Positions 1 to 57,367 of a DNA stretch of 57,367 bases are shown here, in pieces. The stretch spans positions 1 through 57,367 of the forward strand of contig REDH01000051.1 of the NCBI GenBank assembly GCA_007693585.1, in the 5' to 3' direction. Source of the DNA: Deltaproteobacteria bacterium (lineage in GTDB: Bacteria; Myxococcota_A; Bradymonadia; REDH01). Numbering within the stretch: position 1 is the stretch's first letter; the number at the start of each line of letters is the position of its first letter. Made by a program: the position numbers and the translations under genes. The notes beneath the pieces are model-generated. The model saw only the letters and a list, made by a program, of their open reading frames with translations, searched no databases and had not been told where the DNA came from.

Positions 1-343
1 GTGGATTCGACTGATCGATTCTCGTCCACCAGTTGCCCTCGCTGTCGCGAAACAAGCCCTCCGTATCCGCCTCGGGGGAACTCCACTCCGCTTCCAGTCG
101 CCCGAGTGCGTGGGCGCTGATGGCTTCCTGCGGAATCTGCAGGAACACGTCGCGCCCCCTGGCGCTCGTTCCGTCTTGAAGTTGGACGCGGACCAGCAGG
201 TCTACATATGCGCCCGTCGCGAGGCCCCCTCCGTGGAGGTCCGAGGAGCCTGTACAGGTGGCCGTCGTCAGGAGGAGCATTAAGGAGAGGCATACCATGG
301 TCCATGGTCGTGCCCACGAAGTGGATGACTCTGCGTTGTTCAT
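1..343 (-). CDS. Putative lipoprotein, 3' part outside window
   Basis: Reading the minus strand from ATG at 343 gives an open frame that runs off the left edge (about 114 codons present). The start is supported by an AAGGAG-type ribosome site about 7 bases upstream. After a short polar stretch there is a hydrophobic segment (MVCLSLMLLLTTATC) ending in a lipobox-like TATC, so the product is probably lipid-anchored. The rest has no motif I recognise (for example ...YVDLLVRVQLQDG..., LQIPQEAISAHALGRLEAEW). It lies 95 bases downstream of the trypsin-like lipoprotein gene on the same strand and may be co-transcribed. Function unknown. Confidence 0.6.
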   Translation of the reverse strand, partial: MNNAESSTSWARPWTMVCLSLMLLLTTATCTGSSDLHGGGLATGAYVDLLVRVQLQDGTSARGRDVFLQIPQEAISAHALGRLEAEWSSPEADTEGLFRDSEGNWWTRIDQSNP

Positions 344-438
344 GGAAAGCTCCTTCGTGGTTGAGGATGTCATGGCTCAGGAATACCCGGCGCTAGCGAT
401 ATCAGTCGATGTTTCGCTGGAGGATGCCTGCCCTCGCC

Positions 439-2160
439 TCACGATCGGCACCTTACGGACAGTTCGTTGACGTAGTTTCCAGTATGCACCAGCAGCCCGT
501 TTCCGAACCACCCCGTCCAGCATCCTGTCTGGGCTGCGCTACCTGCCGGATCGGTCTCTCCCAGCGTCCCGTCTGGCTGCAGAAACACATCGGGCCTGGA
601 AGCATCGAAGAGGTGGCTGCATCGAATGCTGCCAATCCAGCGCACCTGCGAAGTACTTGTCCCGCCCGTGATGAACCGGACGGCGTAGCCAGCCGGACAC
701 TGCCACAGGAACTGCTGCCTGTATGGCTCGCCCGGAATACCATTGCTGAACAACGTGTTACGGTATCGATTGACGGTCATGCGTTCGGAGTGTTGCCATG
801 AGGGCGGGGTCGAGACGTGGTCCGTGTCGAGAGACCCTGCCGTTTGCACGGTCGTGTAATGAGATTGCAACGTCGTACCACCGCTGGCCATGGGTGCGCA
901 GACGGCACCGATGTTGCCAAGGACACGCAACCCGGACGACAACTCGCGAGTCGATCCGATCACCCCCACGAGCGCCTCATCGGGCCGACAGGTCAACTCG
1001 GAGTACGTACCCCAGTCCAGGCCCATGGTCATCAGCACATGGGTGGACGAGGGCGCCGAGAGCGCTGACACCCGGGTGTGCCACTGTTGCCATGACTCGA
1101 TGCCGGACTGGAACCGCGACCAGAGATTCTTGTTGCACCAGCACAAGAATCCGGAATGACACCGCGGAGAACGACCGGGATCGCTTCCAAACCCGCACCA
1201 ACGATGTCCGTTGGAAACCGCCCAGGCACGATTCGAACTGCGCCGAAGGGTGGCGCCTCCCGATGATCCAGCGAGCGTATCACCACCCTGCTCACCACTG
1301 CAGTGACTGTAGCCGTCGGAGCAGCTCGTGCTACCGGAGTTCTGCACTCTTCCACCCGGTGACAGGAGGACGGTTGGTACAGACCACGACTCCAGGCGAT
1401 TTGTGGTCAGATGAAATGTGCGCACGCCAGAAGATGGCGTCACTGACTCGACGTCGAGGTAGCCGAAGATGTCACCCGGTCCAAGGGATACGAAGTGACC
1501 CGGTCTCTGCTCGAATGTCCTGGGGTCGCAAAGGTAGAAGTGGATGTCTCGGGACGGATGCTCGTAGAGCGAGCGGCAGCTCCACGGTGTACGCGCGAGT
1601 GTCTGCGAAGCAGGCAACTGACCATCGAATCCCAGCTGACGCAGTCGAACCTGCAGCTCCGCGATGTCGAGTGATGCGTTGTTTCCGCGGTGCCGCCCAA
1701 ACTCGACCTCTGCCACACCTTCCGAAAACGTGCAGTGCGAAGCCGTGACCAAGACACGCGGTCCGATAAGGAACACAGAACAGTGTATTGGCACTGTCCG
1801 TCCCACAGCCCAGGCATAACGGGCCCCGGCTGCATAGTTCCCGTTGTGGACGAAGTGTTGCGGGTGATTCCACGTCGGACCAGGTGTCCATATCAGTTCC
1901 CGCTGACCGCTGGCTGCATCCTCAAGACCAGCGAACTGCTCATCAAGTTCACCACAACCCGAAGCCACCAAAAGGGTCAGTGCGAGTGAACAGAAAAGAT
2001 GCCGCTGTGCCACTGTGCCGCTGTGCCGCTGTGCCGCTGTGCCGCTGTGCCGCTGTGCCGCTGTGCCGCGTCTTCCATAAGTCTCCAATGCGCTGGGCCC
2101 AAGCGGGCCGCTCACGAACAACCCATGCGAACAAGCTGGTTGGGATGCTGAGGCATCCAA
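439..2160 (-). CDS. Trypsin-like serine protease lipoprotein with slippable 8-bp repeat at its N-terminus
   Basis: The mature part looks like a chymotrypsin-fold (S1) protease. VLVTASHC carries the catalytic His, SRDIHFYLC a candidate Asp, and GDTLAGSSGG the nucleophile Ser in place of the usual GDSGG. A C-terminal region of about 230 residues with CPAGYAVRF- and TGCWTG-type segments is unassigned. The start is uncertain. TTG at 2160 has a GAAGAGGA-like site upstream, but gives 49 residues ahead of a clear lipoprotein signal. GTG at 2013 gives M-AQRHLFCSLALTLLVASGC, an almost ideal lipoprotein signal. The DNA between the two starts is mostly an 8-bp tandem repeat. Base composition looks less GC-rich than the rest of the window, and an IS sits just upstream, which hints at transfer. 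Confidence 0.7.
   Translation of the reverse strand: MDASASQPACSHGLFVSGPLGPSALETYGRRGTAAQRHSGTAAQRHSGTVAQRHLFCSLALTLLVASGCGELDEQFAGLEDAASGQRELIWTPGPTWNHPQHFVHNGNYAAGARYAWAVGRTVPIHCSVFLIGPRVLVTASHCTFSEGVAEVEFGRHRGNNASLDIAELQVRLRQLGFDGQLPASQTLARTPWSCRSLYEHPSRDIHFYLCDPRTFEQRPGHFVSLGPGDIFGYLDVESVTPSSGVRTFHLTTNRLESWSVPTVLLSPGGRVQNSGSTSCSDGYSHCSGEQGGDTLAGSSGGATLRRSSNRAWAVSNGHRWCGFGSDPGRSPRCHSGFLCWCNKNLWSRFQSGIESWQQWHTRVSALSAPSSTHVLMTMGLDWGTYSELTCRPDEALVGVIGSTRELSSGLRVLGNIGAVCAPMASGGTTLQSHYTTVQTAGSLDTDHVSTPPSWQHSERMTVNRYRNTLFSNGIPGEPYRQQFLWQCPAGYAVRFITGGTSTSQVRWIGSIRCSHLFDASRPDVFLQPDGTLGETDPAGSAAQTGCWTGWFGNGLLVHTGNYVNELSVRCRS
2001..2069. repeat. 8-bp tandem repeat (unit GCCGCTGT), about 8.6 copies
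   Basis: Eight consecutive units of GCCGCTGT (the second has A for G) plus a partial one. On the minus strand the unit is read in all three frames as the same 8-residue cycle RHSGTAAQ, because 8 is coprime to 3 and the cycle has no stop. A gain or loss of one unit therefore shifts the frame of whatever starts upstream. The array lies between possible upstream starts and the lipoprotein signal of the protease gene. Confidence 0.95.
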
Positions 2161-2223
2161 TGACCGCGTCCTCTTCAGGTACGTTCATCATCGTCCGCTG
2201 TCAATAGCAGGGCGATCGGGGTG

Positions 2224-3547
2224 CAGGGCGATCGCAAGAACTCGAGTGGTTCTGACGGTTGACCAGCGGATCGGTCCGTGATCGACGCTTCCTGCCGGTG
2301 CATGTTGCTCCGGCCAGGAGGAACAGCAATGACGGATGAAACGCGGACGGATGCGATTGAGGAGGCACTGGCGCACCTGGTGCTTGTCATGGAGGACGTG
2401 ACGGACCCGCGGGGTCGTCAGGGGCGCCGCCACCTTCTCTCCTCGGTGTTGTCGATCGCGGTGTTGGGATGCCTTTGCGGGTGTGATGATGCCGAAGCCC
2501 TGGAGGACTGGGCCGAGAAGGAGGAAGACTGGCTCACGGACTATCTGGAGTTGCGGTGGGGCGTGCCATCGCAGGACACGTTTCTTCGGGTGTTGGCGGC
2601 GGTCGACCAGAGTGAGTTCCGTTGGGCATTTCACCGTTGGGTTCGTGGCGCGTTTCCCGGCGCCGTCGCTGCCGATCAGATCGCAGTCGATGGCAAGACC
2701 GCACGGCGCAGTGGCGACAAGCGTGCGGACGCGAAGGCTGTTCACATGGTGAGTGCGTTGGCGTGCGATGCGAAGGTGGTCCTCGCGCAGATGCCGACCG
2801 CGTCCAAGTCCAACGAGCTCAATGCCATTCGGGCGCTACTGAGGATTCTCGAACTGAAGGGCTCCCTGGTCAGTATCGACGCCATGGCCTGCCAGACCGA
2901 CGTGGCCAGCCGCATCCTTGAGCGAGGCGGCGACTACCTGCTGTCGGTCAAGGACAATCAGGCCAACCTGCGCGAACAGATGGTCCAGGCGTTCGAGGCG
3001 ACGACGCTGGAGCCAACACGAAACGTCGACCGACTCGGTCCGCCAACGCACGAGAAGGACACCGCCGCTGACGCTGGTCATGGCAGGATCGAGGAGCGCG
3101 CTGTGACCGTCATCCACGATTTCGACGACTGGCTCGACGAAGCCACGCGGTCACGGTGGGCGGGCTTGCAGACCCTGATCCGCGTCGAATCCAGGCGCGA
3201 GCATGAAGGTACAGGAAAGGCCCAATCCGAGAAGCGCTACACCATCAGCAGCCGACGCCTGACTGCAGCGGAGGCGAACCAACGTGTACGTACGCGCTGG
3301 GAGGTCGAGAACGGTCTGCACTACGTCCTCGATGTCTCCTTCGGCGAAGACGGCTATCGCGCACGCAAGCAAAACGCTGCGGCCAACTTCATCGTCATCC
3401 GCCACTTCGCCCTGAACCTCATTCGAAGCTTCGATGGGGACAAACTATCCGTTCCGCGGAGACGGAGACTGTGTGACTACAGGCCCGACTATCGGGAGGA
3501 ATTGCTCGCAAGGGTCGCAACCTGAAAATCTTCTTGCGATTGCCCTG
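2224..3547 (+). mobile_element. ISAs1-family insertion sequence (1324 bp)
   Basis: The ends are inverted repeats: CAGGGCGATCGCAAGAA at 2224-2240 and CAGGGCAATCGCAAGAA (reverse complement of 3531-3547), 16 of 17 identical. The single ORF inside is an ISAs1-type transposase and the length fits the family. I see no matching 8-10 bp target duplication in the flanks (GATCGGGGTG on the left, GGTCGCGCGA on the right). A partial extra copy of the left tip, CAGGGCGATCGG, starts at 2208. It may be the remnant of an earlier or adjacent insertion. Confidence 0.88.
2329..3525 (+). CDS. ISAs1-family transposase
   Basis: A 398-residue DDE transposase of the ISAs1/H-repeat type. Recognisable segments are the N-terminal DPRGRQGRRHLL, DQIAVDGKTARRS (first catalytic Asp), SIDAMACQTDVA (second Asp) and WEVENGLHYVLDVSFGEDG (Glu region). 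The ORF extends upstream to 2278, but ATG at 2329 has a strong AGGAGG 7 bases ahead and begins at the conserved N-terminus. It appears intact. It lies divergent to the protease lipoprotein, so insertion may have altered that gene's promoter. Confidence 0.93.
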   Translation: MTDETRTDAIEEALAHLVLVMEDVTDPRGRQGRRHLLSSVLSIAVLGCLCGCDDAEALEDWAEKEEDWLTDYLELRWGVPSQDTFLRVLAAVDQSEFRWAFHRWVRGAFPGAVAADQIAVDGKTARRSGDKRADAKAVHMVSALACDAKVVLAQMPTASKSNELNAIRALLRILELKGSLVSIDAMACQTDVASRILERGGDYLLSVKDNQANLREQMVQAFEATTLEPTRNVDRLGPPTHEKDTAADAGHGRIEERAVTVIHDFDDWLDEATRSRWAGLQTLIRVESRREHEGTGKAQSEKRYTISSRRLTAAEANQRVRTRWEVENGLHYVLDVSFGEDGYRARKQNAAANFIVIRHFALNLIRSFDGDKLSVPRRRRLCDYRPDYREELLARVAT

Positions 3548-3649
3548 GGTCGCGCGACGCGCCCATGCCCGGGTGGGCGCCCGCTCGGGGAGTCGCGCCA
3601 GCGGGCGGTCGCGGTCCCGGATGTGCGGCACGCGGCCGCCGCCGGGGGC

Positions 3650-4156
3650 TCAGGACGCGCTGTCCTCGAGGTCGGCGAGGTCGTAGCTGTAGCGCTCCCG
3701 CGCGAGTCGCCGGAAGCCGAGGGAGCGGTAGAGGATGGAGGCGGCGGTGTTCATGCGGTAGGCCTCGAGCTCGACGCCGCGGTAGTCGTTCTCGACGCCC
3801 CAGGCGAGGAGGTGCTCGACGAGCCTGCGCCCGATGCCGAGCTGTCGCCAGCCGGGGGCGACGTAGAGCTCCTCGATCCAGAGGGCCTTTCCGGGGAACT
3901 TGATGCTCAGGACGGTATTGGCGAGGATGACCCCGACGACGAGGCCCTCGTCGCGCGTGCGGGCGACGCGCAGCACGGTCGAGGCGCGCCGGTCGGCGAG
4001 GACTTCACTGGTGACTTCCCTGAGCTTTCCCTGGTCGGGCTGCTGCCCGAGGTCGACCATGTCGGCGAAGAAGAGCGCGGCGATGCGATCGAGATCGTCT
4101 TCGGTGGCGGCGCCGAATTCGACGGAGTCGGCGTTCGGGGTCACGTCGTCGCTCAT
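3650..4156 (-). CDS. GNAT-family N-acetyltransferase
   Basis: A 168-residue protein with a single GNAT domain. LWIEELYVAPGWRQLGIGRRLVEHLL (residues about 92-117) contains the acetyl-CoA pyrophosphate-binding Q-x-x-G-x-G/A motif (Q105-R110), followed by VELEAYRMNTAASILYRSLGF, the usual C-terminal helix-strand of the family. The substrate cannot be predicted. The same frame stays open far upstream to 4855, but that extension is antisense to a lipoprotein gene. ATG at 4156 starts just before the domain. The start codon overlaps the proposed start region of the divergent lipoprotein gene. Confidence 0.85.
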   Translation of the reverse strand: MSDDVTPNADSVEFGAATEDDLDRIAALFFADMVDLGQQPDQGKLREVTSEVLADRRASTVLRVARTRDEGLVVGVILANTVLSIKFPGKALWIEELYVAPGWRQLGIGRRLVEHLLAWGVENDYRGVELEAYRMNTAASILYRSLGFRRLARERYSYDLADLEDSAS

Positions 4157-5180
4157 GGTGGGTCCGTCCGCGGGTGAGGGAGGGGGTTCGAGGCACGGGG
4201 CGAGGATACAGTGCGGGGGTCGCCGCGCAAGGGTCTGGCGCCGGCTGTGTCGTGGCGGTCGCGCGGGGGTACTCGCGCTGCTGGCGGTGCTGCTCGCCTC
4301 GGCCTGTCGGCCGGGCCGGACCCTCGAGGAGGTGGAGTCGGCGCTGGAGCGCGACCCGGGCCCGAGCGTGCTGCAGACCGGTCGCGAGGTCGGACCGGCG
4401 ACGCCGGACACCCTGGAGGGTCGGTTCGATCGGGTGCGGGACCTCTTCGTGCACCGTGGAACGCCGCTGTTCGCGCCGGAGTCGATCGGTCTGGACGGGG
4501 GGCACGGGGTGGACCGGTCGGTGGAGTTGCGGTCCGGGGACTGCATCACCGTCCTCGCGGTCGGGGAGCGGGGGGGTCCGGCCCTGGAGCTCGCGCTGCA
4601 CGAGCCGACGGGCCGGGTGGTGGCGCGGGACGGGGGGGCGGACGCGTTCCCGGTCCTGCAGGGGTACTGTGCGGAGGAGGCGGGGGTCCACACGATGCGT
4701 CTTCGGTCGCGATCGGCGCAGGTCACCGTGCGCTGGGGGGCGTTCCGGGTCGACGACGAGACATCGGGCCGGTCCGCGCGCCGCATCGAGGAGCTGGCGC
4801 GGCGCCATGCGCCGGGGATGCGACCGCATGGCCCCGTGAACGAGGAGTGGCTCATCGAGGGAGAGCGGCGCAGCGTCGCGCTGATGCTGCGCCCGGGCCG
4901 TTGCCATGCGCTGCTGGCGGTCGGGCCCGGGTTCTCGCGCGATGTTCCGGTGCCCCGGATTCGGGAGGAGGAGCCGGTGCAGGTCGATGCGATACTTTAC
5001 AGGCCCGACGGAATTCGGTTCAGTCAGGACATCGGGGTCGATGCGACGCCCGTGATCGTGGACATCTGCCCGGAGGATGGCCGGGCCTGGCGCTACGAGC
5101 TCGTCCTGTACCGCGGGAGCGGCGCGGTCCACTGGCAGCTCTGGAGCGACTCTCCAACCCTACCTGACGGAACCGAATGA
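4155..5180 (+). CDS. Putative lipoprotein, translationally coupled to Ser/Thr kinase
   Basis: Contains a lipoprotein signal (AGVLALLAVLLASAC) and then about 300 residues without a recognisable domain; the middle resembles small beta-rich domains (RSGDCITVLAVGERG, YELVLYRGSGAVHWQLW). The start is unclear. In-frame starts are ATG 4155 or GTG 4158, which leave an unusually long Arg-rich leader, or a CTG at 4245 that would give a textbook-length signal. The stop overlaps the kinase ATG at 5177 as ATGA, so the two are probably co-translated and may act together at the cell envelope. The gene is rich in G-ending codons, unlike the kinase. Confidence 0.7.
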   Translation: MVGPSAGEGGGSRHGARIQCGGRRARVWRRLCRGGRAGVLALLAVLLASACRPGRTLEEVESALERDPGPSVLQTGREVGPATPDTLEGRFDRVRDLFVHRGTPLFAPESIGLDGGHGVDRSVELRSGDCITVLAVGERGGPALELALHEPTGRVVARDGGADAFPVLQGYCAEEAGVHTMRLRSRSAQVTVRWGAFRVDDETSGRSARRIEELARRHAPGMRPHGPVNEEWLIEGERRSVALMLRPGRCHALLAVGPGFSRDVPVPRIREEEPVQVDAILYRPDGIRFSQDIGVDATPVIVDICPEDGRAWRYELVLYRGSGAVHWQLWSDSPTLPDGTE

Positions 5181-8100
5181 CCGAGGTGATCCGCAGCGCC
5201 GACGCAGGACGTTACCGCGTCCGCGGCTTCCGCCTGCTCCGGCAGCTCGGTCGCGGTGGGCTCGCGAGGACCTGGCTCGCGGAGCAGGTCGACGGGGGAA
5301 AGCTCGTGGCCATCAAGGAGCTCCACCTGTCCACCCGCAGCCAGACGCGGGAGATCGAGCTCTTCGAGCGCGAATGCGTCACGCTCTCCGGTCTCGACCA
5401 CCCCCAGATCCCCCGGTTCATCGATACGGTGGTCGAACGTCGCGATCACGAACTCGTCCTCTACCTGGTCCAGGAGTATGTCGACGGCCCCTCGCTCCTG
5501 CAGCTCATGCAGGTCGGCTACCGGTTCTCGCCCGAGGAGGTGGTGGCCGTGATGCGCAGCTGCCTCGGGCCCCTGCGCAGCCTGCACGGCCGACAGCCCC
5601 CGATCTTTCACCGGGACCTCAAGCCGGGCAACATCCTGGTCCGCCCCGATGGCGAGTGCGCGCTGATCGACTTCGGGGCCGTGCGCAACGAATCGGCCGG
5701 CTCGTCCTCCGGGAACGCATCGGTGGTCGGAACGTTCGGGTACATGGCGCCCGAGCAGTTCCAGGCGCAGGCCTGCGCCGCCACCGACCTCTACGGGCTC
5801 GGGGCCACGGCACTCCACCTGCTCACCAACCGCGAGCCCGTACGGTTCGAGCTGGTGCGGCTCAAGCCGGACATCCGTGCGCACGTCGCCCACGCTCCGG
5901 CCCTCGGAGAGATCCTCGACCGACTCCTGGAACCGACCCCGGAAGACCGCTACCCGGACGTGGACTCCCTCGATGCCGCCCTCGAAGGGTGGTGCCGGGA
6001 GAACGCCCCGGAGACCGGCTCCTGTCTGGCCTCGGGACGGGTGGCCCAGTTCCGGCTCCTCGTCGAGCTCGAGTCCTACCGTCAGGAGCAGGCGTCGCCC
6101 ATGCGGCGACCGCAGGATGGCTACCCTGGACGCAACGAAGTCTCCCCGCGGTCCCCGTCGGGTCGTGTGCCCCAGATCACCAGGCCGGTCAGGGACACCT
6201 CGAGCGGGCCGTTCCTGACCGAGAGCAACCCGTCGAGCGTGTGGCAGAGCGCCGGCGGGAGTGGCGGCCTGCCGGGCCGCTCTCCCTGGCCCCCCGCTCG
6301 ACGGTTCCCCGAGAGGACGCCCGCCTCGGGGAACCACGACGCGGCTTCGATCGGAGTCGAGAGCGAGGGCTACCTCGTTCAGATGCCCGGGCTGACGGAG
6401 GCGGAGCCCGTCTCCGCGGAAGCGCCACCGTCCCGGCGTACCAACCCGGGGTTGCTGCCGGCGCAACCCCCGCCGCCCGGCAGCGGCCCGTCCGCGATCG
6501 ACGAGGACGATCCGGCCGCCGCCCGGCACGAGGATGATCGTCCGCCGTCCCGGCGCACAAACCCGGGTCTTGCCGCGCAGGCCGAGGAAGCGGTGGCCAC
6601 GGCCGCTGCGCATGATCGCCCGCCGTCCCGGCGCACGAATCCTGACCCTGTCGCGCAGACCACGGAGGCGGCGGCGGCCGCCGAGGCGGACGACCGACCA
6701 CCGTCACGGCGTACCAACCCGGGGTTGCTGCCGGCGCAGCCCCCTCCGCAGGACGACGGACCGCCGGCGCCCACGACCGACGGGAACGATCCCGCCTCCA
6801 TGCGAGAGGCCGACGCCCGCTCTCCCTCTCGGCGCACGAACCCGGGTCTGGCTGCGCAGGCCGCGGATGTCGTTGCGGCGGATCCCCGTCCACCGTCGAG
6901 TCGGACCAGCCCCGGGCTGGCCGCCACCTCCTCCCCCACGTCGGATGGAGATGGTGCGCGTCGCCCGGGACATGGCACCACGAACGACGACTCCGCGGTC
7001 GCAGAGGCCGAGAATCCCTGGTCGGAGGAGGAAGAGACCCTGCCACGAATGTCCCTCGAGGATGCGGTCGAGCATGACCTTCCGGAGATCTGGGCGCGGC
7101 GTGAGCCATCCTTCGACGACGTTGAGCTGCCGCCCGTGCGGGTCGGCATGCGGCGGAGCACGAGCCACAGCGGTGCCATGAAGGCGATCACGGGCGACGA
7201 GGACTTGGCGAAGGAGTCCCGACGCTGGACGGGGCAGGCTCCGCTCGCAGACCTCGACTCCGCCTCCGGCGAGCCGGTGCCCGATCCCGCCGATGTCCCG
7301 CTGCCAGCGGCGCAGGATGAGCGGGCCCCGGGCCCCGCAGTCTCTCCCGAAGCCCCCGCGGCCACCCTCCCCGAGCCGGAAGGCCTCCATCTTCCCCTGC
7401 CCCGCATGGAGTCTCGGCTGCAGCACCCGGAGGCATGGCGCGACGGTGCACTGGGGGCCACCGCACAAGTCCCGGTGACCCCGGATCCCTTCGAGACTGC
7501 CGTGACCGGGCAGCACCGCTCCACCGCCCTGACGTCGGAGAGCGGCGCGGCCGCCGACACGGATCGCGAGACCGACGAAGCCTTCGAACAGGTCCTTCGC
7601 CCTGCCGTGAAGCAAGCGAGCTCGATGCCCGAGCCGGGCGTCGCTCACGAATCTCCCGCGGCTGCAGAGGCCCGAGCGGAGGCCGATCCGGCCATGCGAG
7701 ATCTCCTCGTGGCACCGGATGTCGCGCAGCCCACCAGCGAAGCGGATGCCCGCACGCCCGTGGCCGTAAGCGGTGGTCCGCGCGAAGCGCGTGCGTTCGA
7801 TCGGCCGGAGGGAGGGGACGCGCCGGACACCGACTCGGCGTTCACCGGGCCTCGGCGCGCCGTGCGCAAGCGAAAGACCATCACCCTCACCCTGCACAAG
7901 GGGGACGATCCACTCCCGAAGCCCCGGGAATTGGCCAATCGAGGGAGCGGGGACGGTTCGCTCGACGAGGCGCTCTCGTCTCTTCCCCCGGAGGCGGCCC
8001 GGGCCGCCGCGGCAGTGCTCGGCGTCAATGCTCCACAGGCTGGGGAAGCGAATGTGCTGTCCCCCGACGAGGCAGGTGCCGCCGCCACGGCGGAGCCCGC

Positions 8101-9151
8101 CTCGTTGCGCCCGTCGGGTCGGCGGCTGCAGCCCTCTGTCGACTCTCCGGTGGCGTCGCAGCGGATGCAGGCCGACACCGCCCCGGCCCGAATCACCCCC
8201 GGGGACGCCCCGCACGCGGTGTCATCCGCCGCCGATGCTCAGGACACGGAAGGCGAGGCGTCTTCCGGGACGCAGGAGGAGGCTCCGGCCCGGGAAGCCA
8301 CAAGCGCAGACGCCGCGCAGCGGACACGCGCGGACACGTCCTTGGCGAAGCGGCCCGCGGCACCGGCCGAGTCGTCCGCGGAGGAGCTGCCCGCTGCGTC
8401 GGCCGAGTCGCCCGCTGCGTCGGCCGAGCCGTCCTCGACGCCCGTGCCGCCTGCTGCGACTGCCGCGGAAGGGCCGGGGCCGGAGGCGTCCTCTCCCGCC
8501 CTGCAGCCGGAGCCCGATGCACCTGCACCCGACGCGCCCGACACCACGTTCGACGACGTCGAGGACCCGTCCGGCGCGTTCGTCGCGTTCAACATGACGG
8601 GTCCGTCCTCCGTTGTGCGAAGGCGCGTGGAGGCCAGGTGGTGGGAACCGTTCGTGCCGGGCGGACAGAGCGCAGCGGCCACGGGACTGTACCTCGAGCT
8701 GCTCGGCGTGGGGGTCGCCGTGGCCAGCGTGTGGCTTGCGGACGGGGCGCTGCCCGGGGGAGCGCTGGGGCTCGGCGCCGTCCTCCTGCTCTACGGCATC
8801 GTGCTGACGCTCGTTCCGCGGCGAGGTGCGGCCAAGGCGCCCGGCCGTCGGACGCCGTCGAGTGTGGCCCCCGTTCATCGTGTGGTGGCGGTGGAGCGCC
8901 GCGTCGCCTGGACCGGCAGTGTGGAGTGGTGGGCCGAGTACCGGTTCGAGACGCCGGAGCAGTGGTCGGCGACCGGCCGCATTCGGCTTCGCTCCGGCGC
9001 GACGGCCCGAAGGCTGTTCCGCCATCCGGACCGCACACGCGTCCACTTCGGGCTCGACGATCCGGACGCCGTGTCCACGCTGCTGCTCGATACGGCGGGC
9101 CCTCCGCTGGTGCTGGCCCGGAGCGGGCGCAGCGGTGACGCCGAGAGCTGA
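5177..9151 (+). CDS. Transmembrane Ser/Thr protein kinase with repeated PPSRRTNPGL linker
   Basis: A 1324-residue Hanks-type kinase. The N-terminal catalytic domain has the Gly loop GRGGLART (25-32), VAIKEL with Lys47, HRDLKPGN (145-152, catalytic Asp147), DFG (165-167) and APEQ (191-194), ending near residue 270. A long Pro/Ala/Glu-rich region follows. Within it residues about 417-581 carry six copies of a PPSRRTNPGL-like motif (five contain SRRTNP, the last is SSRTSP). Two hydrophobic segments near 1168-1215 probably span the membrane, leaving a compact C-terminal domain of about 100 residues. Substrate unknown. The repeated Arg-Arg-Thr sites could be autophosphorylation sites (inference). 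Confidence 0.92.
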   Translation: MTEVIRSADAGRYRVRGFRLLRQLGRGGLARTWLAEQVDGGKLVAIKELHLSTRSQTREIELFERECVTLSGLDHPQIPRFIDTVVERRDHELVLYLVQEYVDGPSLLQLMQVGYRFSPEEVVAVMRSCLGPLRSLHGRQPPIFHRDLKPGNILVRPDGECALIDFGAVRNESAGSSSGNASVVGTFGYMAPEQFQAQACAATDLYGLGATALHLLTNREPVRFELVRLKPDIRAHVAHAPALGEILDRLLEPTPEDRYPDVDSLDAALEGWCRENAPETGSCLASGRVAQFRLLVELESYRQEQASPMRRPQDGYPGRNEVSPRSPSGRVPQITRPVRDTSSGPFLTESNPSSVWQSAGGSGGLPGRSPWPPARRFPERTPASGNHDAASIGVESEGYLVQMPGLTEAEPVSAEAPPSRRTNPGLLPAQPPPPGSGPSAIDEDDPAAARHEDDRPPSRRTNPGLAAQAEEAVATAAAHDRPPSRRTNPDPVAQTTEAAAAAEADDRPPSRRTNPGLLPAQPPPQDDGPPAPTTDGNDPASMREADARSPSRRTNPGLAAQAADVVAADPRPPSSRTSPGLAATSSPTSDGDGARRPGHGTTNDDSAVAEAENPWSEEEETLPRMSLEDAVEHDLPEIWARREPSFDDVELPPVRVGMRRSTSHSGAMKAITGDEDLAKESRRWTGQAPLADLDSASGEPVPDPADVPLPAAQDERAPGPAVSPEAPAATLPEPEGLHLPLPRMESRLQHPEAWRDGALGATAQVPVTPDPFETAVTGQHRSTALTSESGAAADTDRETDEAFEQVLRPAVKQASSMPEPGVAHESPAAAEARAEADPAMRDLLVAPDVAQPTSEADARTPVAVSGGPREARAFDRPEGGDAPDTDSAFTGPRRAVRKRKTITLTLHKGDDPLPKPRELANRGSGDGSLDEALSSLPPEAARAAAAVLGVNAPQAGEANVLSPDEAGAAATAEPASLRPSGRRLQPSVDSPVASQRMQADTAPARITPGDAPHAVSSAADAQDTEGEASSGTQEEAPAREATSADAAQRTRADTSLAKRPAAPAESSAEELPAASAESPAASAEPSSTPVPPAATAAEGPGPEASSPALQPEPDAPAPDAPDTTFDDVEDPSGAFVAFNMTGPSSVVRRRVEARWWEPFVPGGQSAAATGLYLELLGVGVAVASVWLADGALPGGALGLGAVLLLYGIVLTLVPRRGAAKAPGRRTPSSVAPVHRVVAVERRVAWTGSVEWWAEYRFETPEQWSATGRIRLRSGATARRLFRHPDRTRVHFGLDDPDAVSTLLLDTAGPPLVLARSGRSGDAES

Positions 9152-9164
9152 AGCGGTCTCCGCG

Positions 9165-10679
9165 TCAGGTGGGGAGGTTGCGGTTGCGGGTCGTGGGCAG
9201 GGAGGTGTTCTTGTGGCGGAGGTGCCGCAATGACGCGGCGATTCGACGCCGCGTCTCGGCAGGGGGGATGACCGCGTCGACGTAGCCCCGTTCCGCGGCC
9301 TGCCGGGGGTTGAGGAAGCGCTCCGTGTACTCGGCTTCGGCGCGGGCCTGTGCCTCCTCGGGGTCGTCGGCGTCGGCGAGCGCCTTGCGAAAGAGGACCT
9401 CGACGGCGCCCCGCGCCCCCATGACCGCGATCTCGGCGGTGGGCCAGGCGAGGTTCACGTCCCCTCCGATATGGCGCGAGTTCATGACGATGTACGCACC
9501 ACCGTAGGCCTTTCTGAGGATGACCGAGATTCGGGGAACCGTGGCTTCGCACCAGGCGAAGAGGAGCTTCGAGCCGTGCGTGATCGCGCCCTGCCGTTCC
9601 TCGTCGCGACCGGGCAGGAATCCGGGCACGTCGATGAGGGTCACGAGCGGGAGCCCGAAGGCGTTGCAGGTCCGGATGAATCGGGCAGCCTTTCGGCTCG
9701 CGGCGGAGTCGAGACAGCCGGCCTGGACGAGGGGTTGGTTGGCCACCACGCCGATCGGTCGGCCTTCGATCCGGGCGAAGCCGACGACGATGTTGGCGGC
9801 CCAGTCGGCCTGGACCTCGAGGAAGGACTCGCGGTCGACAATCACTTCGATAATCGCACGTACATCATACGGTGTCCGCGGGGATGTGGGCAGGAGCGCT
9901 GAAATGCCGGAGATGTCGCGGTCCGCGGGGTCCTCGGGCGCGCGGTCGGGAAGGGGGCGATCCCAGGCATCGGGGAGATACTCGAGCAGTCGTCGTGCGT
10001 GGCCGATGGCGTCGAGATCCGTGTCCGCGAGAAAGTGGGCCACGCCGGTCGTGGTGGCATGCAGTCGGCCTCCGCCGAGTTCCTCGGCGGAGACATCCTC
10101 GAACGTGACGGTTCGCACAACCCGGGGTCCGGTGAGGAACATGGTCGAGGTCCCGTCCACCATGATGGTGAAGTCCATGAGAGCCGGCGAGTAGACGGCG
10201 CCGCCGGCGCAGGGTCCGCAGACGAGGGCGATCTGCGGGATGCGTCCGGAGGCCCGGACCGACCGCACGAAAATGTCGCCGTACCCGCCGAGGGCGTCCA
10301 CTCCTTCCTGGATTCGGGCACCGCCCGAGTCATTGATGGCGACGAGGGGGGTTCCGCTCTCCAGCGCCAGGTCGAGCAGACGGGCGATCTTGGCGGCATG
10401 GGCCTGTCCGAGGGAGCCGCCGAGCACGGTGCGCTCCTGGGCATAGGCGTGGACGGTCCGTCCGTGGATGGTGCCGACCCCGGTGACGACGCCGTCGCCC
10501 GCGATCCGGCGCCCTTCGAGGCCGAACCCTTCGGCACGATGGGTGATGTCGGCGCCGATCTCGAGGAACGAGTCTTCGTCGAAGAGGTGCTCCAGACGGG
10601 CGCGCGCCACGGGAATCCGGGCGGTCTCGGCGAGGAGTCGCTTCTCGGCTTCGGTGGGAGGAGCTGGGGTTCGGGCCAT
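9165..10679 (-). CDS. Acyl-CoA carboxylase, carboxyltransferase subunit (PccB/AccD5-like)
   Basis: A 504-residue biotin-dependent carboxyltransferase with both crotonase-like halves. It has DSGGARIQEGVDALGGYGDIF (118-138) in the first half, then FLPGRDEERQGAITHGSKLL and RKAYGGAYIVMNSR in the second. The family moves carboxyl from carboxybiotin to acetyl- or propionyl-CoA; substrate cannot be told by eye. ATG 10679 is chosen because MARTP...EAEKRLLAETAR begins at the usual family distance. It follows the biotin carrier gene by 16 bases. No biotin carboxylase gene is visible nearby. Its end is only 13 bases from the end of the convergent kinase gene. Confidence 0.9.
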   Translation of the reverse strand: MARTPAPPTEAEKRLLAETARIPVARARLEHLFDEDSFLEIGADITHRAEGFGLEGRRIAGDGVVTGVGTIHGRTVHAYAQERTVLGGSLGQAHAAKIARLLDLALESGTPLVAINDSGGARIQEGVDALGGYGDIFVRSVRASGRIPQIALVCGPCAGGAVYSPALMDFTIMVDGTSTMFLTGPRVVRTVTFEDVSAEELGGGRLHATTTGVAHFLADTDLDAIGHARRLLEYLPDAWDRPLPDRAPEDPADRDISGISALLPTSPRTPYDVRAIIEVIVDRESFLEVQADWAANIVVGFARIEGRPIGVVANQPLVQAGCLDSAASRKAARFIRTCNAFGLPLVTLIDVPGFLPGRDEERQGAITHGSKLLFAWCEATVPRISVILRKAYGGAYIVMNSRHIGGDVNLAWPTAEIAVMGARGAVEVLFRKALADADDPEEAQARAEAEYTERFLNPRQAAERGYVDAVIPPAETRRRIAASLRHLRHKNTSLPTTRNRNLPT

Positions 10680-10695
10680 GGGAGCAGTCCGGGAA

Positions 10696-11259
10696 TCAGC
10701 GCAGGAGGACCACGCCGGAGAGGTCGAGCTCGACGAGCGGCGCGCCGACCCGCACGCGGTCGCCGGGGGCGACGTGCACCCGGGCGATGATGCCGGGAGC
10801 ATGGCTGCGCACTTCGACCTCCATCTTCATGGCTTCGAGGCGGAGCAGCGGTGCATCGCGGTGCACGCGATCTCCCGCGGCGACGGCGAGGCAGAGGATT
10901 TCGCCGGCGATCGGAGCCGAGATCAGGGGGCCGGCGGAGACTGTGGGCGGAGGGCGCTGGGCCTGCAGGGCCAGGTGGTCGGCGGCGGTGCTGCGCACGG
11001 GGAGGACGGGAGCGCCGGGATCGTCGACGAACGCGAGGTGAGGTACACCCTCGTTGTCGTGTTCGACGCGGACCCGGAGGAGCTCATCGTCGACCCGCAC
11101 GTGCAGCGTACCGTCCTGGTCGTGGCGTTCGACGTCGAGCTCGATGGTCTGACCGTCGACCACGGCGCGGTAGCGACCGGAGGGGCCGTCCCAGTGGATG
11201 TGGACGGCGACGGGGGGCGCACCGCCGAGCGAGATGAAGAGGGGTCGTCCCGCACTCAT
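10696..11259 (-). CDS. Biotin carboxyl carrier protein of acyl-CoA carboxylase
   Basis: A 187-residue protein whose C-terminal third is a biotinyl domain: APIAGEILCLAVAAGDRV then LRLEAMKMEVEV, with the biotin-acceptor Lys145 in EAMKM (142-146). The N-terminal part (YRAVVDGQTIELDVERH...LRVRVEH) resembles the beta-rich domain fused to the carrier in propionyl-CoA-type carboxylases. Its ATG overlaps the stop of the small upstream ORF (ATGA at 11256-11259), and the carboxyltransferase follows on the same strand, so the three genes form an operon. Confidence 0.9.
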   Translation of the reverse strand: MSAGRPLFISLGGAPPVAVHIHWDGPSGRYRAVVDGQTIELDVERHDQDGTLHVRVDDELLRVRVEHDNEGVPHLAFVDDPGAPVLPVRSTAADHLALQAQRPPPTVSAGPLISAPIAGEILCLAVAAGDRVHRDAPLLRLEAMKMEVEVRSHAPGIIARVHVAPGDRVRVGAPLVELDLSGVVLLR

Positions 11260-11414
11260 CCGCGGGGCGGTTCGCCGGCCGGGTCGAGTTGCCGCCGGAT
11301 GCCGAGCAGCGCCGCGACGGCCAGTCGCTGACGTCGGCGATGCAATTCGCGCTCCGTTTCCGCTTCTTCGGCGGGATGCACGTCGCTCAATCTGGGCTGT
11401 GCGTTTGTCTTCAT
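11256..11414 (-). CDS. Small protein coupled to acyl-CoA carboxylase genes (52 aa)
   Basis: MKTNAQPRLSDV starts a 52-residue basic, helix-prone peptide (RQRLAVAALLGIRRQLDP) whose stop overlaps the biotin carrier start. The frame extends upstream to 11750, but that stretch is Pro/Arg-rich and looks non-coding. Position and size recall the small epsilon subunits found beside acyl-CoA carboxylases of actinobacteria and related systems, but I cannot show homology. It could simply be a leader ORF for translational coupling. Confidence 0.5.
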   Translation of the reverse strand: MKTNAQPRLSDVHPAEEAETERELHRRRQRLAVAALLGIRRQLDPAGEPPRG

Positions 11415-11528
11415 CGGTACGTCACGATGCGGTACGAGTGCCTGGGACAGGCTCGGCTGCTCGATGAGTTGGCACGGAGCCTGACCCATGTCAAGTCGCC
11501 GAAGTGCCCAAGTTTGGGCGGATCCTGT

Positions 11529-11542
11529 ACCGACCGGTCGGT
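11529..11542. promoter_or_regulatory. 14-bp perfect palindrome, candidate TetR-type operator
   Basis: ACCGACCGGTCGGT is its own reverse complement and lies about 115 bases upstream of the first ORF of the carboxylase operon, in an otherwise gene-free stretch (11415-11719). On the minus strand a TTGACA hexamer follows close by (11487-11492), with no convincing -10. The palindrome resembles operators reported for TetR-family regulators of fatty-acid or phenylacetate metabolism (for example Thermus PfmR, from memory). No regulator gene is adjacent. Confidence 0.5.
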
Positions 11543-11719
11543 TTTCCTCCCTCGGCGACGAGTGACCAAACAGTCGGAAGTGTGGGGGCGAGAGCACCGG
11601 GACGCATCGTTCGGCTACCGTGTGGTCGGGGCAGGGAGCCCGGTTGTGTGGCGGTGTTCGGCGGTGGTCCGGGGTGCTGCGGCGTCCGTCCGGGGCGAAC
11701 TGCGGTGGCCGCCGGGCCT

Positions 11720-12460
11720 CTAGTCGGGCGGCGATCCAGGGTCCAGCCACCGATCGGGGAAGAGCACACGGGCGGTGAGTTCGGCCGCGGTGTCCTCACC
11801 GAAGATTCGGGCGAGCGCGTTGTGTTCCCGCCGGTTCGTGCGCTCCGCCTGCAGCCAGCGGCCGAGGCGGCTTGCGCGCTCCGGATCGGCTGTGTCCGCC
11901 CCGGGCACGAGCGCGGGCGCCAGCCGGCCCAGCCAGTGGGCGGTGGCGTCCACGGCGCGGGGAGAGTCCGCGGGCTCAAACCGGCCGATGATGGCTTCGC
12001 TCGAAAAGGTTCCGGTGGTGAATTCAGGGTGTGGGCGTTCGACGAAGGACGAGGGCAGCCCGGACTTCAGGTCGAGCAGAAGTCCGTGCCCGGTGGCGTT
12101 CCACCAGCTCGCGCAGATGGGCGCGAGATCCACGGCGTAGAGACTCAGCCGGCCCCCGAGCGCGATCAGATCCACGCCAACGACAGGGTTGACGGAGCCG
12201 GGATGAGGTAGCCCGATCACGGTCGCGCTGAGTGTGCTGCCGTCCACCTCGGAGCGGATATCCGCGACCAGAAGACTGAGCCACGCTTCGCCCCGCCAGG
12301 CGTCGACTCTCATGCGTACTGGTTTGCGACCGATCACGCCGGGAATGCACCGAAGATGCTCCGGGATCGACAGGGGCTCGGAAGCCAGCGACGGGACCAC
12401 CGTGTCGCGGCAGCCGGCGATGAGCCCTGCCAGAGCGTCGGAGAGGGTGTGCGAAGGCAT
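11720..12460 (-). CDS. Ferredoxin-dependent bilin reductase (PcyA/HY2 family, pre-PcyA-like)
   Basis: A 246-residue protein, the usual FDBR length. FDBRs reduce biliverdin with electrons from reduced ferredoxin in the cytoplasm. By eye it follows the PcyA scaffold. LPHPGSVNPVVGVDLIAL (84-101) matches the strand carrying the catalytic Asp of PcyA (Asp105), here Asp97. Then come LYAVDLAPI and FSSEAIIGRF. The C-terminal LQAERTNRREHNALARIFG plus AELTARVLF matches the conserved Q..N...L..FG...VLF end. The position of PcyA His88 appears to be Thr80, so phycocyanobilin is probably not the product. Its ATG lacks a clear ribosome site. It is divergent from murD and apart from the globin operon, but belongs to the same pathway. 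Confidence 0.83.
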   Translation of the reverse strand: MPSHTLSDALAGLIAGCRDTVVPSLASEPLSIPEHLRCIPGVIGRKPVRMRVDAWRGEAWLSLLVADIRSEVDGSTLSATVIGLPHPGSVNPVVGVDLIALGGRLSLYAVDLAPICASWWNATGHGLLLDLKSGLPSSFVERPHPEFTTGTFSSEAIIGRFEPADSPRAVDATAHWLGRLAPALVPGADTADPERASRLGRWLQAERTNRREHNALARIFGEDTAAELTARVLFPDRWLDPGSPPD

Positions 12461-12736
12461 GGTGCGTGGCGTCTGCCGCAACCTTCCCCGGGGACGCCGC
12501 TCGCGGGACAGGGTGCGATGGGGGACCAGCGTCCGGCACACGCCGGACGACGGGCCGAGGGTCGGCATGACCGGCGAACTGGTCAAGTGCGCGATGCTCC
12601 CGTGGGCGATGGGGGGCTCCTGCGTCCCTGGACGAAACCGCGGGGAGGCGTGCGGCGCTTGCGTGGCGGATCGCTGCGGGGCAGGATGCGGCTCCCGGGT
12701 GGGGGGCGTGGGGCCGCATGTTCTCGTGGAGGCTGA

Positions 12737-14158
12737 ATGCCCGTCGATCTGCTGCGCAGTCCGTTTCACCCGTCCCGAAGTGCGACACCGCAAGCACCCG
12801 TTGCCGTTCTCGGGCTCGGAGCGAGCGGCATGGGTGCCGTGCGGCTACTCCGGGCGATGGGACGGACGGTGGTCGCGTCCGACGAGCGGGCGACGCATCC
12901 GACGGTGCTCTGCGAGCTGGCGCGAACGGACCCGGGGTTGGCGCTTCACGCCGGAAGGCTCGTCGTTCCGTCCGGGTGTTCGGAGGTGGTGCTGACCCCC
13001 GGTCTGAACCCGGAGTGGGCAGAGCATCGCGAGCGCGAACCGATCGCGCGGCTCGGCGCGGCCGCCAGGCGGGGGCAGATCGCCCTCGTGTCGGAGGTGG
13101 TTCTCGCCCTTGGATGCGTGGCGGCGCCCCGCGTGGTGGTGGGGGGAACCGACGGGAAGAGCACGACGGCCGCGATGGTCCACCATCTCCTGCGCGCGCT
13201 TGATGTGGATGCTCTCCTCGGCGGAAACTCGTGGACGGCACTCGCGGACGTCGTCGTGGATGCGCCGGGCTGCTCGGCGGTGGTGGCGGAGGTCAGCGCC
13301 TTCCAGCTCTGGGCGCCTCAACGGCTGAACGCCGAGGTGGGAATCCTCACGAACGTGGCCGAGGATCATCTCGACCATTATGCGGATGTCGAAACGTATG
13401 CCGCGGCGAAGAGGCGGCTGCTCGAGGGGGAGGTCGGCCTCCGGGTGGTGAACGGGGAAGACGCGCGGCTGGCGACCTGGGCGTCGCAGTGGCAGGCCGC
13501 GGGGCATGCGATCTGTCGCGTGGAGGGCCCGTCCGCGGACGTGGCGATCCGTGTGTCCGAAGGGGTGCTGGACCTGGGCGACGGTCGGACGGTGCCGCTG
13601 GACCGACTGTCGCTCCCCGGGGCGCACAACCGCCGCAATGCGCTGAGTGCGCTGGTGGCGGTGGGGGAGGTGCTCGCACACCTGGGGCGCGAACTGGACG
13701 CGGAGGTGCTGGCGGAGGCACTGGCGGGGTTCCCGGGCCTTCCGCACCGGATGGAACGCGTGCGGGAGCGGGCGGGTGTGGTGTGGCGCAACGACTCGAA
13801 GGCGACGAATCTCCACGCGTCGATGGCGGGCATCGGCGCACTCGAGGGAACGGTCGTGGCGATCGTGGGGGGGGTCGACAAGGGCCTCGCGCTGGCCCCC
13901 TGGCTGGACGTGCTGCGGACGCGGTGCCGTGCGGTCGTGGCATTCGGGGCACTGCGCGCGCGCTTGCTTCGGGAGGTCGGCGACGACGCGCGGTTCACCG
14001 GGGTGGAGACCCTCGAGGAGGCGGTCGGTCTCGCGGCGACGCTTGCGCGGCCGGGGGACACCGTTGTGCTCAGTCCGGGCGCCAGCAGCTTCGACCAGTT
14101 CGCGGGGTTCGAGGCACGGGGCGAGGCGTTCCGGGCGCTGGTGAAGGGGCTGAGCTGA
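12737..14158 (+). CDS. murD: UDP-N-acetylmuramoyl-L-alanine--D-glutamate ligase (MurD)
   Basis: A 473-residue Mur ligase. It has an N-terminal Rossmann segment VAVLGLGASGMGAVRLL (22-38), the ATP-binding loop GTDGKSTT (137-144, with Asp where most have Asn), VAEVSAFQLW, NVAEDHLDHYADVETYAAAK, and LPHRMERVRERAGVVWRNDSKATN in the C-terminal domain. It adds D-Glu to UDP-MurNAc-L-Ala in peptidoglycan synthesis. It stands alone here rather than in a mur/fts cluster, between the bilin reductase and the globin operon. It is strongly biased to G-ending codons. Confidence 0.95.
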   Translation: MPVDLLRSPFHPSRSATPQAPVAVLGLGASGMGAVRLLRAMGRTVVASDERATHPTVLCELARTDPGLALHAGRLVVPSGCSEVVLTPGLNPEWAEHREREPIARLGAAARRGQIALVSEVVLALGCVAAPRVVVGGTDGKSTTAAMVHHLLRALDVDALLGGNSWTALADVVVDAPGCSAVVAEVSAFQLWAPQRLNAEVGILTNVAEDHLDHYADVETYAAAKRRLLEGEVGLRVVNGEDARLATWASQWQAAGHAICRVEGPSADVAIRVSEGVLDLGDGRTVPLDRLSLPGAHNRRNALSALVAVGEVLAHLGRELDAEVLAEALAGFPGLPHRMERVRERAGVVWRNDSKATNLHASMAGIGALEGTVVAIVGGVDKGLALAPWLDVLRTRCRAVVAFGALRARLLREVGDDARFTGVETLEEAVGLAATLARPGDTVVLSPGASSFDQFAGFEARGEAFRALVKGLS

Positions 14159-14279
14159 CGCGGGACGCCGGCGGTGTGCTCTTGCACCGGGTCATCGGCT
14201 GGCGTCTGTTCCTTCGTGCTGCCGGCCGGGCGGGGCGGGGGGGGACGGACACGCGGTTGTCCGGAGTGGGGCAGCGGGT

Positions 14280-15317
14280 TCAGTCGGGTGCAGCGAGCAC
14301 TGCCGCGATGGCGTCCACGAGCCGGATGTCGGCGTTCTGCACGGCCTCCCAGAGGCCGGGGAGGCGTGTCGTGGCCGAGCTTCCCTCGGCGACGGTCGAC
14401 TCCACCTCCCGAAGGAGCGTTGCGACGGTGCCCGCGGCCTCCGCCGCGTCGTCGAGCAAGCGAGGAGGACCGCCGAGCAGTCGATGGGCAACCGGCGCAC
14501 GGAAGAAGCGCTCCCCGGCTGCACGGGCCAGCGCGTACTCGGCGATCACGCGTCGAAGGAAGTGACGCGCCTCGTCGTCCACGGCCGCGGTCGCGGCGCT
14601 GAAGTGGGCCATGCGGCGCCATGCTTCGAGGCCGGCTGCATAGAAGGCCTCTTCGTCATGGACGAGCTCGAGCCGCATGCGGAGGTGGCCCGTTGCCCAT
14701 TTCAGAACGTCTCGCGCGAGCACACCCGCCAGTCGCTCACTCGCCGGGTCTCCTGCGGGCCGCAGGGTGAGCAACTCCTCGACGTCACAGACCGGCGCCG
14801 CGAGCCAGTCTGCGCTGCGAAGATCTGCGGTCCATTCCACGTCGGAGCCCTGGCTTCCGATCGGCGTGAGGGTCAGGCGGAGGCTGCCGTCGCGTTCGTG
14901 GATCGAGCGGACCCTCTCCCAGCGGTCGGGGGAGGCGCTGCGACGGAGCGCGAGGGGTCGCCCCTCCTCGCGCTCGTGGCGGAGGAGCTGGACGAGCTCG
15001 GCGCCGCGGAGGGCGGTCCATCGCCGGGCGTCGAGCCCGGTGTGCCCCGCGATGGCTTCGAGCAGCCCATAGTGATCCACGGACAGGCTGCGCAGGCGCC
15101 AGCGCACCTCCGGGTGGGTGGCGGCGAAGCCGTGGTTGTCGTCCGGGGCGAAGAAGTAGGTTCGCAGCGCGGCGCCGCCGAGGACGGCGAGCTCAGCCGG
15201 ATCGGGCGGGGGGCCCTGGCAGGCAGCGAGGGCGGACACGGCGCAGCAGAGCGGCATCAGCCCGGGGTCGCTGCTGTCGGACCGCAGGGGGATCGGGACG
15301 CTGTCGGACGGGGTCAT
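14280..15317 (-). CDS. Hypothetical protein, last gene of globin (BBAG) operon
   Basis: A 345-residue soluble protein. The N-terminal half has PLCCAVSALAACQ, YFFAPDDNHGFAATHPEVRW and LSVDHYGLLEAI. The order Cys then DHY is faintly reminiscent of BtrH/C39-type papain-like folds, but this is a weak suggestion. The C-terminal half is largely helical (DVLKWATGHLRMRLELVHDEEAFYAAG, HFLRRVIAEYALARAAGERFF). ATG at 15317 is the first good start, 83 bases after the membrane-protein gene on the same strand. It converges on murD. Function unknown. Confidence 0.6.
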   Translation of the reverse strand: MTPSDSVPIPLRSDSSDPGLMPLCCAVSALAACQGPPPDPAELAVLGGAALRTYFFAPDDNHGFAATHPEVRWRLRSLSVDHYGLLEAIAGHTGLDARRWTALRGAELVQLLRHEREEGRPLALRRSASPDRWERVRSIHERDGSLRLTLTPIGSQGSDVEWTADLRSADWLAAPVCDVEELLTLRPAGDPASERLAGVLARDVLKWATGHLRMRLELVHDEEAFYAAGLEAWRRMAHFSAATAAVDDEARHFLRRVIAEYALARAAGERFFRAPVAHRLLGGPPRLLDDAAEAAGTVATLLREVESTVAEGSSATTRLPGLWEAVQNADIRLVDAIAAVLAAPD

Positions 15318-15400
15318 CGCTGCCGGGGCTGCGGGGAGGAGCGACGGCCTCGCGGCCGCCCCTGGAGGGTGATGTGCTCTCCCTCGGCAGGCAAGGGGAA

Positions 15401-16735
15401 TCACGGCGCAGCAGGGCTTCCCGAGACCTGGAAGGTGATCCGGGGCCGCGGGCCGTCGGTGGAGACGCCCATCGCGATGTGCGCTCCGGGCCGCTCGCGG
15501 AGCAGGCGCTGCTGTTCGTCGCGCAGGCGCTTGGAAAAGCGGGGATAGTCGATGTGCTGCATGGGCTGGCCCGCCCGCTTCAGCGCGGTGAGAAACTCCG
15601 TGTAGACGCGCCGGCACTCGCGCTCGATCGGATCGGCGACACCGTGGACCAGGTCGTGCCGCGCGCGGTCGATGAGGTCCGAGGAGACGTCCTGGCGGAT
15701 GGTCGGCACGGCACCGCCCGGCATGGTGCCGGTCCCGTGGATGTTGCGGGAGGTTCGATGGGCCGGCGCGTCGGAGCCGAGCTGTGCGTGGGTGTCCGGG
15801 TCGAGGGCCGTGGCGCGTGGGGCGAGGGAGCGCGAGGTGACCACGGCGTCACGCTTCCGTCCACCCGCCTGGTGCACGGCGCGGCGCGCCGGGGGGCGGG
15901 CGAGGATGGCGGCGGGCATCGACTGCGCCGGCTCGGGGTCGGCGAACGCGCCGGCGAGTTCCTCGGCCGATGCCTGGCCATCACCAACGACGGAGAACTG
16001 TCCCGGTCGATCCGAGGGTGCGCCCGTTCCGAAAGGGCTGGTGCGGGCAACCTGGCTGAGCGGTCGCACGTCGGTCGCCGCGGGGGAGTCGGACGGCTTC
16101 TCGAACGACGCAACCGGTCGGGAGCCGGGAGTGGTCGAAGGGTTCGGCGGCTGCCCGGGCGAGGCCGCACGAGGCTTGCTGGCGCCGGTCAGCGAGATGC
16201 CGCGCGAGGCCGGCCGTGGGCCGGAGGAAGCCAGGTCGGGGTCGACATCGGAGAGCGCGAACAGCAGGGAACGAAACGACGGCTGGTAGTCGTCCTGCGG
16301 CACGTCCTTCGGCGCGAGATCCTCGAAGAGGGAGGTCGCTGGTGCGGCGTTTGTGCTCGGGTCGCCAGGGTCGTCGAAGGCGGCGAAGAGATCGTCGGCC
16401 GTGGTCGCGTTGACGGATGGGACCGGCGGACTGTCGGCGTCGTTCGGGGAGACCGATGGCCGACCGGCGGAGGGTGGATCGGTTCGGGCCTTCTCCTGGG
16501 CACCGGAGATGCTGCCGTCATCGGAACAATCCGTGGATGCGAGGTCGTCTGCGTCCGCATCATCGCGTCCGGGCGCCGTTCGAGTGCGAAGGACGAACAC
16601 GACGAGGAGGCAAAGGAGGGTACCGGCGACCACTCCGGTTGTGACGCCGAGCCGGGGGGCGACGGGAAGCAGGATGCCGGCGGCGGATCCGACCGCGATG
16701 ACGGGCAGAAGCAGCAGGATGTTCTTGCGTGTCAT
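15401..16735 (-). CDS. Membrane protein with MXAN_5187-type C-terminal domain
   Basis: A 444-residue protein. Two membrane helices at residues about 5-50 (NILLLLPVIAVGSAAGILL and VVAGTLLCLLVVFVL) are followed by about 290 residues of disordered Ser/Pro/Asp-rich sequence. A conserved-looking C-terminal domain ends it (CRRVYTEFLTALKRAGQP, IDYPRFSKRLRDEQQRLL, RITFQV). That end matches my memory of the MXAN_5187 C-terminal domain of myxobacterial proteins, whose role is unknown. The start overlaps the stop of the upstream kinase (ATGA), so the two are co-translated and this may be the kinase's partner or substrate. Confidence 0.75.
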   Translation of the reverse strand: MTRKNILLLLPVIAVGSAAGILLPVAPRLGVTTGVVAGTLLCLLVVFVLRTRTAPGRDDADADDLASTDCSDDGSISGAQEKARTDPPSAGRPSVSPNDADSPPVPSVNATTADDLFAAFDDPGDPSTNAAPATSLFEDLAPKDVPQDDYQPSFRSLLFALSDVDPDLASSGPRPASRGISLTGASKPRAASPGQPPNPSTTPGSRPVASFEKPSDSPAATDVRPLSQVARTSPFGTGAPSDRPGQFSVVGDGQASAEELAGAFADPEPAQSMPAAILARPPARRAVHQAGGRKRDAVVTSRSLAPRATALDPDTHAQLGSDAPAHRTSRNIHGTGTMPGGAVPTIRQDVSSDLIDRARHDLVHGVADPIERECRRVYTEFLTALKRAGQPMQHIDYPRFSKRLRDEQQRLLRERPGAHIAMGVSTDGPRPRITFQVSGSPAAP

Positions 16736-18480
16736 GAGGACTCCGTGGACAGGGACAGGGCGAAGGCGCGCAGCACGGGGGCGTCGTCGAGGCATCGCGC
16801 CAGAAGCAGGTCTCCACAGGCGCAGACGTCCGGGCCCAGATCGCGAACGTCGAGCATTCCGAGCGAGCGGGGTTGCCGGGTGTCGATGCCCTGGACGTGG
16901 AAGGCAGTGAGGGCGAGGAGTCGCCCGGGCCGTGGCGCCAGAAGCTCGAGCACCGGATCCTCGGTGGGACAGGTGGCGAGCACGAAGCCCTGCCGGGAGA
17001 TGAGCTGCAGTCCGGTGCGCCCTTGCGCAGCGATGGCAACCCCGCCGTCCTCGAGGGACGCGAGGAGGGGCTGGCCGACCGGGACGGTGAGATCGGCACG
17101 CATCGCGCCCGTTGGGTCGAGGGCCAGGAGTCGGGTCCGGGGAGACTCGGTCGCGATCCAGAGCAGGTGTCCCTCGTGGTCGAAGGCAACCGGAGGCAGC
17201 GTGCCCCAGGCGCTGACGTCGAATGAGCAGGCCTCGCCCTGCCCGTGGAGCGGGATTCGCTGCACGGCATTCGGGGTGGCGACGGCGATGGTGGAGCCAT
17301 CGGGAGCTGCGCGCAGATGCCGGGGACCCTCGGGAAGACCTTCGTGGAGGAGGTGGAGGCGGCCTTCCCGGAGCTGCAGAACCTGACACCGGTCGACGAG
17401 AAGAGGGTGCGGACTGCGGATGGTTCCCTCGATCAGCACGGCCTCCGGGTGGGGACGCGGCGCCTGATCGATGGGTCTGCCGTCTGCCCCGATGCGAACG
17501 ACCCGGTCGTGCAGGAGCAGGGCGGCCTGACCGTCGGCCAGCGACGCGATCTGAAGCGGACGCACGGGCAGGCGCAGGCGCCAGCACGCGACCCGCTCCA
17601 GTGCATGGTCGTGGGGAAGCACATGGGCACCGGTCCAGCGCTCGCCCCGGATCGTTGCCAGCACCCGGTCGACCAGGGTCTCGAGCTGCGCCGCCGACGA
17701 GGGCCGATCTCCGGGCTCCTTGGCGAGGAGTGTTTCCAGCAGTGCGCGAAGAGCCGGATGGAGGGAGTCGGGCAGCCCGGGAGCAAGCTGCCGATGGGCG
17801 TGCTTCAGGGCGGTCTGATCCCCGTGGAACGGGCGGCGGCCGAAGAGCAGTTCATAAAGAATGACACCGAGTGCGTAGAAGTCCACTCGGTGGTCGCAGT
17901 CGTCCCCGAACTGCTCGGGAGCCATGTACGCCGGAGAGCCATGGTCGAGCTGGAAAGTGGTGCCGGGTGCGGCGCGATGCGCGAGGCCGAAGTCGCAGAT
18001 CCGCACCGGGTGCAGCTCATGGGTGTGCAGCAGCAGCAGATTCTCGGGCTTCAGGTCGCGGTGGACGATGTCCCGCTCGTGGGCGAACCGAAGGCCCCGC
18101 ACGACATCCCGCAGAATGGCGAGCGCGTGGCGGGCGGGCAGCCTGTGCTGACGCACGAGGAGATCGCGGAGGCTTCCGCCGGCAGCGTACTCGTACGCGA
18201 TGTACTTTCGACCTGCGGAGTAGCCGAAGTCGAGGGTGCGGACGATGTGGGGATGTTGCTGATCGAAGAGCAGGCCGAGTTCCTTCAGGTATCCGGTATC
18301 CCGAAACTTCACGTCGAATATCTTGATGGCGGCCGGCGTGCGGTCGGCGAGGTTGCGGGCGAGCCAGACCGTGCCGAATGCACCGCTTCCGAGGGGCCGC
18401 TCGAGCCTCCAGCGTCCCCCGAGGAGGGCGGATGGCGCAGGGGACGATGGAGGGTCGTGAGGAGAGTGGAGAGTGGCCAT
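16732..18480 (-). CDS. Ser/Thr protein kinase with C-terminal beta-propeller-like sensor
   Basis: A 582-residue cytoplasmic Hanks kinase. It has LGSGAFGTVWLA (30-41), Lys53, HRDLKPEN (140-147, Asp142), DFG (163-165) and SPAYMAPEQF. The C-terminal 270 residues are repeats of short strands (LHLLHEGLPEGPRHLRAAPDG, VAFDHEGHLLWIATESP, LLALDPTGAMRADL), suggesting a beta-propeller-like domain. There is no membrane helix. It lies 71 bases after V4R protein A and is translationally coupled to the MXAN_5187-type membrane protein, so phosphorylation signalling appears to be part of the globin operon. Confidence 0.9.
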   Translation of the reverse strand: MATLHSPHDPPSSPAPSALLGGRWRLERPLGSGAFGTVWLARNLADRTPAAIKIFDVKFRDTGYLKELGLLFDQQHPHIVRTLDFGYSAGRKYIAYEYAAGGSLRDLLVRQHRLPARHALAILRDVVRGLRFAHERDIVHRDLKPENLLLLHTHELHPVRICDFGLAHRAAPGTTFQLDHGSPAYMAPEQFGDDCDHRVDFYALGVILYELLFGRRPFHGDQTALKHAHRQLAPGLPDSLHPALRALLETLLAKEPGDRPSSAAQLETLVDRVLATIRGERWTGAHVLPHDHALERVACWRLRLPVRPLQIASLADGQAALLLHDRVVRIGADGRPIDQAPRPHPEAVLIEGTIRSPHPLLVDRCQVLQLREGRLHLLHEGLPEGPRHLRAAPDGSTIAVATPNAVQRIPLHGQGEACSFDVSAWGTLPPVAFDHEGHLLWIATESPRTRLLALDPTGAMRADLTVPVGQPLLASLEDGGVAIAAQGRTGLQLISRQGFVLATCPTEDPVLELLAPRPGRLLALTAFHVQGIDTRQPRSLGMLDVRDLGPDVCACGDLLLARCLDDAPVLRAFALSLSTESS

Positions 18481-18551
18481 GGAGCCGTATCCGGTGCGTT
18501 CGGGTCGGTGCGTGGCCACCGGCGGTGTTCGCCCGGTCGACCACGCTGCGA

Positions 18552-19205
18552 TCAGCGGGGCTTGCGCAGCTCGGCGAGGAGCTGCTCGGAGGACGCACCA
18601 TCGAGGGCGAGCGCGCGGGCGGACTCGACCCGCTCCGGGACGGCGACGATGAAGCGGCAGCAGGGCGCGCCGGAGCGCTCGCACGCGATCTCGATGGCGT
18701 CGAGTTCCGTCTCGGCGAAACGGGAGGTCATCGCCGCAAGGAGCCCGGCGAAGATGTGACAGACCGTGTCGAACGGGCTGTCCGCGAGCAGCCGCGCGAA
18801 CACGGACCGGCGGAGCCTGAACTCGAGCAGACCTTCGTCCTCCAGGCCGAACTCCAGTTCGAGGTGGCCCCAGCCCTGATGCTCGAACAGCAGGCGCAGC
18901 CAGGTCTCGAAGGCCGTGAAGTCTGCGTCCGCCAGCGCGTGGCCATAGAAGTGGGTCCACTCCTGCTCCCATCGCCGGACGAGCCGCTCTCCCCATTGCC
19001 GCCCACAGCCGGTCATGATGAGCGGGAGCGCCTTGCCGGTCTCGTGCTCGGTCGCACGATGCACGCCGATGATGAGCTCCTCGGGCAGGACGAGCAGCTT
19101 GTGGCCGGACGCACTGCGGAGGGTACCCTCCCAGGCACTGGCCTCGATGTAGTCGTCCCTCAGGTAGAAGGGATGCGGAGCGATGTGGGCCATGGGAGCG
19201 GTCAT
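18552..19205 (-). CDS. V4R (4-vinyl reductase-type) domain protein A
   Basis: A 217-residue protein. The C-terminal half carries V4R features: SPFDTVCHIFAGLLAAMTSRF and DAIEIACERSGAPCCRFIV, with the paired Cys and E..C...G..CC.F pattern. The V4R fold binds small hydrophobic ligands or metals and occurs in BchJ-like proteins. The ATG at 19205 overlaps the globin stop (19202-19204) as ATGA; Met5 at 19193 is an alternative start. In published BBAG clusters two V4R proteins accompany the globin, as here. A role in binding or handing over bilin is inference. Confidence 0.8.
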   Translation of the reverse strand: MTAPMAHIAPHPFYLRDDYIEASAWEGTLRSASGHKLLVLPEELIIGVHRATEHETGKALPLIMTGCGRQWGERLVRRWEQEWTHFYGHALADADFTAFETWLRLLFEHQGWGHLELEFGLEDEGLLEFRLRRSVFARLLADSPFDTVCHIFAGLLAAMTSRFAETELDAIEIACERSGAPCCRFIVAVPERVESARALALDGASSEQLLAELRKPR

Positions 19206-19693
19206 CGCGCACCTCCACCGTCACGCTGCAGCGTGAGCAGTTCGTGCGTGCGACGAAGGTACGGGGCCAGCAGCCTGACCTGGTCCGCGGAGAGGTGCGC
19301 CTCCACCCGCTGCGGAAGCAGTCGGTACGTGGTGTCGATCACCGGACCCATCCGGAAGGCCTGCAGGATGGTGCGCAGCCAGTACAGCAGATGCTCCTCC
19401 AGGAACGTCATGTCCTGTCGGACCATGGCCTGGGTGCAGTAGCGCAGCACCAGACGGACGTCGCGCTCGCCCCTGGCCCGGGCATCGGCGTGACGGGTCT
19501 CGAAGTCGGGGTGCTGGGCCCAGACGGCATCGATGGTCTCCCGGACGATGGCATCCTCGTGGGCATCGACGGCGTGCATCGCGGAGAGCCGAGCGTCCAT
19601 TCCGGAGGCGAAGTCGGTGAGGGTGCGGGCCTCTTCCTGCGAGAAGTAGCGGCCCTCGGACTGACTGAAGAGCGACTGGAGGGATGGGTTCAT
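19202..19693 (-). CDS. Phycobiliprotein-like globin (bilin-biosynthesis-associated globin, BBAG)
   Basis: A 163-residue protein, the size of a phycobiliprotein subunit. The central helix RDVRLVLRYCTQAMVRQDMT and the following LEEHLLYWLRTILQAF align by eye with the RD..YYLR..TY...AGD...LDE..L.GL...Y.A stretch of phycocyanin and allophycocyanin. Arg77 and Asp78 match the Arg86/Asp87 that contact the bilin. The Cys84 that carries the thioether-linked bilin is replaced by Gly75, and the only Cys is Cys86. Binding, if any, is therefore non-covalent or unusual. A good AAGGAG precedes ATG 19693. Neighbours are two V4R proteins and a ferredoxin, the diagnostic BBAG company. Confidence 0.82.
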   Translation of the reverse strand: MNPSLQSLFSQSEGRYFSQEEARTLTDFASGMDARLSAMHAVDAHEDAIVRETIDAVWAQHPDFETRHADARARGERDVRLVLRYCTQAMVRQDMTFLEEHLLYWLRTILQAFRMGPVIDTTYRLLPQRVEAHLSADQVRLLAPYLRRTHELLTLQRDGGGAR

Positions 19694-19728
19694 GGGACAC
19701 TCCTTTCGGTGCGGGGAAGGATGATCGA

Positions 19729-20241
19729 TCACCAGTCGAGATCGCCGAACACGGCGTCGACGGTGGGCACGGGTGCCGCCCCCTCGGGGACAGGGGCGGT
19801 CTCGGCCGGCGACGAGGGCTTGCCGCTCCACACCACGGCGGAGAACCGCTGGCGCACGGAGCGGCCGATGGCGACCGCTGCGCGCTCCGGCACGCGCGGT
19901 CCATGCCAGGCGACGGCCTGCAGCCGAGCCCGGACGGAGACGCTTCCCGTCCGGGCGGAAGCGCTCTGCTCCGGGGCCGTCAGCCGTGATGCAGGCACCA
20001 TTGCTGGTTCGGGCTGGCCACGGTCCTGGACCTGGTTCCAGGCCGCATCCCACTCCGACGAGTCGGCGAGGGCTGGCAGGACGCGACTGCTGTCCTCCGC
20101 CGGAGGCTGCTGCTCCCCCGGAGCGCGACCAGGAGCCGGAACGGGTGGCGGCGGGGGCAACGAACCGGCACGGGACGAGCGACTGGCCAGCCCGAGGAGG
20201 CGGGACAGGGTGCTGCGGGTTCTGGGAGGCTGGTCGGTCAT
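19729..20241 (-). CDS. Proline-rich protein of the globin operon, unknown function
   Basis: A 170-residue low-complexity protein. Residues about 29-50 are a Pro-rich run (SLPPPPPVPAPGR). SEWDAAWNQVQ lies in the middle, a basic helix-prone segment (SVSVRARLQAVAW...VAIGRSVRQRF) follows, and an acidic-aromatic C-terminus DAVFGDLDW ends it. No known domain. It sits 15 bases after V4R protein B and 35 before the globin, with a GGAG site ahead of its ATG, so it is a real operon member. Its flexible build suggests an adaptor or linker rather than an enzyme (inference). Confidence 0.65.
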   Translation of the reverse strand: MTDQPPRTRSTLSRLLGLASRSSRAGSLPPPPPVPAPGRAPGEQQPPAEDSSRVLPALADSSEWDAAWNQVQDRGQPEPAMVPASRLTAPEQSASARTGSVSVRARLQAVAWHGPRVPERAAVAIGRSVRQRFSAVVWSGKPSSPAETAPVPEGAAPVPTVDAVFGDLDW

Positions 20242-20256
20242 GCGGAACTCCAGTGC

Positions 20257-20910
20257 TTACTGCTCGCCGAGGCGGCGAATGATGTCCGAGGCCCGGGCAC
20301 CTTCGCTCAACCAGAATTCCGCGGCGTCGACCCGCTTCTCGCTCCCGATCAGGAAGCGGCAGTGGTCCTCGCCCATCGCGTAGCACTGGATCTCGATGCA
20401 GCTCAGCTCGCGCCGGATGAAGGTGGAGAACGCTCCGGCCATCATCCCGGCGTAGAGGTGACAGACCGGCTTGCCGAGCGGCTCGAGGCTCTGCGCGACA
20501 GCCGAGTTGTACAGGTCCACCATGATGTAGCCCTGCTTCACCCGCGACAGGTCCACGCGCCAGGAACCCCAGCCAGCAGCGGTCAGCGGCCACCACCAGG
20601 TCTCGAGGACGAAGTTGACGTTCATGTCACGCGCGGAGCGCCCGAACTCGCCCTGGACGCGCTCCTCGAAGCGCTGCATGTCCACCTTCCCCCACTCGAG
20701 GCCGCACTGGTACATGATCACGGCGCTGGCCTCGCCCACCTCGTTCTCGAGACCCTCCTGCAGCCCGACGATGAAGTCCTCGGTGCACATCATGCCCACC
20801 CCGCCGTAGCCGAGCTGGAGCGCCGAGTCGCCGACGGTGCGACGCAGGAAGTCGCTCTTGCCGTAGTAGTTGTGCTTGCGGGCTTGCCCGCCGATCAGGA
20901 TGTCACTCAT
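20257..20910 (-). CDS. V4R domain protein B
   Basis: A 217-residue protein beginning MSDILIGGQARKHNYYGKSD. The C-terminal V4R domain is clear: PLGKPVCHLYAGMMAGAFSTF, LSCIEIQCYAMGEDHCRFLIG and the trailing helix. The Cys pattern matches V4R protein A, and the two have the same length, though the N-terminal halves differ. It follows the ferredoxin by 34 bases and precedes the Pro-rich protein. The start at 20910 has a GGTGGA site 5 bases away. Likely ligand: a bilin or another tetrapyrrole (inference from context). Confidence 0.82.
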   Translation of the reverse strand: MSDILIGGQARKHNYYGKSDFLRRTVGDSALQLGYGGVGMMCTEDFIVGLQEGLENEVGEASAVIMYQCGLEWGKVDMQRFEERVQGEFGRSARDMNVNFVLETWWWPLTAAGWGSWRVDLSRVKQGYIMVDLYNSAVAQSLEPLGKPVCHLYAGMMAGAFSTFIRRELSCIEIQCYAMGEDHCRFLIGSEKRVDAAEFWLSEGARASDIIRRLGEQ

Positions 20911-20944
20911 GAGTCCACCAGGGTTGTGGGGGGAAGAGAGAGGT

Positions 20945-21418
20945 TCACGCGTCGTCCGCCAGGTCGTCGTTGACCTGAAAGTCGACGTCATTGAGCTGCA
21001 TGATGAAGCTGCGTGTGATGATCTTGCCCGGTTCGACCAGGACTCGACCATCGATCGGATGGAGAATGGCGGTGCGCGCCCGTTTCCCGATGAGAGACTC
21101 GATGTCCTTTCGGTCGAGCGCATAGAGCCCATCGGGCAACGACACGCGGACGCCCTCGCCACAGACCCGCGCCTGACATGCGAGGCGGCTGTTCGGACGC
21201 GTGCCCGACAGACGACCCAGCGTGCGGTCCTCCCGGGCGTTGCGCGGAGAGAGCGACTCGGACCCCTCCTCCACGAAGACGTGGCACGTGGCACAAAGAC
21301 CCCGCCCGCCGCACGCCATCATCACCCCGACCTCCTCCGCGAGGAGGGCGTCGAGCACGCGTGCATTGGTCTTGATCTCGGGCTGACGCCCGAGCGGCAG
21401 CAGGCTGACCTTCTTCAT
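20945..21418 (-). CDS. 2Fe-2S ferredoxin (plant/chloroplast-type fold) with C-terminal extension
   Basis: A 157-residue protein with Cys36, Cys42 and Cys45 in ACGGRGLCATC and the fourth ligand Cys81 in LACQARV, the spacing of [2Fe-2S] ferredoxins. After the ferredoxin domain (about 95 residues) there is an extension of about 60 residues (LDRKDIESLIGKRARTAILHP...IITRSFIMQLNDVDFQVNDD) also seen in some adenylate-cyclase-linked ferredoxins. It is the obvious electron donor for the bilin reductase. Its ATG overlaps the stop of the preceding gene (ATGA), and V4R protein B follows. Confidence 0.9.
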   Translation of the reverse strand: MKKVSLLPLGRQPEIKTNARVLDALLAEEVGVMMACGGRGLCATCHVFVEEGSESLSPRNAREDRTLGRLSGTRPNSRLACQARVCGEGVRVSLPDGLYALDRKDIESLIGKRARTAILHPIDGRVLVEPGKIITRSFIMQLNDVDFQVNDDLADDA

Positions 21419-22776
21419 GACTCACCTCCAGGGTCGCACGCACTCCACGGCGCGGGGGGCAGGGGACCGAGCACCAGATCCTCGAAGGACGGAATCACTC
21501 GGCGCCCTCGGGAAACGACCTGCTCGAGGGCACCGTCCAGGTGGGGCATCTGCGTCGGGTCCACGCATGCCTGGGCGTCGTGCACCTGCACGGCCCCACT
21601 CGCAGAAACCCGAACGTGTCGATCGAGCTGGGCAACGCCGAGGGCCTGCCGCCAGTAGTTGGATGCGACCCGTGGACCCGTGTGATCGCCGATCGCGGCA
21701 ACGCTGCGCTCGATCCACGCACCCACCTCTTCCCAGCGGCAGGCAGCACTGAACGGGGCATCGGCCGGTGACATGTCCTCGCGAGTGTCCGACTCGACCA
21801 CGAGCTCCCACTGCAACTCGGACAGCGCGCCACCGCCGGAAGCGGCCGCGTGAACTCCCGCTCCCTTTTGGGGGTCCGCAGCCGGGGGGCGGGACCCAGC
21901 GGTTTCCGAAGCGCCCACGGCAGGGACCGAGAGCGTCGGCCCCTCCTCCCGCCTGGAGAGCACGCTCCGAGAGACAGACGATCCCGCACGGCTTCCCGAG
22001 CTGGCCCTCCGGATGGCGGCCCGCAGCAGGAGAGGACGGCACGGCTTGCCAAGCGCGACATGCAACCCGTGACCGCTCGTCACGACCAGCAGATGGTGCT
22101 GGGGCGTCAGAAGCCGAAGCTCGGTGATGTCCAGCTCGGTCTCCAGAACCATCGAGCACAGCAGCTCGGCGGTCTCCTCCCAGACACCGGCGTCCGTTGC
22201 CGGCTCCCGGAGCACGGACCACGTCCCCTGACGCTGCATCTCCCAGATGCCCGCCTCCGGCCCGGAACGACCTCCGGTGCCAAAGAGGGCACCGGGCACG
22301 TTCACCGTGCTTGCAAGAAACGCCTCCAGATCGGGACAGGAGTCACCATCGCACAGATGGACGTGCCGGCTGTCGTCGATCGCGAGCCAGCGGCCGGTCG
22401 TGGTCCACAGGGATGCGCCGCTCCACGGACCCCGCTGGTGTGAAGCAGCGGTCTCGAGGGCCGCGCGCAACAGCTCGACCACGTCCCTCGGCACGTCTGG
22501 GCCATGCCCTTCCGAGACCACGCGACCAAGCCGATCGAGCGTCCGCCGCCGCATCGGTCCCTGTCCGTCGCTTCCCGAAGGACGCTCGGGCCCACCATCT
22601 GCCGCTCCACCTCCGGAAGCGGAAGGACCGGGCTCGACGGTCCGGCCCGACGGCGAGCGGCTGCTTTTGAGATGCGTGTTCACGGGGGGGAATCTCGGGG
22701 CGGGGTCTGCAGACCACGAGCTGCGGCTGCCGGTCCCAGCCATTTCAAGGCCCGTGCCAGCGACTGTTTCATTCAT
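21415..22776 (-). CDS. Hypothetical first gene of globin operon (possible roadblock/LC7-like segment)
   Basis: The first ORF of the operon, about 380-450 residues depending on start. ATG 22776 gives the longest plausible form. ATG 22554 has a CAGGGA site and lies downstream of a putative -24/-12 promoter at 22759-22744, so I favour 22554. The core has two blocks. The first ends in LLCSMVLETELDITELRLLTPQHHLLVVTSGHGLHVALG and faintly resembles a roadblock/LC7 fold. The second contains WEEVGAWIERSVAAIGDHTGPRVASNYWRQALG. A Ser/Gly/Pro-rich linker joins them. No catalytic motif. It is translationally coupled to the ferredoxin. Confidence 0.6.
   Translation of the reverse strand: MNETVAGTGLEMAGTGSRSSWSADPAPRFPPVNTHLKSSRSPSGRTVEPGPSASGGGAADGGPERPSGSDGQGPMRRRTLDRLGRVVSEGHGPDVPRDVVELLRAALETAASHQRGPWSGASLWTTTGRWLAIDDSRHVHLCDGDSCPDLEAFLASTVNVPGALFGTGGRSGPEAGIWEMQRQGTWSVLREPATDAGVWEETAELLCSMVLETELDITELRLLTPQHHLLVVTSGHGLHVALGKPCRPLLLRAAIRRASSGSRAGSSVSRSVLSRREEGPTLSVPAVGASETAGSRPPAADPQKGAGVHAAASGGGALSELQWELVVESDTREDMSPADAPFSAACRWEEVGAWIERSVAAIGDHTGPRVASNYWRQALGVAQLDRHVRVSASGAVQVHDAQACVDPTQMPHLDGALEQVVSRGRRVIPSFEDLVLGPLPPAPWSACDPGGES
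22744..22759 (-). promoter_or_regulatory. Candidate sigma-54 (-24/-12) promoter of globin operon
   Basis: On the minus strand TGGCACGGGCCTTGAA matches the consensus TGGCACGNNNNTTGCW with a perfect -24 block. The -12 block is TTGAA, so the usual C of the GC doublet is replaced. Predicted transcription would start near 22733 and supports a downstream translation start (22554). The RpoN-activator gene lies immediately upstream. Confidence 0.5.
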
Positions 22777-22793
22777 CGAACGCGTTGTTCGAT
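22775..22793. promoter_or_regulatory. Inverted repeat next to the -24/-12 element
   Basis: ATCGAACGCGTTGTTCGAT has perfect 7-bp arms around a 5-bp spacer. It lies about 16 bases upstream of the -24 element on the minus strand. It resembles the Gram-positive SOS box core CGAAC...GTTCG, but the spacer is 5, not 4. It could be a binding site for the neighbouring regulator. Confidence 0.4.
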
Positions 22794-22933
22794 TGTGGGG
22801 CCATCTTCCCGTTTCCTGCATACGCGCACCACCCTGGCGGCCGATGTCGGCTCCGGGGGGGGCTCCCACAGGAACCGGCATGACGCGGCGCATCGCACAA
22901 ACAGATGGCGCATCCGTGGAACGGTGCGTTCAT

Positions 22934-22957
22934 GTTCGGATCATTCGAAGTTCGGAT
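22934..22957. promoter_or_regulatory. Direct repeat of GTTCGGAT, candidate enhancer site
   Basis: Two exact 8-bp copies 16 bases apart with TTCGAA between them, about 180 bases upstream of the candidate -24/-12 promoter. This is a typical distance for an NtrC-type activator site. The related half-site ATCGAAC/GTTCGAT recurs at 22775-22793. Confidence 0.4.
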
Positions 22958-23048
22958 GTGGAGGGCGCTGGTGCAGCCGGATCCCCAGGAAGGAGCGCCG
23001 AAGCGGGTGTGGGGTCTTGCACACCCGACTGCAGGGATGTGCACACGT

Positions 23049-23098
<50 letters not shown>

Positions 23099-23410
23099 CA
23101 CCCGCTCCGTTCACGCAGTAGAGCGTCGCACTGCTGCACGCTGCCGTGCGGTCGTCAGGTGGGCCGGCCACGGAGAGGCGTCGTCCCAGGCGACCGCCGG
23201 GAACCGGCCACTGCACTGCTGGGCGGTGACCGGGTCGTGTCCCGGACGGGCCCGGTACGCTTGCGGAAATCTCGACGCACGGCAACTGCACGCGCGTGCG
23301 GCTCACCGTGTGGGCGGAGAGCACGGGTCCGCCGGGTCTCGTGGCATGCACGGACGTTCGAATGCGGCCCTGTACTGGCCGACTTCAGCCGCGGTCGAAC
23401 CGACTGGCGC

Positions 23411-24760
23411 TCAGAGGAGACCGAGCTTCTTCAGCCGATGCCGAAGCTGATAGCGGCTCAGACCCAGAAGCTTCGCCGCGGCGCTCTGATTGCCGCCGCA
23501 TCGATCCATGGCCTGACGCACGAGATGCGCTTCGACGTCCTCCAGCCGAACACCGCCTTCCGGAAGGACGAAACGATCCAGGTCGTCGGGTGGTGACGCA
23601 TAGCGCACTGCGGGTGGCAAGTGCTCCGGAAGAATCTGCTCTCCGTCCACGAAGACGGAGAGTCGTTCCATCGTGTTCTTCAGCTCGCGAACGTTCCCGG
23701 GCCAACAGTAGTCCAGAAGGTGCTTCGCGGCCGGTGCCGAGATCGTCAGAACGGGACGCTCGAACTGTCCTGCGAACGAGGCGAGGAAGACCCGAGCCAG
23801 TGCGAGAATGTCCTCCTTGCGCTCGCGCAGGGGCGGAATCGAAAGCGGGATGACGGCGAGGCGATAATAGAGATCCTGACGGAACCGGCCCTTCTCGACC
23901 TCCAGCCGGAGGTCTCGGTGGGTCGCTGCGACCACGGACGCGCGGAGAGGCAGGGTCTCCGTGCCCCCCACCCGGCGAAAGGTCCTGCTCTCGAGGGCCC
24001 TCAGAAGCTTGGACTGAACCCCCTCCGGGAGCTCACCCACCTCGTCCAGAAAGACGATCCCGTCCTCCGCGGACCCGAACAGGCCGAGCTGGCGCTGGTT
24101 CGCACCGGTGAACGCCCCCCGCTCGTGGCCGAAGAGCGTGGACTCGAAGAGCGCGTCGGGGATGGTCGAACAGTCCACCTCCACGAACGGGCGAGCGCGG
24201 CGGCACCCTTCGTGATGGAGCGCCCGCGCCACCAGCTCCTTGCCTGTGCCCGACTCGCCGTGCAGCAGGACGGTGGAAAAGTCCAGCTCCCTCAGTCGGG
24301 ACAGCTGGTCGAACACGTGGTGCATCGCTGGAGAGGCCGCCTGCAGCTCCGCGTATGTCCTCAAGGCAGAATGGGACTCCGGAGCGCCAGGGTTGCGATG
24401 TCCCGTTTCGCGTCGGAGCGACTCCAGCAGCCGCTTCGGCTCGAACGGCTTCATCAGGAACTCCGAGGCCCCCAGCCGGGTCGCCTTGACCGCCGAGGAG
24501 ACGTCCCCCTGACCGGTCAGGATGAGGACGGCTCCCTCGTACCCCTCCCGACGCAACGTCCGCAGAATCCGCAGGCCGTCCTCGTCGGGAAGTCCAAGAT
24601 CCAGGAGCAGGGCGTCCGGAGGCTCGAGCCGGACCCGGTCGAGGGCGTCCCGTCCGCTCGCCGCCTCCTCCACATGAAGACCGTCCGAACGCAGCAGGCG
24701 CACGACGCTCCGCCGCAGGCGGTCATCGTCATCACAGATCAGGACACGTCGTTGACTCAT
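23411..24760 (-). CDS. Sigma-54-dependent NtrC-family response regulator
   Basis: A 449-residue three-domain regulator. The receiver domain has the acidic pair at 10-11, phospho-acceptor Asp54, Thr82 and Lys104. The AAA+ domain has Walker A GESGTGKE (168-175), the sigma-54 contact loop GAFTGA (215-220), VFLDEVGELP and the arginine-finger region FRQDLYYRL. The Fis-type helix-turn-helix is at the C-terminus (GGNQSAAAKLLGLSRYQLRHRLKKLG). Start ATG 24760 has GGGAGAG upstream. It is divergent from a histidine kinase and flanked by the globin operon on one side and, past the kinase, heme oxygenase on the other. It is the likely activator of both. Confidence 0.95.
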   Translation of the reverse strand: MSQRRVLICDDDDRLRRSVVRLLRSDGLHVEEAASGRDALDRVRLEPPDALLLDLGLPDEDGLRILRTLRREGYEGAVLILTGQGDVSSAVKATRLGASEFLMKPFEPKRLLESLRRETGHRNPGAPESHSALRTYAELQAASPAMHHVFDQLSRLRELDFSTVLLHGESGTGKELVARALHHEGCRRARPFVEVDCSTIPDALFESTLFGHERGAFTGANQRQLGLFGSAEDGIVFLDEVGELPEGVQSKLLRALESRTFRRVGGTETLPLRASVVAATHRDLRLEVEKGRFRQDLYYRLAVIPLSIPPLRERKEDILALARVFLASFAGQFERPVLTISAPAAKHLLDYCWPGNVRELKNTMERLSVFVDGEQILPEHLPPAVRYASPPDDLDRFVLPEGGVRLEDVEAHLVRQAMDRCGGNQSAAAKLLGLSRYQLRHRLKKLGLL

Positions 24761-24883
24761 TCTCTCCCTGTGAACAGTGCATCCCGTTCGAGCCTGCGGA
24801 AGCCGTCTTCGCGGTGTCGAAACGGTCACCGACCACTCGCGCTTCTGCCGCTCCACTTCAAACCCCCGCCCGGCGCAACGAGC

Positions 24884-26431
24884 ATGGATGCATCCACACC
24901 GGATTCTGATGCGGAAACGCCACCGGACAGCGCTCCGGAACCCGATCGAACCACCCCGATCTCACGCGGGCTGCCGGTTCCCGACGATGTGAAGTCAATG
25001 CGCGCTCGACCATGGGTAGCGTCCCTGCTGGATCATCTGCCGGCGGGCATTGCCCTGATCGACGAGTTCGGCTTCATCCGGGACCTGAGCCGGGAAGGCG
25101 CGGAACTGCTGGGCGTGAAGCGACGGGAGATGATCGGCCAGCATGTGCTGGCCACGGTGCCGGACGGGCTTCGAGACGTGGCCATGGAGGCGTTCGATGC
25201 CCTCGTCCGCTCCGACGTGCTGCAGGATGCCGTCTGGCCCATGAACCAGGGTTTCGGAGGAATTCGCAGCTTGCGCCTGCGCCATCGCGGCTGGACTGCG
25301 CCGGATGGCAGTCGATGGGTGCTCGCCGTCGCGATGCACGAGCAGGAGAACGTCGATCGGGCTGCCGAATTGCTGCGCAGTACGGAGGTGATCGAGCGGC
25401 TGCTGGAGCAGCTCCCCGGGACGATCGCGCGTCTTGATCCCGCCGACATCGTTCGGTGGATGCGTCCCTCGGGCGGGGTGGCCGCCGCCATGAATCTCGA
25501 TCAGCGGGTCATCCATCAACTCAGCGATCTCGTGCCTGCGGACATTCTCGAGATCCTTCCGCCGTCCGTCCGCGACGGACAGCAGTCGTTCCGGTTTCGT
25601 GCCCGGGACGACGATCCCGACACCCTCCTCGAGGGCTGGTTTTTTCCCATGACCAGCGGAGAGTCGACCCTGCAGCTACGCCTCGTCCACCGAAAGGCAG
25701 GGCGCTACCGTCGGGAGCTGCAGGAGGCGATGGACCTCCTCTACGCGGGCCTCGCCCACGAGATCCGGAATCCGCTGGCGCTCGCGCGGACCAGCCTCGG
25801 CTACCTCGAACGCCGCCTCGATATCCCTGCGGACCCCGATCTGGCCGAGGCCTTCGACGACATTCGCGATGCGCTGCGACAGGTGGCCGATGTCCTCCAG
25901 CACATGCGCACGGTTCACCACGGCGTGGCATCGCCCGGGATCACCGACCTCCGGGAGGTGGTCGAGCGAAGCCTTCGGGTCGCCCGCGTCGGATTCCCGG
26001 ACGGGGTCGTCGTGCACCACGAGCCTGGCCCCCCCGCACCGGTACACGGCCCCCGGCAGCCCCTCGTCCAGGTGCTCGTCAACCTGCTGACCAACGCTGG
26101 AAACGCGCTGCGCCGGGTGCCCGAGAATGCGCGCTGCATTCGCATCGAGCTCCGGCGAGACGCCGACTGGCAGGTCCTGAGGCTGTCCGACACCGGCAAT
26201 GGCCTCGCGCCCGAGCAACTCCGGCACCTCTTCACCGGCGGGAGCAGCAGCCGGGTCACCGAGGAGTCCAGCGGACTCGGGCTCTTCCTCTCCCGGCAGA
26301 TCGTCGAGTCCTTCGGCGGAGATCTCGCCTTCGAGGGCCCATCCCGAAGCGGGACCACCGTGTCCCTGCGGCTCAGGGTCGCGGACGACGACAGGAAAGG
26401 GGAGACGGACACCGGGACCGGCAGCTCCTGA
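24884..26431 (+). CDS. PAS-domain sensor histidine kinase
   Basis: A 515-residue soluble kinase with no membrane helix or signal peptide. A PAS domain covers residues about 45-155 (LLDHLPAGIALIDEFGFIRDLSREGAELLG), and a second PAS-like region about 168-270 (LLEQLPGTIARLDPADIVRWMRPSGG). HisKA has His292 in LAHEIRNPL, and HATPase_c has NLLTNAGNAL, DTGNGLAPEQL and SSGLGLFLSRQIVESFGG. No GAF/PHY module and no bilin-attachment Cys are visible, so it is not a classical phytochrome; its signal is unknown. The gene is divergent from the sigma-54 regulator (123 bases apart), forming an obvious two-component pair. Confidence 0.93.
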   Translation: MDASTPDSDAETPPDSAPEPDRTTPISRGLPVPDDVKSMRARPWVASLLDHLPAGIALIDEFGFIRDLSREGAELLGVKRREMIGQHVLATVPDGLRDVAMEAFDALVRSDVLQDAVWPMNQGFGGIRSLRLRHRGWTAPDGSRWVLAVAMHEQENVDRAAELLRSTEVIERLLEQLPGTIARLDPADIVRWMRPSGGVAAAMNLDQRVIHQLSDLVPADILEILPPSVRDGQQSFRFRARDDDPDTLLEGWFFPMTSGESTLQLRLVHRKAGRYRRELQEAMDLLYAGLAHEIRNPLALARTSLGYLERRLDIPADPDLAEAFDDIRDALRQVADVLQHMRTVHHGVASPGITDLREVVERSLRVARVGFPDGVVVHHEPGPPAPVHGPRQPLVQVLVNLLTNAGNALRRVPENARCIRIELRRDADWQVLRLSDTGNGLAPEQLRHLFTGGSSSRVTEESSGLGLFLSRQIVESFGGDLAFEGPSRSGTTVSLRLRVADDDRKGETDTGTGSS

Positions 26432-26501
26432 GCCACGTTGCACGGGCGAAACGGTGTGTACCGACAGGGACTGCCGTGCCACACACTCCTCTCACGGCCG
26501 G

Positions 26502-26517
26502 TGGCACGTATTCTGCT
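26502..26517 (+). promoter_or_regulatory. Sigma-54 (-24/-12) promoter of heme oxygenase gene
   Basis: TGGCACGTATTCTGCT matches TGGCACGNNNNTTGCW at every fixed position except the first T of the -12 block. The essential GG and GC doublets are present with correct spacing. The predicted start near 26528 leaves a 5' leader of about 45 bases before ATG 26574. Confidence 0.72.
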
Positions 26518-26573
26518 TGAGGGCATGGGTGTCGCAGCACTCCTTGCGATGTCCCCCCACGCCCCGGTATGTC

Positions 26574-27257
26574 ATGAACCACTCTGTCCTCTCCACGCGC
26601 TCGAACCCTCCCGTGCCTCGATCGCCCGTCGGTCGGCCGGATGGACAACCCCTCCACGTGCTCCTGCGAGACGGCACGCGGCAGGTGCACAATGCCATCG
26701 AGGAGGCCGAACTGCACAGACGACTCCTGGAGCACACCCTGTCCCGCCAGGAATACGCCCACCAACTGCAGATCTACTGCACTGCCTGGTCCACGCTGGA
26801 GAGCGTGGCCGCATCATGGCAGGCGAAGGCTCCGGAGCTCCTCGGTCTGCTCCACAGCCGCGTTCCTGCGCTCGAACAGGACCTCGAGCGCCTGGGCGCT
26901 TCGCGCTGGCCCCTTCCGGAGAAGGCGCTGGATCGTCTCCTGCGGTGGAGGGAGGAGGCGCTCGCAGAAGCGAGCGCCGGCAGTCCAGCGGTCATCGGTC
27001 GCGTCTACGTCATGGAGGGGGCCTCGCTGGGCGCCCGGATCCAGATCCGGCACTTGCGCCGTTGTCCGGAGGTGCCCGAGGAGGCCCTCACCTTCTTCAG
27101 CCAGTGCGCAGACCGGGAGAGCGGTCGGTGGGGCGCCTTTCTGCACGCCCTCGCTGCCCGACCCTTCGTCCGGACGGATGCCGAGGAGATCGTTCTGGGC
27201 GCTTGCCGACAGTTCGAGGCGCTGCACGAGCTCTTCGAGCTGTGCGTCCGGATCTGA
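26574..27257 (+). CDS. Heme oxygenase (biliverdin-forming)
   Basis: A 227-residue heme oxygenase of the bacterial BphO/HO type. LRDGTRQVHNAIEEAELH contains the proximal heme ligand, probably His39. The distal helix region is VIGRVYVMEGASLGARIQIRHL, matching the conserved Y-V-x-E-G-S-x-L-G-G segment. It opens heme to biliverdin, CO and iron, giving substrate for the bilin reductase encoded at 11.7-12.5 kb. ATG 26574 is the only good start before the domain. The first 25 residues are probably disordered. It follows the histidine kinase by 142 bases, has its own -24/-12 promoter, and converges with the flotillin operon. Confidence 0.9.
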   Translation: MNHSVLSTRSNPPVPRSPVGRPDGQPLHVLLRDGTRQVHNAIEEAELHRRLLEHTLSRQEYAHQLQIYCTAWSTLESVAASWQAKAPELLGLLHSRVPALEQDLERLGASRWPLPEKALDRLLRWREEALAEASAGSPAVIGRVYVMEGASLGARIQIRHLRRCPEVPEEALTFFSQCADRESGRWGAFLHALAARPFVRTDAEEIVLGACRQFEALHELFELCVRI

Positions 27258-27345
27258 GCGATGCGGTTGAACGCACGGGCGGAGGAGCGACGCTCCGTCG
27301 GACCCGGCGCCGGGAATTTGCCGCGAGGGCGAGGCTGGAGAGCGG

Positions 27346-29277
27346 CTACCCGGCGGACGGGCGCCGCGCGGACTGCTCCGCGGTGCGCCATGTCGGGCTC
27401 TGGTCGATGCGCTCCCACTCGTTCATGCCGGAACGCCAGACGAAGGCATCTCGCGGCACGTCACCGCGCTGAACCCGGTGGCGGAGCTGGTCGAAGGTCA
27501 GCGGACCGACGCGGTCGGTCCGGGTGGCGGCGTACCACTGGCCCGCGGTTGCGGCATTCTCGGCAGGTGTGCGCGCCGCCGCCGCGTCCTTGAGGTTCCG
27601 CAACGTCTCGATCGCACGGGCCGATTCCTTCTCCGCGCGGTCCGCGTGCTGGCGAAGCTGCTGCTCGGTGGTCGATCCGTTTCTCGAGAGCGCGTGCCGG
27701 GAGTTCTCCTCCCGGGTGCGGCGCTGTCCGGTGGTGCCCATCAGCACGTTGCGTCGACGCTGCTCCCGGACCGTGGCGTCCTCGACGGTCATGGATCCGC
27801 TCTGGCGGGAACTTCCTGGGTCGTTCTGCGCAGACACATCGGAGGGTTCGGCTTCGCGGGCTGCCGGGGGGGCTGCTCCGGGCCGCGCGCTTCCGGAGCG
27901 CTCCCGGGAGCGTCGTGCGCGACGTGGATCGGATGCATCGCGTTCGGCTCGCGCCTGTGCTCGCTGCGCCCGGCGCTCTGCGCGCTCCTGGTCACGCGTG
28001 TCCCGGTCTGGGGCATCACCCGCCGCGGGCGACGCCCCCAGGAGTTTTTTTGCGGCGTCCTCCATGTCGATGCCGGTCGCGCCGCGGATCTCCTCGAGGG
28101 TGCGGATGGCCTTCATGGACCAGGGCTCGCCGTCCTCGCCGGTACGGCCGCCACCCAGAAGGGTGAGGCGCTCGACGTCGATGGTGTCGATGGTGGAGGT
28201 GAGCAGGTCGACGACGGGCTCGAGCTTCTGCATGAGCAGGGCGCGCTTCGCGGACTCGCCGTAGTTCAGCCAGATCTCGGTGATCTCGTGGAGCGCTTCC
28301 GCACGGGCGCGACCGTCCTCGACGATCTGCGCGGCCTCACCCTCGGCTTCGTAGATGCGACTGTCCCGCTGGGCGATGGCCGGCTCGATGACTTCGGCCT
28401 GGAGCTGGCGCTTGACCTGCTCGATCCGGGCGAGCTGCACCTTGAGCTCGGCCTCGGAGCGGGCGACCTGGGCCGCGACCTCGGACCGCTCCTCCGCCAT
28501 TCGTGCCGGACGCTGTGTCTCGGCGTCCGTGATGCGTCGGTCGGCCTCGGCGCGCGCGATGTCGGTGCGCGCGGCGATCTGGGCCAGCACGGTCTCCTCG
28601 TGGTTGCGTGCTTCGGTCACGGCGGCCTCGGCGCGGGCGTTGGCTTCGGCGATGCGCGCGCGTCGCATCAGCTCGGCGGACTGGCGCCGTCCGATCGCCG
28701 CCAGATAGCCCTGATCATCGGTGACGGACTGGATCTTGAGCGTGTCCAGGTACAGGCCGAGTGCGGAGAGGTCGTGCTCGGCCTCGGACAGGAGGGACTG
28801 TGCGAACGCCTGCTTGTCCTCGTTCGTCTGCTCCGGCGTGAGCGTGGCGAGCACGCCGCGGAGGTTCCCCTCGAGGGTCTCGCGGGCGATCTTCATGATC
28901 TCGTCGCGGGACTTGCCGAGCAGCCGCTCGAGGGCGTTGTGGATGAGCGGATCGTCGCCGGCGACCTTCACGTTGGCCACCGCCTGCACGTTGAGCGGGA
29001 TGCCGCCCTTGGAGTAGGCGCCGGAGACGGTGACCTCGATGATCATGTTGGTGAGGTCGATCCGGTCGACCGTCTCGAGGAGGGGAATCCGGAGCCCCTT
29101 TCCGCCCTTGACGAGCTTGTACCCGACCGTGCGATTGCCGAGCCGGTGCTTGAGGCCCGAGAACACCAGCACCTCGTTGGGGCCGGAGACGTGGATCAGG
29201 CTCTGGGCGGTCTTGGCGAGCACGAACGCGAAGATCAAGCCCAGGAAGATGACGATGCCGATGACTTCACCACCCAT
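27346..29277 (-). CDS. Flotillin-like SPFH protein fused to a C-terminal GYF_2 domain
   Basis: A 643-residue membrane-anchored scaffold. N-terminal helix VIGIVIFLGLIFAFVLAK (5-22), then an SPFH/band-7 domain (NEVLVFSG, GLRIPLLETVDRIDLTNM, KIQSVTDDQGYLAAIGR), then a long Ala/Glu/Arg coiled coil. A disordered Arg-rich segment follows, and the last 60 residues form a GYF_2/DUF4339-type domain (QWYAATRTDRVGPLTFDQL ... WRSGMNEWERI). The GYF-like module usually binds Pro-rich peptides, an unusual addition to a flotillin. It lies 3 bases after the other flotillin gene. Confidence 0.87.
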   Translation of the reverse strand: MGGEVIGIVIFLGLIFAFVLAKTAQSLIHVSGPNEVLVFSGLKHRLGNRTVGYKLVKGGKGLRIPLLETVDRIDLTNMIIEVTVSGAYSKGGIPLNVQAVANVKVAGDDPLIHNALERLLGKSRDEIMKIARETLEGNLRGVLATLTPEQTNEDKQAFAQSLLSEAEHDLSALGLYLDTLKIQSVTDDQGYLAAIGRRQSAELMRRARIAEANARAEAAVTEARNHEETVLAQIAARTDIARAEADRRITDAETQRPARMAEERSEVAAQVARSEAELKVQLARIEQVKRQLQAEVIEPAIAQRDSRIYEAEGEAAQIVEDGRARAEALHEITEIWLNYGESAKRALLMQKLEPVVDLLTSTIDTIDVERLTLLGGGRTGEDGEPWSMKAIRTLEEIRGATGIDMEDAAKKLLGASPAAGDAPDRDTRDQERAERRAQRAQARAERDASDPRRARRSRERSGSARPGAAPPAAREAEPSDVSAQNDPGSSRQSGSMTVEDATVREQRRRNVLMGTTGQRRTREENSRHALSRNGSTTEQQLRQHADRAEKESARAIETLRNLKDAAAARTPAENAATAGQWYAATRTDRVGPLTFDQLRHRVQRGDVPRDAFVWRSGMNEWERIDQSPTWRTAEQSARRPSAG

Positions 29278-29280
29278 GGC

Positions 29281-30765
29281 TCAGCCCTCCTCGGGGTTGC
29301 TGGACTGGTCTGCCGACAGTCCCGACAGACGCTGGGTCCCGGGCGTCCGAACGGTGGACTCCTCCGGGGCGGGGATCTCGAAGGCCGGCTCTTCGGCGGC
29401 AGCGCCGGCCGGGGTTGCCCGCTCGCCGCGGGTCAGATTGAACGTTCCGCTCCGGGGACCGTCGGCGGCCTCCCGGGAGGGCGCCTTCCCGGCCCGCGCC
29501 GCCTGGACGTCAATCGGTTGCGCGGGTCGCCGGAGCACGTCCTGGATCGCGATGCCCGTAGCGTTGCTCAGCGCGCCGAGCACCGCGTCGATCGTCGCGG
29601 GGTAGGCGCCCGCAAGCCGTCCGAGGGAGGCTCCGTCGCCATTGTCCACGAGGTTCACCTCGCGGATGTCGATCTGGCCGACCCGGTCGACGATGCGCCG
29701 GAGCAGCGGCTCGAGCTGCTGGATGAGGAAGATGTCTTCCGCGTTGGCGCCGGCCCGGTTCCACGCTTCCGACATCAGGCGCAGCGCCTCGGCGGCCGCT
29801 CGGCCTTCCGCGGCGATCACCGCGGCCAGGCCCGCCGCGTCGAGCGCGTCCTGCTCCTTGCGCGCCTCTGCAGGGAGCACCTCGTCCGCCTGCAGACGCA
29901 GCCGGGCGAGCTCCGTGCGGATCTCCTGCAGCTTCACCTCCGCGCGGGCCCGCGCCTCCTCGGCGGCAGCAATGGTCCGCTCCTCCTCCGAACGCGCCCG
30001 CGCATCCAGCTCCGCAAGCAGCTTGCGGTACTCGTTCTCGCCGACCTGGATCTTCGCCTGGGCGTTCTCCTGGGCCACACGGCCCCGCGCCTCGGCTTCC
30101 GCCTCCACGCGGTCCGCGTCCCGCTTGCAGTCGGACTCCGCGATCTCCGCATCACGCAGAACCTGCGCTATCTTCTCGCGCCCGATGGAGTCCAGATAGT
30201 TCACCTCGTCGGTCACCGACTGGATCTTGAGCGTATCCATCTGGATGCCGATCTTGCGAAGGTCATCCTCCGCCTCGTCCGACAGCGCCTCGACGAACGA
30301 CAGCCGGTCCTCGTTGACCTGTTCCGGGGTCAGCTTCGCAAGCGCGCCGCGCAGCGAGCCCTCGATGGTCTCCTTGGCCACCTGTCGGACCTCCTCCCGG
30401 TCCCGCCCGAGGAAGCGCTCGACCGCGTTGTCCATCAGGCCAGGCCGCGTGGAGACCTTGACGTTCGCGATCGCCCCGACCGTCAGCGGGATGTTCCCGC
30501 GGCTGTACGCGTTCGAGATGTTGATGTGCACCGTCATCGTCGACACGTCCATCCGCTCCGCCATCTCGATGATCGGCACGCGAAGTCGCCCCCCGTGCTG
30601 GACGACGGAGTAGCCCACACTGGAGCCGTCGGCCAGCCGCCGCCTCCGACCCGAGAACACGATGATCTCGTTGGGGCGACAGATGTAGAGGAGCGTCTTG
30701 AAGACAAAGATGACGCCCAGAAAGAGCGCCAGGAGAAGGATGCCGAATCCGATGCCCACGGTCAC
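29281..30765 (-). CDS. Flotillin-like SPFH protein
   Basis: A 494-residue protein paralogous to its downstream neighbour. One N-terminal membrane helix (GFGILLLALFLGVIFVFK), then the SPFH domain (RPNEIIVFSG, LRVPIIEMAERMDVSTM, KIQSVTDEVNYLDSIGR). A heptad-rich coiled coil (about 210-340) and a disordered tail of about 80 residues follow. Flotillins oligomerise on the inner face of the cytoplasmic membrane and organise membrane domains. It is encoded between an NfeD-like membrane protein and the GYF_2-fused flotillin, so hetero-oligomers are likely. Confidence 0.88.
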   Translation of the reverse strand: MTVGIGFGILLLALFLGVIFVFKTLLYICRPNEIIVFSGRRRRLADGSSVGYSVVQHGGRLRVPIIEMAERMDVSTMTVHINISNAYSRGNIPLTVGAIANVKVSTRPGLMDNAVERFLGRDREEVRQVAKETIEGSLRGALAKLTPEQVNEDRLSFVEALSDEAEDDLRKIGIQMDTLKIQSVTDEVNYLDSIGREKIAQVLRDAEIAESDCKRDADRVEAEAEARGRVAQENAQAKIQVGENEYRKLLAELDARARSEEERTIAAAEEARARAEVKLQEIRTELARLRLQADEVLPAEARKEQDALDAAGLAAVIAAEGRAAAEALRLMSEAWNRAGANAEDIFLIQQLEPLLRRIVDRVGQIDIREVNLVDNGDGASLGRLAGAYPATIDAVLGALSNATGIAIQDVLRRPAQPIDVQAARAGKAPSREAADGPRSGTFNLTRGERATPAGAAAEEPAFEIPAPEESTVRTPGTQRLSGLSADQSSNPEEG

Positions 30766-30802
30766 GCTCCTGTCGGGAGGGAGGGAATCTGCTGAAACGT
30801 AC

Positions 30803-31378
30803 TCATGCCGGGACGTCCTCGTCTCCGGGCGGAAGGAAACGGTCCGGGCGAACCACCCGCGCCTTGCCGTCCTCGAAACCGATGATCACCGCCGTCTCCC
30901 CGGCCGCGAGAGGCGAGTCGTCGTCCGTCAGCGCCAGAATCTCCGCCTCGCGTTCCCGGGCACGGTAGACGATCTTCCCCGGGCTCGTCGACGAGATCGG
31001 AAACAGCACGCGCGCCTCCACCCCAAGAAGATCTCGCTCCCGGGCCGAGGACGAGATCTCCGAGAGTTGCAGCCGGCGCAACGTCCACGACGCCCCGAGG
31101 CCGCTGAGCAGACCGAACGGCGCCGCCACGGCGAGCTGTCCGGTCACCGCCAGGCCCGTCAGCCAGTGCAGCAACATCCCCGACAGACCGAAGAACGCCA
31201 GGGTGAACGTCCAGAAACGCATGGACAGGATGGGCACCCAGGTGGCGTCCACATCCGTCCCCGCGTCCCCACCGTCGGCGTCGACATCCGCGTCCACGTC
31301 CGCATCCCCGCCCGTGAAGGCCGACAGTGCGACGAGACCCCCCCCGAGAATGGCCGTGGCGATGTAGAGTTCGAGCAT
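30803..31378 (-). CDS. NfeD/YuaF-like membrane protein partnered with flotillins
   Basis: A 191-residue protein with an N-terminal helix (ELYIATAILGGGLVALSAF), an Asp-rich loop (GGDADVDADVDADGG), two more helices (FWTFTLAFFGLSGMLLHWL, LAVAAPFGLLSGLGA), and a soluble beta-rich domain (LLGVEARVLFPISST, GETAVIIGFEDGKARVVRPD). That layout fits NfeD-type OB-fold proteins, which are commonly paired with flotillins. The Asp-rich extracytoplasmic loop may bind divalent cations (inference). First gene of the three-gene operon. The start at 31378 lacks a strong ribosome site. Confidence 0.75.
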   Translation of the reverse strand: MLELYIATAILGGGLVALSAFTGGDADVDADVDADGGDAGTDVDATWVPILSMRFWTFTLAFFGLSGMLLHWLTGLAVTGQLAVAAPFGLLSGLGASWTLRRLQLSEISSSARERDLLGVEARVLFPISSTSPGKIVYRAREREAEILALTDDDSPLAAGETAVIIGFEDGKARVVRPDRFLPPGDEDVPA

Positions 31379-31801
31379 CGATCGTGAACGGGAATCGGGA
31401 GCGGAGAACGTCTCCGCCCGTGGGTGCTCGGTGCGAAACCGGCACAGGGAAGGAGCCGGAGCGGCGGGCATGTGCGCACATGCGCATCATCATTCTGCAG
31501 CAAAGCGTCCTTCGTCAAGGGGTTCGAGCATACCCCCGGCCTCAAATCGAACCCGGCAGCCGCTGCCGCACGCAACCCTCCTCATCCCGCGCCGGTCCGT
31601 GCCCGATTCCCCACTGAAGGCTTGACCTGAGCGGAGGACTGAATAAGCAGCCGCCCACGATCGAAGGAAAGCCGGCCACTCCGCTGCGGTTTGACACCGA
31701 TCGTCCCAAAGGCTACATCCGCCCCGGAACCCAACTACGGGTCAACTCTTCCCTGCGCCGCTTCGGCGCTGTTTCGCACACCCTCTCGGGAGTCTCCAAC
31801 G
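31379..31801. other. Divergent intergenic region between flotillin operon and lipoprotein
   Basis: It contains GCATGTGCGCACATGC (31468-31483), a perfect 16-bp palindrome about 90 bases upstream of the flotillin-operon start. A TTGACG hexamer lies nearby on the minus strand without a convincing -10. I see no RNA gene or credible ORF; the short frames here lack coding character. Confidence 0.6.
31468..31483. promoter_or_regulatory. 16-bp perfect palindrome, candidate operator of flotillin operon
   Basis: GCATGTGCGCACATGC equals its own reverse complement. Its place in the divergent promoter region makes a dimeric regulator site plausible. No regulator is encoded next to it. Confidence 0.45.
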
Positions 31802-32650
31802 ATGGACAACATGACCAACCGACGCCTTCTCATGCTGCTGCTCGCAGCCGGCCTCTCCTTCGGCCTCGCCGCCTGTGGCGAGGACGAGGACGGTCCCTTC
31901 ACGCCCACCGAGCCCATGGGCACCGCATGCTCCGCCGACGCCGACTGTGACGGCAACTTCGCATGCAACATCGCCGAAGGCGCCGAAGAGGGCATCTGCT
32001 TCGAGGCGTGCACGAGCGCGACCCAGTGCGCCGAAGGCTTCGACTGCGCCGCCGTCGAGGGCGAGGAGACCGATGCCGAGCCCATGATGGCCTGCGTCGA
32101 GATCGTCGCGTCCTCCGACCCGGCCTCGCCCTACACCTTCGTCGGCGTGCTCTCCACCACCGACAGCCCCGAAGGCACCACCCCCGGCCCGAACGTCGAC
32201 GCCATCGAAATCATCCGCGACGGCGCCAGCGTCTTCGCCCAGTCCGTCGAGGCCAACCTGTTCGTGCAGGGTTCCGGCAACGCCGAGCCCGGCGCCAACG
32301 ACCCCGAGAGCGCCCTCGGCACCGCAGACATCCGCAGTGCCTTCGAAGGCGCCCAGGAGTGCGACGAAGCGGTGAGCGCCAACACCTACAGCCTCGGCGC
32401 CACCGGCGGATACCTCGTCGTCGGCTTCGGAGCGTTCGAAATCCAGGACGGGGACACCATCCGCGTGTGGGAGACCTCCAACCCCCCCTGCACCAACTTC
32501 ACCGCACGCAACCCCGGCGACACCTACGAACTCTTCGTCGGACGCGCAGACGCCCTCGGCAGCCGCTTCGACGACGGCTGGTTCTCCCAGGGCTCCATCT
32601 CCGTGGCCGGCCCCCGCGAGTTCACCGCCACCCTGCCCGCCGCCGAGTAA
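31802..32650 (+). CDS. Secreted Cys-containing lipoprotein
   Basis: A 282-residue protein starting MDNMTNRRLLMLLLAAG and ending its signal in the lipobox LAAC; Met4 (31811) is an alternative start. The mature N-terminus has an EB-like Cys motif (CSADADCDGNFACN...CFEACTSATQCAEGFDCA) common in large secreted proteins of myxobacteria-like organisms. The rest (YTFVGVLSTTDSPEG..., DTIRVWETSNPPC) is beta-rich and unassigned. A strong terminator follows directly, so it is a single-gene unit. Confidence 0.75.
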   Translation: MDNMTNRRLLMLLLAAGLSFGLAACGEDEDGPFTPTEPMGTACSADADCDGNFACNIAEGAEEGICFEACTSATQCAEGFDCAAVEGEETDAEPMMACVEIVASSDPASPYTFVGVLSTTDSPEGTTPGPNVDAIEIIRDGASVFAQSVEANLFVQGSGNAEPGANDPESALGTADIRSAFEGAQECDEAVSANTYSLGATGGYLVVGFGAFEIQDGDTIRVWETSNPPCTNFTARNPGDTYELFVGRADALGSRFDDGWFSQGSISVAGPREFTATLPAAE

Positions 32651-32672
32651 TCCGCGGCCCCCGGCCATTCAT

Positions 32673-32710
32673 CCGAACGGCGGCCCCTCCCGGGCCGCCG
32701 TTCGGCGTTT
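32673..32710 (+). terminator. Rho-independent terminator
   Basis: A perfect 14-bp stem, CCGAACGGCGGCCC (32673-32686) paired with 32692-32705, with a 5-base loop and then CGTTTTT. It lies 22 bases past the lipoprotein stop. Confidence 0.92.
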
Positions 32711-32855
32711 TTGCCGCCCCGGACCACTGCGCCGCGCCGTTGCGCACCCGCCACCCGTCTGCTAACCGCCCGCCCGACGGCGCATGCGCCCAGCACGGCA
32801 CCCCCGCACCCATGCCGCGCAAACCCTCCCCCTCCACCCCCCCCCGGGACCGTCG

Positions 32856-34556
32856 ATGACCCTGTCCATCCGCACCTGGATCACCTTCCTCGTCCTCGCC
32901 GTCCTCATGGGGCTCAACAACGTCTACTCCACCCTGCTCACCGGGTGGGGCGACGGCGGCTCCATCGTGGCCGTGATCCTGTGCCTGCTCCTGCTCCCCC
33001 GCATCGACGCCAACATCCGGAACTACAACCTCGGGCAGACCGTCGCCTCCGCAGGCGGAAGCGTCGGCTTCACCGTCGCCATCCTCGCCTCCATCTACGT
33101 CTGGAAGGGCATGCAGGGCGAGACCTGGGAGCCCGACCTCTTCCCCCTCGCCGTCCTCGTCGCCGCCGTCGCCCTCATGGGCGTCGCCGTCGCCGTCCCG
33201 ATGCGGCGCTACATCATCCACTGGTTCTTCCCCAGCGCCGTCGCCTGCGCCACCATCCTCAAGACCGTCACCTCCACCAACCTCGTGGAACGGGCCCGGG
33301 CCACGCGCATCATGATGTTCGCCGGCATCGCCTCCGCCCTCGCGACCCTGCCCACCAAGGTCGCCTTCAAGGCTGGCGGCAGCGCCCTGTGGACCAACCT
33401 CCCCCTCGTCAAGAGCAAGGGCATCGCCCTCAGCCTTGACCCCCTGATGTACGGCATCGGCATCGTCATCGGTCCGCGGATCGGGCTCAGCATGCTCCTC
33501 GGAGCCCTCCTCAGCACCCTGTGGTTCGTCCCGTGGCTGGACGCCCAGGGCACCGAAGCCGCGGAAATCGGAGAGTACGTCCGCTGGTCCGCCGTCGGAC
33601 TCATGACCCTGCCCGCCTTCGCCTCCATGATCTTCGCCGTCGCTTTCCGCACGCCCCAGGTCATGCCCCCCGGGTTCACCGACCTCCGCGAACAGCCCGG
33701 CCTCACCCGCAACCAGGCCTTCTTCATCGGCGGCGTCTTCCTCGCCGCCACCGCGGTCACCATCTACTCCATGCAGTCCGTCTTCGGGGTCACCTGGCCC
33801 TGGGTCGTCGGCGGCATCCTCATGGGCGCGCCCATGGTCGTCGCCCTCGGCAAGGTCGCCGCCGAGACGAACATCAACCCCGTCCGGCTCCTCGCCATCG
33901 TCCTGCTCTTCGTCTTCAGCCTCTTCGGCACCCACTCCCCGGTGGCCCTCCTCGCCATGGGCATCTGCGGCGCCGCCATGGCCGCGATTGCCGTCGACCT
34001 CTTCTACGACCTGCGCACCGGACACCTCGTCGGCGCCAGTCCCCGCCACCAGGTCGGCCTCCAGCTCCTCGGTGTCATCCCCGCCGCCTTCGTCTGCGTC
34101 TACTTCCTCCACATGCTGTCCGGGTTCGGCATCGGCGAAGGAGAAGCCTTCCCCGCACCCGGTGCCGTGATCTGGGCCACCATGGCCGACGCCTTCGCCG
34201 GCGGCGCCTCCATGCTCGGCCGTGGCGTCCTCATTGCCCTCGGGGTCACCAGCCTCCTCGGCATCCTCCTCGCCCTCTTCGAAGCCATCCCGAAGACCAA
34301 GCCATTCACCCCTTCGGCCTTCGCCATGGGCATCGCCCTCCTCCTCCCCTTCGAGATGTCCGCCGCCATCGCCCTCGGGGGTGTCATGCGCTGGGCCGTC
34401 ACATTCGCCGCTCGTCGAAGGGGCGGAGAGGAGGCCGAACACAAGGCCGTCGATGATGCCTTCCAGGCCGGCTCCGCCGTGTTCGCCGCCTCCGCGCTCA
34501 CCGGCATTCTCGCCGTGCTCCTCATCACCCTCGGCCTCCTCCACCTGCCCTCCTGA
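32856..34556 (+). CDS. OPT-family (oligopeptide/metal) transporter
   Basis: A 566-residue polytopic membrane protein with about 14 hydrophobic segments from TWITFLVLAVLMGLNNVYSTL to the C-terminal LTGILAVLLITLGLLHL. The helix pattern and segments such as GGSVGFTVAILASIYVW, RRYIIHWFFPSAVACATILKT and GVIPAAFVCVYFLHMLSGFG fit the OPT superfamily, which carries peptides or metal chelates inward. Substrate unknown. It stands behind a terminator and before a DUF971/thioredoxin pair. Confidence 0.75.
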   Translation: MTLSIRTWITFLVLAVLMGLNNVYSTLLTGWGDGGSIVAVILCLLLLPRIDANIRNYNLGQTVASAGGSVGFTVAILASIYVWKGMQGETWEPDLFPLAVLVAAVALMGVAVAVPMRRYIIHWFFPSAVACATILKTVTSTNLVERARATRIMMFAGIASALATLPTKVAFKAGGSALWTNLPLVKSKGIALSLDPLMYGIGIVIGPRIGLSMLLGALLSTLWFVPWLDAQGTEAAEIGEYVRWSAVGLMTLPAFASMIFAVAFRTPQVMPPGFTDLREQPGLTRNQAFFIGGVFLAATAVTIYSMQSVFGVTWPWVVGGILMGAPMVVALGKVAAETNINPVRLLAIVLLFVFSLFGTHSPVALLAMGICGAAMAAIAVDLFYDLRTGHLVGASPRHQVGLQLLGVIPAAFVCVYFLHMLSGFGIGEGEAFPAPGAVIWATMADAFAGGASMLGRGVLIALGVTSLLGILLALFEAIPKTKPFTPSAFAMGIALLLPFEMSAAIALGGVMRWAVTFAARRRGGEEAEHKAVDDAFQAGSAVFAASALTGILAVLLITLGLLHLPS

Positions 34557-34709
34557 CCCGAAGGTGCGGACAGGGCTCGACCGCCTCTGCCACCCCGGCC
34601 TCCTCCCCCCTGTCGTCCAGCCGCGCGCTTGCGGACCGGCTGCGCCGACCACACCCTCGCTGGCGAAAGCCGCACGGGCGCGGCCCCGACCGACAAGCGC
34701 AGCACGACC

Positions 34710-35057
34710 ATGACCAGCACCCCCACCGACGTTCATCTCCGGGAACGCGAAGGCGTCCTCGATATCGACTGGACCGACGGCCACAAGAGCCGCTTCTCCC
34801 TTCGCTATCTGCGCGGATGGTGCCCCTGCGCCGTCTGCCAGGGACACCTCCACGGCGTCACCACCTTCGTCGACCAACCCGCCCCCCGCCTCCTCGGCGC
34901 CGAGCCCGTCGGCACCTACGCCATGCGCCTGCAGTGGAGCGACGGCCACCGCACCGGCATCTACGCATTCAAGTACCTCCGGGCCATCGAGCTTGCCCCG
35001 CCAGCCGAGGGACCCTCCAACGAGCAGCTCCTCGCCTCGGATGCCCAGTCCTCATGA
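34710..35057 (+). CDS. DUF971 (gamma-butyrobetaine hydroxylase N-terminal-like) protein
   Basis: A 115-residue single-domain protein. VLDIDWTDGHKSRFSLRYLRGWCPCAVCQG, with its C-x-C-x-x-C-like Cys cluster, and MRLQWSDGHRTGIYAFKYLR match the DUF971 pattern, found fused to gamma-butyrobetaine hydroxylases or alone beside Fe-S assembly proteins. The Cys cluster suggests metal binding. Its stop overlaps the ATG of the thioredoxin-like gene (ATGA at 35054-35057), so the two are co-translated. Confidence 0.85.
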   Translation: MTSTPTDVHLREREGVLDIDWTDGHKSRFSLRYLRGWCPCAVCQGHLHGVTTFVDQPAPRLLGAEPVGTYAMRLQWSDGHRTGIYAFKYLRAIELAPPAEGPSNEQLLASDAQSS

Positions 35058-35611
35058 CCTCGCCTCCGAACCCCCGACAGGCCCCGGGACGACCGCGGCG
35101 CCGCTGGCAGCGCTGGGCGATCGACATCGCCATCCTCGTCGCCGTCGTCCTCGCCATCCAGGCCTGGCAGGGCCGTGATCACCTCCCCCGCGGCGCCGAC
35201 TCCGATGCCCCCGCCTTCCAGCTCGCCACCATCGCAGGAGGGACCCTCTCCCTCGACGATCTGCGGGGAGACGCCGTCGCCCTCCACTTCTGGGCCACCT
35301 GGTGCGCCGCGTGCCGCACCGAGCTCGGCGCCCTCGAACGCCTGCACAACCGCACCCCCGACGGCCGCCGACTCGTCACCATCGCCGTCAACAGCGGAGA
35401 CGCCGAGACCCTCCAGGCCTTCGCCGACGAACGGGGGCTGAGCTTCCCCATCCTCATCGACGACGGCACCGTCGCCGCGCGGTACCGCGTGAGCGCCTTC
35501 CCCACGACCTACTACCTGAGTCCCGGCGGCTCGATCACCAGCAGCGACGTCGGGATCAGCACCACCACCGGCATGCGCTTCCGCCTGTGGCGCGCCGCCC
35601 GGAGGGGCTGA
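35054..35611 (+). CDS. Membrane-anchored thioredoxin-like (TlpA/ResA-type) protein
   Basis: A 185-residue protein with an Arg-rich start, one membrane helix (AIDIAILVAVVLAIQAW, about 22-38) and a periplasmic thioredoxin fold: DAPAFQLATIAGGTLSLDDLRG, LHFWATWCAACRTELGAL (active-site Cys84 and Cys87), YRVSAFPTTYYLSPGG with the cis-Pro. The family reduces or exchanges disulfides on exported proteins such as cytochromes. Many Cys-rich exported lipoproteins are encoded nearby. Translationally coupled to the DUF971 gene. Confidence 0.88.
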   Translation: MTSPPNPRQAPGRPRRRWQRWAIDIAILVAVVLAIQAWQGRDHLPRGADSDAPAFQLATIAGGTLSLDDLRGDAVALHFWATWCAACRTELGALERLHNRTPDGRRLVTIAVNSGDAETLQAFADERGLSFPILIDDGTVAARYRVSAFPTTYYLSPGGSITSSDVGISTTTGMRFRLWRAARRG

Positions 35612-35731
35612 TCCCGTCGGCATTCCGGGGTTGAAGCCGTGCGTCCGACACGCTAGCCTGCCGAGTCACCGGGCGTTCAGCCTCCCTGCGCACCGCCCCC
35701 GGCGGTACGCACATCCCTCCCGGAACTCCGC

Positions 35732-37741
35732 ATGCTGCAGCAGGGCATCACCCGCTTCCGACTGCCGATCCTGCTCGGGGTCCACACCGTCGTCTTCGCC
35801 GTGTCCCTCTGGGCGGCATTCGTCGTCCGCTTCGACCTGATGGTGCCGGCCAGCCAGCTCGAGACCCTGCGCACCATGCTCGTGCCCGTGGTGCTCACGA
35901 AACTCGCCGTCTTCGGAGCCTTTCGCCTGTACGGCGGGTGGTGGCGGTACGTCGCCCTCAACGACCTGCTGCGCATGGCCACCGCCGCCGCCGCAGCCAC
36001 CGTGCTCCTCGCCACCGGCATCTTCCTGCTGCAGGTCTCCGGCATCCCCCGCTCGATCCTCCTGATCGACCTCGTCCTCACCGTCGCCCTGCTGAGCTTC
36101 ATTCGCGTCACCATCCGCCTCGTGCGCGAGCGCGTCCTCGAGCCCGCAGGCGACAGCCGGGGACCCACCGTCCAGACCCTCATCGCAGGCACCGGACCCA
36201 CCGCCGAAGCCCTCCTGCGGGAGCTCGCCAGACACCCCAGGCACGGATACGTCCCCGTCGGCCTGCTCGACCAGAGCGCCCGGAACGTCGGCACCTCCGT
36301 GTCCGGCGTCCGCATCGTCGGCGGCCTGGAGGACCTCCCCGACGCCGTCCGCACCACCGGCGCCGAGCAGGTGCTCATCGCCCTCGAGGAAGGCAGCGGA
36401 GAGCTCGTCCGGCGGATCGTGGCCCTGTGCGCCAGCGCCGACGTCCGCTACCGCGTGCTGCCCACCACCGAGGCGCTCCTCAACGGTCAGGTCTCCATCT
36501 CCCAGCTCCGGGAGGTGAACCTGCAGGACCTCCTGGGCCGGCCCCCCGTGCGCCTCGACAACGAACCCATCGCCCGGATGATCACCGGCCGGACCGTGCT
36601 CGTCACCGGTGCGGGAGGCTCCATCGGCTCCGAACTCTGTCGACAGGTCGCCCGCTTCGGACCCGCCGAGCTCGTGCTCCTCGAACAGGCCGAGAACCCC
36701 GTCTTCCACCTCGAACGGGAACTCGTCCAGACCTTCCCCGACATCACCCTCGTGCCCGTCATCGCCGACGTCTACGACGCGCCCCGCATGGAGCGGGTCT
36801 TCGCACGGCACCGGCCCTCCATCGTCCTCCACGCCGCCGCCCACAAGCACGTGCCGCTCATGGAGCGAAACCCGGGCGAAGCGATCAAGAACAACATCAT
36901 CGGCACCCTCAACGTCATCCGCGCCAGCCAGACCGCAGAAGCCGAAGTCTGCGTGCTCATCTCCACCGACAAGGCCGTCCGGCCCACCAGCGTCATGGGC
37001 GCCTCCAAGCGCGTCTCCGAGATGCTCATGCAGTCCCTCGCGCCCCGCTCCACGACCCGCCTCACCGCCGTGCGATTCGGAAACGTCCTCGGCTCCAACG
37101 GCTCCGTCATCCCCATCTTCACCGAACAGATCCGCAACGGCGGCCCCGTCACGGTCACCCACCCCGACATGCGCCGCTACTTCATGACCATCCCCGAGGC
37201 CAGCCAGCTCGTCCTGCAGGCCGCCTCCCTCAGCCAGGGCGGCGAGATCTACGTCCTCGACATGGGCGAACCCGTCCACATCGTCGACGTCGCCCGCGAC
37301 CTCATCCGCCTCTCCGGACTCGAACCCGACGTCGACATCCCCATCACCTTCACCGGCATCCGGCCCGGCGAGAAGCTCTTCGAGGAGCTCGCCACCGAAG
37401 GCGAGGAGACCGAGCGGACCGCCCACGACCGCATCTTCCGATCCGTGATCGCCCCGCCCGACGCCGACGTCCTCCTCACCGCCGCCGACCGCCTGCACGG
37501 ACTCTCCGCCACCGACGCACCCGCCTCCCACGTCCGAAAGGGCATCTTCGATCTGCTCAACGCCCTCGAAGAAGGCTCCAGCGTCCGCGAAGTGCAGAAC
37601 GTCGCCGACAACATCATCCGATTCCCCCCCGACAGCCCCCCCCAGGTCGATGTCCACACGTCCGCGCCCGACGACCCGTCTTCTGCCCCTGCTCCTGCTC
37701 CTGCTGACGGGGCTCGCGCTTCCGGCGTGCGGGGGGGATGA
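35732..37741 (+). CDS. Nucleotide-sugar 4,6-dehydratase (CapD/WbpM/PglF family)
   Basis: A 669-residue membrane enzyme. Four N-terminal helices (about 10-130) are followed by a CoA-binding-like Rossmann region, then a second Rossmann domain with VLVTGAGGSIGSELCRQV (about 290-307). The short-chain dehydratase site is ISTDKAVRPTSVMGASKR, where Thr-Asp-Lys replaces Tyr, typical of UDP-GlcNAc 4,6-dehydratases. FGNVLGSNGSVIP and TGIRPGEKLFEEL also fit. It starts synthesis of deoxyamino sugars for surface glycans. Its last 92 bases overlap the next lipoprotein gene. Confidence 0.92.
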   Translation: MLQQGITRFRLPILLGVHTVVFAVSLWAAFVVRFDLMVPASQLETLRTMLVPVVLTKLAVFGAFRLYGGWWRYVALNDLLRMATAAAAATVLLATGIFLLQVSGIPRSILLIDLVLTVALLSFIRVTIRLVRERVLEPAGDSRGPTVQTLIAGTGPTAEALLRELARHPRHGYVPVGLLDQSARNVGTSVSGVRIVGGLEDLPDAVRTTGAEQVLIALEEGSGELVRRIVALCASADVRYRVLPTTEALLNGQVSISQLREVNLQDLLGRPPVRLDNEPIARMITGRTVLVTGAGGSIGSELCRQVARFGPAELVLLEQAENPVFHLERELVQTFPDITLVPVIADVYDAPRMERVFARHRPSIVLHAAAHKHVPLMERNPGEAIKNNIIGTLNVIRASQTAEAEVCVLISTDKAVRPTSVMGASKRVSEMLMQSLAPRSTTRLTAVRFGNVLGSNGSVIPIFTEQIRNGGPVTVTHPDMRRYFMTIPEASQLVLQAASLSQGGEIYVLDMGEPVHIVDVARDLIRLSGLEPDVDIPITFTGIRPGEKLFEELATEGEETERTAHDRIFRSVIAPPDADVLLTAADRLHGLSATDAPASHVRKGIFDLLNALEEGSSVREVQNVADNIIRFPPDSPPQVDVHTSAPDDPSSAPAPAPADGARASGVRGG

Positions 37742-38696
37742 CGATCCCGCACCCGACCCGCGTCTGCGCGATCGCTCGCCGCCCACCGGTGACAACGGCC
37801 GCGGCTTCGGCGGTGGCGACCCACCCCTGCCGAGCCCGGACCACCAGTCCTCCGACCCCTTCGCGCCCGGCAGCGCCTTCCCCTCCGACGACCCCCTCCC
37901 CACCCCGTCGACGCCCGGAACGCCGTCTTCGACCCCGTCCGATCCCCCGCAGCCCGACCCCACGACCGATCCCGTACCCGATCCCACCGGCGCCCCCCCG
38001 GCTCCCGGCATCGACTGCGCAACCGGCTTCCTGCCGGACTTCTTCGACATCGCCCCAGCCTGCGAGATCTACGCCCAGAGCCCGTCCACCCTCTACATCG
38101 TCGACCCATGGCGCGGCACCGCCGAGAACATCGGACCGACCACCGGCAACATGTTCGACATCGACGTCGCCCCCGACGGCACCCTCTACGGCGTCGCCAG
38201 CAGCGCCCTCCACCGCTACGAGGAATCCACCGGAAGGTGGACCCGCGTCGGCGCCCTGAACCCCGCCGGCGTCAACCCCAACGGGCTGTGCATCAACAGC
38301 TTCGGCGTCGGATACGTCACCTCCGGAGACCAGCTCTACCAGGTCGACCTCGACACCGGACGGACGACACCCGCACCCCGCTCCATGGGCTCCGGCTTCA
38401 CCTCCTCGGGAGACTGCGTCATCGACAAGGCCGACCTCATCTACATGACCAGCAGCAACACCTTCGGCAACGACGACCTCGTCCTCATCGACAACGACGG
38501 CGCCGCACAGGTCATCGGCCGCACCAACCACAACCGGATCTACGGGCTCACCGCCGCCTGGGGACGCCTCTTCGGCACCACCGGAGACGGCTACATCATC
38601 GAGATCGACTGGCAGACCGGGCACAGCCGAACCCTCCACCGGCTCGCGGGAATCCAGTTCTACGGCGCCGCCAGCACCGCCGCAAACGAACGCTGA
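37650..38696 (+). CDS. Lipoprotein with predicted beta-propeller-like domain
   Basis: A 348-residue protein whose signal (RLLPLLLLLLTGLALPAC) fixes the start at 37650, although that overlaps the dehydratase gene by 92 bases in another frame. A Pro/Asp/Thr-rich linker of about 95 residues follows. The C-terminal domain has repeats of short strands (TLYIVDPWRGTAENIG, MFDIDVAPDGTLYGVASS, RLFGTTGDGYIIEIDWQTG), looking like a beta-propeller. Function unknown; probably surface-exposed. Confidence 0.78.
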   Translation: MSTRPRPTTRLLPLLLLLLTGLALPACGGDDDPAPDPRLRDRSPPTGDNGRGFGGGDPPLPSPDHQSSDPFAPGSAFPSDDPLPTPSTPGTPSSTPSDPPQPDPTTDPVPDPTGAPPAPGIDCATGFLPDFFDIAPACEIYAQSPSTLYIVDPWRGTAENIGPTTGNMFDIDVAPDGTLYGVASSALHRYEESTGRWTRVGALNPAGVNPNGLCINSFGVGYVTSGDQLYQVDLDTGRTTPAPRSMGSGFTSSGDCVIDKADLIYMTSSNTFGNDDLVLIDNDGAAQVIGRTNHNRIYGLTAAWGRLFGTTGDGYIIEIDWQTGHSRTLHRLAGIQFYGAASTAANER

Positions 38697-38710
38697 ACCA
38701 GAGCCCCTCC

Positions 38711-40801
38711 ATGATCCTCTCCACCCGCGCAGCTCGAACTCCGGTCCTGCTGATCGCCCTCGCCCTCGGCGCCTGCAGCTCCACCAGCGAGGACGCCCGC
38801 ACCTCCTCGCCCGACCTCTGCCCTCCAGACGCGTGCGCGGCCGACGCCTTCTGCGACCCTGCCACCGGCGCCTGCCTGTGCGGGCCCGAGACGACCGCCT
38901 GCGCCGAAGGGAGCCTCTGCCGCGACGATCGCTGCGTGCTCGACCTCGAAGGCACCTGCGGCGCCGGAACCCGCTGGGAGCCGGGAATGACCGCCTTCGC
39001 CGACCGCACCGACGCGTGGGGCCTCGCCGAGATCGGCGCCGAAGGCGTCCGCCTCGCCGCCGTCGACATCGACGGCGACGGCTGGACCGACCTCATCATC
39101 CGCCGCGGCGGCTCCCACATCGAGGACCTCGGCACCGACGGCATGCGCCGCACCTGGATCCTGCGCAACACCGGCGACGGACGTTTCGTCGACGTGACCG
39201 AGGACTCCCGCTTCACCCGCACCCGCCAGACCTACGTCGGCGACACCCTCCGCAGACCCGTGGAGGTCGTCGCCTTCGCCGACGTCAACAACAACGGACT
39301 GCTCGACGCCTACACCGGTCACCACACCGCCGACCCCGAACGCGTCCTCGCCGAGACCCCCGAGCTCCTCCTCCAGCAGCCCGACCACACCTTCGACCTC
39401 GGCAGCAGCAGCCTCCCCTTCCGCTCCACCACCCCCCCCGCCGCCCCCTCCTCCGCCGTCTTCACCGACATCGACCGGGACGGCCACATCGACCTCTTCA
39501 TCGCACACGATGGCGCCATGGTCGACGGCACCCTCCTGCTCCGAAACGACCAGCTCCTTCGCGGCGACGGACGCGGCGGCTTCACCGATATCACCGACGA
39601 CGCGGGCCTGAGCACCGAGGACTGGGACGACCTCGACGCCCTCAACGAGGCCCGGGCACACAGCCGCGCATGGAGCGCCGCCGCCTGCGACCTCTCGGGC
39701 AACGGCACCCCCGACCTCCTCGCCGCCGGCTACGGCCGCTCCCCCAACCACCTCTGGCAAGGCGAGCGCGACGAGGACGGCAACGTCCGCTTCCTCAACC
39801 GCTCCATCGCCTCCGGATACGCCTGGGACGACGACATGTCCTGGCACGACAACCAGTTCGCCCGCTGCCACTGCCAGCAGAACCCGGACGACGAAGGCTG
39901 CGCCGACGTGCCCCCGCCCCTCATCCAGTGCACCACCCCCAACTGGCGACATCACCTCGACCGACAGCCCTTCCGCTCCGGCGGAAACTCCGGCACCACC
40001 GTCTGCGCCGACATCAACAACAGCGGACACCTCGACCTCCTGACCACCGAGATTCGCCACTGGTGGGCCGGCGACGGCTCCGACGTCTCCGAGCTCCTCC
40101 TCAACACCGGCGAAGACCCCATCCGCTTCGAACGACCCGGCCGCGACGCCACCGGCCTCGACGTCCCCCGCATCGGCACCTCATGGGACGAGGGGCACAT
40201 GACCGCAGCCGTCTTCGACTTCGACAACGACGGCTGGCCCGACCTCTACATCGGCGCCTCCGACTACCCCGGCAACTTCGGCCTCCTCTTCCACCAGGAC
40301 AGCCCCGAACGGTTCCGCCCCGTCCCCGTCTCCGACGGCATCGACCACCACCGCTCCCACGGCATCGCCGTCGCCGACTTCAACCGCAACGGCCGCCTCG
40401 ACGTCGTCGTCGGCCACTCCCGCGCGCGCTGCAACGCCGACGCCCCCAACGACTGCTACCCCACCCCCCAGGTCCGCCTCTTCGAGAACGTCCTCGACGG
40501 CGAACCCAACTTCATTCAGCTCCGGCTCGAAGGCGCACCCGGCACGAATCGTGCCGCCATCGGTGCCCGGGTCCGCGTCACCGCAGGCGACGTCACCCAG
40601 ACCCGGGAGGTCGGCGGCGGACACGGACACTACGGCATCCAGCACGACCTCGTGCTCCACTTCGGGCTCGGCGAGGCCTGCGAGGCCGACATCGAGATCC
40701 GATGGCCCGACGCCTCCCTGACCACCGAGCGCATCACCGTCCCCGCGGGCCACCGCTACCACGTCCGACAGGGCGAACTCCCCGTGCCGGAACCGCGCTG
40801 A
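38711..40801 (+). CDS. VCBS/FG-GAP repeat lipoprotein with ASPIC/UnbV C-terminal domain
   Basis: A 696-residue protein. Lipoprotein signal (PVLLIALALGACSS), a short Cys-rich segment, then at least five FG-GAP/VCBS calcium-binding-type motifs: DIDGDGWTDLIIRRGG, DVNNNGLLDAYTG, DIDRDGHIDLFIAHDG, DFDNDGWPDLYIGASD, DFNRNGRLDVVVGHSR. The end matches the ASPIC/UnbV domain (LEGAPGTNRAAIGARVRVTA ... IEIRWPDAS). Such CRTAC1-like proteins are surface adhesins or binding proteins. It starts 14 bases after the preceding lipoprotein gene, and its stop opens a gene-free stretch. Confidence 0.88.
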   Translation: MILSTRAARTPVLLIALALGACSSTSEDARTSSPDLCPPDACAADAFCDPATGACLCGPETTACAEGSLCRDDRCVLDLEGTCGAGTRWEPGMTAFADRTDAWGLAEIGAEGVRLAAVDIDGDGWTDLIIRRGGSHIEDLGTDGMRRTWILRNTGDGRFVDVTEDSRFTRTRQTYVGDTLRRPVEVVAFADVNNNGLLDAYTGHHTADPERVLAETPELLLQQPDHTFDLGSSSLPFRSTTPPAAPSSAVFTDIDRDGHIDLFIAHDGAMVDGTLLLRNDQLLRGDGRGGFTDITDDAGLSTEDWDDLDALNEARAHSRAWSAAACDLSGNGTPDLLAAGYGRSPNHLWQGERDEDGNVRFLNRSIASGYAWDDDMSWHDNQFARCHCQQNPDDEGCADVPPPLIQCTTPNWRHHLDRQPFRSGGNSGTTVCADINNSGHLDLLTTEIRHWWAGDGSDVSELLLNTGEDPIRFERPGRDATGLDVPRIGTSWDEGHMTAAVFDFDNDGWPDLYIGASDYPGNFGLLFHQDSPERFRPVPVSDGIDHHRSHGIAVADFNRNGRLDVVVGHSRARCNADAPNDCYPTPQVRLFENVLDGEPNFIQLRLEGAPGTNRAAIGARVRVTAGDVTQTREVGGGHGHYGIQHDLVLHFGLGEACEADIEIRWPDASLTTERITVPAGHRYHVRQGELPVPEPR

Positions 40802-41193
40802 GGCCCCCTCCGGGACGCTCTCCTCCGGACCTCCGCGGACCCCGCCGAGTTCCCGGGGCTCTCCACACGACTGCGCCCACCGGGCCTCTTCGCTCCGGGC
40901 TCATCCGACGAACCGAAGGCGCACGGCGCGCGAATCGGCCCCGACAGGGCCGCACAGCTCCGGGGGCGGCCTCCGGCACGGCGCACCCACTGACCACCCC
41001 ACCCCGGTCCTGCAATCGCGCCTGCCTCTGGCCGCACGCGCCGGAAACCGGGCCGCCCATCCGGCACAGCCTCGCGGAGAGGGGCATGGCGCCCGGCGCC
41101 CGGCCCCTGGCTGGCAGAGCGGTCACCCGGTCGAGTCATGGGTGGTGGGTCGCTCGCTCGACCCCGTTCGCGGAGGTCCCGACCGGGGGTCGG
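40802..41193. other. Convergent intergenic region
   Basis: About 390 bases between the ends of two convergent lipoprotein genes. I see a small hairpin (CGGCCC-CGACA-GGGCCG, 40936-40952) without a T-run, and no credible ORF, RNA or repeat. Confidence 0.5.
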
Positions 41194-43632
41194 CTACCGG
41201 CGGCAGACGTAACGACGGTCGCCGTTGCAGCGCACATCGTTCCAGCCGCCGGGGGCGGACTCGACGCAGTCCTCGGCGTTGAAGAGGCCGAAATTGTTGG
41301 GTTCCCCCGGGGCCCAGTTGGTGTAGGTGACCGGACGCCCGTCCACCCACTCCCAGGTGCGGTTGTCGCACCGGTCACAGCTGTTTCGCGTGAACAGCCC
41401 GATCCAGTAGCTGATGTCGCCCATGCGGGAGCGGATCCAGACGTCGACCTCGGCGTTTCCGATCGAGGCGAGGGTCCCGCCCCACGCGGAGCAGCGGGCG
41501 CGAGCGGTGCTCTGGCGGCCGATGTCGACGGAGAACAGGTAGCAGGCGCCGTCCGGGCCGACCTCGCCGTCGCACGCAGAAGGGGAGGTGCACTGGTCGG
41601 TGCAGTCGTCCGGTGCGGCCGGATCGGCGGGATCGCACTGCTCCCAGGGGGCGCGCAGCCCGTCTCCGCAGCGGGCGGAGGACACGTGGCCGAAGCAGTC
41701 GTCATCGACGAGCTGGGCGTCGGCGAGGGTGAGGTGGCGGTTCTGACCGGAGACGTCGCGGACGGTGGTGCCGGAGTCGCCGTGGAAGGTGTAGAGGGCA
41801 ATGGTGGTGTCCGTGGGGGAGTCGAAGCGCGCCGGGAAGAAGCGGCTGCTGCGGACGGCGGCGGAGCGCTGGAGGTGGACGGATCCGAGGCGTCCGGCGA
41901 GGGCGGTGTCGCTGCCGGTCCGCGCGCCGATCCAGATCCGGTCGTCGTCGTCGATGCGGCTTCCGCCGGAGCTGGCGACGGTGCGGATGGCGACGCGGAC
42001 GCCGTTGACGTAGAGGGCTGCGCCGCGCTCGTCGTAGCGCACCCCGGCGATGTGGATCCACTGACCCAGAGGCACGGTGTTGGTCGCCGTGGCCGTGATG
42101 GTGGTGCGGTTGTTGGTGCGATAGCGCACGCGGGGGCGTCCCTCTCGCAGGCTGATGGCGAAGAAGTCGCCGTCGCGGGGGTTTCCGATGCCGGCGATGA
42201 ACCCCTCCGCGCTGTCGGGGCGGACCCAGGCGGAGAGGGTGATGTCGCTGCGATCGGGCTCCCAGCGGGCGAAACCGGTGGTCCGGCTCTGCGACGTGAG
42301 GCGGAGCTGGCGGCGCCGCTGGCAGTCCTCGCACCCGGAGCACAGGGCGGTGGCGTCGCCGATGTCGCAGGTTTCGCCACGCTCGGTGTCGACGATGCCG
42401 TCACCGCACCGGGACGGCTGGCAGCTCCCGTCGTCGCACGTGAAGGGGCAGGTCTCGGTGAGCGGGTCCTCGCTGCCGGTCTCGTCGCACGTGCGGACGT
42501 TGCCGTCCTCGTCGCAGAAGGGGCCGGGGGTGCAGATGCGCGGGCGGCAGACCCCCTCCGTGCAGGTCTCGCCGTCGCCACAGGGGAACGGATCGTGCTG
42601 GAGGCCGCTGGGGGCACAGATCTCCCGGGATCCGTCGGAAAGGCACCGGATCGTGAAGGGCACGCAGATGCGGGGCTCGCAGGCCCCGGAGCGGCAGCTC
42701 TCGTCGTCACCGCAGGTCTCCTCGCGCACCCACGCGTCCTCCTCGCAGCGCTCGACATGACCGGGGCTGCCGCAGCGGAGCGCGCCGTCCTCGCACCGCC
42801 GCGCGCTGCAGCGCGCTCCCTCGTCGTCCTCGGCGCAGACGAGGCCGGGGTCGCAGGCGGATGCGGAGGCATCGTTTCCGCGGTCGTTGCACAGCCGGAG
42901 CGTGGTGTCGTCCTCGCAGGTGATCGACCCGGGGCGGCAGACCTGCGGGAGGCATTCCAGCGTCTCGGCATCGCAATACGTGTTTGGCTCGCACGACGAC
43001 TCGGTCACGAAGCGTGTGCCCTCGTGGTCGCAGACCTCGATGGCCTCGCGGCGTTCGGCGCAGCGGCGCTCTCCGGGATCGCAGGAGGGCACCGGCGCCG
43101 TGCATCCCGCCTCGCCGTCCTGCTCCACGCAGGTGCCGCCGGGGGTGTCCGCGCAGTCGTCCACGGGCACGAAGGCCCCGGCCTCGCATCGGAGCAGGGT
43201 CGTTCCCTCGCAGGCGGTGGCGCCGGGGTCGCAGGCCTCCGGTGTGCACAGTCCGTCGAGGCAGACGCAGGCGTCCACCCCGGCAACGCAGTGCACCGCG
43301 CGCCGGCAGTCGAGCTCGAGGAAGCGATCGCCGGCGGGGTTGCAGACGATGCGCATGTCCCCTTCGCAGCGGGCTTCGCCGGGGGTGCAGATGCGGTCAT
43401 CGCTGTCGACGCGGTCCGTGTCCGGGCCGATGGTCACGGAGGGGATCGAGGAAGGGGCGCTGTCGAGCTCCTCGGGCCGCTCGCAGATGCCGTCGACACA
43501 CTCGGCGTCGTCGAGTGCGGCGCTGTCGAAGCCGCACGCGATCGGTCCGGACAGCGCGGCGAGGGTCGCCAGCGCGGCGAGGAGGGCGCCACGGGCGGGC
43601 GCCGGGCGGGCAAGAGCGCGACTGCGCGGCAT
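41194..43632 (-). CDS. Large lipoprotein: Cys-rich repeats, LamG-like and C-type lectin domains
   Basis: An 812-residue protein with a lipoprotein signal (LLAALATLAALSGPIAC). Residues about 80-440 form repeated Cys-rich modules (for example ICTPGEARCEGDMRIVC, VCRPGSITCEDDTTLRLC), each of roughly 45 residues. A concanavalin/LamG-like domain follows (ITLSAWVRPDSAEGFIAG, GQWIHIAGVRYDERGAALYVNGV). The last 120 residues are a C-type lectin fold: ACYLFSVDIGRQ, WIGLFTRN, NWAPGEPNNFG, EDCVE, WNDVRCNGDRRYVC, with the EPN calcium/sugar motif. It is likely a carbohydrate-binding surface protein. It lies 153 bases past the DUF503 gene. Confidence 0.88.
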   Translation of the reverse strand: MPRSRALARPAPARGALLAALATLAALSGPIACGFDSAALDDAECVDGICERPEELDSAPSSIPSVTIGPDTDRVDSDDRICTPGEARCEGDMRIVCNPAGDRFLELDCRRAVHCVAGVDACVCLDGLCTPEACDPGATACEGTTLLRCEAGAFVPVDDCADTPGGTCVEQDGEAGCTAPVPSCDPGERRCAERREAIEVCDHEGTRFVTESSCEPNTYCDAETLECLPQVCRPGSITCEDDTTLRLCNDRGNDASASACDPGLVCAEDDEGARCSARRCEDGALRCGSPGHVERCEEDAWVREETCGDDESCRSGACEPRICVPFTIRCLSDGSREICAPSGLQHDPFPCGDGETCTEGVCRPRICTPGPFCDEDGNVRTCDETGSEDPLTETCPFTCDDGSCQPSRCGDGIVDTERGETCDIGDATALCSGCEDCQRRRQLRLTSQSRTTGFARWEPDRSDITLSAWVRPDSAEGFIAGIGNPRDGDFFAISLREGRPRVRYRTNNRTTITATATNTVPLGQWIHIAGVRYDERGAALYVNGVRVAIRTVASSGGSRIDDDDRIWIGARTGSDTALAGRLGSVHLQRSAAVRSSRFFPARFDSPTDTTIALYTFHGDSGTTVRDVSGQNRHLTLADAQLVDDDCFGHVSSARCGDGLRAPWEQCDPADPAAPDDCTDQCTSPSACDGEVGPDGACYLFSVDIGRQSTARARCSAWGGTLASIGNAEVDVWIRSRMGDISYWIGLFTRNSCDRCDNRTWEWVDGRPVTYTNWAPGEPNNFGLFNAEDCVESAPGGWNDVRCNGDRRYVCRR

Positions 43633-43785
43633 GGATCCTGTCCGGGGAGAGAACGCGAGCGCCCGGATGAACGGGCTGGGAGACCCAGTCTAGCAGGGAC
43701 GCCGTCGCGGCACATCCGTTTTGACGCGGAGCGTTGAGCGGGCACGATCTCCCGCGCCGACGATGGGGCGAACAGGGCCCACACG

Positions 43786-44088
43786 TCAGTCGTAGGTGCC
43801 CTTCCACGAAAGGATCTCGCGCTCGACGCCGATGCGCTGCCCGAGGTGCATGTCGTCCATGAACTGGATGATCCGGTCGATCTGGCTCTCGATCTCCCGG
43901 CGATCCCCACCCACGAGGGCAAAGCCGACCTTCGCCCGGTTGGCGGAGTCGTGTTCGTCGACCTCGGCGATCGCGAGGGGCCACCGCTGCCGGGTGCGGT
44001 CGAGCATGCGGCGCAGCTGTCCGCGCTTGTCACGCACCGAGGTTGCGCCGTGGAAGAAGAACGTGAGCTCGCACAGTCCGACCTGCAT
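43786..44088 (-). CDS. DUF503 (YlxP-like) protein
   Basis: A 100-residue protein: MQVGLCELTFFFHGATSVRDKRGQLRRMLDRTRQRWPLAIAEVDEHD... continues with KVGFALVGGDRREIESQIDRIIQFMDD, the ferredoxin-like alpha/beta pattern of DUF503. Members are often encoded near infB/rbfA and may aid translation or RNA handling, but here it is isolated. The upstream in-frame extension to 44367 is Pro/Arg-rich and unlikely to be coding. Confidence 0.85.
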   Translation of the reverse strand: MQVGLCELTFFFHGATSVRDKRGQLRRMLDRTRQRWPLAIAEVDEHDSANRAKVGFALVGGDRREIESQIDRIIQFMDDMHLGQRIGVEREILSWKGTYD

Positions 44089-44698
44089 CGGGCCTCCCGG
44101 AAACCACCCCGGGTACACCATGCACTCTCCGGTCCCGCGGAGCAACCCGCCCTCCGGGCCTGGCACCGGGGTGATCGCGACGTCCGGAGGAGGACCCGGT
44201 CCCCCTCGGGTATGCGCGCCTCGCGTGCGGCTGCTCCGGGCGTCCACCACGGCTCGCGTGCCGGGAGTCCGGGAGTAGCGCAGGCCTTCCGGGTTGCCTG
44301 GCTTCGGCGCCTTCGTGCGGGATGTCGGTTGTGTCTGCGTGCGGGAATCCGCCTCGTGTTCGGGCATCTGCCGAGCCTTCGGGGTCGGACCTGTTCCGGA
44401 ACGGGTGTTCCTGGCCGCCGGGGGTGCAACGGGGACGGGGGGAGTACGAATTCAGCCGGATGACGGCGGCGCGTTCCGCTTGAGCTTGGGGTCTCGTCCG
44501 GCTACGGGGACTTCCGCCGGTGCAGCCCCGGCGGCATGCGGCCTGTTCCCCGGGCGGCGGTCCGGCATGCCCGGTGGGGGCGGCGCCGTGCGTCGATCTC
44601 GTCCGCCGCTGCCGGCCTCCGGAGTGCCGCATTCCCATCGTCCGACCCTTCCCTGCCTCCGGTTCGTCCGACGTTCCCTGCTCGCCCCGAGTCTCGCC
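44089..44698. other. Divergent intergenic region without visible genes
   Basis: About 610 bases between the DUF503 gene and the surface-protein gene. ORFs crossing it have low-complexity Arg/Pro/Gly translations. I find no RNA gene and no convincing promoter (a weak TTGAGC-17-TACGGG is the best pair). Confidence 0.5.
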
Positions 44699-47038
44699 AT
44701 GTCCATGCTTCGTCCCCCTGCCCCCGTTCTGCTCCTGCTCGCCCTGTGCTGGGCCAACGCGTCCAGCGCGCAGATGGAGCTCCGGCACGAGAGCACCGAG
44801 CCCGGTGCGATCGTCATGATCGGCAACGCCCTGGGCCTCTCCGCCAACCCCACCTACGACGCCCCCGGGACCCACGGGGCCATCGGCGTGTTCACCACGG
44901 TGGACACGACGCAGCAGGTGCCGGGATGGCCGGCGGGCACGACCACCGACTGGCGGGAGAACAGCGCCGCCGCGCTGCTCGAGCTCGACGAGTACGCCAC
45001 CATTCTGCACGCCGAGCTCGTCTGGAGCGGGAGCTGGGATTACCCCGCCGGCGCCATCGCCCCGAACGAGCTCGACAGCCCCGTGAGCTTCCAGACTCCG
45101 GCCGGTGCCCACGCGGTCATGCCGGATCCCCTGACGTCGCGCACCCTCGAGCAACAGTCCGCCGCAGGGTTCCGGGTCCGCTACTACGTGAGGACGGCCG
45201 ACGTGACCAACCTCGTTCGCGCCGGCGGGGCGGGGGAGTACATCGTCAGCGGGGTGCCCGGAACGATCGGGCCCGAGGGGCGCGAGCTCAACGCCGCCGG
45301 CTGGACCCTCGTCGTCGCCTACGGCGACCCGGGGGACGCCACCCGAAACCTCACGGTGTTCGTCGGCGGCGAATGGGTCGACGAGGGCGCGGCCCTCGAC
45401 ACCGCCGTCGACGGCTTCTGCACCCCGCCGTCGGGCGCCGTCGAGGCGCGCCTGTCCCTGAGCGCCGTGGAGGGCGATGCCCACTTCACCGGAGACCAGT
45501 TCCTCATCGAGTCCCCCGCCGACGGGAGCTTCGTCGCCCTGTCTGGACCGAACAATCCCGTCTCCAACTTCTTCGGCAGCCAGATCAACGGGCGTGACGG
45601 GAATCTCGTGACCACCGGCACCTTCGGTGACCTCAACCACAACGCGCCGGGCGGGACCAACGTCTCCGGTGCGCGCCAGAGCTGGGACATCACCAGCGTC
45701 ATCCTCTCCAGCGCACTGGGGCACCTGACCAACGCACAGACCAGCACGGTCCTCCGCGGCACATCCAGCTCCGACGGCAACAACGACTCCTACGTGCTCG
45801 TTGCCCTCGGACTCGAGATCGACGTCAACGCGCCCGCGTTCGGGTTCGCGGACAACGCACTCTTCGAGATCATCCCGCCCGACGGCGGCGCGCCACCGCG
45901 CTCGGAGCGCCAGGTCAGCGTCGGTGACACCCTCGCCTTCCTGTACGAAATCCGAAACGAGGGGTCCGCCGACGCCGAGTCGGTGACCTTCCATGCCGTC
46001 CTCCCGGACACCCTCGCCTTCGTGTCCGGTTCGTTCAGCTTCGCCGGCGACGACCTCACCGGGGTCGAGGCCGGCGACCTCGTCGACGGTGTCGAGCTCG
46101 GGCCGGTGCCCAGCATCGAATCCGATGGCGAGGGGCTCCTCGTCTACTTCGAGGCCGTCGTGCTCGACATTCCCGCGCCGCCAGCGCCGGACGCCTTCGC
46201 CGTACAGCCCTACTGGGACTACACGTGGCGCTCCTGCCCGGGCGCTCCCCCGCTGCAGGCGCGTACGGTCGCTGCTCCCGGCCGCTTCGGCTCCGCGCAG
46301 CTCGTGCTCGAGAAGACCGCGCTGCCCGAGGGGCCCCGCGCCCCCGGCGACGTCATCACCTGGCGGCTCGAGATCACCAACACCGGCTCCGAGACCAGCC
46401 GGTTCGCCGCCCTCATCGACGACGCTCCACCCGGCACCACCTACCTCCCGGGGACCACCACCCTCGACGGCGCGCTCGTCCCCGATGTCGGGGGGAGGAT
46501 GCCCTTCGCCGAGTGGGGGACCCTCACCGGTCAGGGGAATGACCCCGGTGCCATCGATCCGGGCCAGACCGTCGTCGTCACCTTCCAGTCGCGAATCGAT
46601 GACGACGCCTCGGGACCGATCCGCAACACCGCCCGGGTCCGCGAGGCCGACGGAGACGGCGCCGGGGACCCCGTGGACGGGTCCGCCGACGTCGACCTCG
46701 TGCCCGGTGCGTCGACCGAACCGCCGATCCCCAGCGAACCGACGGATCCCGGCGAACCGACGAGCCCGACGGAGCCTCCGGAGACCGAGGAACCCGTGGA
46801 GCCGTCCGAGTCCGAAGAGACCGCTCCGGTGCCCGACCCGACGGGGTCCGGCGATGGAGAGGGCGGCACCGACGCCGACCTTCCCGGCAGCGGAGTGCCG
46901 GGCGATGGAACGGTCAGCGCGGAAACCTCCGGCTGTTGCGCGGTGGCCAGCCCCACGCAGCAGCGCAGCGCCACCTTCGGCTCGCTCCTTCTCCTCGTCG
47001 GACTGCTCGCGCTGCGCCGCCGGGAATTCCGGCGCTGA
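44699..47038 (+). CDS. Exported DUF11-type protein with MYXO-CTERM-like sorting tail
   Basis: A 779-residue protein with a signal peptide (PVLLLLALCWANASSAQ). The N-terminal 370 residues are a large beta-rich domain (ILHAELVWSGSWDYP, LNAAGWTLVVAYGDPGD). Two DUF11-like repeats follow (SVGDTLAFLYEIRNEGSADAESVTF; APGDVITWRLEITNTGSETSRFAAL). A Pro/Glu/Thr linker of about 90 residues leads to the tail SGCCAVASP, then FGSLLLLVGLLALRRREFRR. That tail (Cys motif, helix, Arg cluster) fits MYXO-CTERM surface sorting signals. Expected at the cell surface. Confidence 0.82.
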   Translation: MSMLRPPAPVLLLLALCWANASSAQMELRHESTEPGAIVMIGNALGLSANPTYDAPGTHGAIGVFTTVDTTQQVPGWPAGTTTDWRENSAAALLELDEYATILHAELVWSGSWDYPAGAIAPNELDSPVSFQTPAGAHAVMPDPLTSRTLEQQSAAGFRVRYYVRTADVTNLVRAGGAGEYIVSGVPGTIGPEGRELNAAGWTLVVAYGDPGDATRNLTVFVGGEWVDEGAALDTAVDGFCTPPSGAVEARLSLSAVEGDAHFTGDQFLIESPADGSFVALSGPNNPVSNFFGSQINGRDGNLVTTGTFGDLNHNAPGGTNVSGARQSWDITSVILSSALGHLTNAQTSTVLRGTSSSDGNNDSYVLVALGLEIDVNAPAFGFADNALFEIIPPDGGAPPRSERQVSVGDTLAFLYEIRNEGSADAESVTFHAVLPDTLAFVSGSFSFAGDDLTGVEAGDLVDGVELGPVPSIESDGEGLLVYFEAVVLDIPAPPAPDAFAVQPYWDYTWRSCPGAPPLQARTVAAPGRFGSAQLVLEKTALPEGPRAPGDVITWRLEITNTGSETSRFAALIDDAPPGTTYLPGTTTLDGALVPDVGGRMPFAEWGTLTGQGNDPGAIDPGQTVVVTFQSRIDDDASGPIRNTARVREADGDGAGDPVDGSADVDLVPGASTEPPIPSEPTDPGEPTSPTEPPETEEPVEPSESEETAPVPDPTGSGDGEGGTDADLPGSGVPGDGTVSAETSGCCAVASPTQQRSATFGSLLLLVGLLALRRREFRR

Positions 47039-47096
47039 GCCCATGGCAGCCCGCAACCGGCGATCCGAACCGCACCACCCGGGGCGTGTTGCACAC

Positions 47097-47114
47097 TTGC
47101 CATGACATCGTCAT
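47097..47114 (+). promoter_or_regulatory. Possible Pho-box-like direct repeat
   Basis: TTGCCAT-GACA-TCGTCAT resembles the two 7-bp direct repeats of a PhoB box (CTGTCAT-N4-CTGTCAT), 10 of 14 matching, about 95 bases before a gene for a phosphate-porin-like protein. Weak on its own. Confidence 0.3.
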
Positions 47115-47207
47115 TCGAACGACGGACCCGCGTGTGATGGTCCGTTTCCCGGTCGCCTCCCGGCTTCCCTCCCACCCGACCCACCCCACATGACGCAAGG
47201 TACGACG

Positions 47208-48389
47208 ATGAAGACGCCCGTCGCCATGCTGGCAGCCGCTGGCCTCCTCGTTCTTCCGGCACTTCCGGCGGCCGCGGAGACGTCGACCCCCGAACCTCCC
47301 CCTGCAGCGCTCGCGCAGACCGCCGCGGACGAATCCCCCACCGAGCGTCCCTTTCAGCTCGGCTGGAGCGGCTACCTCCGCGGAGGGTACGAGTGGGTGC
47401 AGAACGACCCCGACTTCGATCAGGTCGGCGAGAACAGCGGCTTCGTCCTCCAGACGGCGCGGATTCAGATCGATGGCGCCGCCGAGGACCACGGCTTCTC
47501 GTTCCGGATCAGCATGGACGCCGCCGACGTTCAGGACCGCGCGCTCAACAACCCCATGGGTCAGCTCGACGTCAGTCTCCGGGACGGATGGCTTCGCCAG
47601 GAGCTCCATCCCACCGTCGGCCTGCAGGTGGGCCAGTTCAAGGCGCCGTTCCTGGCCGATGAGCTGGTGGCCCGCCACGACCAGATGTTCGCCTCCCGGG
47701 CCGTCGGCACCGAGGGCGTCCTCCCGGGGCGGGGCCTCGAGCGGCGAGGGATCGCGCAGGGACGGCAGCTCGGCGCCATGTTCTCCCCGGCCGAGCCGAT
47801 CCGCTTCGGGGACTTCGGCGTGGCCTACGCCCTCGCCGTCATGAACGGCAATGGCGCGAACCGAACCGTCAACGACAACAACAGCCTCGCCTACTACGGC
47901 CGACTCGAGCTCCTGTACGACGACATGGTCCGCCTCGGGGCCAGCGTCCTTCACAACCAGCGGCGGATCGGCGACCTGCCCAACCGGTTCGACGAGACCG
48001 ACTTCGGCCTCGCCGCCGATCTCCAGGTGCGCGTGGAGGGGCTCCTGCTGCAGGGCCAGTTCGCCCGGATCACCCGATCCCTGGACACCCTCGGCGCCGA
48101 GGACGAGGAGAAGCTCGCCTGGCACGTCCAGGCACGATACCTCCTCGACATGCTCCCCGTACACATCGCTCCGGGGTACCGCCTGGCCTTCTACGATCCG
48201 CGCGCCGATCTCGAGGACGCCTCGGCGGGACCTGCCGACTTCGGCCTCCTCTACCACACCGTCGGTCTCCAGCTTCACCACCCGGCGCTGCCCGTCAGCG
48301 CCGACATCAATTACACCCTGACCATGGAGGATGATGCCGCGGCGCTCGACAACGACCGCTTCGAGCTGATCCTCCAGGTGCTCTTCTGA
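47208..48389 (+). CDS. OprO/OprP-like outer-membrane porin
   Basis: A 393-residue protein: signal peptide (MKTPVAMLAAAGLLVLPALP, cleaved near AAAE), then beta-barrel sequence typical of phosphate-selective porin O/P relatives. Examples are FQLGWSGYLRGGYEWVQ, FVLQTARIQIDGAAEDHGFSFRI, LRDGWLRQELHPTVGLQVGQFKAPF and the C-terminal RFELILQVLF ending in Phe. ATG 47208 has AAGG upstream; an earlier start at 47190 is possible. The next gene starts 7 bases later, so the porin and the PHP metallohydrolase form an operon. Confidence 0.83.
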   Translation: MKTPVAMLAAAGLLVLPALPAAAETSTPEPPPAALAQTAADESPTERPFQLGWSGYLRGGYEWVQNDPDFDQVGENSGFVLQTARIQIDGAAEDHGFSFRISMDAADVQDRALNNPMGQLDVSLRDGWLRQELHPTVGLQVGQFKAPFLADELVARHDQMFASRAVGTEGVLPGRGLERRGIAQGRQLGAMFSPAEPIRFGDFGVAYALAVMNGNGANRTVNDNNSLAYYGRLELLYDDMVRLGASVLHNQRRIGDLPNRFDETDFGLAADLQVRVEGLLLQGQFARITRSLDTLGAEDEEKLAWHVQARYLLDMLPVHIAPGYRLAFYDPRADLEDASAGPADFGLLYHTVGLQLHHPALPVSADINYTLTMEDDAAALDNDRFELILQVLF

Positions 48390-48396
48390 GTCCGTC

Positions 48397-51300
48397 ATGA
48401 TCGTCCAGACCGTATCGGACCACCGCCTCGCCCTGCTGCCGATCCTCATCGTGCTCGCCGGCACTCTCGCGCTTCCCTCGTGCAGCCCGAGCGCCGACGA
48501 AGAAGATGGTGGTGGCTTCGCCAGCGCCACCCAGATCACCTCGCGATCCCAGCTCATCGGCGGCCACCGCGCCCTCGGCGACATCGGCGATTATCTCCTC
48601 GAGAACGACCGGATCCGGATCATCATCCAGGATGCCGGCTTCTCCCGCGGATTCGGCGTCTACGGTGGTTCGATCATCGATGCCGACATCCGTCGGGTCG
48701 GCCTCGAAGGAGACTCCCGGGGCGGCGTGGGCATGGACAGCCTCGGGGAGATCTTCCCCGCATTCTTCCTTCAGGCCGTGGCCGTCGATCGGGTGGACAT
48801 CACCCACGACGGCCGCGATGGCGGCCCCGCCCGCATCGTCGCCTCCGGGCGCGGAGGAGACTTCCTGACCCTCGTCAGCGGCCTCGTCGGACTCGCCGTC
48901 GACGAACGCTCCCGGGAGTGGTGCGCCGGCGACACCCGCCCCGCCAGGCCCGAGCGGCCGGTGACCTTCGCCCGGCGGATCCTCGGCCTCGAACGCTTCG
49001 AGACCCTCGACGACGACACCCGCGAGGCGGCGCTGACGGCCCATGACGGCGACCGGCTCGCCCTGCTGCTCGCCCTCGGCGACGAGGGATGGGCAGCGAT
49101 CGAGGGCTTGCCCGGTGCGCCCTCCGGACGCGTCGAGACCTGGGAGGACCTCGACGAAGACGAGCGCGAGACCAGAACACTCGAGGCCATCGAGCGATGC
49201 GAGAACCCCTACCGCTACGAGGTGATCTACACCCTCGCGCCCGGGGACGAACACGCCGAGGTGACGTTGCGCGCCATCAATGACAGCGGCGACGACGTCG
49301 CCCCCTATCGGTCGCCCGCCGCGGATCCGCTGGTGGCCGGCGCCGCGCCAGGACTGCTCCGCAGTGCGGGACTGCCGAGCGTGCCGATCGGGGATGTCGC
49401 GCTCTTCGGCGACACGGCGAAGCTCTTCGTTCCCGGAATCGGCTTCGACCTCCGCTTCGGCATCGAGCGTGCCTACGCCTTCGACTTTCCCGCCGACACC
49501 TTCGCCGGCCTGCCCGCGGAGTTCATCGCCACCCGGACCACGGTCGGCGACGCGCCGGTCAGCTACGGGTTCCTCGCCGCCCCCTCCGAGCACAACTTCG
49601 CCTACAACAGCCGCGTGCGCACGGAGCTGGACGACGGCGGCGGGCTGCGCTGCGGTCCGTCGAAGTACGAGGGCCTCGGCGCCGACATCACCCCGTCCAC
49701 CCTCATGCTGCCTTTCGTCGCCTCCGGGTTCGTCGGGATCTTCCACGGCATGCTGCCCCTCGACATCCCCGAGCCGCTCGACGATGCCACCGTTCGGGAG
49801 ATCGTCGACGACTCCGTGCTCCACGACAGTATCCTCCCGTGGAGCTGCCGCACCACCGAGCGCGCAAGCCGCCTCCTGCCCATGCGACTCGGCCCGGGTG
49901 AAGACTTCCAGGCGAGCAAGTACCTGATCGTCGGCGCCGAACTCTCCAACGTCCTCGACACCGTCTTCTCCCTGCAGGGGCTCCCCACGGGACGGCTGAC
50001 CGGGCGGGTCATCGAGGAGCGGGACGGCGTCGCCGCAGCGGGCAGCGAAGTCGTCGTGTACCAGGTCCGGATGGGCGCCGATGGCGAGCCGTTCAATCGC
50101 ATCTTCGCCCATTTCGACGTGGACGCGAACGGAACCTTCTCCGGGCGGTTGCCTCCCGGAGACTACACCCTGCGCGTGGTCGGAACCGGCCGACTCCATG
50201 CCATCGATCCGCAGACCGGCACCGATCACACCCACTTCGTCCCCTTTGCCATCCGGGCGGGCGAGACGACCACACGGGAACTCACGGCCCCACCCCGCAG
50301 CCGGATCACCGTCCGCATCGTCGATGCCCAGGGACGGCCCCTGCCCGCCAAGGCCACCGCCGTCGGGGCCTACGATCCGCGCTTCGCCGGGCAGAACACC
50401 ATGGAATTCCTGTACGACCTCGAGATCGGAGAGTCCTTCGTCAACACCGATATGGTCGTCGATGACCCCGACGATCCGAGCACCCTCCGATACATCGAGC
50501 GCGTCAGCGTCACCCGCGACGGCATCGCCAGCCTCACCGTCCGGCCCGGCACCTACACCGTCGTCGCCAGCCGGGGCCCGGAATACTCGGTCGCCGAACA
50601 GGACGTCACCGTTGCGCCCGGCCGCACCGAGTCCATCACGCTGGTCCTCGACCGGACCGTCGACACCCGGGGCTGGATCGCCAGCGACTTCCACATCCAC
50701 ACCATCAACTCCATCGATGCCGGCATCGAACTCGACGACCGCGTCCTCACCATCGCCGCCGAAGGCGTCGAGTTCGCGGTCTCCACGGACCACAACTTCA
50801 TCACCGACCTCTCGCCCTGGGTCCTGAGAAACAACCTGCAGGACTGGATGGTCACCTCCGTCGGGCTCGAGGTCACGACCCTCGAAGCCGGCCACTTCAA
50901 CGGCTTCCCCCTCACCTATGAGGTCGGGCCCATCACCCACGGCGCCTTCGAGTGGTCCGGACGACCCCCTGCCGAGCTGATCGCCGACCTGCGCTCCCTC
51001 GGCGCCCACGGACCCGAGAACACCATCGTCCAGATCAACCACCCCCGGGACTCGATCATCGGCTACTTCGACCAATTCCGCATCCACGGCCTCACCACCG
51101 AGGTCGTGCCCCCGTCCGAGTTCTTCGGCATCGCCGCGGCCTCGTCCGGATCCGCCTTCTTCGAGGTCGACGAGAACGGCAACTACGTCCTGCAGGACGA
51201 AGACGGCAACCTCTGGTTCAACCGGCCGGTCACCTCCGGCTTCCAGCTCGTCAACGACGCGGGGGTGCCCTGGGAGGACGTGCCCGACGCTCCCCCGGTC

Positions 51301-52596
51301 AACAGCCTCCGGCGCGTCTCCACCTTCACCCTCGGCGACACGGACACCATCGAACTCCTCAATGGCAAGCGCCTCGATCAGCTCCGGCACTACCGCATCC
51401 CCTTCTGCCTTGACGAGGAGCAGCTCGAGGAGCTCGGCTTCTCCGCCAGCGCCCGCGCGGGACAGATCGTCGTCGACGACCGCCTCCGTCCGGAGAACCC
51501 CGGTGCGGTCGACGACTGGTTCAACCTCCTCAACCTGGGCGAGCGGATCATCGGGGTCGGAAACTCCGATACCCACGCCGCCAACCAGGAGGCCGGCGTC
51601 CCCCGGACCATGGTCTGGGTGGGCGAGTCCGATCCGCGTCGCGTGCACGAACTCGACGTCGTGCAGGGACTGCGCGCCGGGCGCGCCTTCTCCACCAACG
51701 GCCCCATGATCGACTTCCACATCGACGACCCCGACCAGGGGATCATGGGCAGCGAGATCCGCGCCAGCGGCGGGGAAGTCGAACTCGTCGCCCGTATCCA
51801 GACCCCCGAGTGGTTCTCCGTGTCCCAACTCAACATCTGGCAGAACGGCCTCATTGCGGACCGCGTCTTCTTCGACTCCTCCGCGGACTACGCCGAGCCC
51901 GTGCGGCGGACCCTCTCCGTCGACCGCGACAGCTGGTTCGTGCTTGAGCTCATCGGCGACGACAACTTCTTCCCGGTCGTTCGCCCCAACGAGATCCCTC
52001 GTCTTGACCTGACGGATGCCGTCGGCGCCCTCGCGTCCATCCTGCCCTTCGGATCCGACGCACCGCTCGAGGTGGATCTCGTCGCTCCCGCGTCGCCGTA
52101 CGCGATCACCAACCCGGTCTGGGTCCGTACCTCTGACAGCGACTGGACCGCTCCGGGATTGCCCTCCACCGACGAACTCATCGATCCGCGCAATGATCCA
52201 GGAATCAACCAGAACCCGTTCAGCCAGCAACACGGTCTCTGCGGCCTGACCGGCCGCGCCTACCGGGACGCGTTTCGCGCCTGGTGGGAGGAGCTCGAGC
52301 AGAAGCGAACCCGAGGGGACCACCACCATGGGCACGGCCATCGGGTACATCACAGGCACCACCATCACGGGCACCGCCATCACGGCCACGGGCACCACCA
52401 TCACGGCCACGGGCACCACCATCACGGCCACGGGCACCACCATCATGGGGTGCCCGATCCTGCCGACACCCCCGGGGAGCAGGGGATGTACGTGCACCGT
52501 CACACGCTGCACACGCACCTGATTCCGATGCCCGAGGTACCGCGCGGGACCTACGACATCCGGCGGCTCTTCGATCTCTTCTGTGATGGGCACTGA
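48397..52596 (+). CDS. PHP-domain metallohydrolase (CehA/McbA-like) lipoprotein with His-rich tail
   Basis: A 1399-residue lipoprotein (LLPILIVLAGTLALPSC). The N-terminal 550 residues are beta-rich and unassigned. Carboxypeptidase-regulatory-like repeats follow (TGRLTGRVIEERDGV; SRITVRIVDAQGRPL). A PHP-type catalytic domain begins about residue 760: WIASDFHIHT, VSTDHNFITD, VQINHPR and GNSDTHAANQ carry the metal-binding His/Asp set of CehA-like hydrolases and phosphoesterases. Residues about 1308-1351 are extremely His-rich, with three exact GHGHHHH-type units, likely binding Zn, Ni or Cu. It is in an operon with the porin. Substrate unknown; a phosphoester is a reasonable guess. Confidence 0.88.
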   Translation: MIVQTVSDHRLALLPILIVLAGTLALPSCSPSADEEDGGGFASATQITSRSQLIGGHRALGDIGDYLLENDRIRIIIQDAGFSRGFGVYGGSIIDADIRRVGLEGDSRGGVGMDSLGEIFPAFFLQAVAVDRVDITHDGRDGGPARIVASGRGGDFLTLVSGLVGLAVDERSREWCAGDTRPARPERPVTFARRILGLERFETLDDDTREAALTAHDGDRLALLLALGDEGWAAIEGLPGAPSGRVETWEDLDEDERETRTLEAIERCENPYRYEVIYTLAPGDEHAEVTLRAINDSGDDVAPYRSPAADPLVAGAAPGLLRSAGLPSVPIGDVALFGDTAKLFVPGIGFDLRFGIERAYAFDFPADTFAGLPAEFIATRTTVGDAPVSYGFLAAPSEHNFAYNSRVRTELDDGGGLRCGPSKYEGLGADITPSTLMLPFVASGFVGIFHGMLPLDIPEPLDDATVREIVDDSVLHDSILPWSCRTTERASRLLPMRLGPGEDFQASKYLIVGAELSNVLDTVFSLQGLPTGRLTGRVIEERDGVAAAGSEVVVYQVRMGADGEPFNRIFAHFDVDANGTFSGRLPPGDYTLRVVGTGRLHAIDPQTGTDHTHFVPFAIRAGETTTRELTAPPRSRITVRIVDAQGRPLPAKATAVGAYDPRFAGQNTMEFLYDLEIGESFVNTDMVVDDPDDPSTLRYIERVSVTRDGIASLTVRPGTYTVVASRGPEYSVAEQDVTVAPGRTESITLVLDRTVDTRGWIASDFHIHTINSIDAGIELDDRVLTIAAEGVEFAVSTDHNFITDLSPWVLRNNLQDWMVTSVGLEVTTLEAGHFNGFPLTYEVGPITHGAFEWSGRPPAELIADLRSLGAHGPENTIVQINHPRDSIIGYFDQFRIHGLTTEVVPPSEFFGIAAASSGSAFFEVDENGNYVLQDEDGNLWFNRPVTSGFQLVNDAGVPWEDVPDAPPVNSLRRVSTFTLGDTDTIELLNGKRLDQLRHYRIPFCLDEEQLEELGFSASARAGQIVVDDRLRPENPGAVDDWFNLLNLGERIIGVGNSDTHAANQEAGVPRTMVWVGESDPRRVHELDVVQGLRAGRAFSTNGPMIDFHIDDPDQGIMGSEIRASGGEVELVARIQTPEWFSVSQLNIWQNGLIADRVFFDSSADYAEPVRRTLSVDRDSWFVLELIGDDNFFPVVRPNEIPRLDLTDAVGALASILPFGSDAPLEVDLVAPASPYAITNPVWVRTSDSDWTAPGLPSTDELIDPRNDPGINQNPFSQQHGLCGLTGRAYRDAFRAWWEELEQKRTRGDHHHGHGHRVHHRHHHHGHRHHGHGHHHHGHGHHHHGHGHHHHGVPDPADTPGEQGMYVHRHTLHTHLIPMPEVPRGTYDIRRLFDLFCDGH
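52381..52443 (+). repeat. Three perfect 21-bp tandem repeats coding the His-rich tail
   Basis: Three identical 21-base units (52381-52401, 52402-52422, 52423-52443) code seven residues each (H-G-H-G-H-H-H in register). Because 21 is a multiple of 3, copy-number change lengthens or shortens the metal-binding tail without a frameshift. Degenerate His codons extend on the 5' side. Confidence 0.93.
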
Positions 52597-52597
52597 G

Positions 52598-53269
52598 ATG
52601 CGCGGCGTGTCCTCGCCTTTCGTCTGGCGGGTGAGTACGGACCGTCTGCCGCGGTCGTGGGGCATCCGGTTGGCCATGTCCTGTGCACTTGTCGCGATGC
52701 TGGCTCCCGTGCCTGCGGACGCCCACGAGCTGGATGAGACCCGGGAGGCGGTGTTGTCGTTCGAGGGCGATGATGTGCTGATCCTGCTGGGCTGGAGCGT
52801 GCCGCCGGGTCCGTTGGCGGAGCAGGTGCGCATGCAGCTGCGGCCGCTGGGGGCTGCCTGGGTGACCGAGGATGCGCGCGAGCGGCTGGTGGGGGCGGCG
52901 TTGGTTCCGAGGATGTGGCGCGGCCTGGAGGTGTCCGTCGAGGGTGCCCGGCGGCCGCCCGTGCTGGACCGGATTCATCTGCGCGATGCGGCGGGTTCGA
53001 ATGTGGCGCGAGGATTCGAGGCGATGGCGGTCCTGCGTGTGCCGCAGGTCTCGGGGGTCGACGGGCCGGGCGGGCTGGAGGTGGAGTTCCATCGATCCGG
53101 CCTGTCTCCGGTGGTCCTCCTGGTTGTACAGCGGGTTGCAGACGGTCTGTCCATCTCGGTCTCCGGGCTCCCGGAGGTGGAGGAAGGGCAGGTCTGGGGT
53201 CCGGGTCCGGTGGGCACGGAGGGTGGATCCGGCGTGGTGCGAATCCGCGTCCGGGCCGAGGTGGAGTGA
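52598..53269 (+). CDS. Small exported protein of unknown function
   Basis: A protein of about 223 residues with a signal peptide (MSCALVAMLAPVPADA, cleaved before HELDE). Starts at 52598 (ATG), 52631 (GTG) or 52676 (ATG) are all in frame. The mature part (EAVLSFEGDDVLILLGWSVPPG; LEVEFHRSGLSPVVLLVVQRV) is beta-rich, has no Cys, and no known domain. It begins 1 base after the stop of the PHP hydrolase gene and may be co-expressed, yet it switches abruptly from C-ending to G-ending codons. Confidence 0.65.
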   Translation: MRGVSSPFVWRVSTDRLPRSWGIRLAMSCALVAMLAPVPADAHELDETREAVLSFEGDDVLILLGWSVPPGPLAEQVRMQLRPLGAAWVTEDARERLVGAALVPRMWRGLEVSVEGARRPPVLDRIHLRDAAGSNVARGFEAMAVLRVPQVSGVDGPGGLEVEFHRSGLSPVVLLVVQRVADGLSISVSGLPEVEEGQVWGPGPVGTEGGSGVVRIRVRAEVE

Positions 53270-53467
53270 CCCACAGCGCGGGCGCGTAGCGACCCGAGGT
53301 CAGGTGTGAGGCGACCGGTGCGGTTGACACGCCGGCGGGATGGGTCGAAAGCAGTCGCCGCGTGCACCGCGGTCGATGGCTGACCGGGGCTCGCGTGATC
53401 TTCGGGCGGATTCGCCTGAGGGATGATGACGACGGCTCGCGATGCGAGCCCAGACCGGATGCAGCCC

Positions 53468-55189
53468 ATGCGCCTTACCCAGTTGTGGAGTCCCACCCTC
53501 AAGGAGTCGCCGAAGGAGGCGGAGGTCATCAGCCACCAGCTTCTCCTTCGCGCTGGCTACATTCGAAAGCTGGCCGCGGGGATCTACACGTTCCTGCCGC
53601 TGGGCTGGCGGGTCGTCCGCAAGGTGGAGGACGTGATCCGCGAGGAAATGGATCGGGCTGGCGCGCAGGAGATCCGGCTGCCGACGGTTCAGCCGGCCGA
53701 ACTCTGGGAGGAGTCGGGGAGGTGGGAGAAGTATGGTCCCGAATTGATGCGGCTGAAGGACCGAAAGGGGGGCAACTTCTGTCTCGGGCCCACGCACGAG
53801 GAGGTGATCACGGATCTCGTGCGCGGAGAGCTCCGGAGCTACAGGCAGCTTCCGCTCAACCTGTACCAGTTTCAGACCAAGTTTCGCGACGAGCTCCGTC
53901 CTCGCGCCGGCCTGATGCGCGGCCGGGAGTTCATCATGAAGGATGCCTACAGCTTCGATCTGGACGAGGAAGCTGCGCGCGAGTCCTACGAGAGGATGCG
54001 TTCGGCCTACGACGCGATCTTCACCCGCCTCGGGTTGGCCTTTCGGCCCGTGGAGGCGGATTCCGGCAACATCGGGGGCTCTCTCTCCCATGAGTATCAG
54101 GTCCTTGCGGAGACGGGAGAGGATGCGATCGTGTCCTGTCCCGACTGCGGGTACACGGCCAACGTGGAGAAGGCGGAGCTCGGGTTCGATGCAGGTTCCG
54201 TCGAGGAGCCGACACCGCTGGGCAGGGTGGACACGCCTGGCGCGCGGACGATCGACGAAGTGTCCGCGATGCTGGGTGTGACGGCTGATCGGCTGCTCAA
54301 GACGCTGGTGTACGACGCCGACGGATCTCCGGTCGTCTTCGTGGTTCCGGGGGGTCGGGACCTGAACGAGGTGAAGGCGGAGCGTCTCTGCTCGGCCGAG
54401 AGCTTTGCCCCGGCCGGCGCAGCGATGGTGGAAGCCGTCACGGGTGCGGCCGTGGGGTTTGCGGGCCCGGTCGGCCTGGACGGGGTACGTGTGGTGGTGG
54501 ATCGGACCCTCGAGGGCGCCGCGGACCGCGTATGCGGAGCGAACGAGACGGATGTCCACCTGACCGGAGTGATGGTGCGACGTGACGTGGAAGGCGCCGA
54601 GTTCGCGGATCTTCTCGAAGCCGGTGACGGTGACCGCTGCGGGCGGTGTGGTGGTCGCTTCGCCGCGTTCCGGGGCATCGAGGTGGGCCACGTCTTTCAC
54701 CTGGGTACCCGGTACTCGGAGGCGCTCGGGGCGCGCGTCCTGGACGAGGAGGGGACGGAGGTCACGTTGTCGATGGGCTGCTACGGGATCGGGGTCACGC
54801 GAATCCTCGCCGCGGCGGTGGAACAGCACCATGATGGAGACGGCATTCGGTGGCCGATGGTGATCGCTCCCTATCAGGTGCTTGTGGTTCCGTTGCAGCT
54901 TCGCGACGAGCGTGTCGTGGCGACGGCCGAGTCCATCTACGAGCGCCTGGGCGCGTGTGGCGTCGAGGTTCTCATCGATGACCGTGACCTGCGGCCCGGA
55001 AACAAGTTCAAGGACGCTGATCTGCTCGGCATCCCGCTCCGCGTGACGGTCGGTTCGAGGGGGGTGGAGAAGGGGCAGGTCGAGCTCAAGGCTCGCGATT
55101 CGGACGATGTGCACGACGTCGCGATTGAGGAGGTCGTGGACCGGGTCGCGTCGCTGGTTCGGGGCGGACTGTCCGGGACCGGGCGATGA
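53468..55189 (+). CDS. proS: Proline--tRNA ligase
   Basis: 573 residues, the size of the bacterial-type enzyme with an editing insertion. MRLTQLWSPTLKESPKEAEVISHQLLLRAGYIRKLAAGIY matches the conserved N-terminus and sets the start at 53468 (ATG 53459 and 53423 are alternatives). Class II motifs include LGPTHEEVITDL and FRDELRPRAGLMRGREFIMKDAYSF. The YbaK-like editing domain (TIDEVSAMLGVTADRLLKTLVY ... GGRDLNEVKAERL) clears Ala-tRNA(Pro). It starts a housekeeping run with pyrF and rlmB joined by 4-base overlaps. Confidence 0.96.
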   Translation: MRLTQLWSPTLKESPKEAEVISHQLLLRAGYIRKLAAGIYTFLPLGWRVVRKVEDVIREEMDRAGAQEIRLPTVQPAELWEESGRWEKYGPELMRLKDRKGGNFCLGPTHEEVITDLVRGELRSYRQLPLNLYQFQTKFRDELRPRAGLMRGREFIMKDAYSFDLDEEAARESYERMRSAYDAIFTRLGLAFRPVEADSGNIGGSLSHEYQVLAETGEDAIVSCPDCGYTANVEKAELGFDAGSVEEPTPLGRVDTPGARTIDEVSAMLGVTADRLLKTLVYDADGSPVVFVVPGGRDLNEVKAERLCSAESFAPAGAAMVEAVTGAAVGFAGPVGLDGVRVVVDRTLEGAADRVCGANETDVHLTGVMVRRDVEGAEFADLLEAGDGDRCGRCGGRFAAFRGIEVGHVFHLGTRYSEALGARVLDEEGTEVTLSMGCYGIGVTRILAAAVEQHHDGDGIRWPMVIAPYQVLVVPLQLRDERVVATAESIYERLGACGVEVLIDDRDLRPGNKFKDADLLGIPLRVTVGSRGVEKGQVELKARDSDDVHDVAIEEVVDRVASLVRGGLSGTGR

Positions 55190-55893
55190 GTGACGCGGCT
55201 CTCCTTGCACAACGGATCGTGGTCGCGCTGGACGCCCCGACCGAGGAGCAGAATCTCGCGCTCATCGCAGCCCTCGAGGGCCGAGCCGTGCACTACAAGG
55301 TAGGCATGCGCGCCTTCTATGGAGGGGCGAGCCGAACGCTTCGCGCCATTTCCAGCGCGGGCGCATCGCTCTTTCTGGACCTGAAGCTGCACGACATCCC
55401 GAAGACGGTCGAGAGCGCGGCACGCGTGCTCGCCGTGCACCAGCCGGCGCTGTTGACCGTTCATGCCTCGGGCGGACCGGCGATGGTGCGTGCGGCGCTC
55501 GAGGGGCTGGCCGATGGGGGGGCCACAGCCACGCGTGTGCTCGGTGTCACCGTGCTGACCTCGATGAATTCCGGGGCGGTGCAGGCCCTCGGGTGGGGTG
55601 ATGACGTAGGCGCGGTGGTCCAGCGGCTCGCCGGACTGGCGATCGAAGGCGGCGCGCACGGTCTGGTCTGTTCCGGTCGGGAGTCGGCCATGATTCGAAC
55701 GCGATGGCCGGATGTTCTTCGGGTTGTGCCCGGGATCCGGCCGCCCGGAGGGGCAATGGATGACCAGGCTCGTGTGCTGACACCCGGAGCCGCGCTTGCG
55801 GCGGGAGCGGACCTGCTCGTGATTGGCCGGCCACTCTGGCAGTCGTCGGATCCGGAGGCCGCCTGGGACAAGCTGGTGTCGGGGGGAGCGTGA
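55186..55893 (+). CDS. pyrF: Orotidine 5'-phosphate decarboxylase
   Basis: 235 residues with a TIM-barrel start RIVVALDAP, the catalytic D-x-K-x-x-D array in FLDLKLHDIPKTV, PGIRPPGG (phosphate loop) and LLVIGRPLWQSSDP. It makes UMP in de novo pyrimidine synthesis. Its ATG overlaps the proS stop (ATGA) and its stop overlaps the GTG of the rlmB gene (GTGA), so the three are translationally coupled. Confidence 0.96.
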   Translation: MSDAALLAQRIVVALDAPTEEQNLALIAALEGRAVHYKVGMRAFYGGASRTLRAISSAGASLFLDLKLHDIPKTVESAARVLAVHQPALLTVHASGGPAMVRAALEGLADGGATATRVLGVTVLTSMNSGAVQALGWGDDVGAVVQRLAGLAIEGGAHGLVCSGRESAMIRTRWPDVLRVVPGIRPPGGAMDDQARVLTPGAALAAGADLLVIGRPLWQSSDPEAAWDKLVSGGA

Positions 55894-56612
55894 GCTGGAC
55901 CTATGGCATTCAGGCCGTGGAGACGGCCCTGCGCGAGGAGCCGGAGCAGGTTCAGGAGCTGTGGATCGTCCGCTCGAGGCGTTCGTCCGTCTCACGGGAG
56001 CGGTTGTCGCGACTGGCGAGCGACCGGGGTGTTCGTGTCCGCACGGTGAGCGACGATCAGCTCAGGCGAGCGGTCGGCGACGTCGTTCATCAGGGTGTCG
56101 CGGTCCGGCTGGCCGAATTCGCGTATGCCGAAGCCGAGGCGCTTCTGCTGCACGAGGCGAATGCTCGTTCGCTGGTGGTGGTTCTGGATCGCGTTCAGGA
56201 TCCGCGGAATCTGGGGGCGATCATGAGGACGGCGCAGGCCTTCGGCGCGTCCGGAGTCGTGATTCCGCGCCACCGTGCGGCGGGGGTAACGGCGGCCGCG
56301 CGCAAGGTGGCAGCGGGGGCGGCGACCCTCCTGCCCGTGGCCCGGGTGACGAACCTGTCGCACTTCGTGCAGTTGGCAAAGGACCGGGGCTACTGGGTTC
56401 ACGCAGCGGTGGCCAGCGGTGGCGCCGCCTTGCGTGACGTGTCCTTCCCCGACCGTACCGTGCTGGTCATGGGGGCTGAGTCTGACGGCGTACGCGAGAA
56501 GCTGGAAGCCCAGTGCGACGTGCGCATCACCCTGGGAGCGCATGGTCTGGAGAGTCTCAATGTTTCGGTGGCTGCAGGCATCCTGATCTGGTGGTGGGCC
56601 GAGGGCGGTTAG
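55890..56612 (+). CDS. rlmB: TrmH/SpoU-family 23S rRNA 2'-O-methyltransferase (RlmB-like)
   Basis: 240 residues starting at GTG 55890. The N-terminal substrate-binding domain (YGIQAVETALREEPEQVQEL) leads to the SPOUT knot domain with NLGAIMRTAQAFGASGVVIP, LVMGAESDGVREK and LESLNVSVAAGILIWW, the three SpoU motifs that form the AdoMet-binding trefoil knot. It methylates a ribose in 23S rRNA. Last gene before the tRNA cluster. Confidence 0.92.
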   Translation: MSWTYGIQAVETALREEPEQVQELWIVRSRRSSVSRERLSRLASDRGVRVRTVSDDQLRRAVGDVVHQGVAVRLAEFAYAEAEALLLHEANARSLVVVLDRVQDPRNLGAIMRTAQAFGASGVVIPRHRAAGVTAAARKVAAGAATLLPVARVTNLSHFVQLAKDRGYWVHAAVASGGAALRDVSFPDRTVLVMGAESDGVREKLEAQCDVRITLGAHGLESLNVSVAAGILIWWWAEGG

Positions 56613-56615
56613 TGC

Positions 56616-56643
56616 TTGACAGGTGGGGTCGCATCGCTAGAGT
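56616..56643 (+). promoter_or_regulatory. Sigma-70-type promoter of tRNA operon
   Basis: TTGACA (56616-56621), 16-base spacer, TAGAGT (56638-56643), starting just after the rlmB stop and about 60 bases before the first tRNA. The consensus -35 is the best in the window. Confidence 0.7.
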
Positions 56644-56702
56644 CCGCGTTCCCGAGCTGGCGCGTCCGGTCGCGGGGCGAGCGCGCGCGCGAAACCACTT
56701 CT

Positions 56703-56775
56703 GCTGGCGTAGCTCAATTGGCAGAGCAGCTGATTTGTAATCAGCAGGTTGCGGGTTCGAGTCCCATCGCCAGCT
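56703..56775 (+). tRNA. tRNA-Thr (TGT)
   Basis: 73-base cloverleaf: acceptor GCTGGCG/CGCCAGC, anticodon stem GCTGA/TCAGC with loop TTTGTAA (anticodon TGT), and the T arm with GGTTCGAGTCC. No encoded CCA. Confidence 0.95.
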
Positions 56776-56821
56776 CTGAAGCACATAGTCGCCTGGGGAC
56801 GTTGCCCGGGCGAACGGACTC

Positions 56822-56904
56822 GGAGGGATGCCCGAGCGGCCAAAGGGAGCAGACTGTAAATCTGCCGGCGTATGCCTTCGGAGGTTCGAATCCTCCTCCC
56901 TCCA
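56822..56904 (+). tRNA. tRNA-Tyr (GTA)
   Basis: 83-base class II tRNA with long variable arm: acceptor GGAGGGA/TCCCTCC, anticodon GTA in CAGACTGTAAATCTG, T loop GGTTCGAATCC. No encoded CCA. Confidence 0.95.
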
Positions 56905-56936
56905 CTGTCTGAACCGGCCCGGGTGGCCGGGCGGTC

Positions 56937-57009
56937 GCGGGAGTAGCTCAGTTGGCAGAGCGTCAGCCTTCCAAGCTGAATGTCGCGGGTTCGAATCCCG
57001 TCTCCCGCT
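56937..57009 (+). tRNA. tRNA-Gly (TCC)
   Basis: 73-base cloverleaf: acceptor GCGGGAG/CTCCCGC, anticodon stem TCAGC/GCTGA, loop CTTCCAA (anticodon TCC), T loop GGGTTCGAATCCC. No encoded CCA. Confidence 0.95.
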
Positions 57010-57018
57010 CTCCGAAAT

Positions 57019-57367
<349 letters not shown>

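What the first reader, a model, noticed from the sequence alone, without database searches (positions are those of the whole stretch)
11720..27257. Complete-looking bilin system (heme oxygenase, bilin reductase, phycobiliprotein-like globin, V4R pair, ferredoxin) in a probable non-photosynthetic bacterium
The sequence shows an FDBR (11720-12460), a heme oxygenase (26574-27257) and one minus-strand operon with a phycobiliprotein-like globin, two V4R proteins and a 2Fe-2S ferredoxin. This is the combination recalled from published work on pre-PcyA reductases and bilin-biosynthesis-associated globins (BBAGs), proposed as ancestors of cyanobacterial phycobiliproteins. Nothing photosynthetic is seen around it. 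What the bilin is for in such an organism is unknown.
Basis: partly seen in the sequence, partly recalled or inferred. Interest (0 to 1): 0.95.

Follow-up and report, generated by a model that had tools for sequence, protein, structure and literature searches.

The report
Bilin gene cluster with signalling kinase
A non-photosynthetic bacterium carries the genes to make a bilin pigment and a relative of the cyanobacterial light-harvesting proteins, a known kind of gene cluster, and comparison with its relatives shows two overlooked companions, a signalling kinase and a small scaffold-like protein, which hint that the cluster is a sensor rather than an antenna.

Summary
In detail: FDBR (11720-12460), heme oxygenase (26574-27257) and one minus-strand operon with ferredoxin, V4R pair and phycobiliprotein-like globin. 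It is a new member of a published kind, the pre-3/BBAG cluster of Rockwell et al. 2023 (PMC10151467). The FDBR has the pre-3 residues (Glu76 to Ala, His88 to Thr, Asp105 kept) and its model matches PcyA; the globin lacks the bilin-attaching Cys (GERD, not CxRD). Both keep their slots in most Myxococcota and cyanobacterial loci read, and the cluster kinases share one branch (97/98) across both groups. In Synechocystis the kinase that ends this operon is SpkG, needed for phosphorylation of ferredoxin 5. The genome holds a second such cluster beside a bacteriophytochrome-like gene; no Photo_RC gene was found. I read it as a bilin/ferredoxin-coupled Ser/Thr-kinase sensing complex. Identity, linkage and kinship of the parts are shown; the sensing role is inferred.

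The parts
11720..12460 (-). pre-3-type ferredoxin-dependent bilin reductase (FDBR)
16732..18480 (-). Ser/Thr protein kinase of the cluster, kinase domain plus all-strand C-terminal domain
   Evidence: Pfam Pkinase 5.5e-51; branch 97/98; motifs AAIK, HRDLKPEN, DFG, APE; model pLDDT 77
18552..19205 (-). V4R protein B
   Evidence: position conserved
19202..19693 (-). bilin biosynthesis-associated globin (BBAG) with GERD in place of CxRD
19729..20241 (-). small Pro-rich protein with three copies of a V..(F)F..V.W-like motif
20257..20910 (-). V4R protein A
20945..21418 (-). 2Fe-2S ferredoxin with conserved C-terminal extension
21415..22893 (-). protein of unknown family, first gene of the operon (start uncertain, perhaps a GTG near 22680); similar ORFs in L014, L022, L023
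23411..24760 (-). NtrC-type response regulator (receiver, sigma-54 interaction and Fis-type domains)
24890..26431 (+). PAS histidine kinase (start uncertain)
26502..26516 (+). sigma-54-type promoter candidate, one mismatch to a recalled consensus, 57 bp before the heme oxygenase ATG
22745..22759 (-). weak sigma-54-type promoter candidate before the operon (the C of the -12 GC is missing)
26574..27257 (+). heme oxygenase

Best explanation
A bilin- and ferredoxin-coupled Ser/Thr-kinase sensing complex. Heme oxygenase makes biliverdin; the pre-3 FDBR, fed by a ferredoxin (perhaps the operon's own), reduces its A ring to phytochromobilin and perhaps phycoerythrobilin. The globin holds the bilin, here without the usual thioether Cys; the V4R pair, of a domain said to bind small hydrophobic molecules, helps load or sense it; the motif protein tethers the parts; and the kinase phosphorylates partners such as the ferredoxin according to bilin or redox state. 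The NtrC-type regulator and the divergent histidine kinase switch on heme oxygenase and operon. Shown here: identities, gene order, conservation and common descent of the kinase, motif conservation, pre-3 residues, absence of the Cys. Inferred: complex formation in this organism, reaction products, regulation, and the direction of signalling.
For: A kinase follows V4R-B on the same strand in the window, in cluster 2 (L014) and in L015-L019. Of the 80 best of 313 loci found through V4R-A in named genomes, 51 have a kinase within 4.5 kb downstream of V4R-A on the same strand (45 cyanobacterial, 6 others), 22 (all cyanobacterial) do not, 7 are too short to judge. In a tree of 77 kinase domains, all 34 first domains of cluster kinases put in, plus 3 unlinked cyanobacterial ones, lie on one side of a branch (97/98) and the other 36 background kinases and 4 second domains on the other; the background includes four of the window genome's best-matching non-cluster kinases. 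In 13 of 13 non-Myxococcota genomes with a linked kinase the best listed match to the window kinase is the linked one. Motif protein: pattern met in 81 of 85 loci against a mean of 0.9 loci in shuffles. Literature: spkG is transcribed as last gene of slr0144-slr0152 and ferredoxin 5 is not phosphorylated in its mutant (PMC11863333, passages); interactions of Slr0144-Slr0149 were validated by affinity purification (PMC9880817, passages); BBAGs bind bilins and are not efficient light harvesters (PMC10151467, Results parts 1-3 of 4 and Discussion part 1 of 2). A phytochrome-like gene lies about 1.4 kb past cluster 2's kinase.
Against: Kinase activity of SpkG itself is unverified (PMC11863333). 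In five Myxococcota genomes (G363, G216, G350, G263, G318) the best listed match to the window kinase is not the cluster kinase; only 56 of 126-321 candidates per genome were scored. In four of them the cluster kinase is a divergent two-domain type that scores lower against the window kinase (87-103 bits for the first domain, 79 in L019) than the best non-cluster kinases (128-142 bits) and joins the clade by a long branch. In 22 of 73 judgeable loci no kinase follows. In L021 a second globin and an FDBR-like ORF stand between V4R-B and the kinase, and in L020 the kinase ORFs stand before the ferredoxin. Without the CxRD Cys the window globin may not hold a bilin covalently. The sigma-54 motif is no commoner than chance overall. 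No wet data exist for this organism.
Confidence: 0.5

Rival explanations
1. Bilin or heme-breakdown handling: the globin and V4R pair are carriers or traps for biliverdin products (iron recycling, antioxidant), and the kinase only tunes the pathway.
For: Heme oxygenase and FDBR lie near the operon; V4R-A has weak likeness to BchJ, a protein of tetrapyrrole metabolism (E 7.6e-4, 19.4 bits against a cut-off of 74.3). BBAGs bind bilins but lack the high fluorescence of phycobiliproteins (PMC10151467).
Against: In the cyanobacterial loci read no heme oxygenase or FDBR was found beside the core by single-sequence search with the window proteins, while kinase and motif protein mostly stay. That search could miss divergent enzymes.
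Confidence: 0.25
2. Assembly or electron-transfer module: the ferredoxin with its C-terminal extension is the working part and the complex matures or repairs a redox enzyme, as claimed for photosystem II in Synechocystis; bilin is a structural cofactor.
For: slr0144-slr0152 is linked to photosystem assembly and repair (PMC10151467; PMC13174344, passages); the ferredoxin is well conserved, extension included.
Against: No PF00124 reaction-centre gene in this genome, so photosystem II cannot be the client here.
Confidence: 0.17
3. Recent import from cyanobacteria, without a settled role.
For: Patchy spread: V4R-A in 7 of 377 genomes of the phylum.
Against: Window kinase and globin group with other Myxococcota copies, outside the cyanobacterial clades; window G+C is 69%; the genome keeps two diverged copies of the cluster.
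Confidence: 0.03

Closest known systems
Pre-3 FDBR / BBAG-3 clusters, mostly of Myxococcales (Rockwell, Martin and Lagarias 2023, PMC10151467)
   Same: FDBR without Glu76, with Thr at His88 and Asp105 kept; heme oxygenase, Fe-S protein, V4R pair, globin; Myxococcota host
   Different: FDBR sits outside the operon; globin lacks CxRD; two clusters in one genome. Kinase and motif protein are shown here to be shared by such clusters; in the paper's main text the word kinase occurs once, in a reference title; its figures and SI were not seen, and its own sequences were not compared here
Synechocystis slr0144-slr0152 operon (with SpkG and ferredoxin 5)
   Same: V4R proteins, Fe-S protein, globin and a terminal Ser/Thr kinase, by the papers read; the related cyanobacterial loci read here also have the motif protein after V4R-A
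   Different: No FDBR or heme oxygenase in the cyanobacterial cluster (PMC10151467); tied to photosystem repair; the Synechocystis genes themselves were not compared here
Light-harvesting phycobiliproteins
   Same: Pfam Phycobilisome family
   Different: Separate clade (100/98); Cys of CxRD present in 12 of 13 phycobiliproteins aligned, absent in the window

Membership tests
Ferredoxin-dependent bilin reductase | FDBR profile and fold | tested here: met
   Pfam hit below cut-off and own-genome Pfam scan empty; profile of four sequences hits PcyA 3e-16; model matches PcyA
Pre-3 FDBR | no Glu76, Thr at His88, Asp105 kept | tested here: met
   Ala65, Thr79, Asp96 in the window; E/H/D in 6 of 10 cyanobacterial FDBRs aligned, the PcyA type
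Pre-3 FDBR | branches with pre-3 sequences | tested here: inconclusive
   One clade with 7 Myxococcota relatives (95/96), but the published pre-3 sequences were not at hand and the window branch is long
Pre-3 FDBR | makes phytochromobilin and phycoerythrobilin | not testable with these tools
   needs expression
BBAG-1/BBAG-3 globin | phycobilisome family, cluster-linked, outside the phycobiliprotein clade | tested here: met
BBAG-1/BBAG-3 globin | CxRD motif (said to be in some members only, so not required) | tested here: not met
   GERD; paralogue in cluster 2 AVRD
Light-harvesting phycobiliprotein | in the phycobiliprotein clade, with CxRD Cys | tested here: not met
PcyA | Glu76, His88, Asp105 | tested here: not met
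   only Asp105 kept
SpkG-like cluster kinase | one clade with cyanobacterial cluster kinases and same gene slot | tested here: met
   Synechocystis SpkG itself was not in the tree
SpkG-like cluster kinase | needed for phosphorylation of the cluster ferredoxin | not testable with these tools
   known only from the Synechocystis mutant
Heme oxygenase | Heme_oxygenase profile | tested here: met
   4.8e-16

The most novel reading that the evidence does not exclude
The cluster from which cyanobacteria drew their PcyA and BBAG genes was, and in many species still is, a Ser/Thr-kinase signalling complex (ferredoxin, two V4R proteins, motif scaffold, bilin globin, SpkG-type kinase), so that the globin family of phycobilisomes has its roots beside a sensor of heterotrophic bacteria, and the photosystem-repair operon of cyanobacteria is a re-used version of that sensor.
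Probability: 0.35. Interest if true: 0.85.

Novelty: new member of a known kind. Interest (0 to 1): 0.6.

Why it matters
The 2023 paper says that the functions of BBAGs are not yet known. A kinase and a motif protein that keep their slot from Myxococcota to cyanobacteria give the cluster a possible output and a testable architecture, and tie a non-photosynthetic bilin system to a reported phosphorylation (ferredoxin 5, lost in the spkG mutant). It also bears on how light-harvesting phycobiliproteins arose.

Tried and rejected
Considered: spurious ORFs in a high-G+C window (rejected: profiles, structure, relatives). PcyA or true phycobiliprotein (rejected by residues and trees). Chance adjacency of one of many kinases (45 matches listed for the own genome; rejected by slot conservation and tree). 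A link between loss of the kinase and loss of the motif in Pseudanabaena, seen with the first strict pattern, fell away once the variant motifs there (W or Y in place of F) were read and allowed. Sigma-54 sites: total counts are not above chance (35 vs 44.8 expected; 12 vs 17.7); with at most one mismatch the window has 4 (2.7 expected) and L014 has 2 (1.2 expected), one of them perfect and before cluster 2's operon (L014:6329-6343, 0.05 expected); a two-mismatch site near the cluster-2 heme oxygenase lies inside a histidine kinase gene and was dropped. The phylum of L028 (5 genomes) and that of L033 (149) gave 1 and 2 genomes with V4R-A; pre-1 clusters could not be reached. Plasmids: two records of one Acaryochloris strain only. 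The kinase model's C-terminal part (about 293-577) is nearly all strands, but the 50 PDB rows shown matched kinases, so 'propeller' would be a guess. NCBIfam names that hit kinase or V4R proteins are far below their cut-offs and were ignored.

Limits of counts; candidates were not all scored in kinase-rich genomes, including three of the 13 (G383, G386, G391: 56 of 58-72); positions were compared with the loci by hand. I gave 22 of the 45 cyanobacterial linked kinases and left out those of L020 (fragments); L021 and L024 are part domains; the background was the best non-cluster matches that had been fetched; 3 rows labelled background fell inside the cluster clade and were then recognised as the best matches of genomes whose clusters lack a neighbouring kinase; the pattern had been widened after reading sequences (the strict one gave 56 of 85), the L028 row was swapped by hand for its second-longest ORF, and L031, L034, L087, L098 of 89 loci were dropped for lack of an ORF or globin; L015/L024 and L021/L025 are the same contigs. 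Misses were L014, L016, L017, L020; L014's other frame holds two copies. The window pattern was written after seeing the window sequence. The control (117 of 4015 ORFs) includes the motif ORFs themselves; of 28 loci tried for phycobiliproteins, 15 gave an alignable row, and 2 of these (L212, L215) were cluster globins, removed; 10 of 12 fetched cyanobacterial FDBR loci gave a row.
Full report
WHAT IS THERE. The minus-strand run 22893-16732 holds, in order of transcription, a protein of unknown family, a 2Fe-2S ferredoxin, V4R-A, a small Pro-rich protein, a phycobiliprotein-like globin, V4R-B and a Ser/Thr kinase, with gaps of -4 to 71 bp. Upstream on the same strand is an NtrC-type response regulator; divergent from it are a PAS histidine kinase and the heme oxygenase at 26574-27257. 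The FDBR (11720-12460) is on the operon's strand, 4.3 kb beyond the kinase; a MurD-like gene on the other strand (12737-14158) lies between.

THE FDBR IS REAL AND OF PRE-3 TYPE. On its own it scores 20.6 bits with Pfam Fe_bilin_red, under the 31-bit cut-off, and the Pfam scan of the own genome was empty. ORFs in three Myxococcota clusters match it at 8e-28 to 1e-31. The joint profile finds PcyA, PebA and PebB chains in the PDB (best 3.4e-16). The AlphaFold2 model (pLDDT 88.8, pTM 0.87) has PcyA as best matches. Ala65, Thr79 and Asp96 stand at Glu76, His88 and Asp105; six of ten cyanobacterial FDBRs aligned, the PcyA type, have E/H/D. Rockwell et al. (PMC10151467, Results parts 1-3 of 4) give lack of Glu76 with Thr at 88 and Asp at 105 as the mark of pre-3, whose tested member makes phytochromobilin and phycoerythrobilin. 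In the tree the window joins seven Myxococcota relatives (95/96; its own branch is long, and two of the seven have Glu at Asp105). FDBRs of this profile occur in 8 of 377 genomes of the phylum at E 1e-6, two of them divergent; further divergent ones sit in the L022 cluster (1e-12) and, weakly, in L021 (6e-5).

THE GLOBIN. It hits Phycobilisome at 2.5e-19, groups with the copy in cluster 2 (98/95) and lies outside the phycobiliprotein clade (100/98). The covalent-attachment Cys of CxRD is Gly in the window and Ala in cluster 2; it is Cys in 12 of 13 phycobiliproteins aligned and in the globins of L017-L019, L022, L023 and L033. The paper already says that only some BBAGs have the motif, so this is a variant, not an exception.

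THE MISSED KINASE. A kinase follows V4R-B in the window, in cluster 2 and in L015-L019. In L021 a second globin and an FDBR-like ORF come between, and L020, a second cluster of G263, has kinase ORFs before the ferredoxin instead. In 51 of these a kinase follows within 4.5 kb on the same strand, in 22 not, and 7 are too short to tell. The 22 are all cyanobacterial by title, 13 of them titled Pseudanabaena. In 13 of 13 non-Myxococcota genomes with a linked kinase, among 11-57 matches each, the linked one is the best listed match to the window kinase (coordinates compared by hand). In a tree of 77 kinase domains all 34 first domains of cluster kinases that I put in, with 3 unlinked cyanobacterial kinases, lie on one side of a branch (97/98); the other 36 background kinases and the 4 second domains lie outside. 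Those 3 are the best matches in G387-G389, whose clusters lack a neighbouring kinase. Against this: in five Myxococcota genomes the best listed match is not the cluster kinase, with only part of the candidates scored. In four of them (loci L016-L019) the cluster has two kinase domains, in one or two ORFs; the first joins the clade by a long branch, the second does not. The window kinase keeps the catalytic motifs.

WHY SpkG MATTERS. A 2025 review (PMC11863333, passages) says that spkG is transcribed as the last gene of slr0144-slr0152 and that ferredoxin 5 is no longer phosphorylated in its mutant, while kinase activity itself has not been verified. Another paper (PMC7860145, passages) says that the cluster encodes ferredoxin 5. 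PMC9880817 (passages) reports that interactions of Slr0144-Slr0149 were validated by affinity purification with tagged Slr0149. That slr0148 is ferredoxin 5, that slr0145 is the motif protein and that the phosphosites are Thr18 and Thr72 is from memory; the window ferredoxin has Thr17, Thr in 42 of 45 cluster ferredoxins. In the main text of PMC10151467 the word kinase occurs once, in a reference title; its figures and SI were not seen. Four paper searches (listings, plus passages of PMC6213207) showed none that names the kinase as part of these clusters outside cyanobacteria; the library lacks most subscription papers.

THE MOTIF PROTEIN. Between V4R-A and the globin lies a short ORF with no Pfam or NCBIfam match in the window copy or in one cyanobacterial copy. 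The window copy has SVRARLQAVAW, SVRQRFSAVVW and TVDAVFGDLDW; with a pattern written after seeing them, 0 of 20000 shuffles gave three. A pattern [VLIA]xx[FYLRVKQ][FWYL]xx[VILFMC]xW is met in 81 of 85 loci, twice in 68, against a mean of 0.9 loci in shuffles; 117 of 4015 ORFs of 80-250 aa in the same loci, all frames, carry it, the motif ORFs included. The pattern was widened after a first strict version (56 of 85). Position and repeats suggest a scaffold with docking motifs; that is inference.

SECOND CLUSTER AND PHYTOCHROME. The own genome has a second cluster on contig C60 (L014): heme oxygenase, response regulator, then the same gene order through the kinase, with a histidine kinase gene between heme oxygenase and regulator read by eye and a perfect -24/-12 site before the operon. 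No FDBR was found in the 39.5 kb of C60 read (L014, L155). About 1.4 kb past its kinase lies a 1287-residue ORF with GAF, PHY, PAS, histidine-kinase ATPase and receiver domains (C60:153494-157354), the only PHY match of the genome. Its N-terminal Cys and the lack of a GAF Cys, read by eye, suggest a biliverdin-binding bacteriophytochrome. So biliverdin has a plausible second client here. PF00124 reaction centres gave no match. The host is probably of class Bradymonadia: G212, 'same class', has a contig of the same length and gene layout as L024, titled Bradymonadaceae.

HOW IT MAY WORK. Heme oxygenase gives biliverdin; ferredoxin and FDBR give an A-ring-reduced bilin; globin and V4R pair hold it; the motif protein tethers; the kinase reports bilin or redox state by phosphorylation, perhaps of the ferredoxin, as reported for the SpkG mutant of Synechocystis. 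The two-component pair would set expression. Identities, linkage and descent are shown; the flow of signal is not. Rivals (bilin handling; assembly or electron transfer; recent import) are weighed in their sections.

VERDICT. Observation confirmed and interpretation sound; the locus is a new member of a known kind. The added value is the conserved kinase and motif protein, which turn 'function unknown' into a testable signalling model.

Noticed in passing
L028:13724-16777 (SXND01000150.1): One 1018-aa ORF holds eight tandem BBAG-like globin domains (hmmsearch, each i-E 6e-10 or better); it follows the cluster kinase and precedes a single BBAG and a heme oxygenase: an 'octaglobin' beside a bilin cluster.
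   Followed up: partly
L021:4955-5437 and 6109-6636 (G318, same contig as L025): Two globins of a Myxococcales MAG branch at the base of the light-harvesting phycobiliproteins (96/86 for the first, 85/88 for the second); long branches, so doubtful, but a candidate nearest non-cyanobacterial kin.
   Followed up: partly
L018:6267-9014, also L016, L017, L019: Cluster kinases with two kinase domains (one 916-aa ORF in L018, two ORFs in L016 and L017); the second domain is of another lineage.
   Followed up: partly
window 23049-23098: A perfect CCG repeat of 16.7 copies between the response regulator and the operon; could vary in length.
   Followed up: no
window 5177-9151: A second Ser/Thr kinase gene in the window (1324-aa ORF, Pkinase 1.5e-34), not part of the cluster; its kinship was not tested.
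   Followed up: no
window 26574-27257 versus L016-L018: Heme oxygenases of the clusters look of two sequence types (MEGASLGAR-like in the window and L014, YLGDLSGGQ-like in L016-L018), so the enzyme may have been exchanged (read by eye).
   Followed up: no

Follow-up and report, generated by a model that had tools for sequence, protein, structure and literature searches.

Apart from HY2 of vascular plants, ferredoxin-dependent bilin reductases (FDBRs) are described as depending critically on a central Asp, and in PebS and PebB a catalytic Asp is found in the loop around the position of PcyA Asn219 (PMC6755814). In PcyA, Glu76, His88, and Asp105 are all essential, with Glu76 serving as the first proton donor and His88 donating a proton to the A-ring lactam (PMC9800206). 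In some cases, phylogeny is only a weak guide to the regiospecificity of FDBRs, and phycocyanobilin (PCB) is made by algal HY2 proteins, which are not PcyA enzymes (PMC13193486).

The pre-PcyA enzymes are proposed ancestors of PCB synthesis, which has been suggested to have arisen through the gain of Glu76 (PMC10151467). Their pre-3 class, as defined by Rockwell, Martin and Lagarias (2023), has Asp105, carries Thr for His88, and lacks Glu76; it was known solely from metagenome-assembled genomes, mostly of Myxococcales, and its gene clusters encode a heme oxygenase, an Fe-S protein, two V4R proteins, and a phycobiliprotein-like globin (BBAG) (PMC10151467). One pre-3 enzyme has been assayed so far, MBL9008304, which converts biliverdin to phytochromobilin and phycoerythrobilin (PEB) and yields no PCB (PMC10151467); products vary within FDBR lineages. 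Here, we describe an FDBR encoded in a 57,367-nucleotide contig (REDH01000051.1, hereafter the window) whose family, clade, retained and missing residues, and gene neighbourhood, as read from the sequence, fit the described pre-3 class on all features that could be compared. The chemistry proposed for it below is predicted from the one assayed relative.

Identity and phylogenetic placement

Fe_bilin_red (PF05996) is the sole Pfam match of a 246-aa protein encoded by an intact frame that opens with an ATG at 12460 and closes with a stop at 11720-11722 (Table 1). The match spans 13-228 of 228 positions, yet it scores 20.6 bits (E 3.8e-4) against a cut-off of 31, and in a PF05996 search of the genome the protein is absent at the default threshold and appears with E 0.003 at a looser one. 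Family membership is settled by alignment with homologs that match PF05996 more strongly, to which the protein is 30-37% identical; it also shares 33-38% identity with loci above the PF05996 cut-off (tblastn E 1e-25 to 1e-34). On these sequence grounds, the window protein is an FDBR. Its third-position G+C is high and its codon-position composition resembles that of the neighbouring genes, which share the high third-position G+C; it has lost some residues of its clade, such as a basic one at 143 and the Leu of position 229.

Within the phylum, PF05996 is matched in 15 of 377 genomes. IQ-TREE places the window protein (P0001) in a clade with support of 100/99 together with L019, L020, L021, L023, L025, L030, and L032, seven relative loci from five genomes of the same phylum; with the query, the clade comprises eight rows and six genomes. 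PF05996 is matched by each of the seven clade members that were scanned (best E 2.7e-18), and Thr occupies position 88 in seven of the eight rows. The clade lies near PcyA but outside the PcyA rows, and the branch of P0001 is long (1.19), its position within the clade being unsettled. G267 and G321 contain a second FDBR copy (L023 and L032) in which Glu replaces Asp105 and position 88 holds Thr or Ala. Two further candidates were set aside, namely L001, a genome-contig relative that proved to be a chance alignment with an in-frame stop, and L003, a match in G046 with three stops. Neither a V4R protein nor an FDBR was found in the five same-family genomes searched.

AlphaFold models of the window FDBR were poor, with a pLDDT of 38.9 from the single sequence and 45.4 from nine sequences. 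The best Foldseek matches of the nine-sequence model were PcyA structures, a match that is weak and partly circular because TM-scores were near 0.3 and PcyA rows were part of the model input.

Active-site residues

The active site was compared in a 25-sequence alignment that took in Synechocystis PcyA (residues 53-245, from the PDB), phage PcyA, and PebS, and that gave the window/PcyA pairs D97/D105, T80/H88, A66/E76, L64/H74, N209/N219, and R211/K221. A profile of seven clade members aligned with PcyA in the same register (hhalign E 2.7e-11, 186 columns, 16% identity), and both alignments place T80 on H88 without a gap between the T80 and D97 positions. An earlier, sequence-only reading had equated Asp97 with PcyA Asp105, which held in every alignment tried, small ones included; it had also, with some reserve, put Thr80 at the position of His88 and proposed a profile alignment as a check, and the PcyA comparison indeed puts Thr, and no His, at position 88. 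When MAFFT was given few outside sequences, position 80 at times slid or gapped and D97 never did, so the match of Thr80 to His88 rests on bridging homologs and the profile alignment.

The seven-member clade alignment shows no variation at T80, N209, or E212, and T80 is therefore a feature of the clade rather than an isolated change. Position 66 is Ala or Ser throughout the same alignment, and position 97 is Asp, bar one paralog with Glu. Asp67, one residue downstream of Ala66, was considered as an acid at position 76 and rejected, as both alignments place Ala66 there. The PcyA triad is thus incomplete in the window FDBR (A66, T80, D97), and the pre-3 residue pattern is present; the clade recovered in the tree likewise consists of sequences with pre-3 features. 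The loss of Glu76 is a further missing residue that the sequence-only reading had not mentioned.

Gene neighbourhood and a second cluster

All of the pre-3 cluster genes are present in the window (Table 1). On one strand, the [2Fe-2S] protein is followed by V4R, linker, BBAG, V4R, Ser/Thr kinase, and two orfs, beyond which, past the divergent MurD gene, lies the FDBR; MurD and the two orfs separate it from its cluster, and the nearest V4R gene is some 6 kb away. The heme oxygenase, PAS histidine kinase, and sigma-54 response regulator are found at the cluster end opposite the FDBR. The ferredoxin that had been described as clustered with the reductase was confirmed as a [2Fe-2S] gene in the linked cluster, and the assignment of the reductase to the pre-PcyA kind holds, with the Asp present and the His absent. 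A DDE transposase is encoded near the start of the window (2278-3525).

Table 1. Features of the bilin reductase locus (window coordinates)
Feature	Position	Strand	Evidence or remark
FDBR (probable pre-3 type pre-PcyA), 246 aa	11720..12460	-	PF05996 E 3.8e-4; 100/99 clade; hhalign to PcyA E 2.7e-11
Codon of Asn209 (PcyA Asn219 position)	11834..11836	-	25-sequence alignment
Codon of Asp97 (PcyA Asp105 position)	12170..12172	-	25-sequence, profile, and small alignments
Codon of Thr80 (PcyA His88 position)	12221..12223	-	25-sequence, clade, and profile alignments
Codon of Ala66 (PcyA Glu76 position; 18-vinyl proton donor absent)	12263..12265	-	25-sequence, profile, and clade alignments
MurD-like Mur ligase	12737..14158	+	Divergent from FDBR, between FDBR and cluster
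345-aa orf without family match	14280..15317	-	
444-aa orf	15401..16735	-	Weak match to the MXAN_5187 C-terminal domain; the C60 cluster has a homolog
Ser/Thr protein kinase	16732..18480	-	
V4R protein, second type	18552..19205	-	
BBAG, GERD instead of CXRD	19202..19693	-	PF00502 E 3.6e-18
Low-complexity linker protein, C-terminus FGDLDW	19729..20241	-	
V4R protein, first type	20257..20910	-	PF02830
[2Fe-2S] ferredoxin, likely electron donor	20945..21418	-	PF00111 E 3.1e-10; ISC-type ferredoxin model below cut-off
Orf without assigned function	21415..22893	-	Homolog at same place in C60 cluster, 31% over 247 aa
Sigma-54-type response regulator	23411..24760	-	48% to C60 copy
PAS histidine kinase	24884..26431	+	
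Heme oxygenase, likely biliverdin source	26574..27257	+	PF01126 E 4.7e-16

The order FeS-V4R-BBAG-V4R-kinase-FDBR is common to three genomes of the clade (L056, L057, and L060), in which the cluster runs into the FDBR without the MurD/orf break of the window; in L060, a heme-oxygenase-like match comes right after the FDBR. A kinase-like sequence adjoins the FDBR in these three loci, as it does in L059 and L067. Kinases are widespread, however, and because the match covers the kinase domain only, the FDBR-adjacent kinase could not be established as an ortholog. In each of the two clusters of the genome, a divergent pair of sigma-54 response regulator and histidine kinase (window 23411-26431) separates the heme oxygenase from the Fe-S/V4R/BBAG genes; the sequence read around the FDBR of L056, L057, and L060 showed no similar pair.

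The second of these clusters, on contig C60 (L070 5340-17418), encodes a heme oxygenase, histidine kinase, sigma-54 response regulator, orf, Fe-S protein, V4R, linker, BBAG, V4R, ParA, and kinase. It contains no FDBR, and a clade-profile search of the genome found no second one, so that the genome has two clusters and a single FDBR. Identity between the C60 and window copies is 80% for the first V4R protein, 71% for the Fe-S protein, 56% for the second V4R protein, 55% for the BBAG, and 48% for the regulator. Past the shared kinase and the 444-aa-type orf, C60 continues into a bacteriophytochrome on the other strand and the window into an orf, MurD, and the FDBR. The bacteriophytochrome (L159 1492-5337, minus strand; GAF/PHY/PAS/HATPase/receiver) directly adjoins the C60 cluster; Cys14 lies close to its N-terminus, and the site of the GAF Cys of Cph1-type proteins is occupied by Thr. 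Phytochromes with an N-terminal Cys and no Cph1-type GAF Cys bind biliverdin; the C60 phytochrome should therefore do so as well, and as a candidate user of the reduced bilin it was judged unlikely.

The CXRD Cys is absent from both BBAGs of the genome, whose motifs read GERD and AVRD, and present in L056 and L060. Gly, Ala, or Thr stands in its place in the BBAGs of the window, L070 (12367-12840), L160, and L057 (5783-6268). The linkers between V4R and BBAG in the window and in L070 (11297-12355) are of low complexity, repeat SVRxxF....W-like motifs, and end in F..LDW, and similar short orfs occur at this place in L056, L057, L060, and L160.

Predicted product and alternative explanations

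We consider it probable, at roughly three chances in four, that the window enzyme is a pre-3 type pre-PcyA that reduces biliverdin at the A-ring to phytochromobilin, possibly onward to phycoerythrobilin, and makes no phycocyanobilin. The heme oxygenase (26.6-27.3 kb) would open heme to biliverdin, the [2Fe-2S] protein (20.9-21.4 kb) would pass single electrons to the FDBR, and Asp97 would protonate the bilin. Because the Glu76 proton donor is absent, the D-ring vinyl group (18-vinyl) is expected to stay unreduced while the A-ring is reduced, and the resulting bilin may be delivered to the clustered globins. The sequence-only reading had likewise predicted a bilin other than PCB, starting from the loss of His88 and from the idea that His88 and Asp105 together steer PcyA to PCB. 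That prediction is sound but already covered by the pre-3 pattern, published with non-PCB products. Its premise needs amending: the residue to which the literature ties PCB formation (18-vinyl reduction) is Glu76. As this residue is Ala66 here, the missing His88 by itself is not what best predicts the product.

The long branch, the sub-cut-off Pfam score, and the loss of some clade residues speak against the pre-3 reading, as do the poor structure models and the reliance on a single assayed enzyme in a family whose lineages vary in product. The branch length would also suit a decaying or non-catalytic FDBR beside a cluster that works without bilin reduction, as the C60 and cyanobacterial clusters seem to; the distance of the gene from its cluster, the FDBR-less C60 cluster, and BBAGs without the CXRD Cys point the same way. 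We nonetheless regard decay as quite improbable, given an intact frame, the retention of D97, N209, and R211, and a codon-position composition that resembles that of the neighbours. An active enzyme with another product, either 15,16-dihydrobiliverdin or phycoerythrobilin made through a PebA/PebS-like order of reduction, is unlikely: the lack of a His at position 88 recalls PebS (Asn), and MBL9008304 also yields PEB, but the second Asp of PebB/PebS corresponds to Asn209, as in PcyA, and no pre-PcyA has been reported to stop at dihydrobiliverdin. Weak tracking of phylogeny by regiospecificity in some cases, together with the PCB-making algal HY2 proteins (PMC13193486), leaves some room for a true PcyA in which other residues replace His88 and Glu76; with both residues absent, the clade outside the PcyA rows, and no PCB from the assayed pre-3 enzyme, such a PCB producer is highly improbable.

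With the CXRD Cys missing from both BBAGs of the genome, the case for A-ring reduction leading to covalent attachment is weakened. One diverged pre-3 reductase might instead serve two paralogous clusters with Cys-less globins, the bilin being a non-covalent ligand or signal, not a covalent chromophore, that would act with the V4R proteins, the linked two-component pairs, and the kinases; we hold this proposal to be rather unlikely.

Significance and comparison with known systems

The window FDBR is soundly viewed as an expected further pre-3 member in a non-photosynthetic bacterium, the pattern of the class and the products of its tested member being already published. Less ordinary are the two paralogous clusters with one FDBR, the position of the FDBR apart from its cluster, and the Cys-less BBAGs. 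The second cluster, the Cys-less BBAGs, and the absences in the same family bear on the purpose of the reduced bilin, and a genome in which one reductase accompanies two clusters offers material for probing the role of BBAG/V4R clusters. As a diverged pre-3 member, the enzyme is also a natural variant for testing which change, at Glu76 or His88, gave phycocyanobilin.

Among characterized enzymes, Synechocystis PcyA (PDB 2d1e) shares with the window FDBR the family, Asp105, and Asn219, and its His74, Glu76, and His88 are Leu64, Ala66, and Thr80 here. PebS of phage P-SSM2 shares the family, the central Asp, and the lack of a His at position 88, but has Asn there and lies far outside the window FDBR clade in the tree. 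Cyanobacterial clusters of the slr0144-slr0149 type resemble the C60 cluster in having an Fe-S protein, two V4R proteins, and a BBAG without an FDBR (PMC10151467), whereas C60 also carries a heme oxygenase, a two-component pair, a ParA-like gene, and an adjoining bacteriophytochrome. MBL9008304 is likened to the window FDBR by its published features. The window differs from the described pre-3 systems in its separated FDBR, two-component genes, second FDBR-less cluster, and BBAG without the CXRD Cys, and shares with them Asp at 105, Thr at 88, and no Glu at 76, as well as the cluster of heme oxygenase, Fe-S protein, two V4R proteins, and BBAG.

Follow-up and report, generated by a model that had tools for sequence, protein, structure and literature searches.

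A phycobilisome-family globin encoded in the window (the whole 57,367-nucleotide stretch of DNA analysed) is probably a BBAG-3-type protein, encoded in a Myxococcota bilin cluster, in which the covalent anchor has been lost and the bilin pocket kept, and which would hold bilin reversibly. The BBAG (bilin biosynthesis-associated globin) family and its role in phycobiliprotein origin were described by Rockwell, Martin, and Lagarias in 2023 (PMC10151467), and the window globin adds a member to this known family, not a new kind. Four traits of BBAG-3 are present: a PF00502 globin, a [2Fe-2S] protein with two V4R proteins, an FDBR with the Thr/Asp residues, and a heme oxygenase. BBAGs bear on phycobilisome origins, and loss of the anchor with the pocket kept makes reversible bilin binding testable. 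A second BBAG cluster lies on contig 60 (C60) of the same genome. The features of the window are as follows.

11720..12460, minus strand, divergent FDBR, pre-PcyA-like (PF05996, E=4e-4, below cutoff; Polyangia homologues)
16732..18480, minus strand, Ser/Thr protein kinase directly downstream of V4R-B (PF00069, E=6e-51)
18552..19205, minus strand, V4R-B protein (PF02830, E=5e-7, just under cutoff; syntenic homologues; ATGA junction)
19202..19693, minus strand, BBAG-type phycobilisome-family globin, 163 aa (PF00502, alignments, AlphaFold2 model)
19729..20241, minus strand, Pro-rich 170-aa protein, candidate linker or scaffold (motif test)
20257..20910, minus strand, V4R-A protein (PF02830, E=2.5e-18; 79% identical to the C60 paralogue)
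20945..21418, minus strand, [2Fe-2S] ferredoxin-like protein (PF00111, E=3e-10; 70% identical to the C60 paralogue)
26574..27257, plus strand, heme oxygenase (PF01126, E=4.7e-16, above cutoff)

Read from 19693 to 19202 on the minus strand, a strand that the initial annotation did not give, the globin ORF is intact, starts with ATG, and has an AAAGGAG-type ribosome site in front of it. The TGA stop of the globin and the ATG of V4R-B overlap as ATGA. PF00502 (Phycobilisome) is its sole Pfam match, at E=2.6e-19 and 70.2 bits; the score is so far above the cutoff of 22.2 that homology to the phycobilisome family is not chance. The globin passes none of the curated apc, cpc, and cpe models, the best being apcB with 26 bits of the 228 needed. 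An AlphaFold2 model made with six sequences as input has a mean pLDDT of 85.8 and matches phycocyanin and allophycocyanin chains at a TM of about 0.8. In a phmmer alignment to solved phycobiliproteins, ARGERD of the globin stands opposite AACVRD or AACLRD. Gly75 aligns with the position of the bilin cysteine and Arg77-Asp78 with the bilin-contacting Arg-Asp, and the motif Gly75-Glu-Arg77-Asp78 (GERD) stands where CXRD is expected. Neither RGMC nor CXQD, the BBAG-2/photocobilin motifs, occurs in the globin. Its single cysteine is Cys86, eight residues past Asp78. The alignment and the minus-strand OR​F bear out the initial annotation on all three residue assignments: no cysteine at the attachment site, Arg-Asp retained, and Cys86 alone. 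Contrary to the wording there, the attachment cysteine is not universal, since phycobiliprotein subunits without it exist and most Myxococcota relatives lack Cys75.

On the minus strand, the gene order is [2Fe-2S] protein, V4R-A, Pro-rich protein, globin, V4R-B, and Ser/Thr kinase; the series of [2Fe-2S] protein, V4R, globin, and V4R is usual for a BBAG. The FDBR gene lies about 7 kb from the globin gene and the heme oxygenase gene about 7 kb on the opposite side, not within a single operon. A divergent NtrC-type response regulator (23411-24856, minus strand) is paired with a PAS histidine kinase (24884-26431, plus strand), and the heme oxygenase gene follows this kinase. By residue alignment, Thr takes the place of His88 in the window FDBR, and the Asp105 position is occupied by Asp. 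Thr88/Asp105 is the signature of pre-3 FDBRs (Rockwell, Martin, and Lagarias 2023, PMC10151467), and by these signature residues the window FDBR is of the pre-3 type. PcyA was not among the matches of the window FDBR in a phmmer search against the PDB. In tblastn, the window FDBR matches FDBRs inside the equivalent Polyangia BBAG clusters, down to 3e-36, and these homologues, one of which does match PcyA, secure its identity. FDBR and BBAG co-occur across genomes: an FDBR-like gene is held by 7/7 genomes of the phylum with a BBAG and by 14/379 genomes overall, in a search in which the FDBR of the window itself fell just short of the threshold.

The C60 cluster has its own heme oxygenase, Fe-S protein, V4R-A, motif protein, globin, V4R-B, and kinase. 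Its globin is 54% identical to the window globin and has Ala at position 75; a supposed internal stop in this gene was rejected, the position being the true stop codon. Downstream of the kinase, both clusters of this genome encode a membrane-anchored protein in which the stretch DYQPS[FY]RSLL is conserved (about 15401-16590, minus strand, in the window; L056:1883-3430, plus strand). Beyond the second cluster, contig 60 encodes a bacteriophytochrome-like hybrid histidine kinase (L056:3492-7337, minus strand).

A contig search across genomes with the two globins of this genome as query gave no match, a Polyangia-only globin alignment used as query recovered five named loci, and phage records yielded no relative. 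The phylum of the window's genome was taken as Myxococcota, because G232, which scored as being of the same phylum, has a globin 100% identical to that of a Polyangia genome. Second tandem BBAG copies are found at L050:9706-10143 and L046:4982-5407; neither G538b nor G320b contains any cysteine, and Arg-Asp is missing from G320b as well. The cyanobacterial BBAGs compared come from Acaryochloris plasmids only, and they keep CXRD. A second globin-like protein without CXRD, annotated as hypothetical, is encoded in the Acaryochloris clusters (L028:3249-3737 and L029:3254-3739).

Among 17 Myxococcota BBAGs, Arg77-Asp78 is kept in 16 and Cys75 in 4, which fits selection on the pocket and not on the anchor. 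Residue 75 varies among G, A, T, V, and L in members without the cysteine, and Cys75 is absent throughout the clade formed by the window's class. A concatenated tree joined the Fe-S, V4R-A, and V4R-B proteins to the globin, the latter stripped of position 75; tree building covered Myxococcota relatives and Acaryochloris. To explain the presence of Cys75, the concatenated tree requires at least four changes, a number imposed by well-supported branches, and the sister loci G232 (Cys) and G365 (Gly) differ at this position. The Cys-less state therefore reflects repeated change and is not demonstrably a relic. Judged from these residues, the covalent anchor has been lost repeatedly while the predicted Arg-Asp pocket was kept. 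Non-covalent bilin binding by the window globin is plausible by analogy, because the Cys-less ApcE2, ApcD3, ApcF2, and photocobilin bind bilin in this way. Several points weigh against the main reading: the FDBR and heme oxygenase genes are not in the operon, kinase orthology is unclear, and the BBAG-1 and BBAG-3 proteins tested in 2023 both had CXRD (PMC10151467). A literature search found no report of bilin binding for any BBAG-1 or BBAG-3 without CXRD.

A possible though less probable explanation is that bilin binding has been lost and that the globin acts in the V4R/Fe-S complex as a structural or regulatory subunit. Repeated loss of Cys75 would fit such a role, as would G320b, which has neither Cys nor Arg-Asp, and the poor chromophorylation of the BBAG-1 protein tested (PMC10151467). 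However, the Arg-Asp pair persists in all but one of the 17 members while residue 75 drifts, and heme oxygenase and FDBR genes remain in the neighborhood. Some family members, on the example of G320b, may nonetheless be apo-proteins.

The initial annotation had also proposed a role predating light harvesting. It is very unlikely that the Cys-less BBAGs are such a relic. BBAGs are part of a larger clade of bilin-binding globins, inside which the phycobiliproteins have been proposed to originate (PMC10151467), and the uniform absence of Cys75 in the window's class clade would agree with great age, but the repeated changes on the concatenated tree, including that between G232 and G365, oppose it. 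The cysteine is also present in phycobiliproteins, in Acaryochloris BBAGs, and in the tested BBAG-1 and BBAG-3.

Cys86 is found in 7 of the 17 Myxococcota BBAGs, namely 5/13 of those without Cys75 and 2/4 of those with it (G232 and G465). It is common to the window globin, the C60 paralogue, and the class relative G003, all without Cys75. In the model, it lies 11 residues (three helical turns) from position 75 along a predicted helix spanning residues 71-92. Chain 9i1r_J, a core beta subunit of a far-red phycobilisome, has YVRD and a cysteine aligned with Cys86; we infer that it is ApcF2 of the far-red phycobilisome paper, in which case the aligned cysteine does not form a linkage. Covalent attachment of bilin through a relocated linkage at Cys86 is very unlikely, even with its retention in the paralogue and G003 and with BBAG-2 proteins that bind biliverdin and have a Cys-containing RGMC in place of CXRD (PMC10151467), since Cys86 does not track loss of Cys75, would sit 11 residues along the predicted helix from the attachment site, and has a counterpart in a far-red phycobilisome, a type of complex whose Cys-less subunits are reported to bind bilin non-covalently. 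A compensatory role for Cys86 was dropped as the leading reading on the first of these grounds. Of the two modes of binding offered by the initial annotation, the non-covalent one is thus the natural expectation by analogy, and attachment through a novel cysteine does not find a basis in Cys86.

The 19729..20241 protein has no match in Pfam or NCBIfam. It contains three [ST]VxxxFxxxxW-type motifs, SVRARLQAVAW, SVRQRFSAVVW, and a C-terminal TVDAVFGDLDW. A motif matrix was built only from six repeats of the Acaryochloris cluster proteins. Scored with this matrix, 12 Myxococcota counterparts each have two top sites that exceed at least 994 of 1,000 shuffles, the motif having been spotted by eye before the test was built and the reading frames chosen by hand. 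When the entire window is scanned in six frames, the 19729..20241 protein accounts for three of the five highest-scoring motif matches. Counterparts include L041:8291-9366 and, in Acaryochloris, L028:2877-3756 and L029:2883-3245, and a Pro-rich [ST]VxxxFxxxxW protein between V4R-A and the globin is common to Myxococcota and Acaryochloris BBAG clusters. From its repeats, the window protein is a candidate multivalent linker.

A Ser/Thr kinase gene is present in 15/15 Myxococcota clusters examined and lies directly downstream of V4R-B in nine. The 4.97-Mb genome encodes 50 Ser/Thr kinases, roughly one per 100 kb, and they are denser in Polyangia. The best genome-wide match of the window kinase is the C60 cluster kinase, and its top matches outside itself are its counterparts in the clusters of contig 60, G003, and G538. 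For most Polyangia, the best match is encoded outside the BBAG cluster and there is no clear one-to-one orthologue, which indicates that conservation of the kinase concerns its position more than its orthology. In Synechocystis, Slr0144-Slr0149 interact, and the gene for SpkG, which is needed for ferredoxin 5 phosphorylation, closes the slr0144-slr0152 operon. The adjacent slr0150-slr0152, including spkG, were set aside for poor conservation (PMC10151467). Given the conserved kinase in Myxococcota clusters, SpkG may be no accidental neighbor. For BBAG-3/pre-3 clusters, the main text of PMC10151467 describes neither the kinase nor the motif-repeat protein.

If bilin is held reversibly, heme oxygenase would make biliverdin, and the pre-3 FDBR would reduce it using the ferredoxin of the cluster or another. 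The globin would hold the bilin with Asp78 paired to the pyrrole nitrogens and Arg77 to a propionate. Its partners in a complex would be the [2Fe-2S] protein, the V4R proteins, and possibly the motif-repeat linker, and the neighboring Ser/Thr kinase may read out bilin occupancy or redox state. More speculatively, and on present evidence doubtful, the cluster from Myxococcota to cyanobacteria would be a kinase-coupled bilin/redox signalling complex in which a disordered protein keeps the parts together, its [ST]VxxxFxxxxW repeats docking onto the globin or V4R proteins, and the anchor-less globin would be a reversible bilin sensor and not an antenna. The kinase and linker neighbors merit follow-up more than the absent cysteine, and both may matter more. 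Conserved as they are, they provide a first handle on the role of the cluster.

The closest known systems are the BBAG-3/pre-3 clusters (PMC10151467), which are likewise from Myxococcota and combine a PF00502 globin, an Fe-S protein, two V4R proteins, heme oxygenase, and a Thr88/Asp105 FDBR. The window differs from them in a globin without CXRD, in heme oxygenase and FDBR genes several kb away, and in having two clusters per genome. The slr0144-slr0152 and Acaryochloris plasmid clusters also encode two V4R proteins, an Fe-S protein, and a BBAG; the [ST]VxxxFxxxxW protein is shared with Acaryochloris (L028 and L029) and the terminal Ser/Thr kinase with the Synechocystis operon (SpkG). In contrast to the window, these cyanobacterial clusters lack FDBR and heme oxygenase, and the Acaryochloris BBAGs have an intact CXRD. 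ApcE2, ApcD3, and ApcF2 lack the canonical cysteine and are reported to bind bilin non-covalently in far-red phycobilisomes. They resemble the window globin in the lost cysteine and kept pocket, but they are antenna subunits of photosynthetic phycobilisomes, and no photosynthetic reaction centre (PF00124) was found in the genome of the window (G000). Photoglobins fall on the BBAG-2 side of the tree (PMC10151467). The photocobilin SasPcob is fused to a B12-binding domain, whereas no such domain occurs among the scanned neighbors of the window globin. SasPcob is nevertheless a comparable cysteine-free biliverdin-binding globin that relies on a key Asp: it binds biliverdin without a cysteine via Asp270, and AbPcob, with His in that place, binds weakly.
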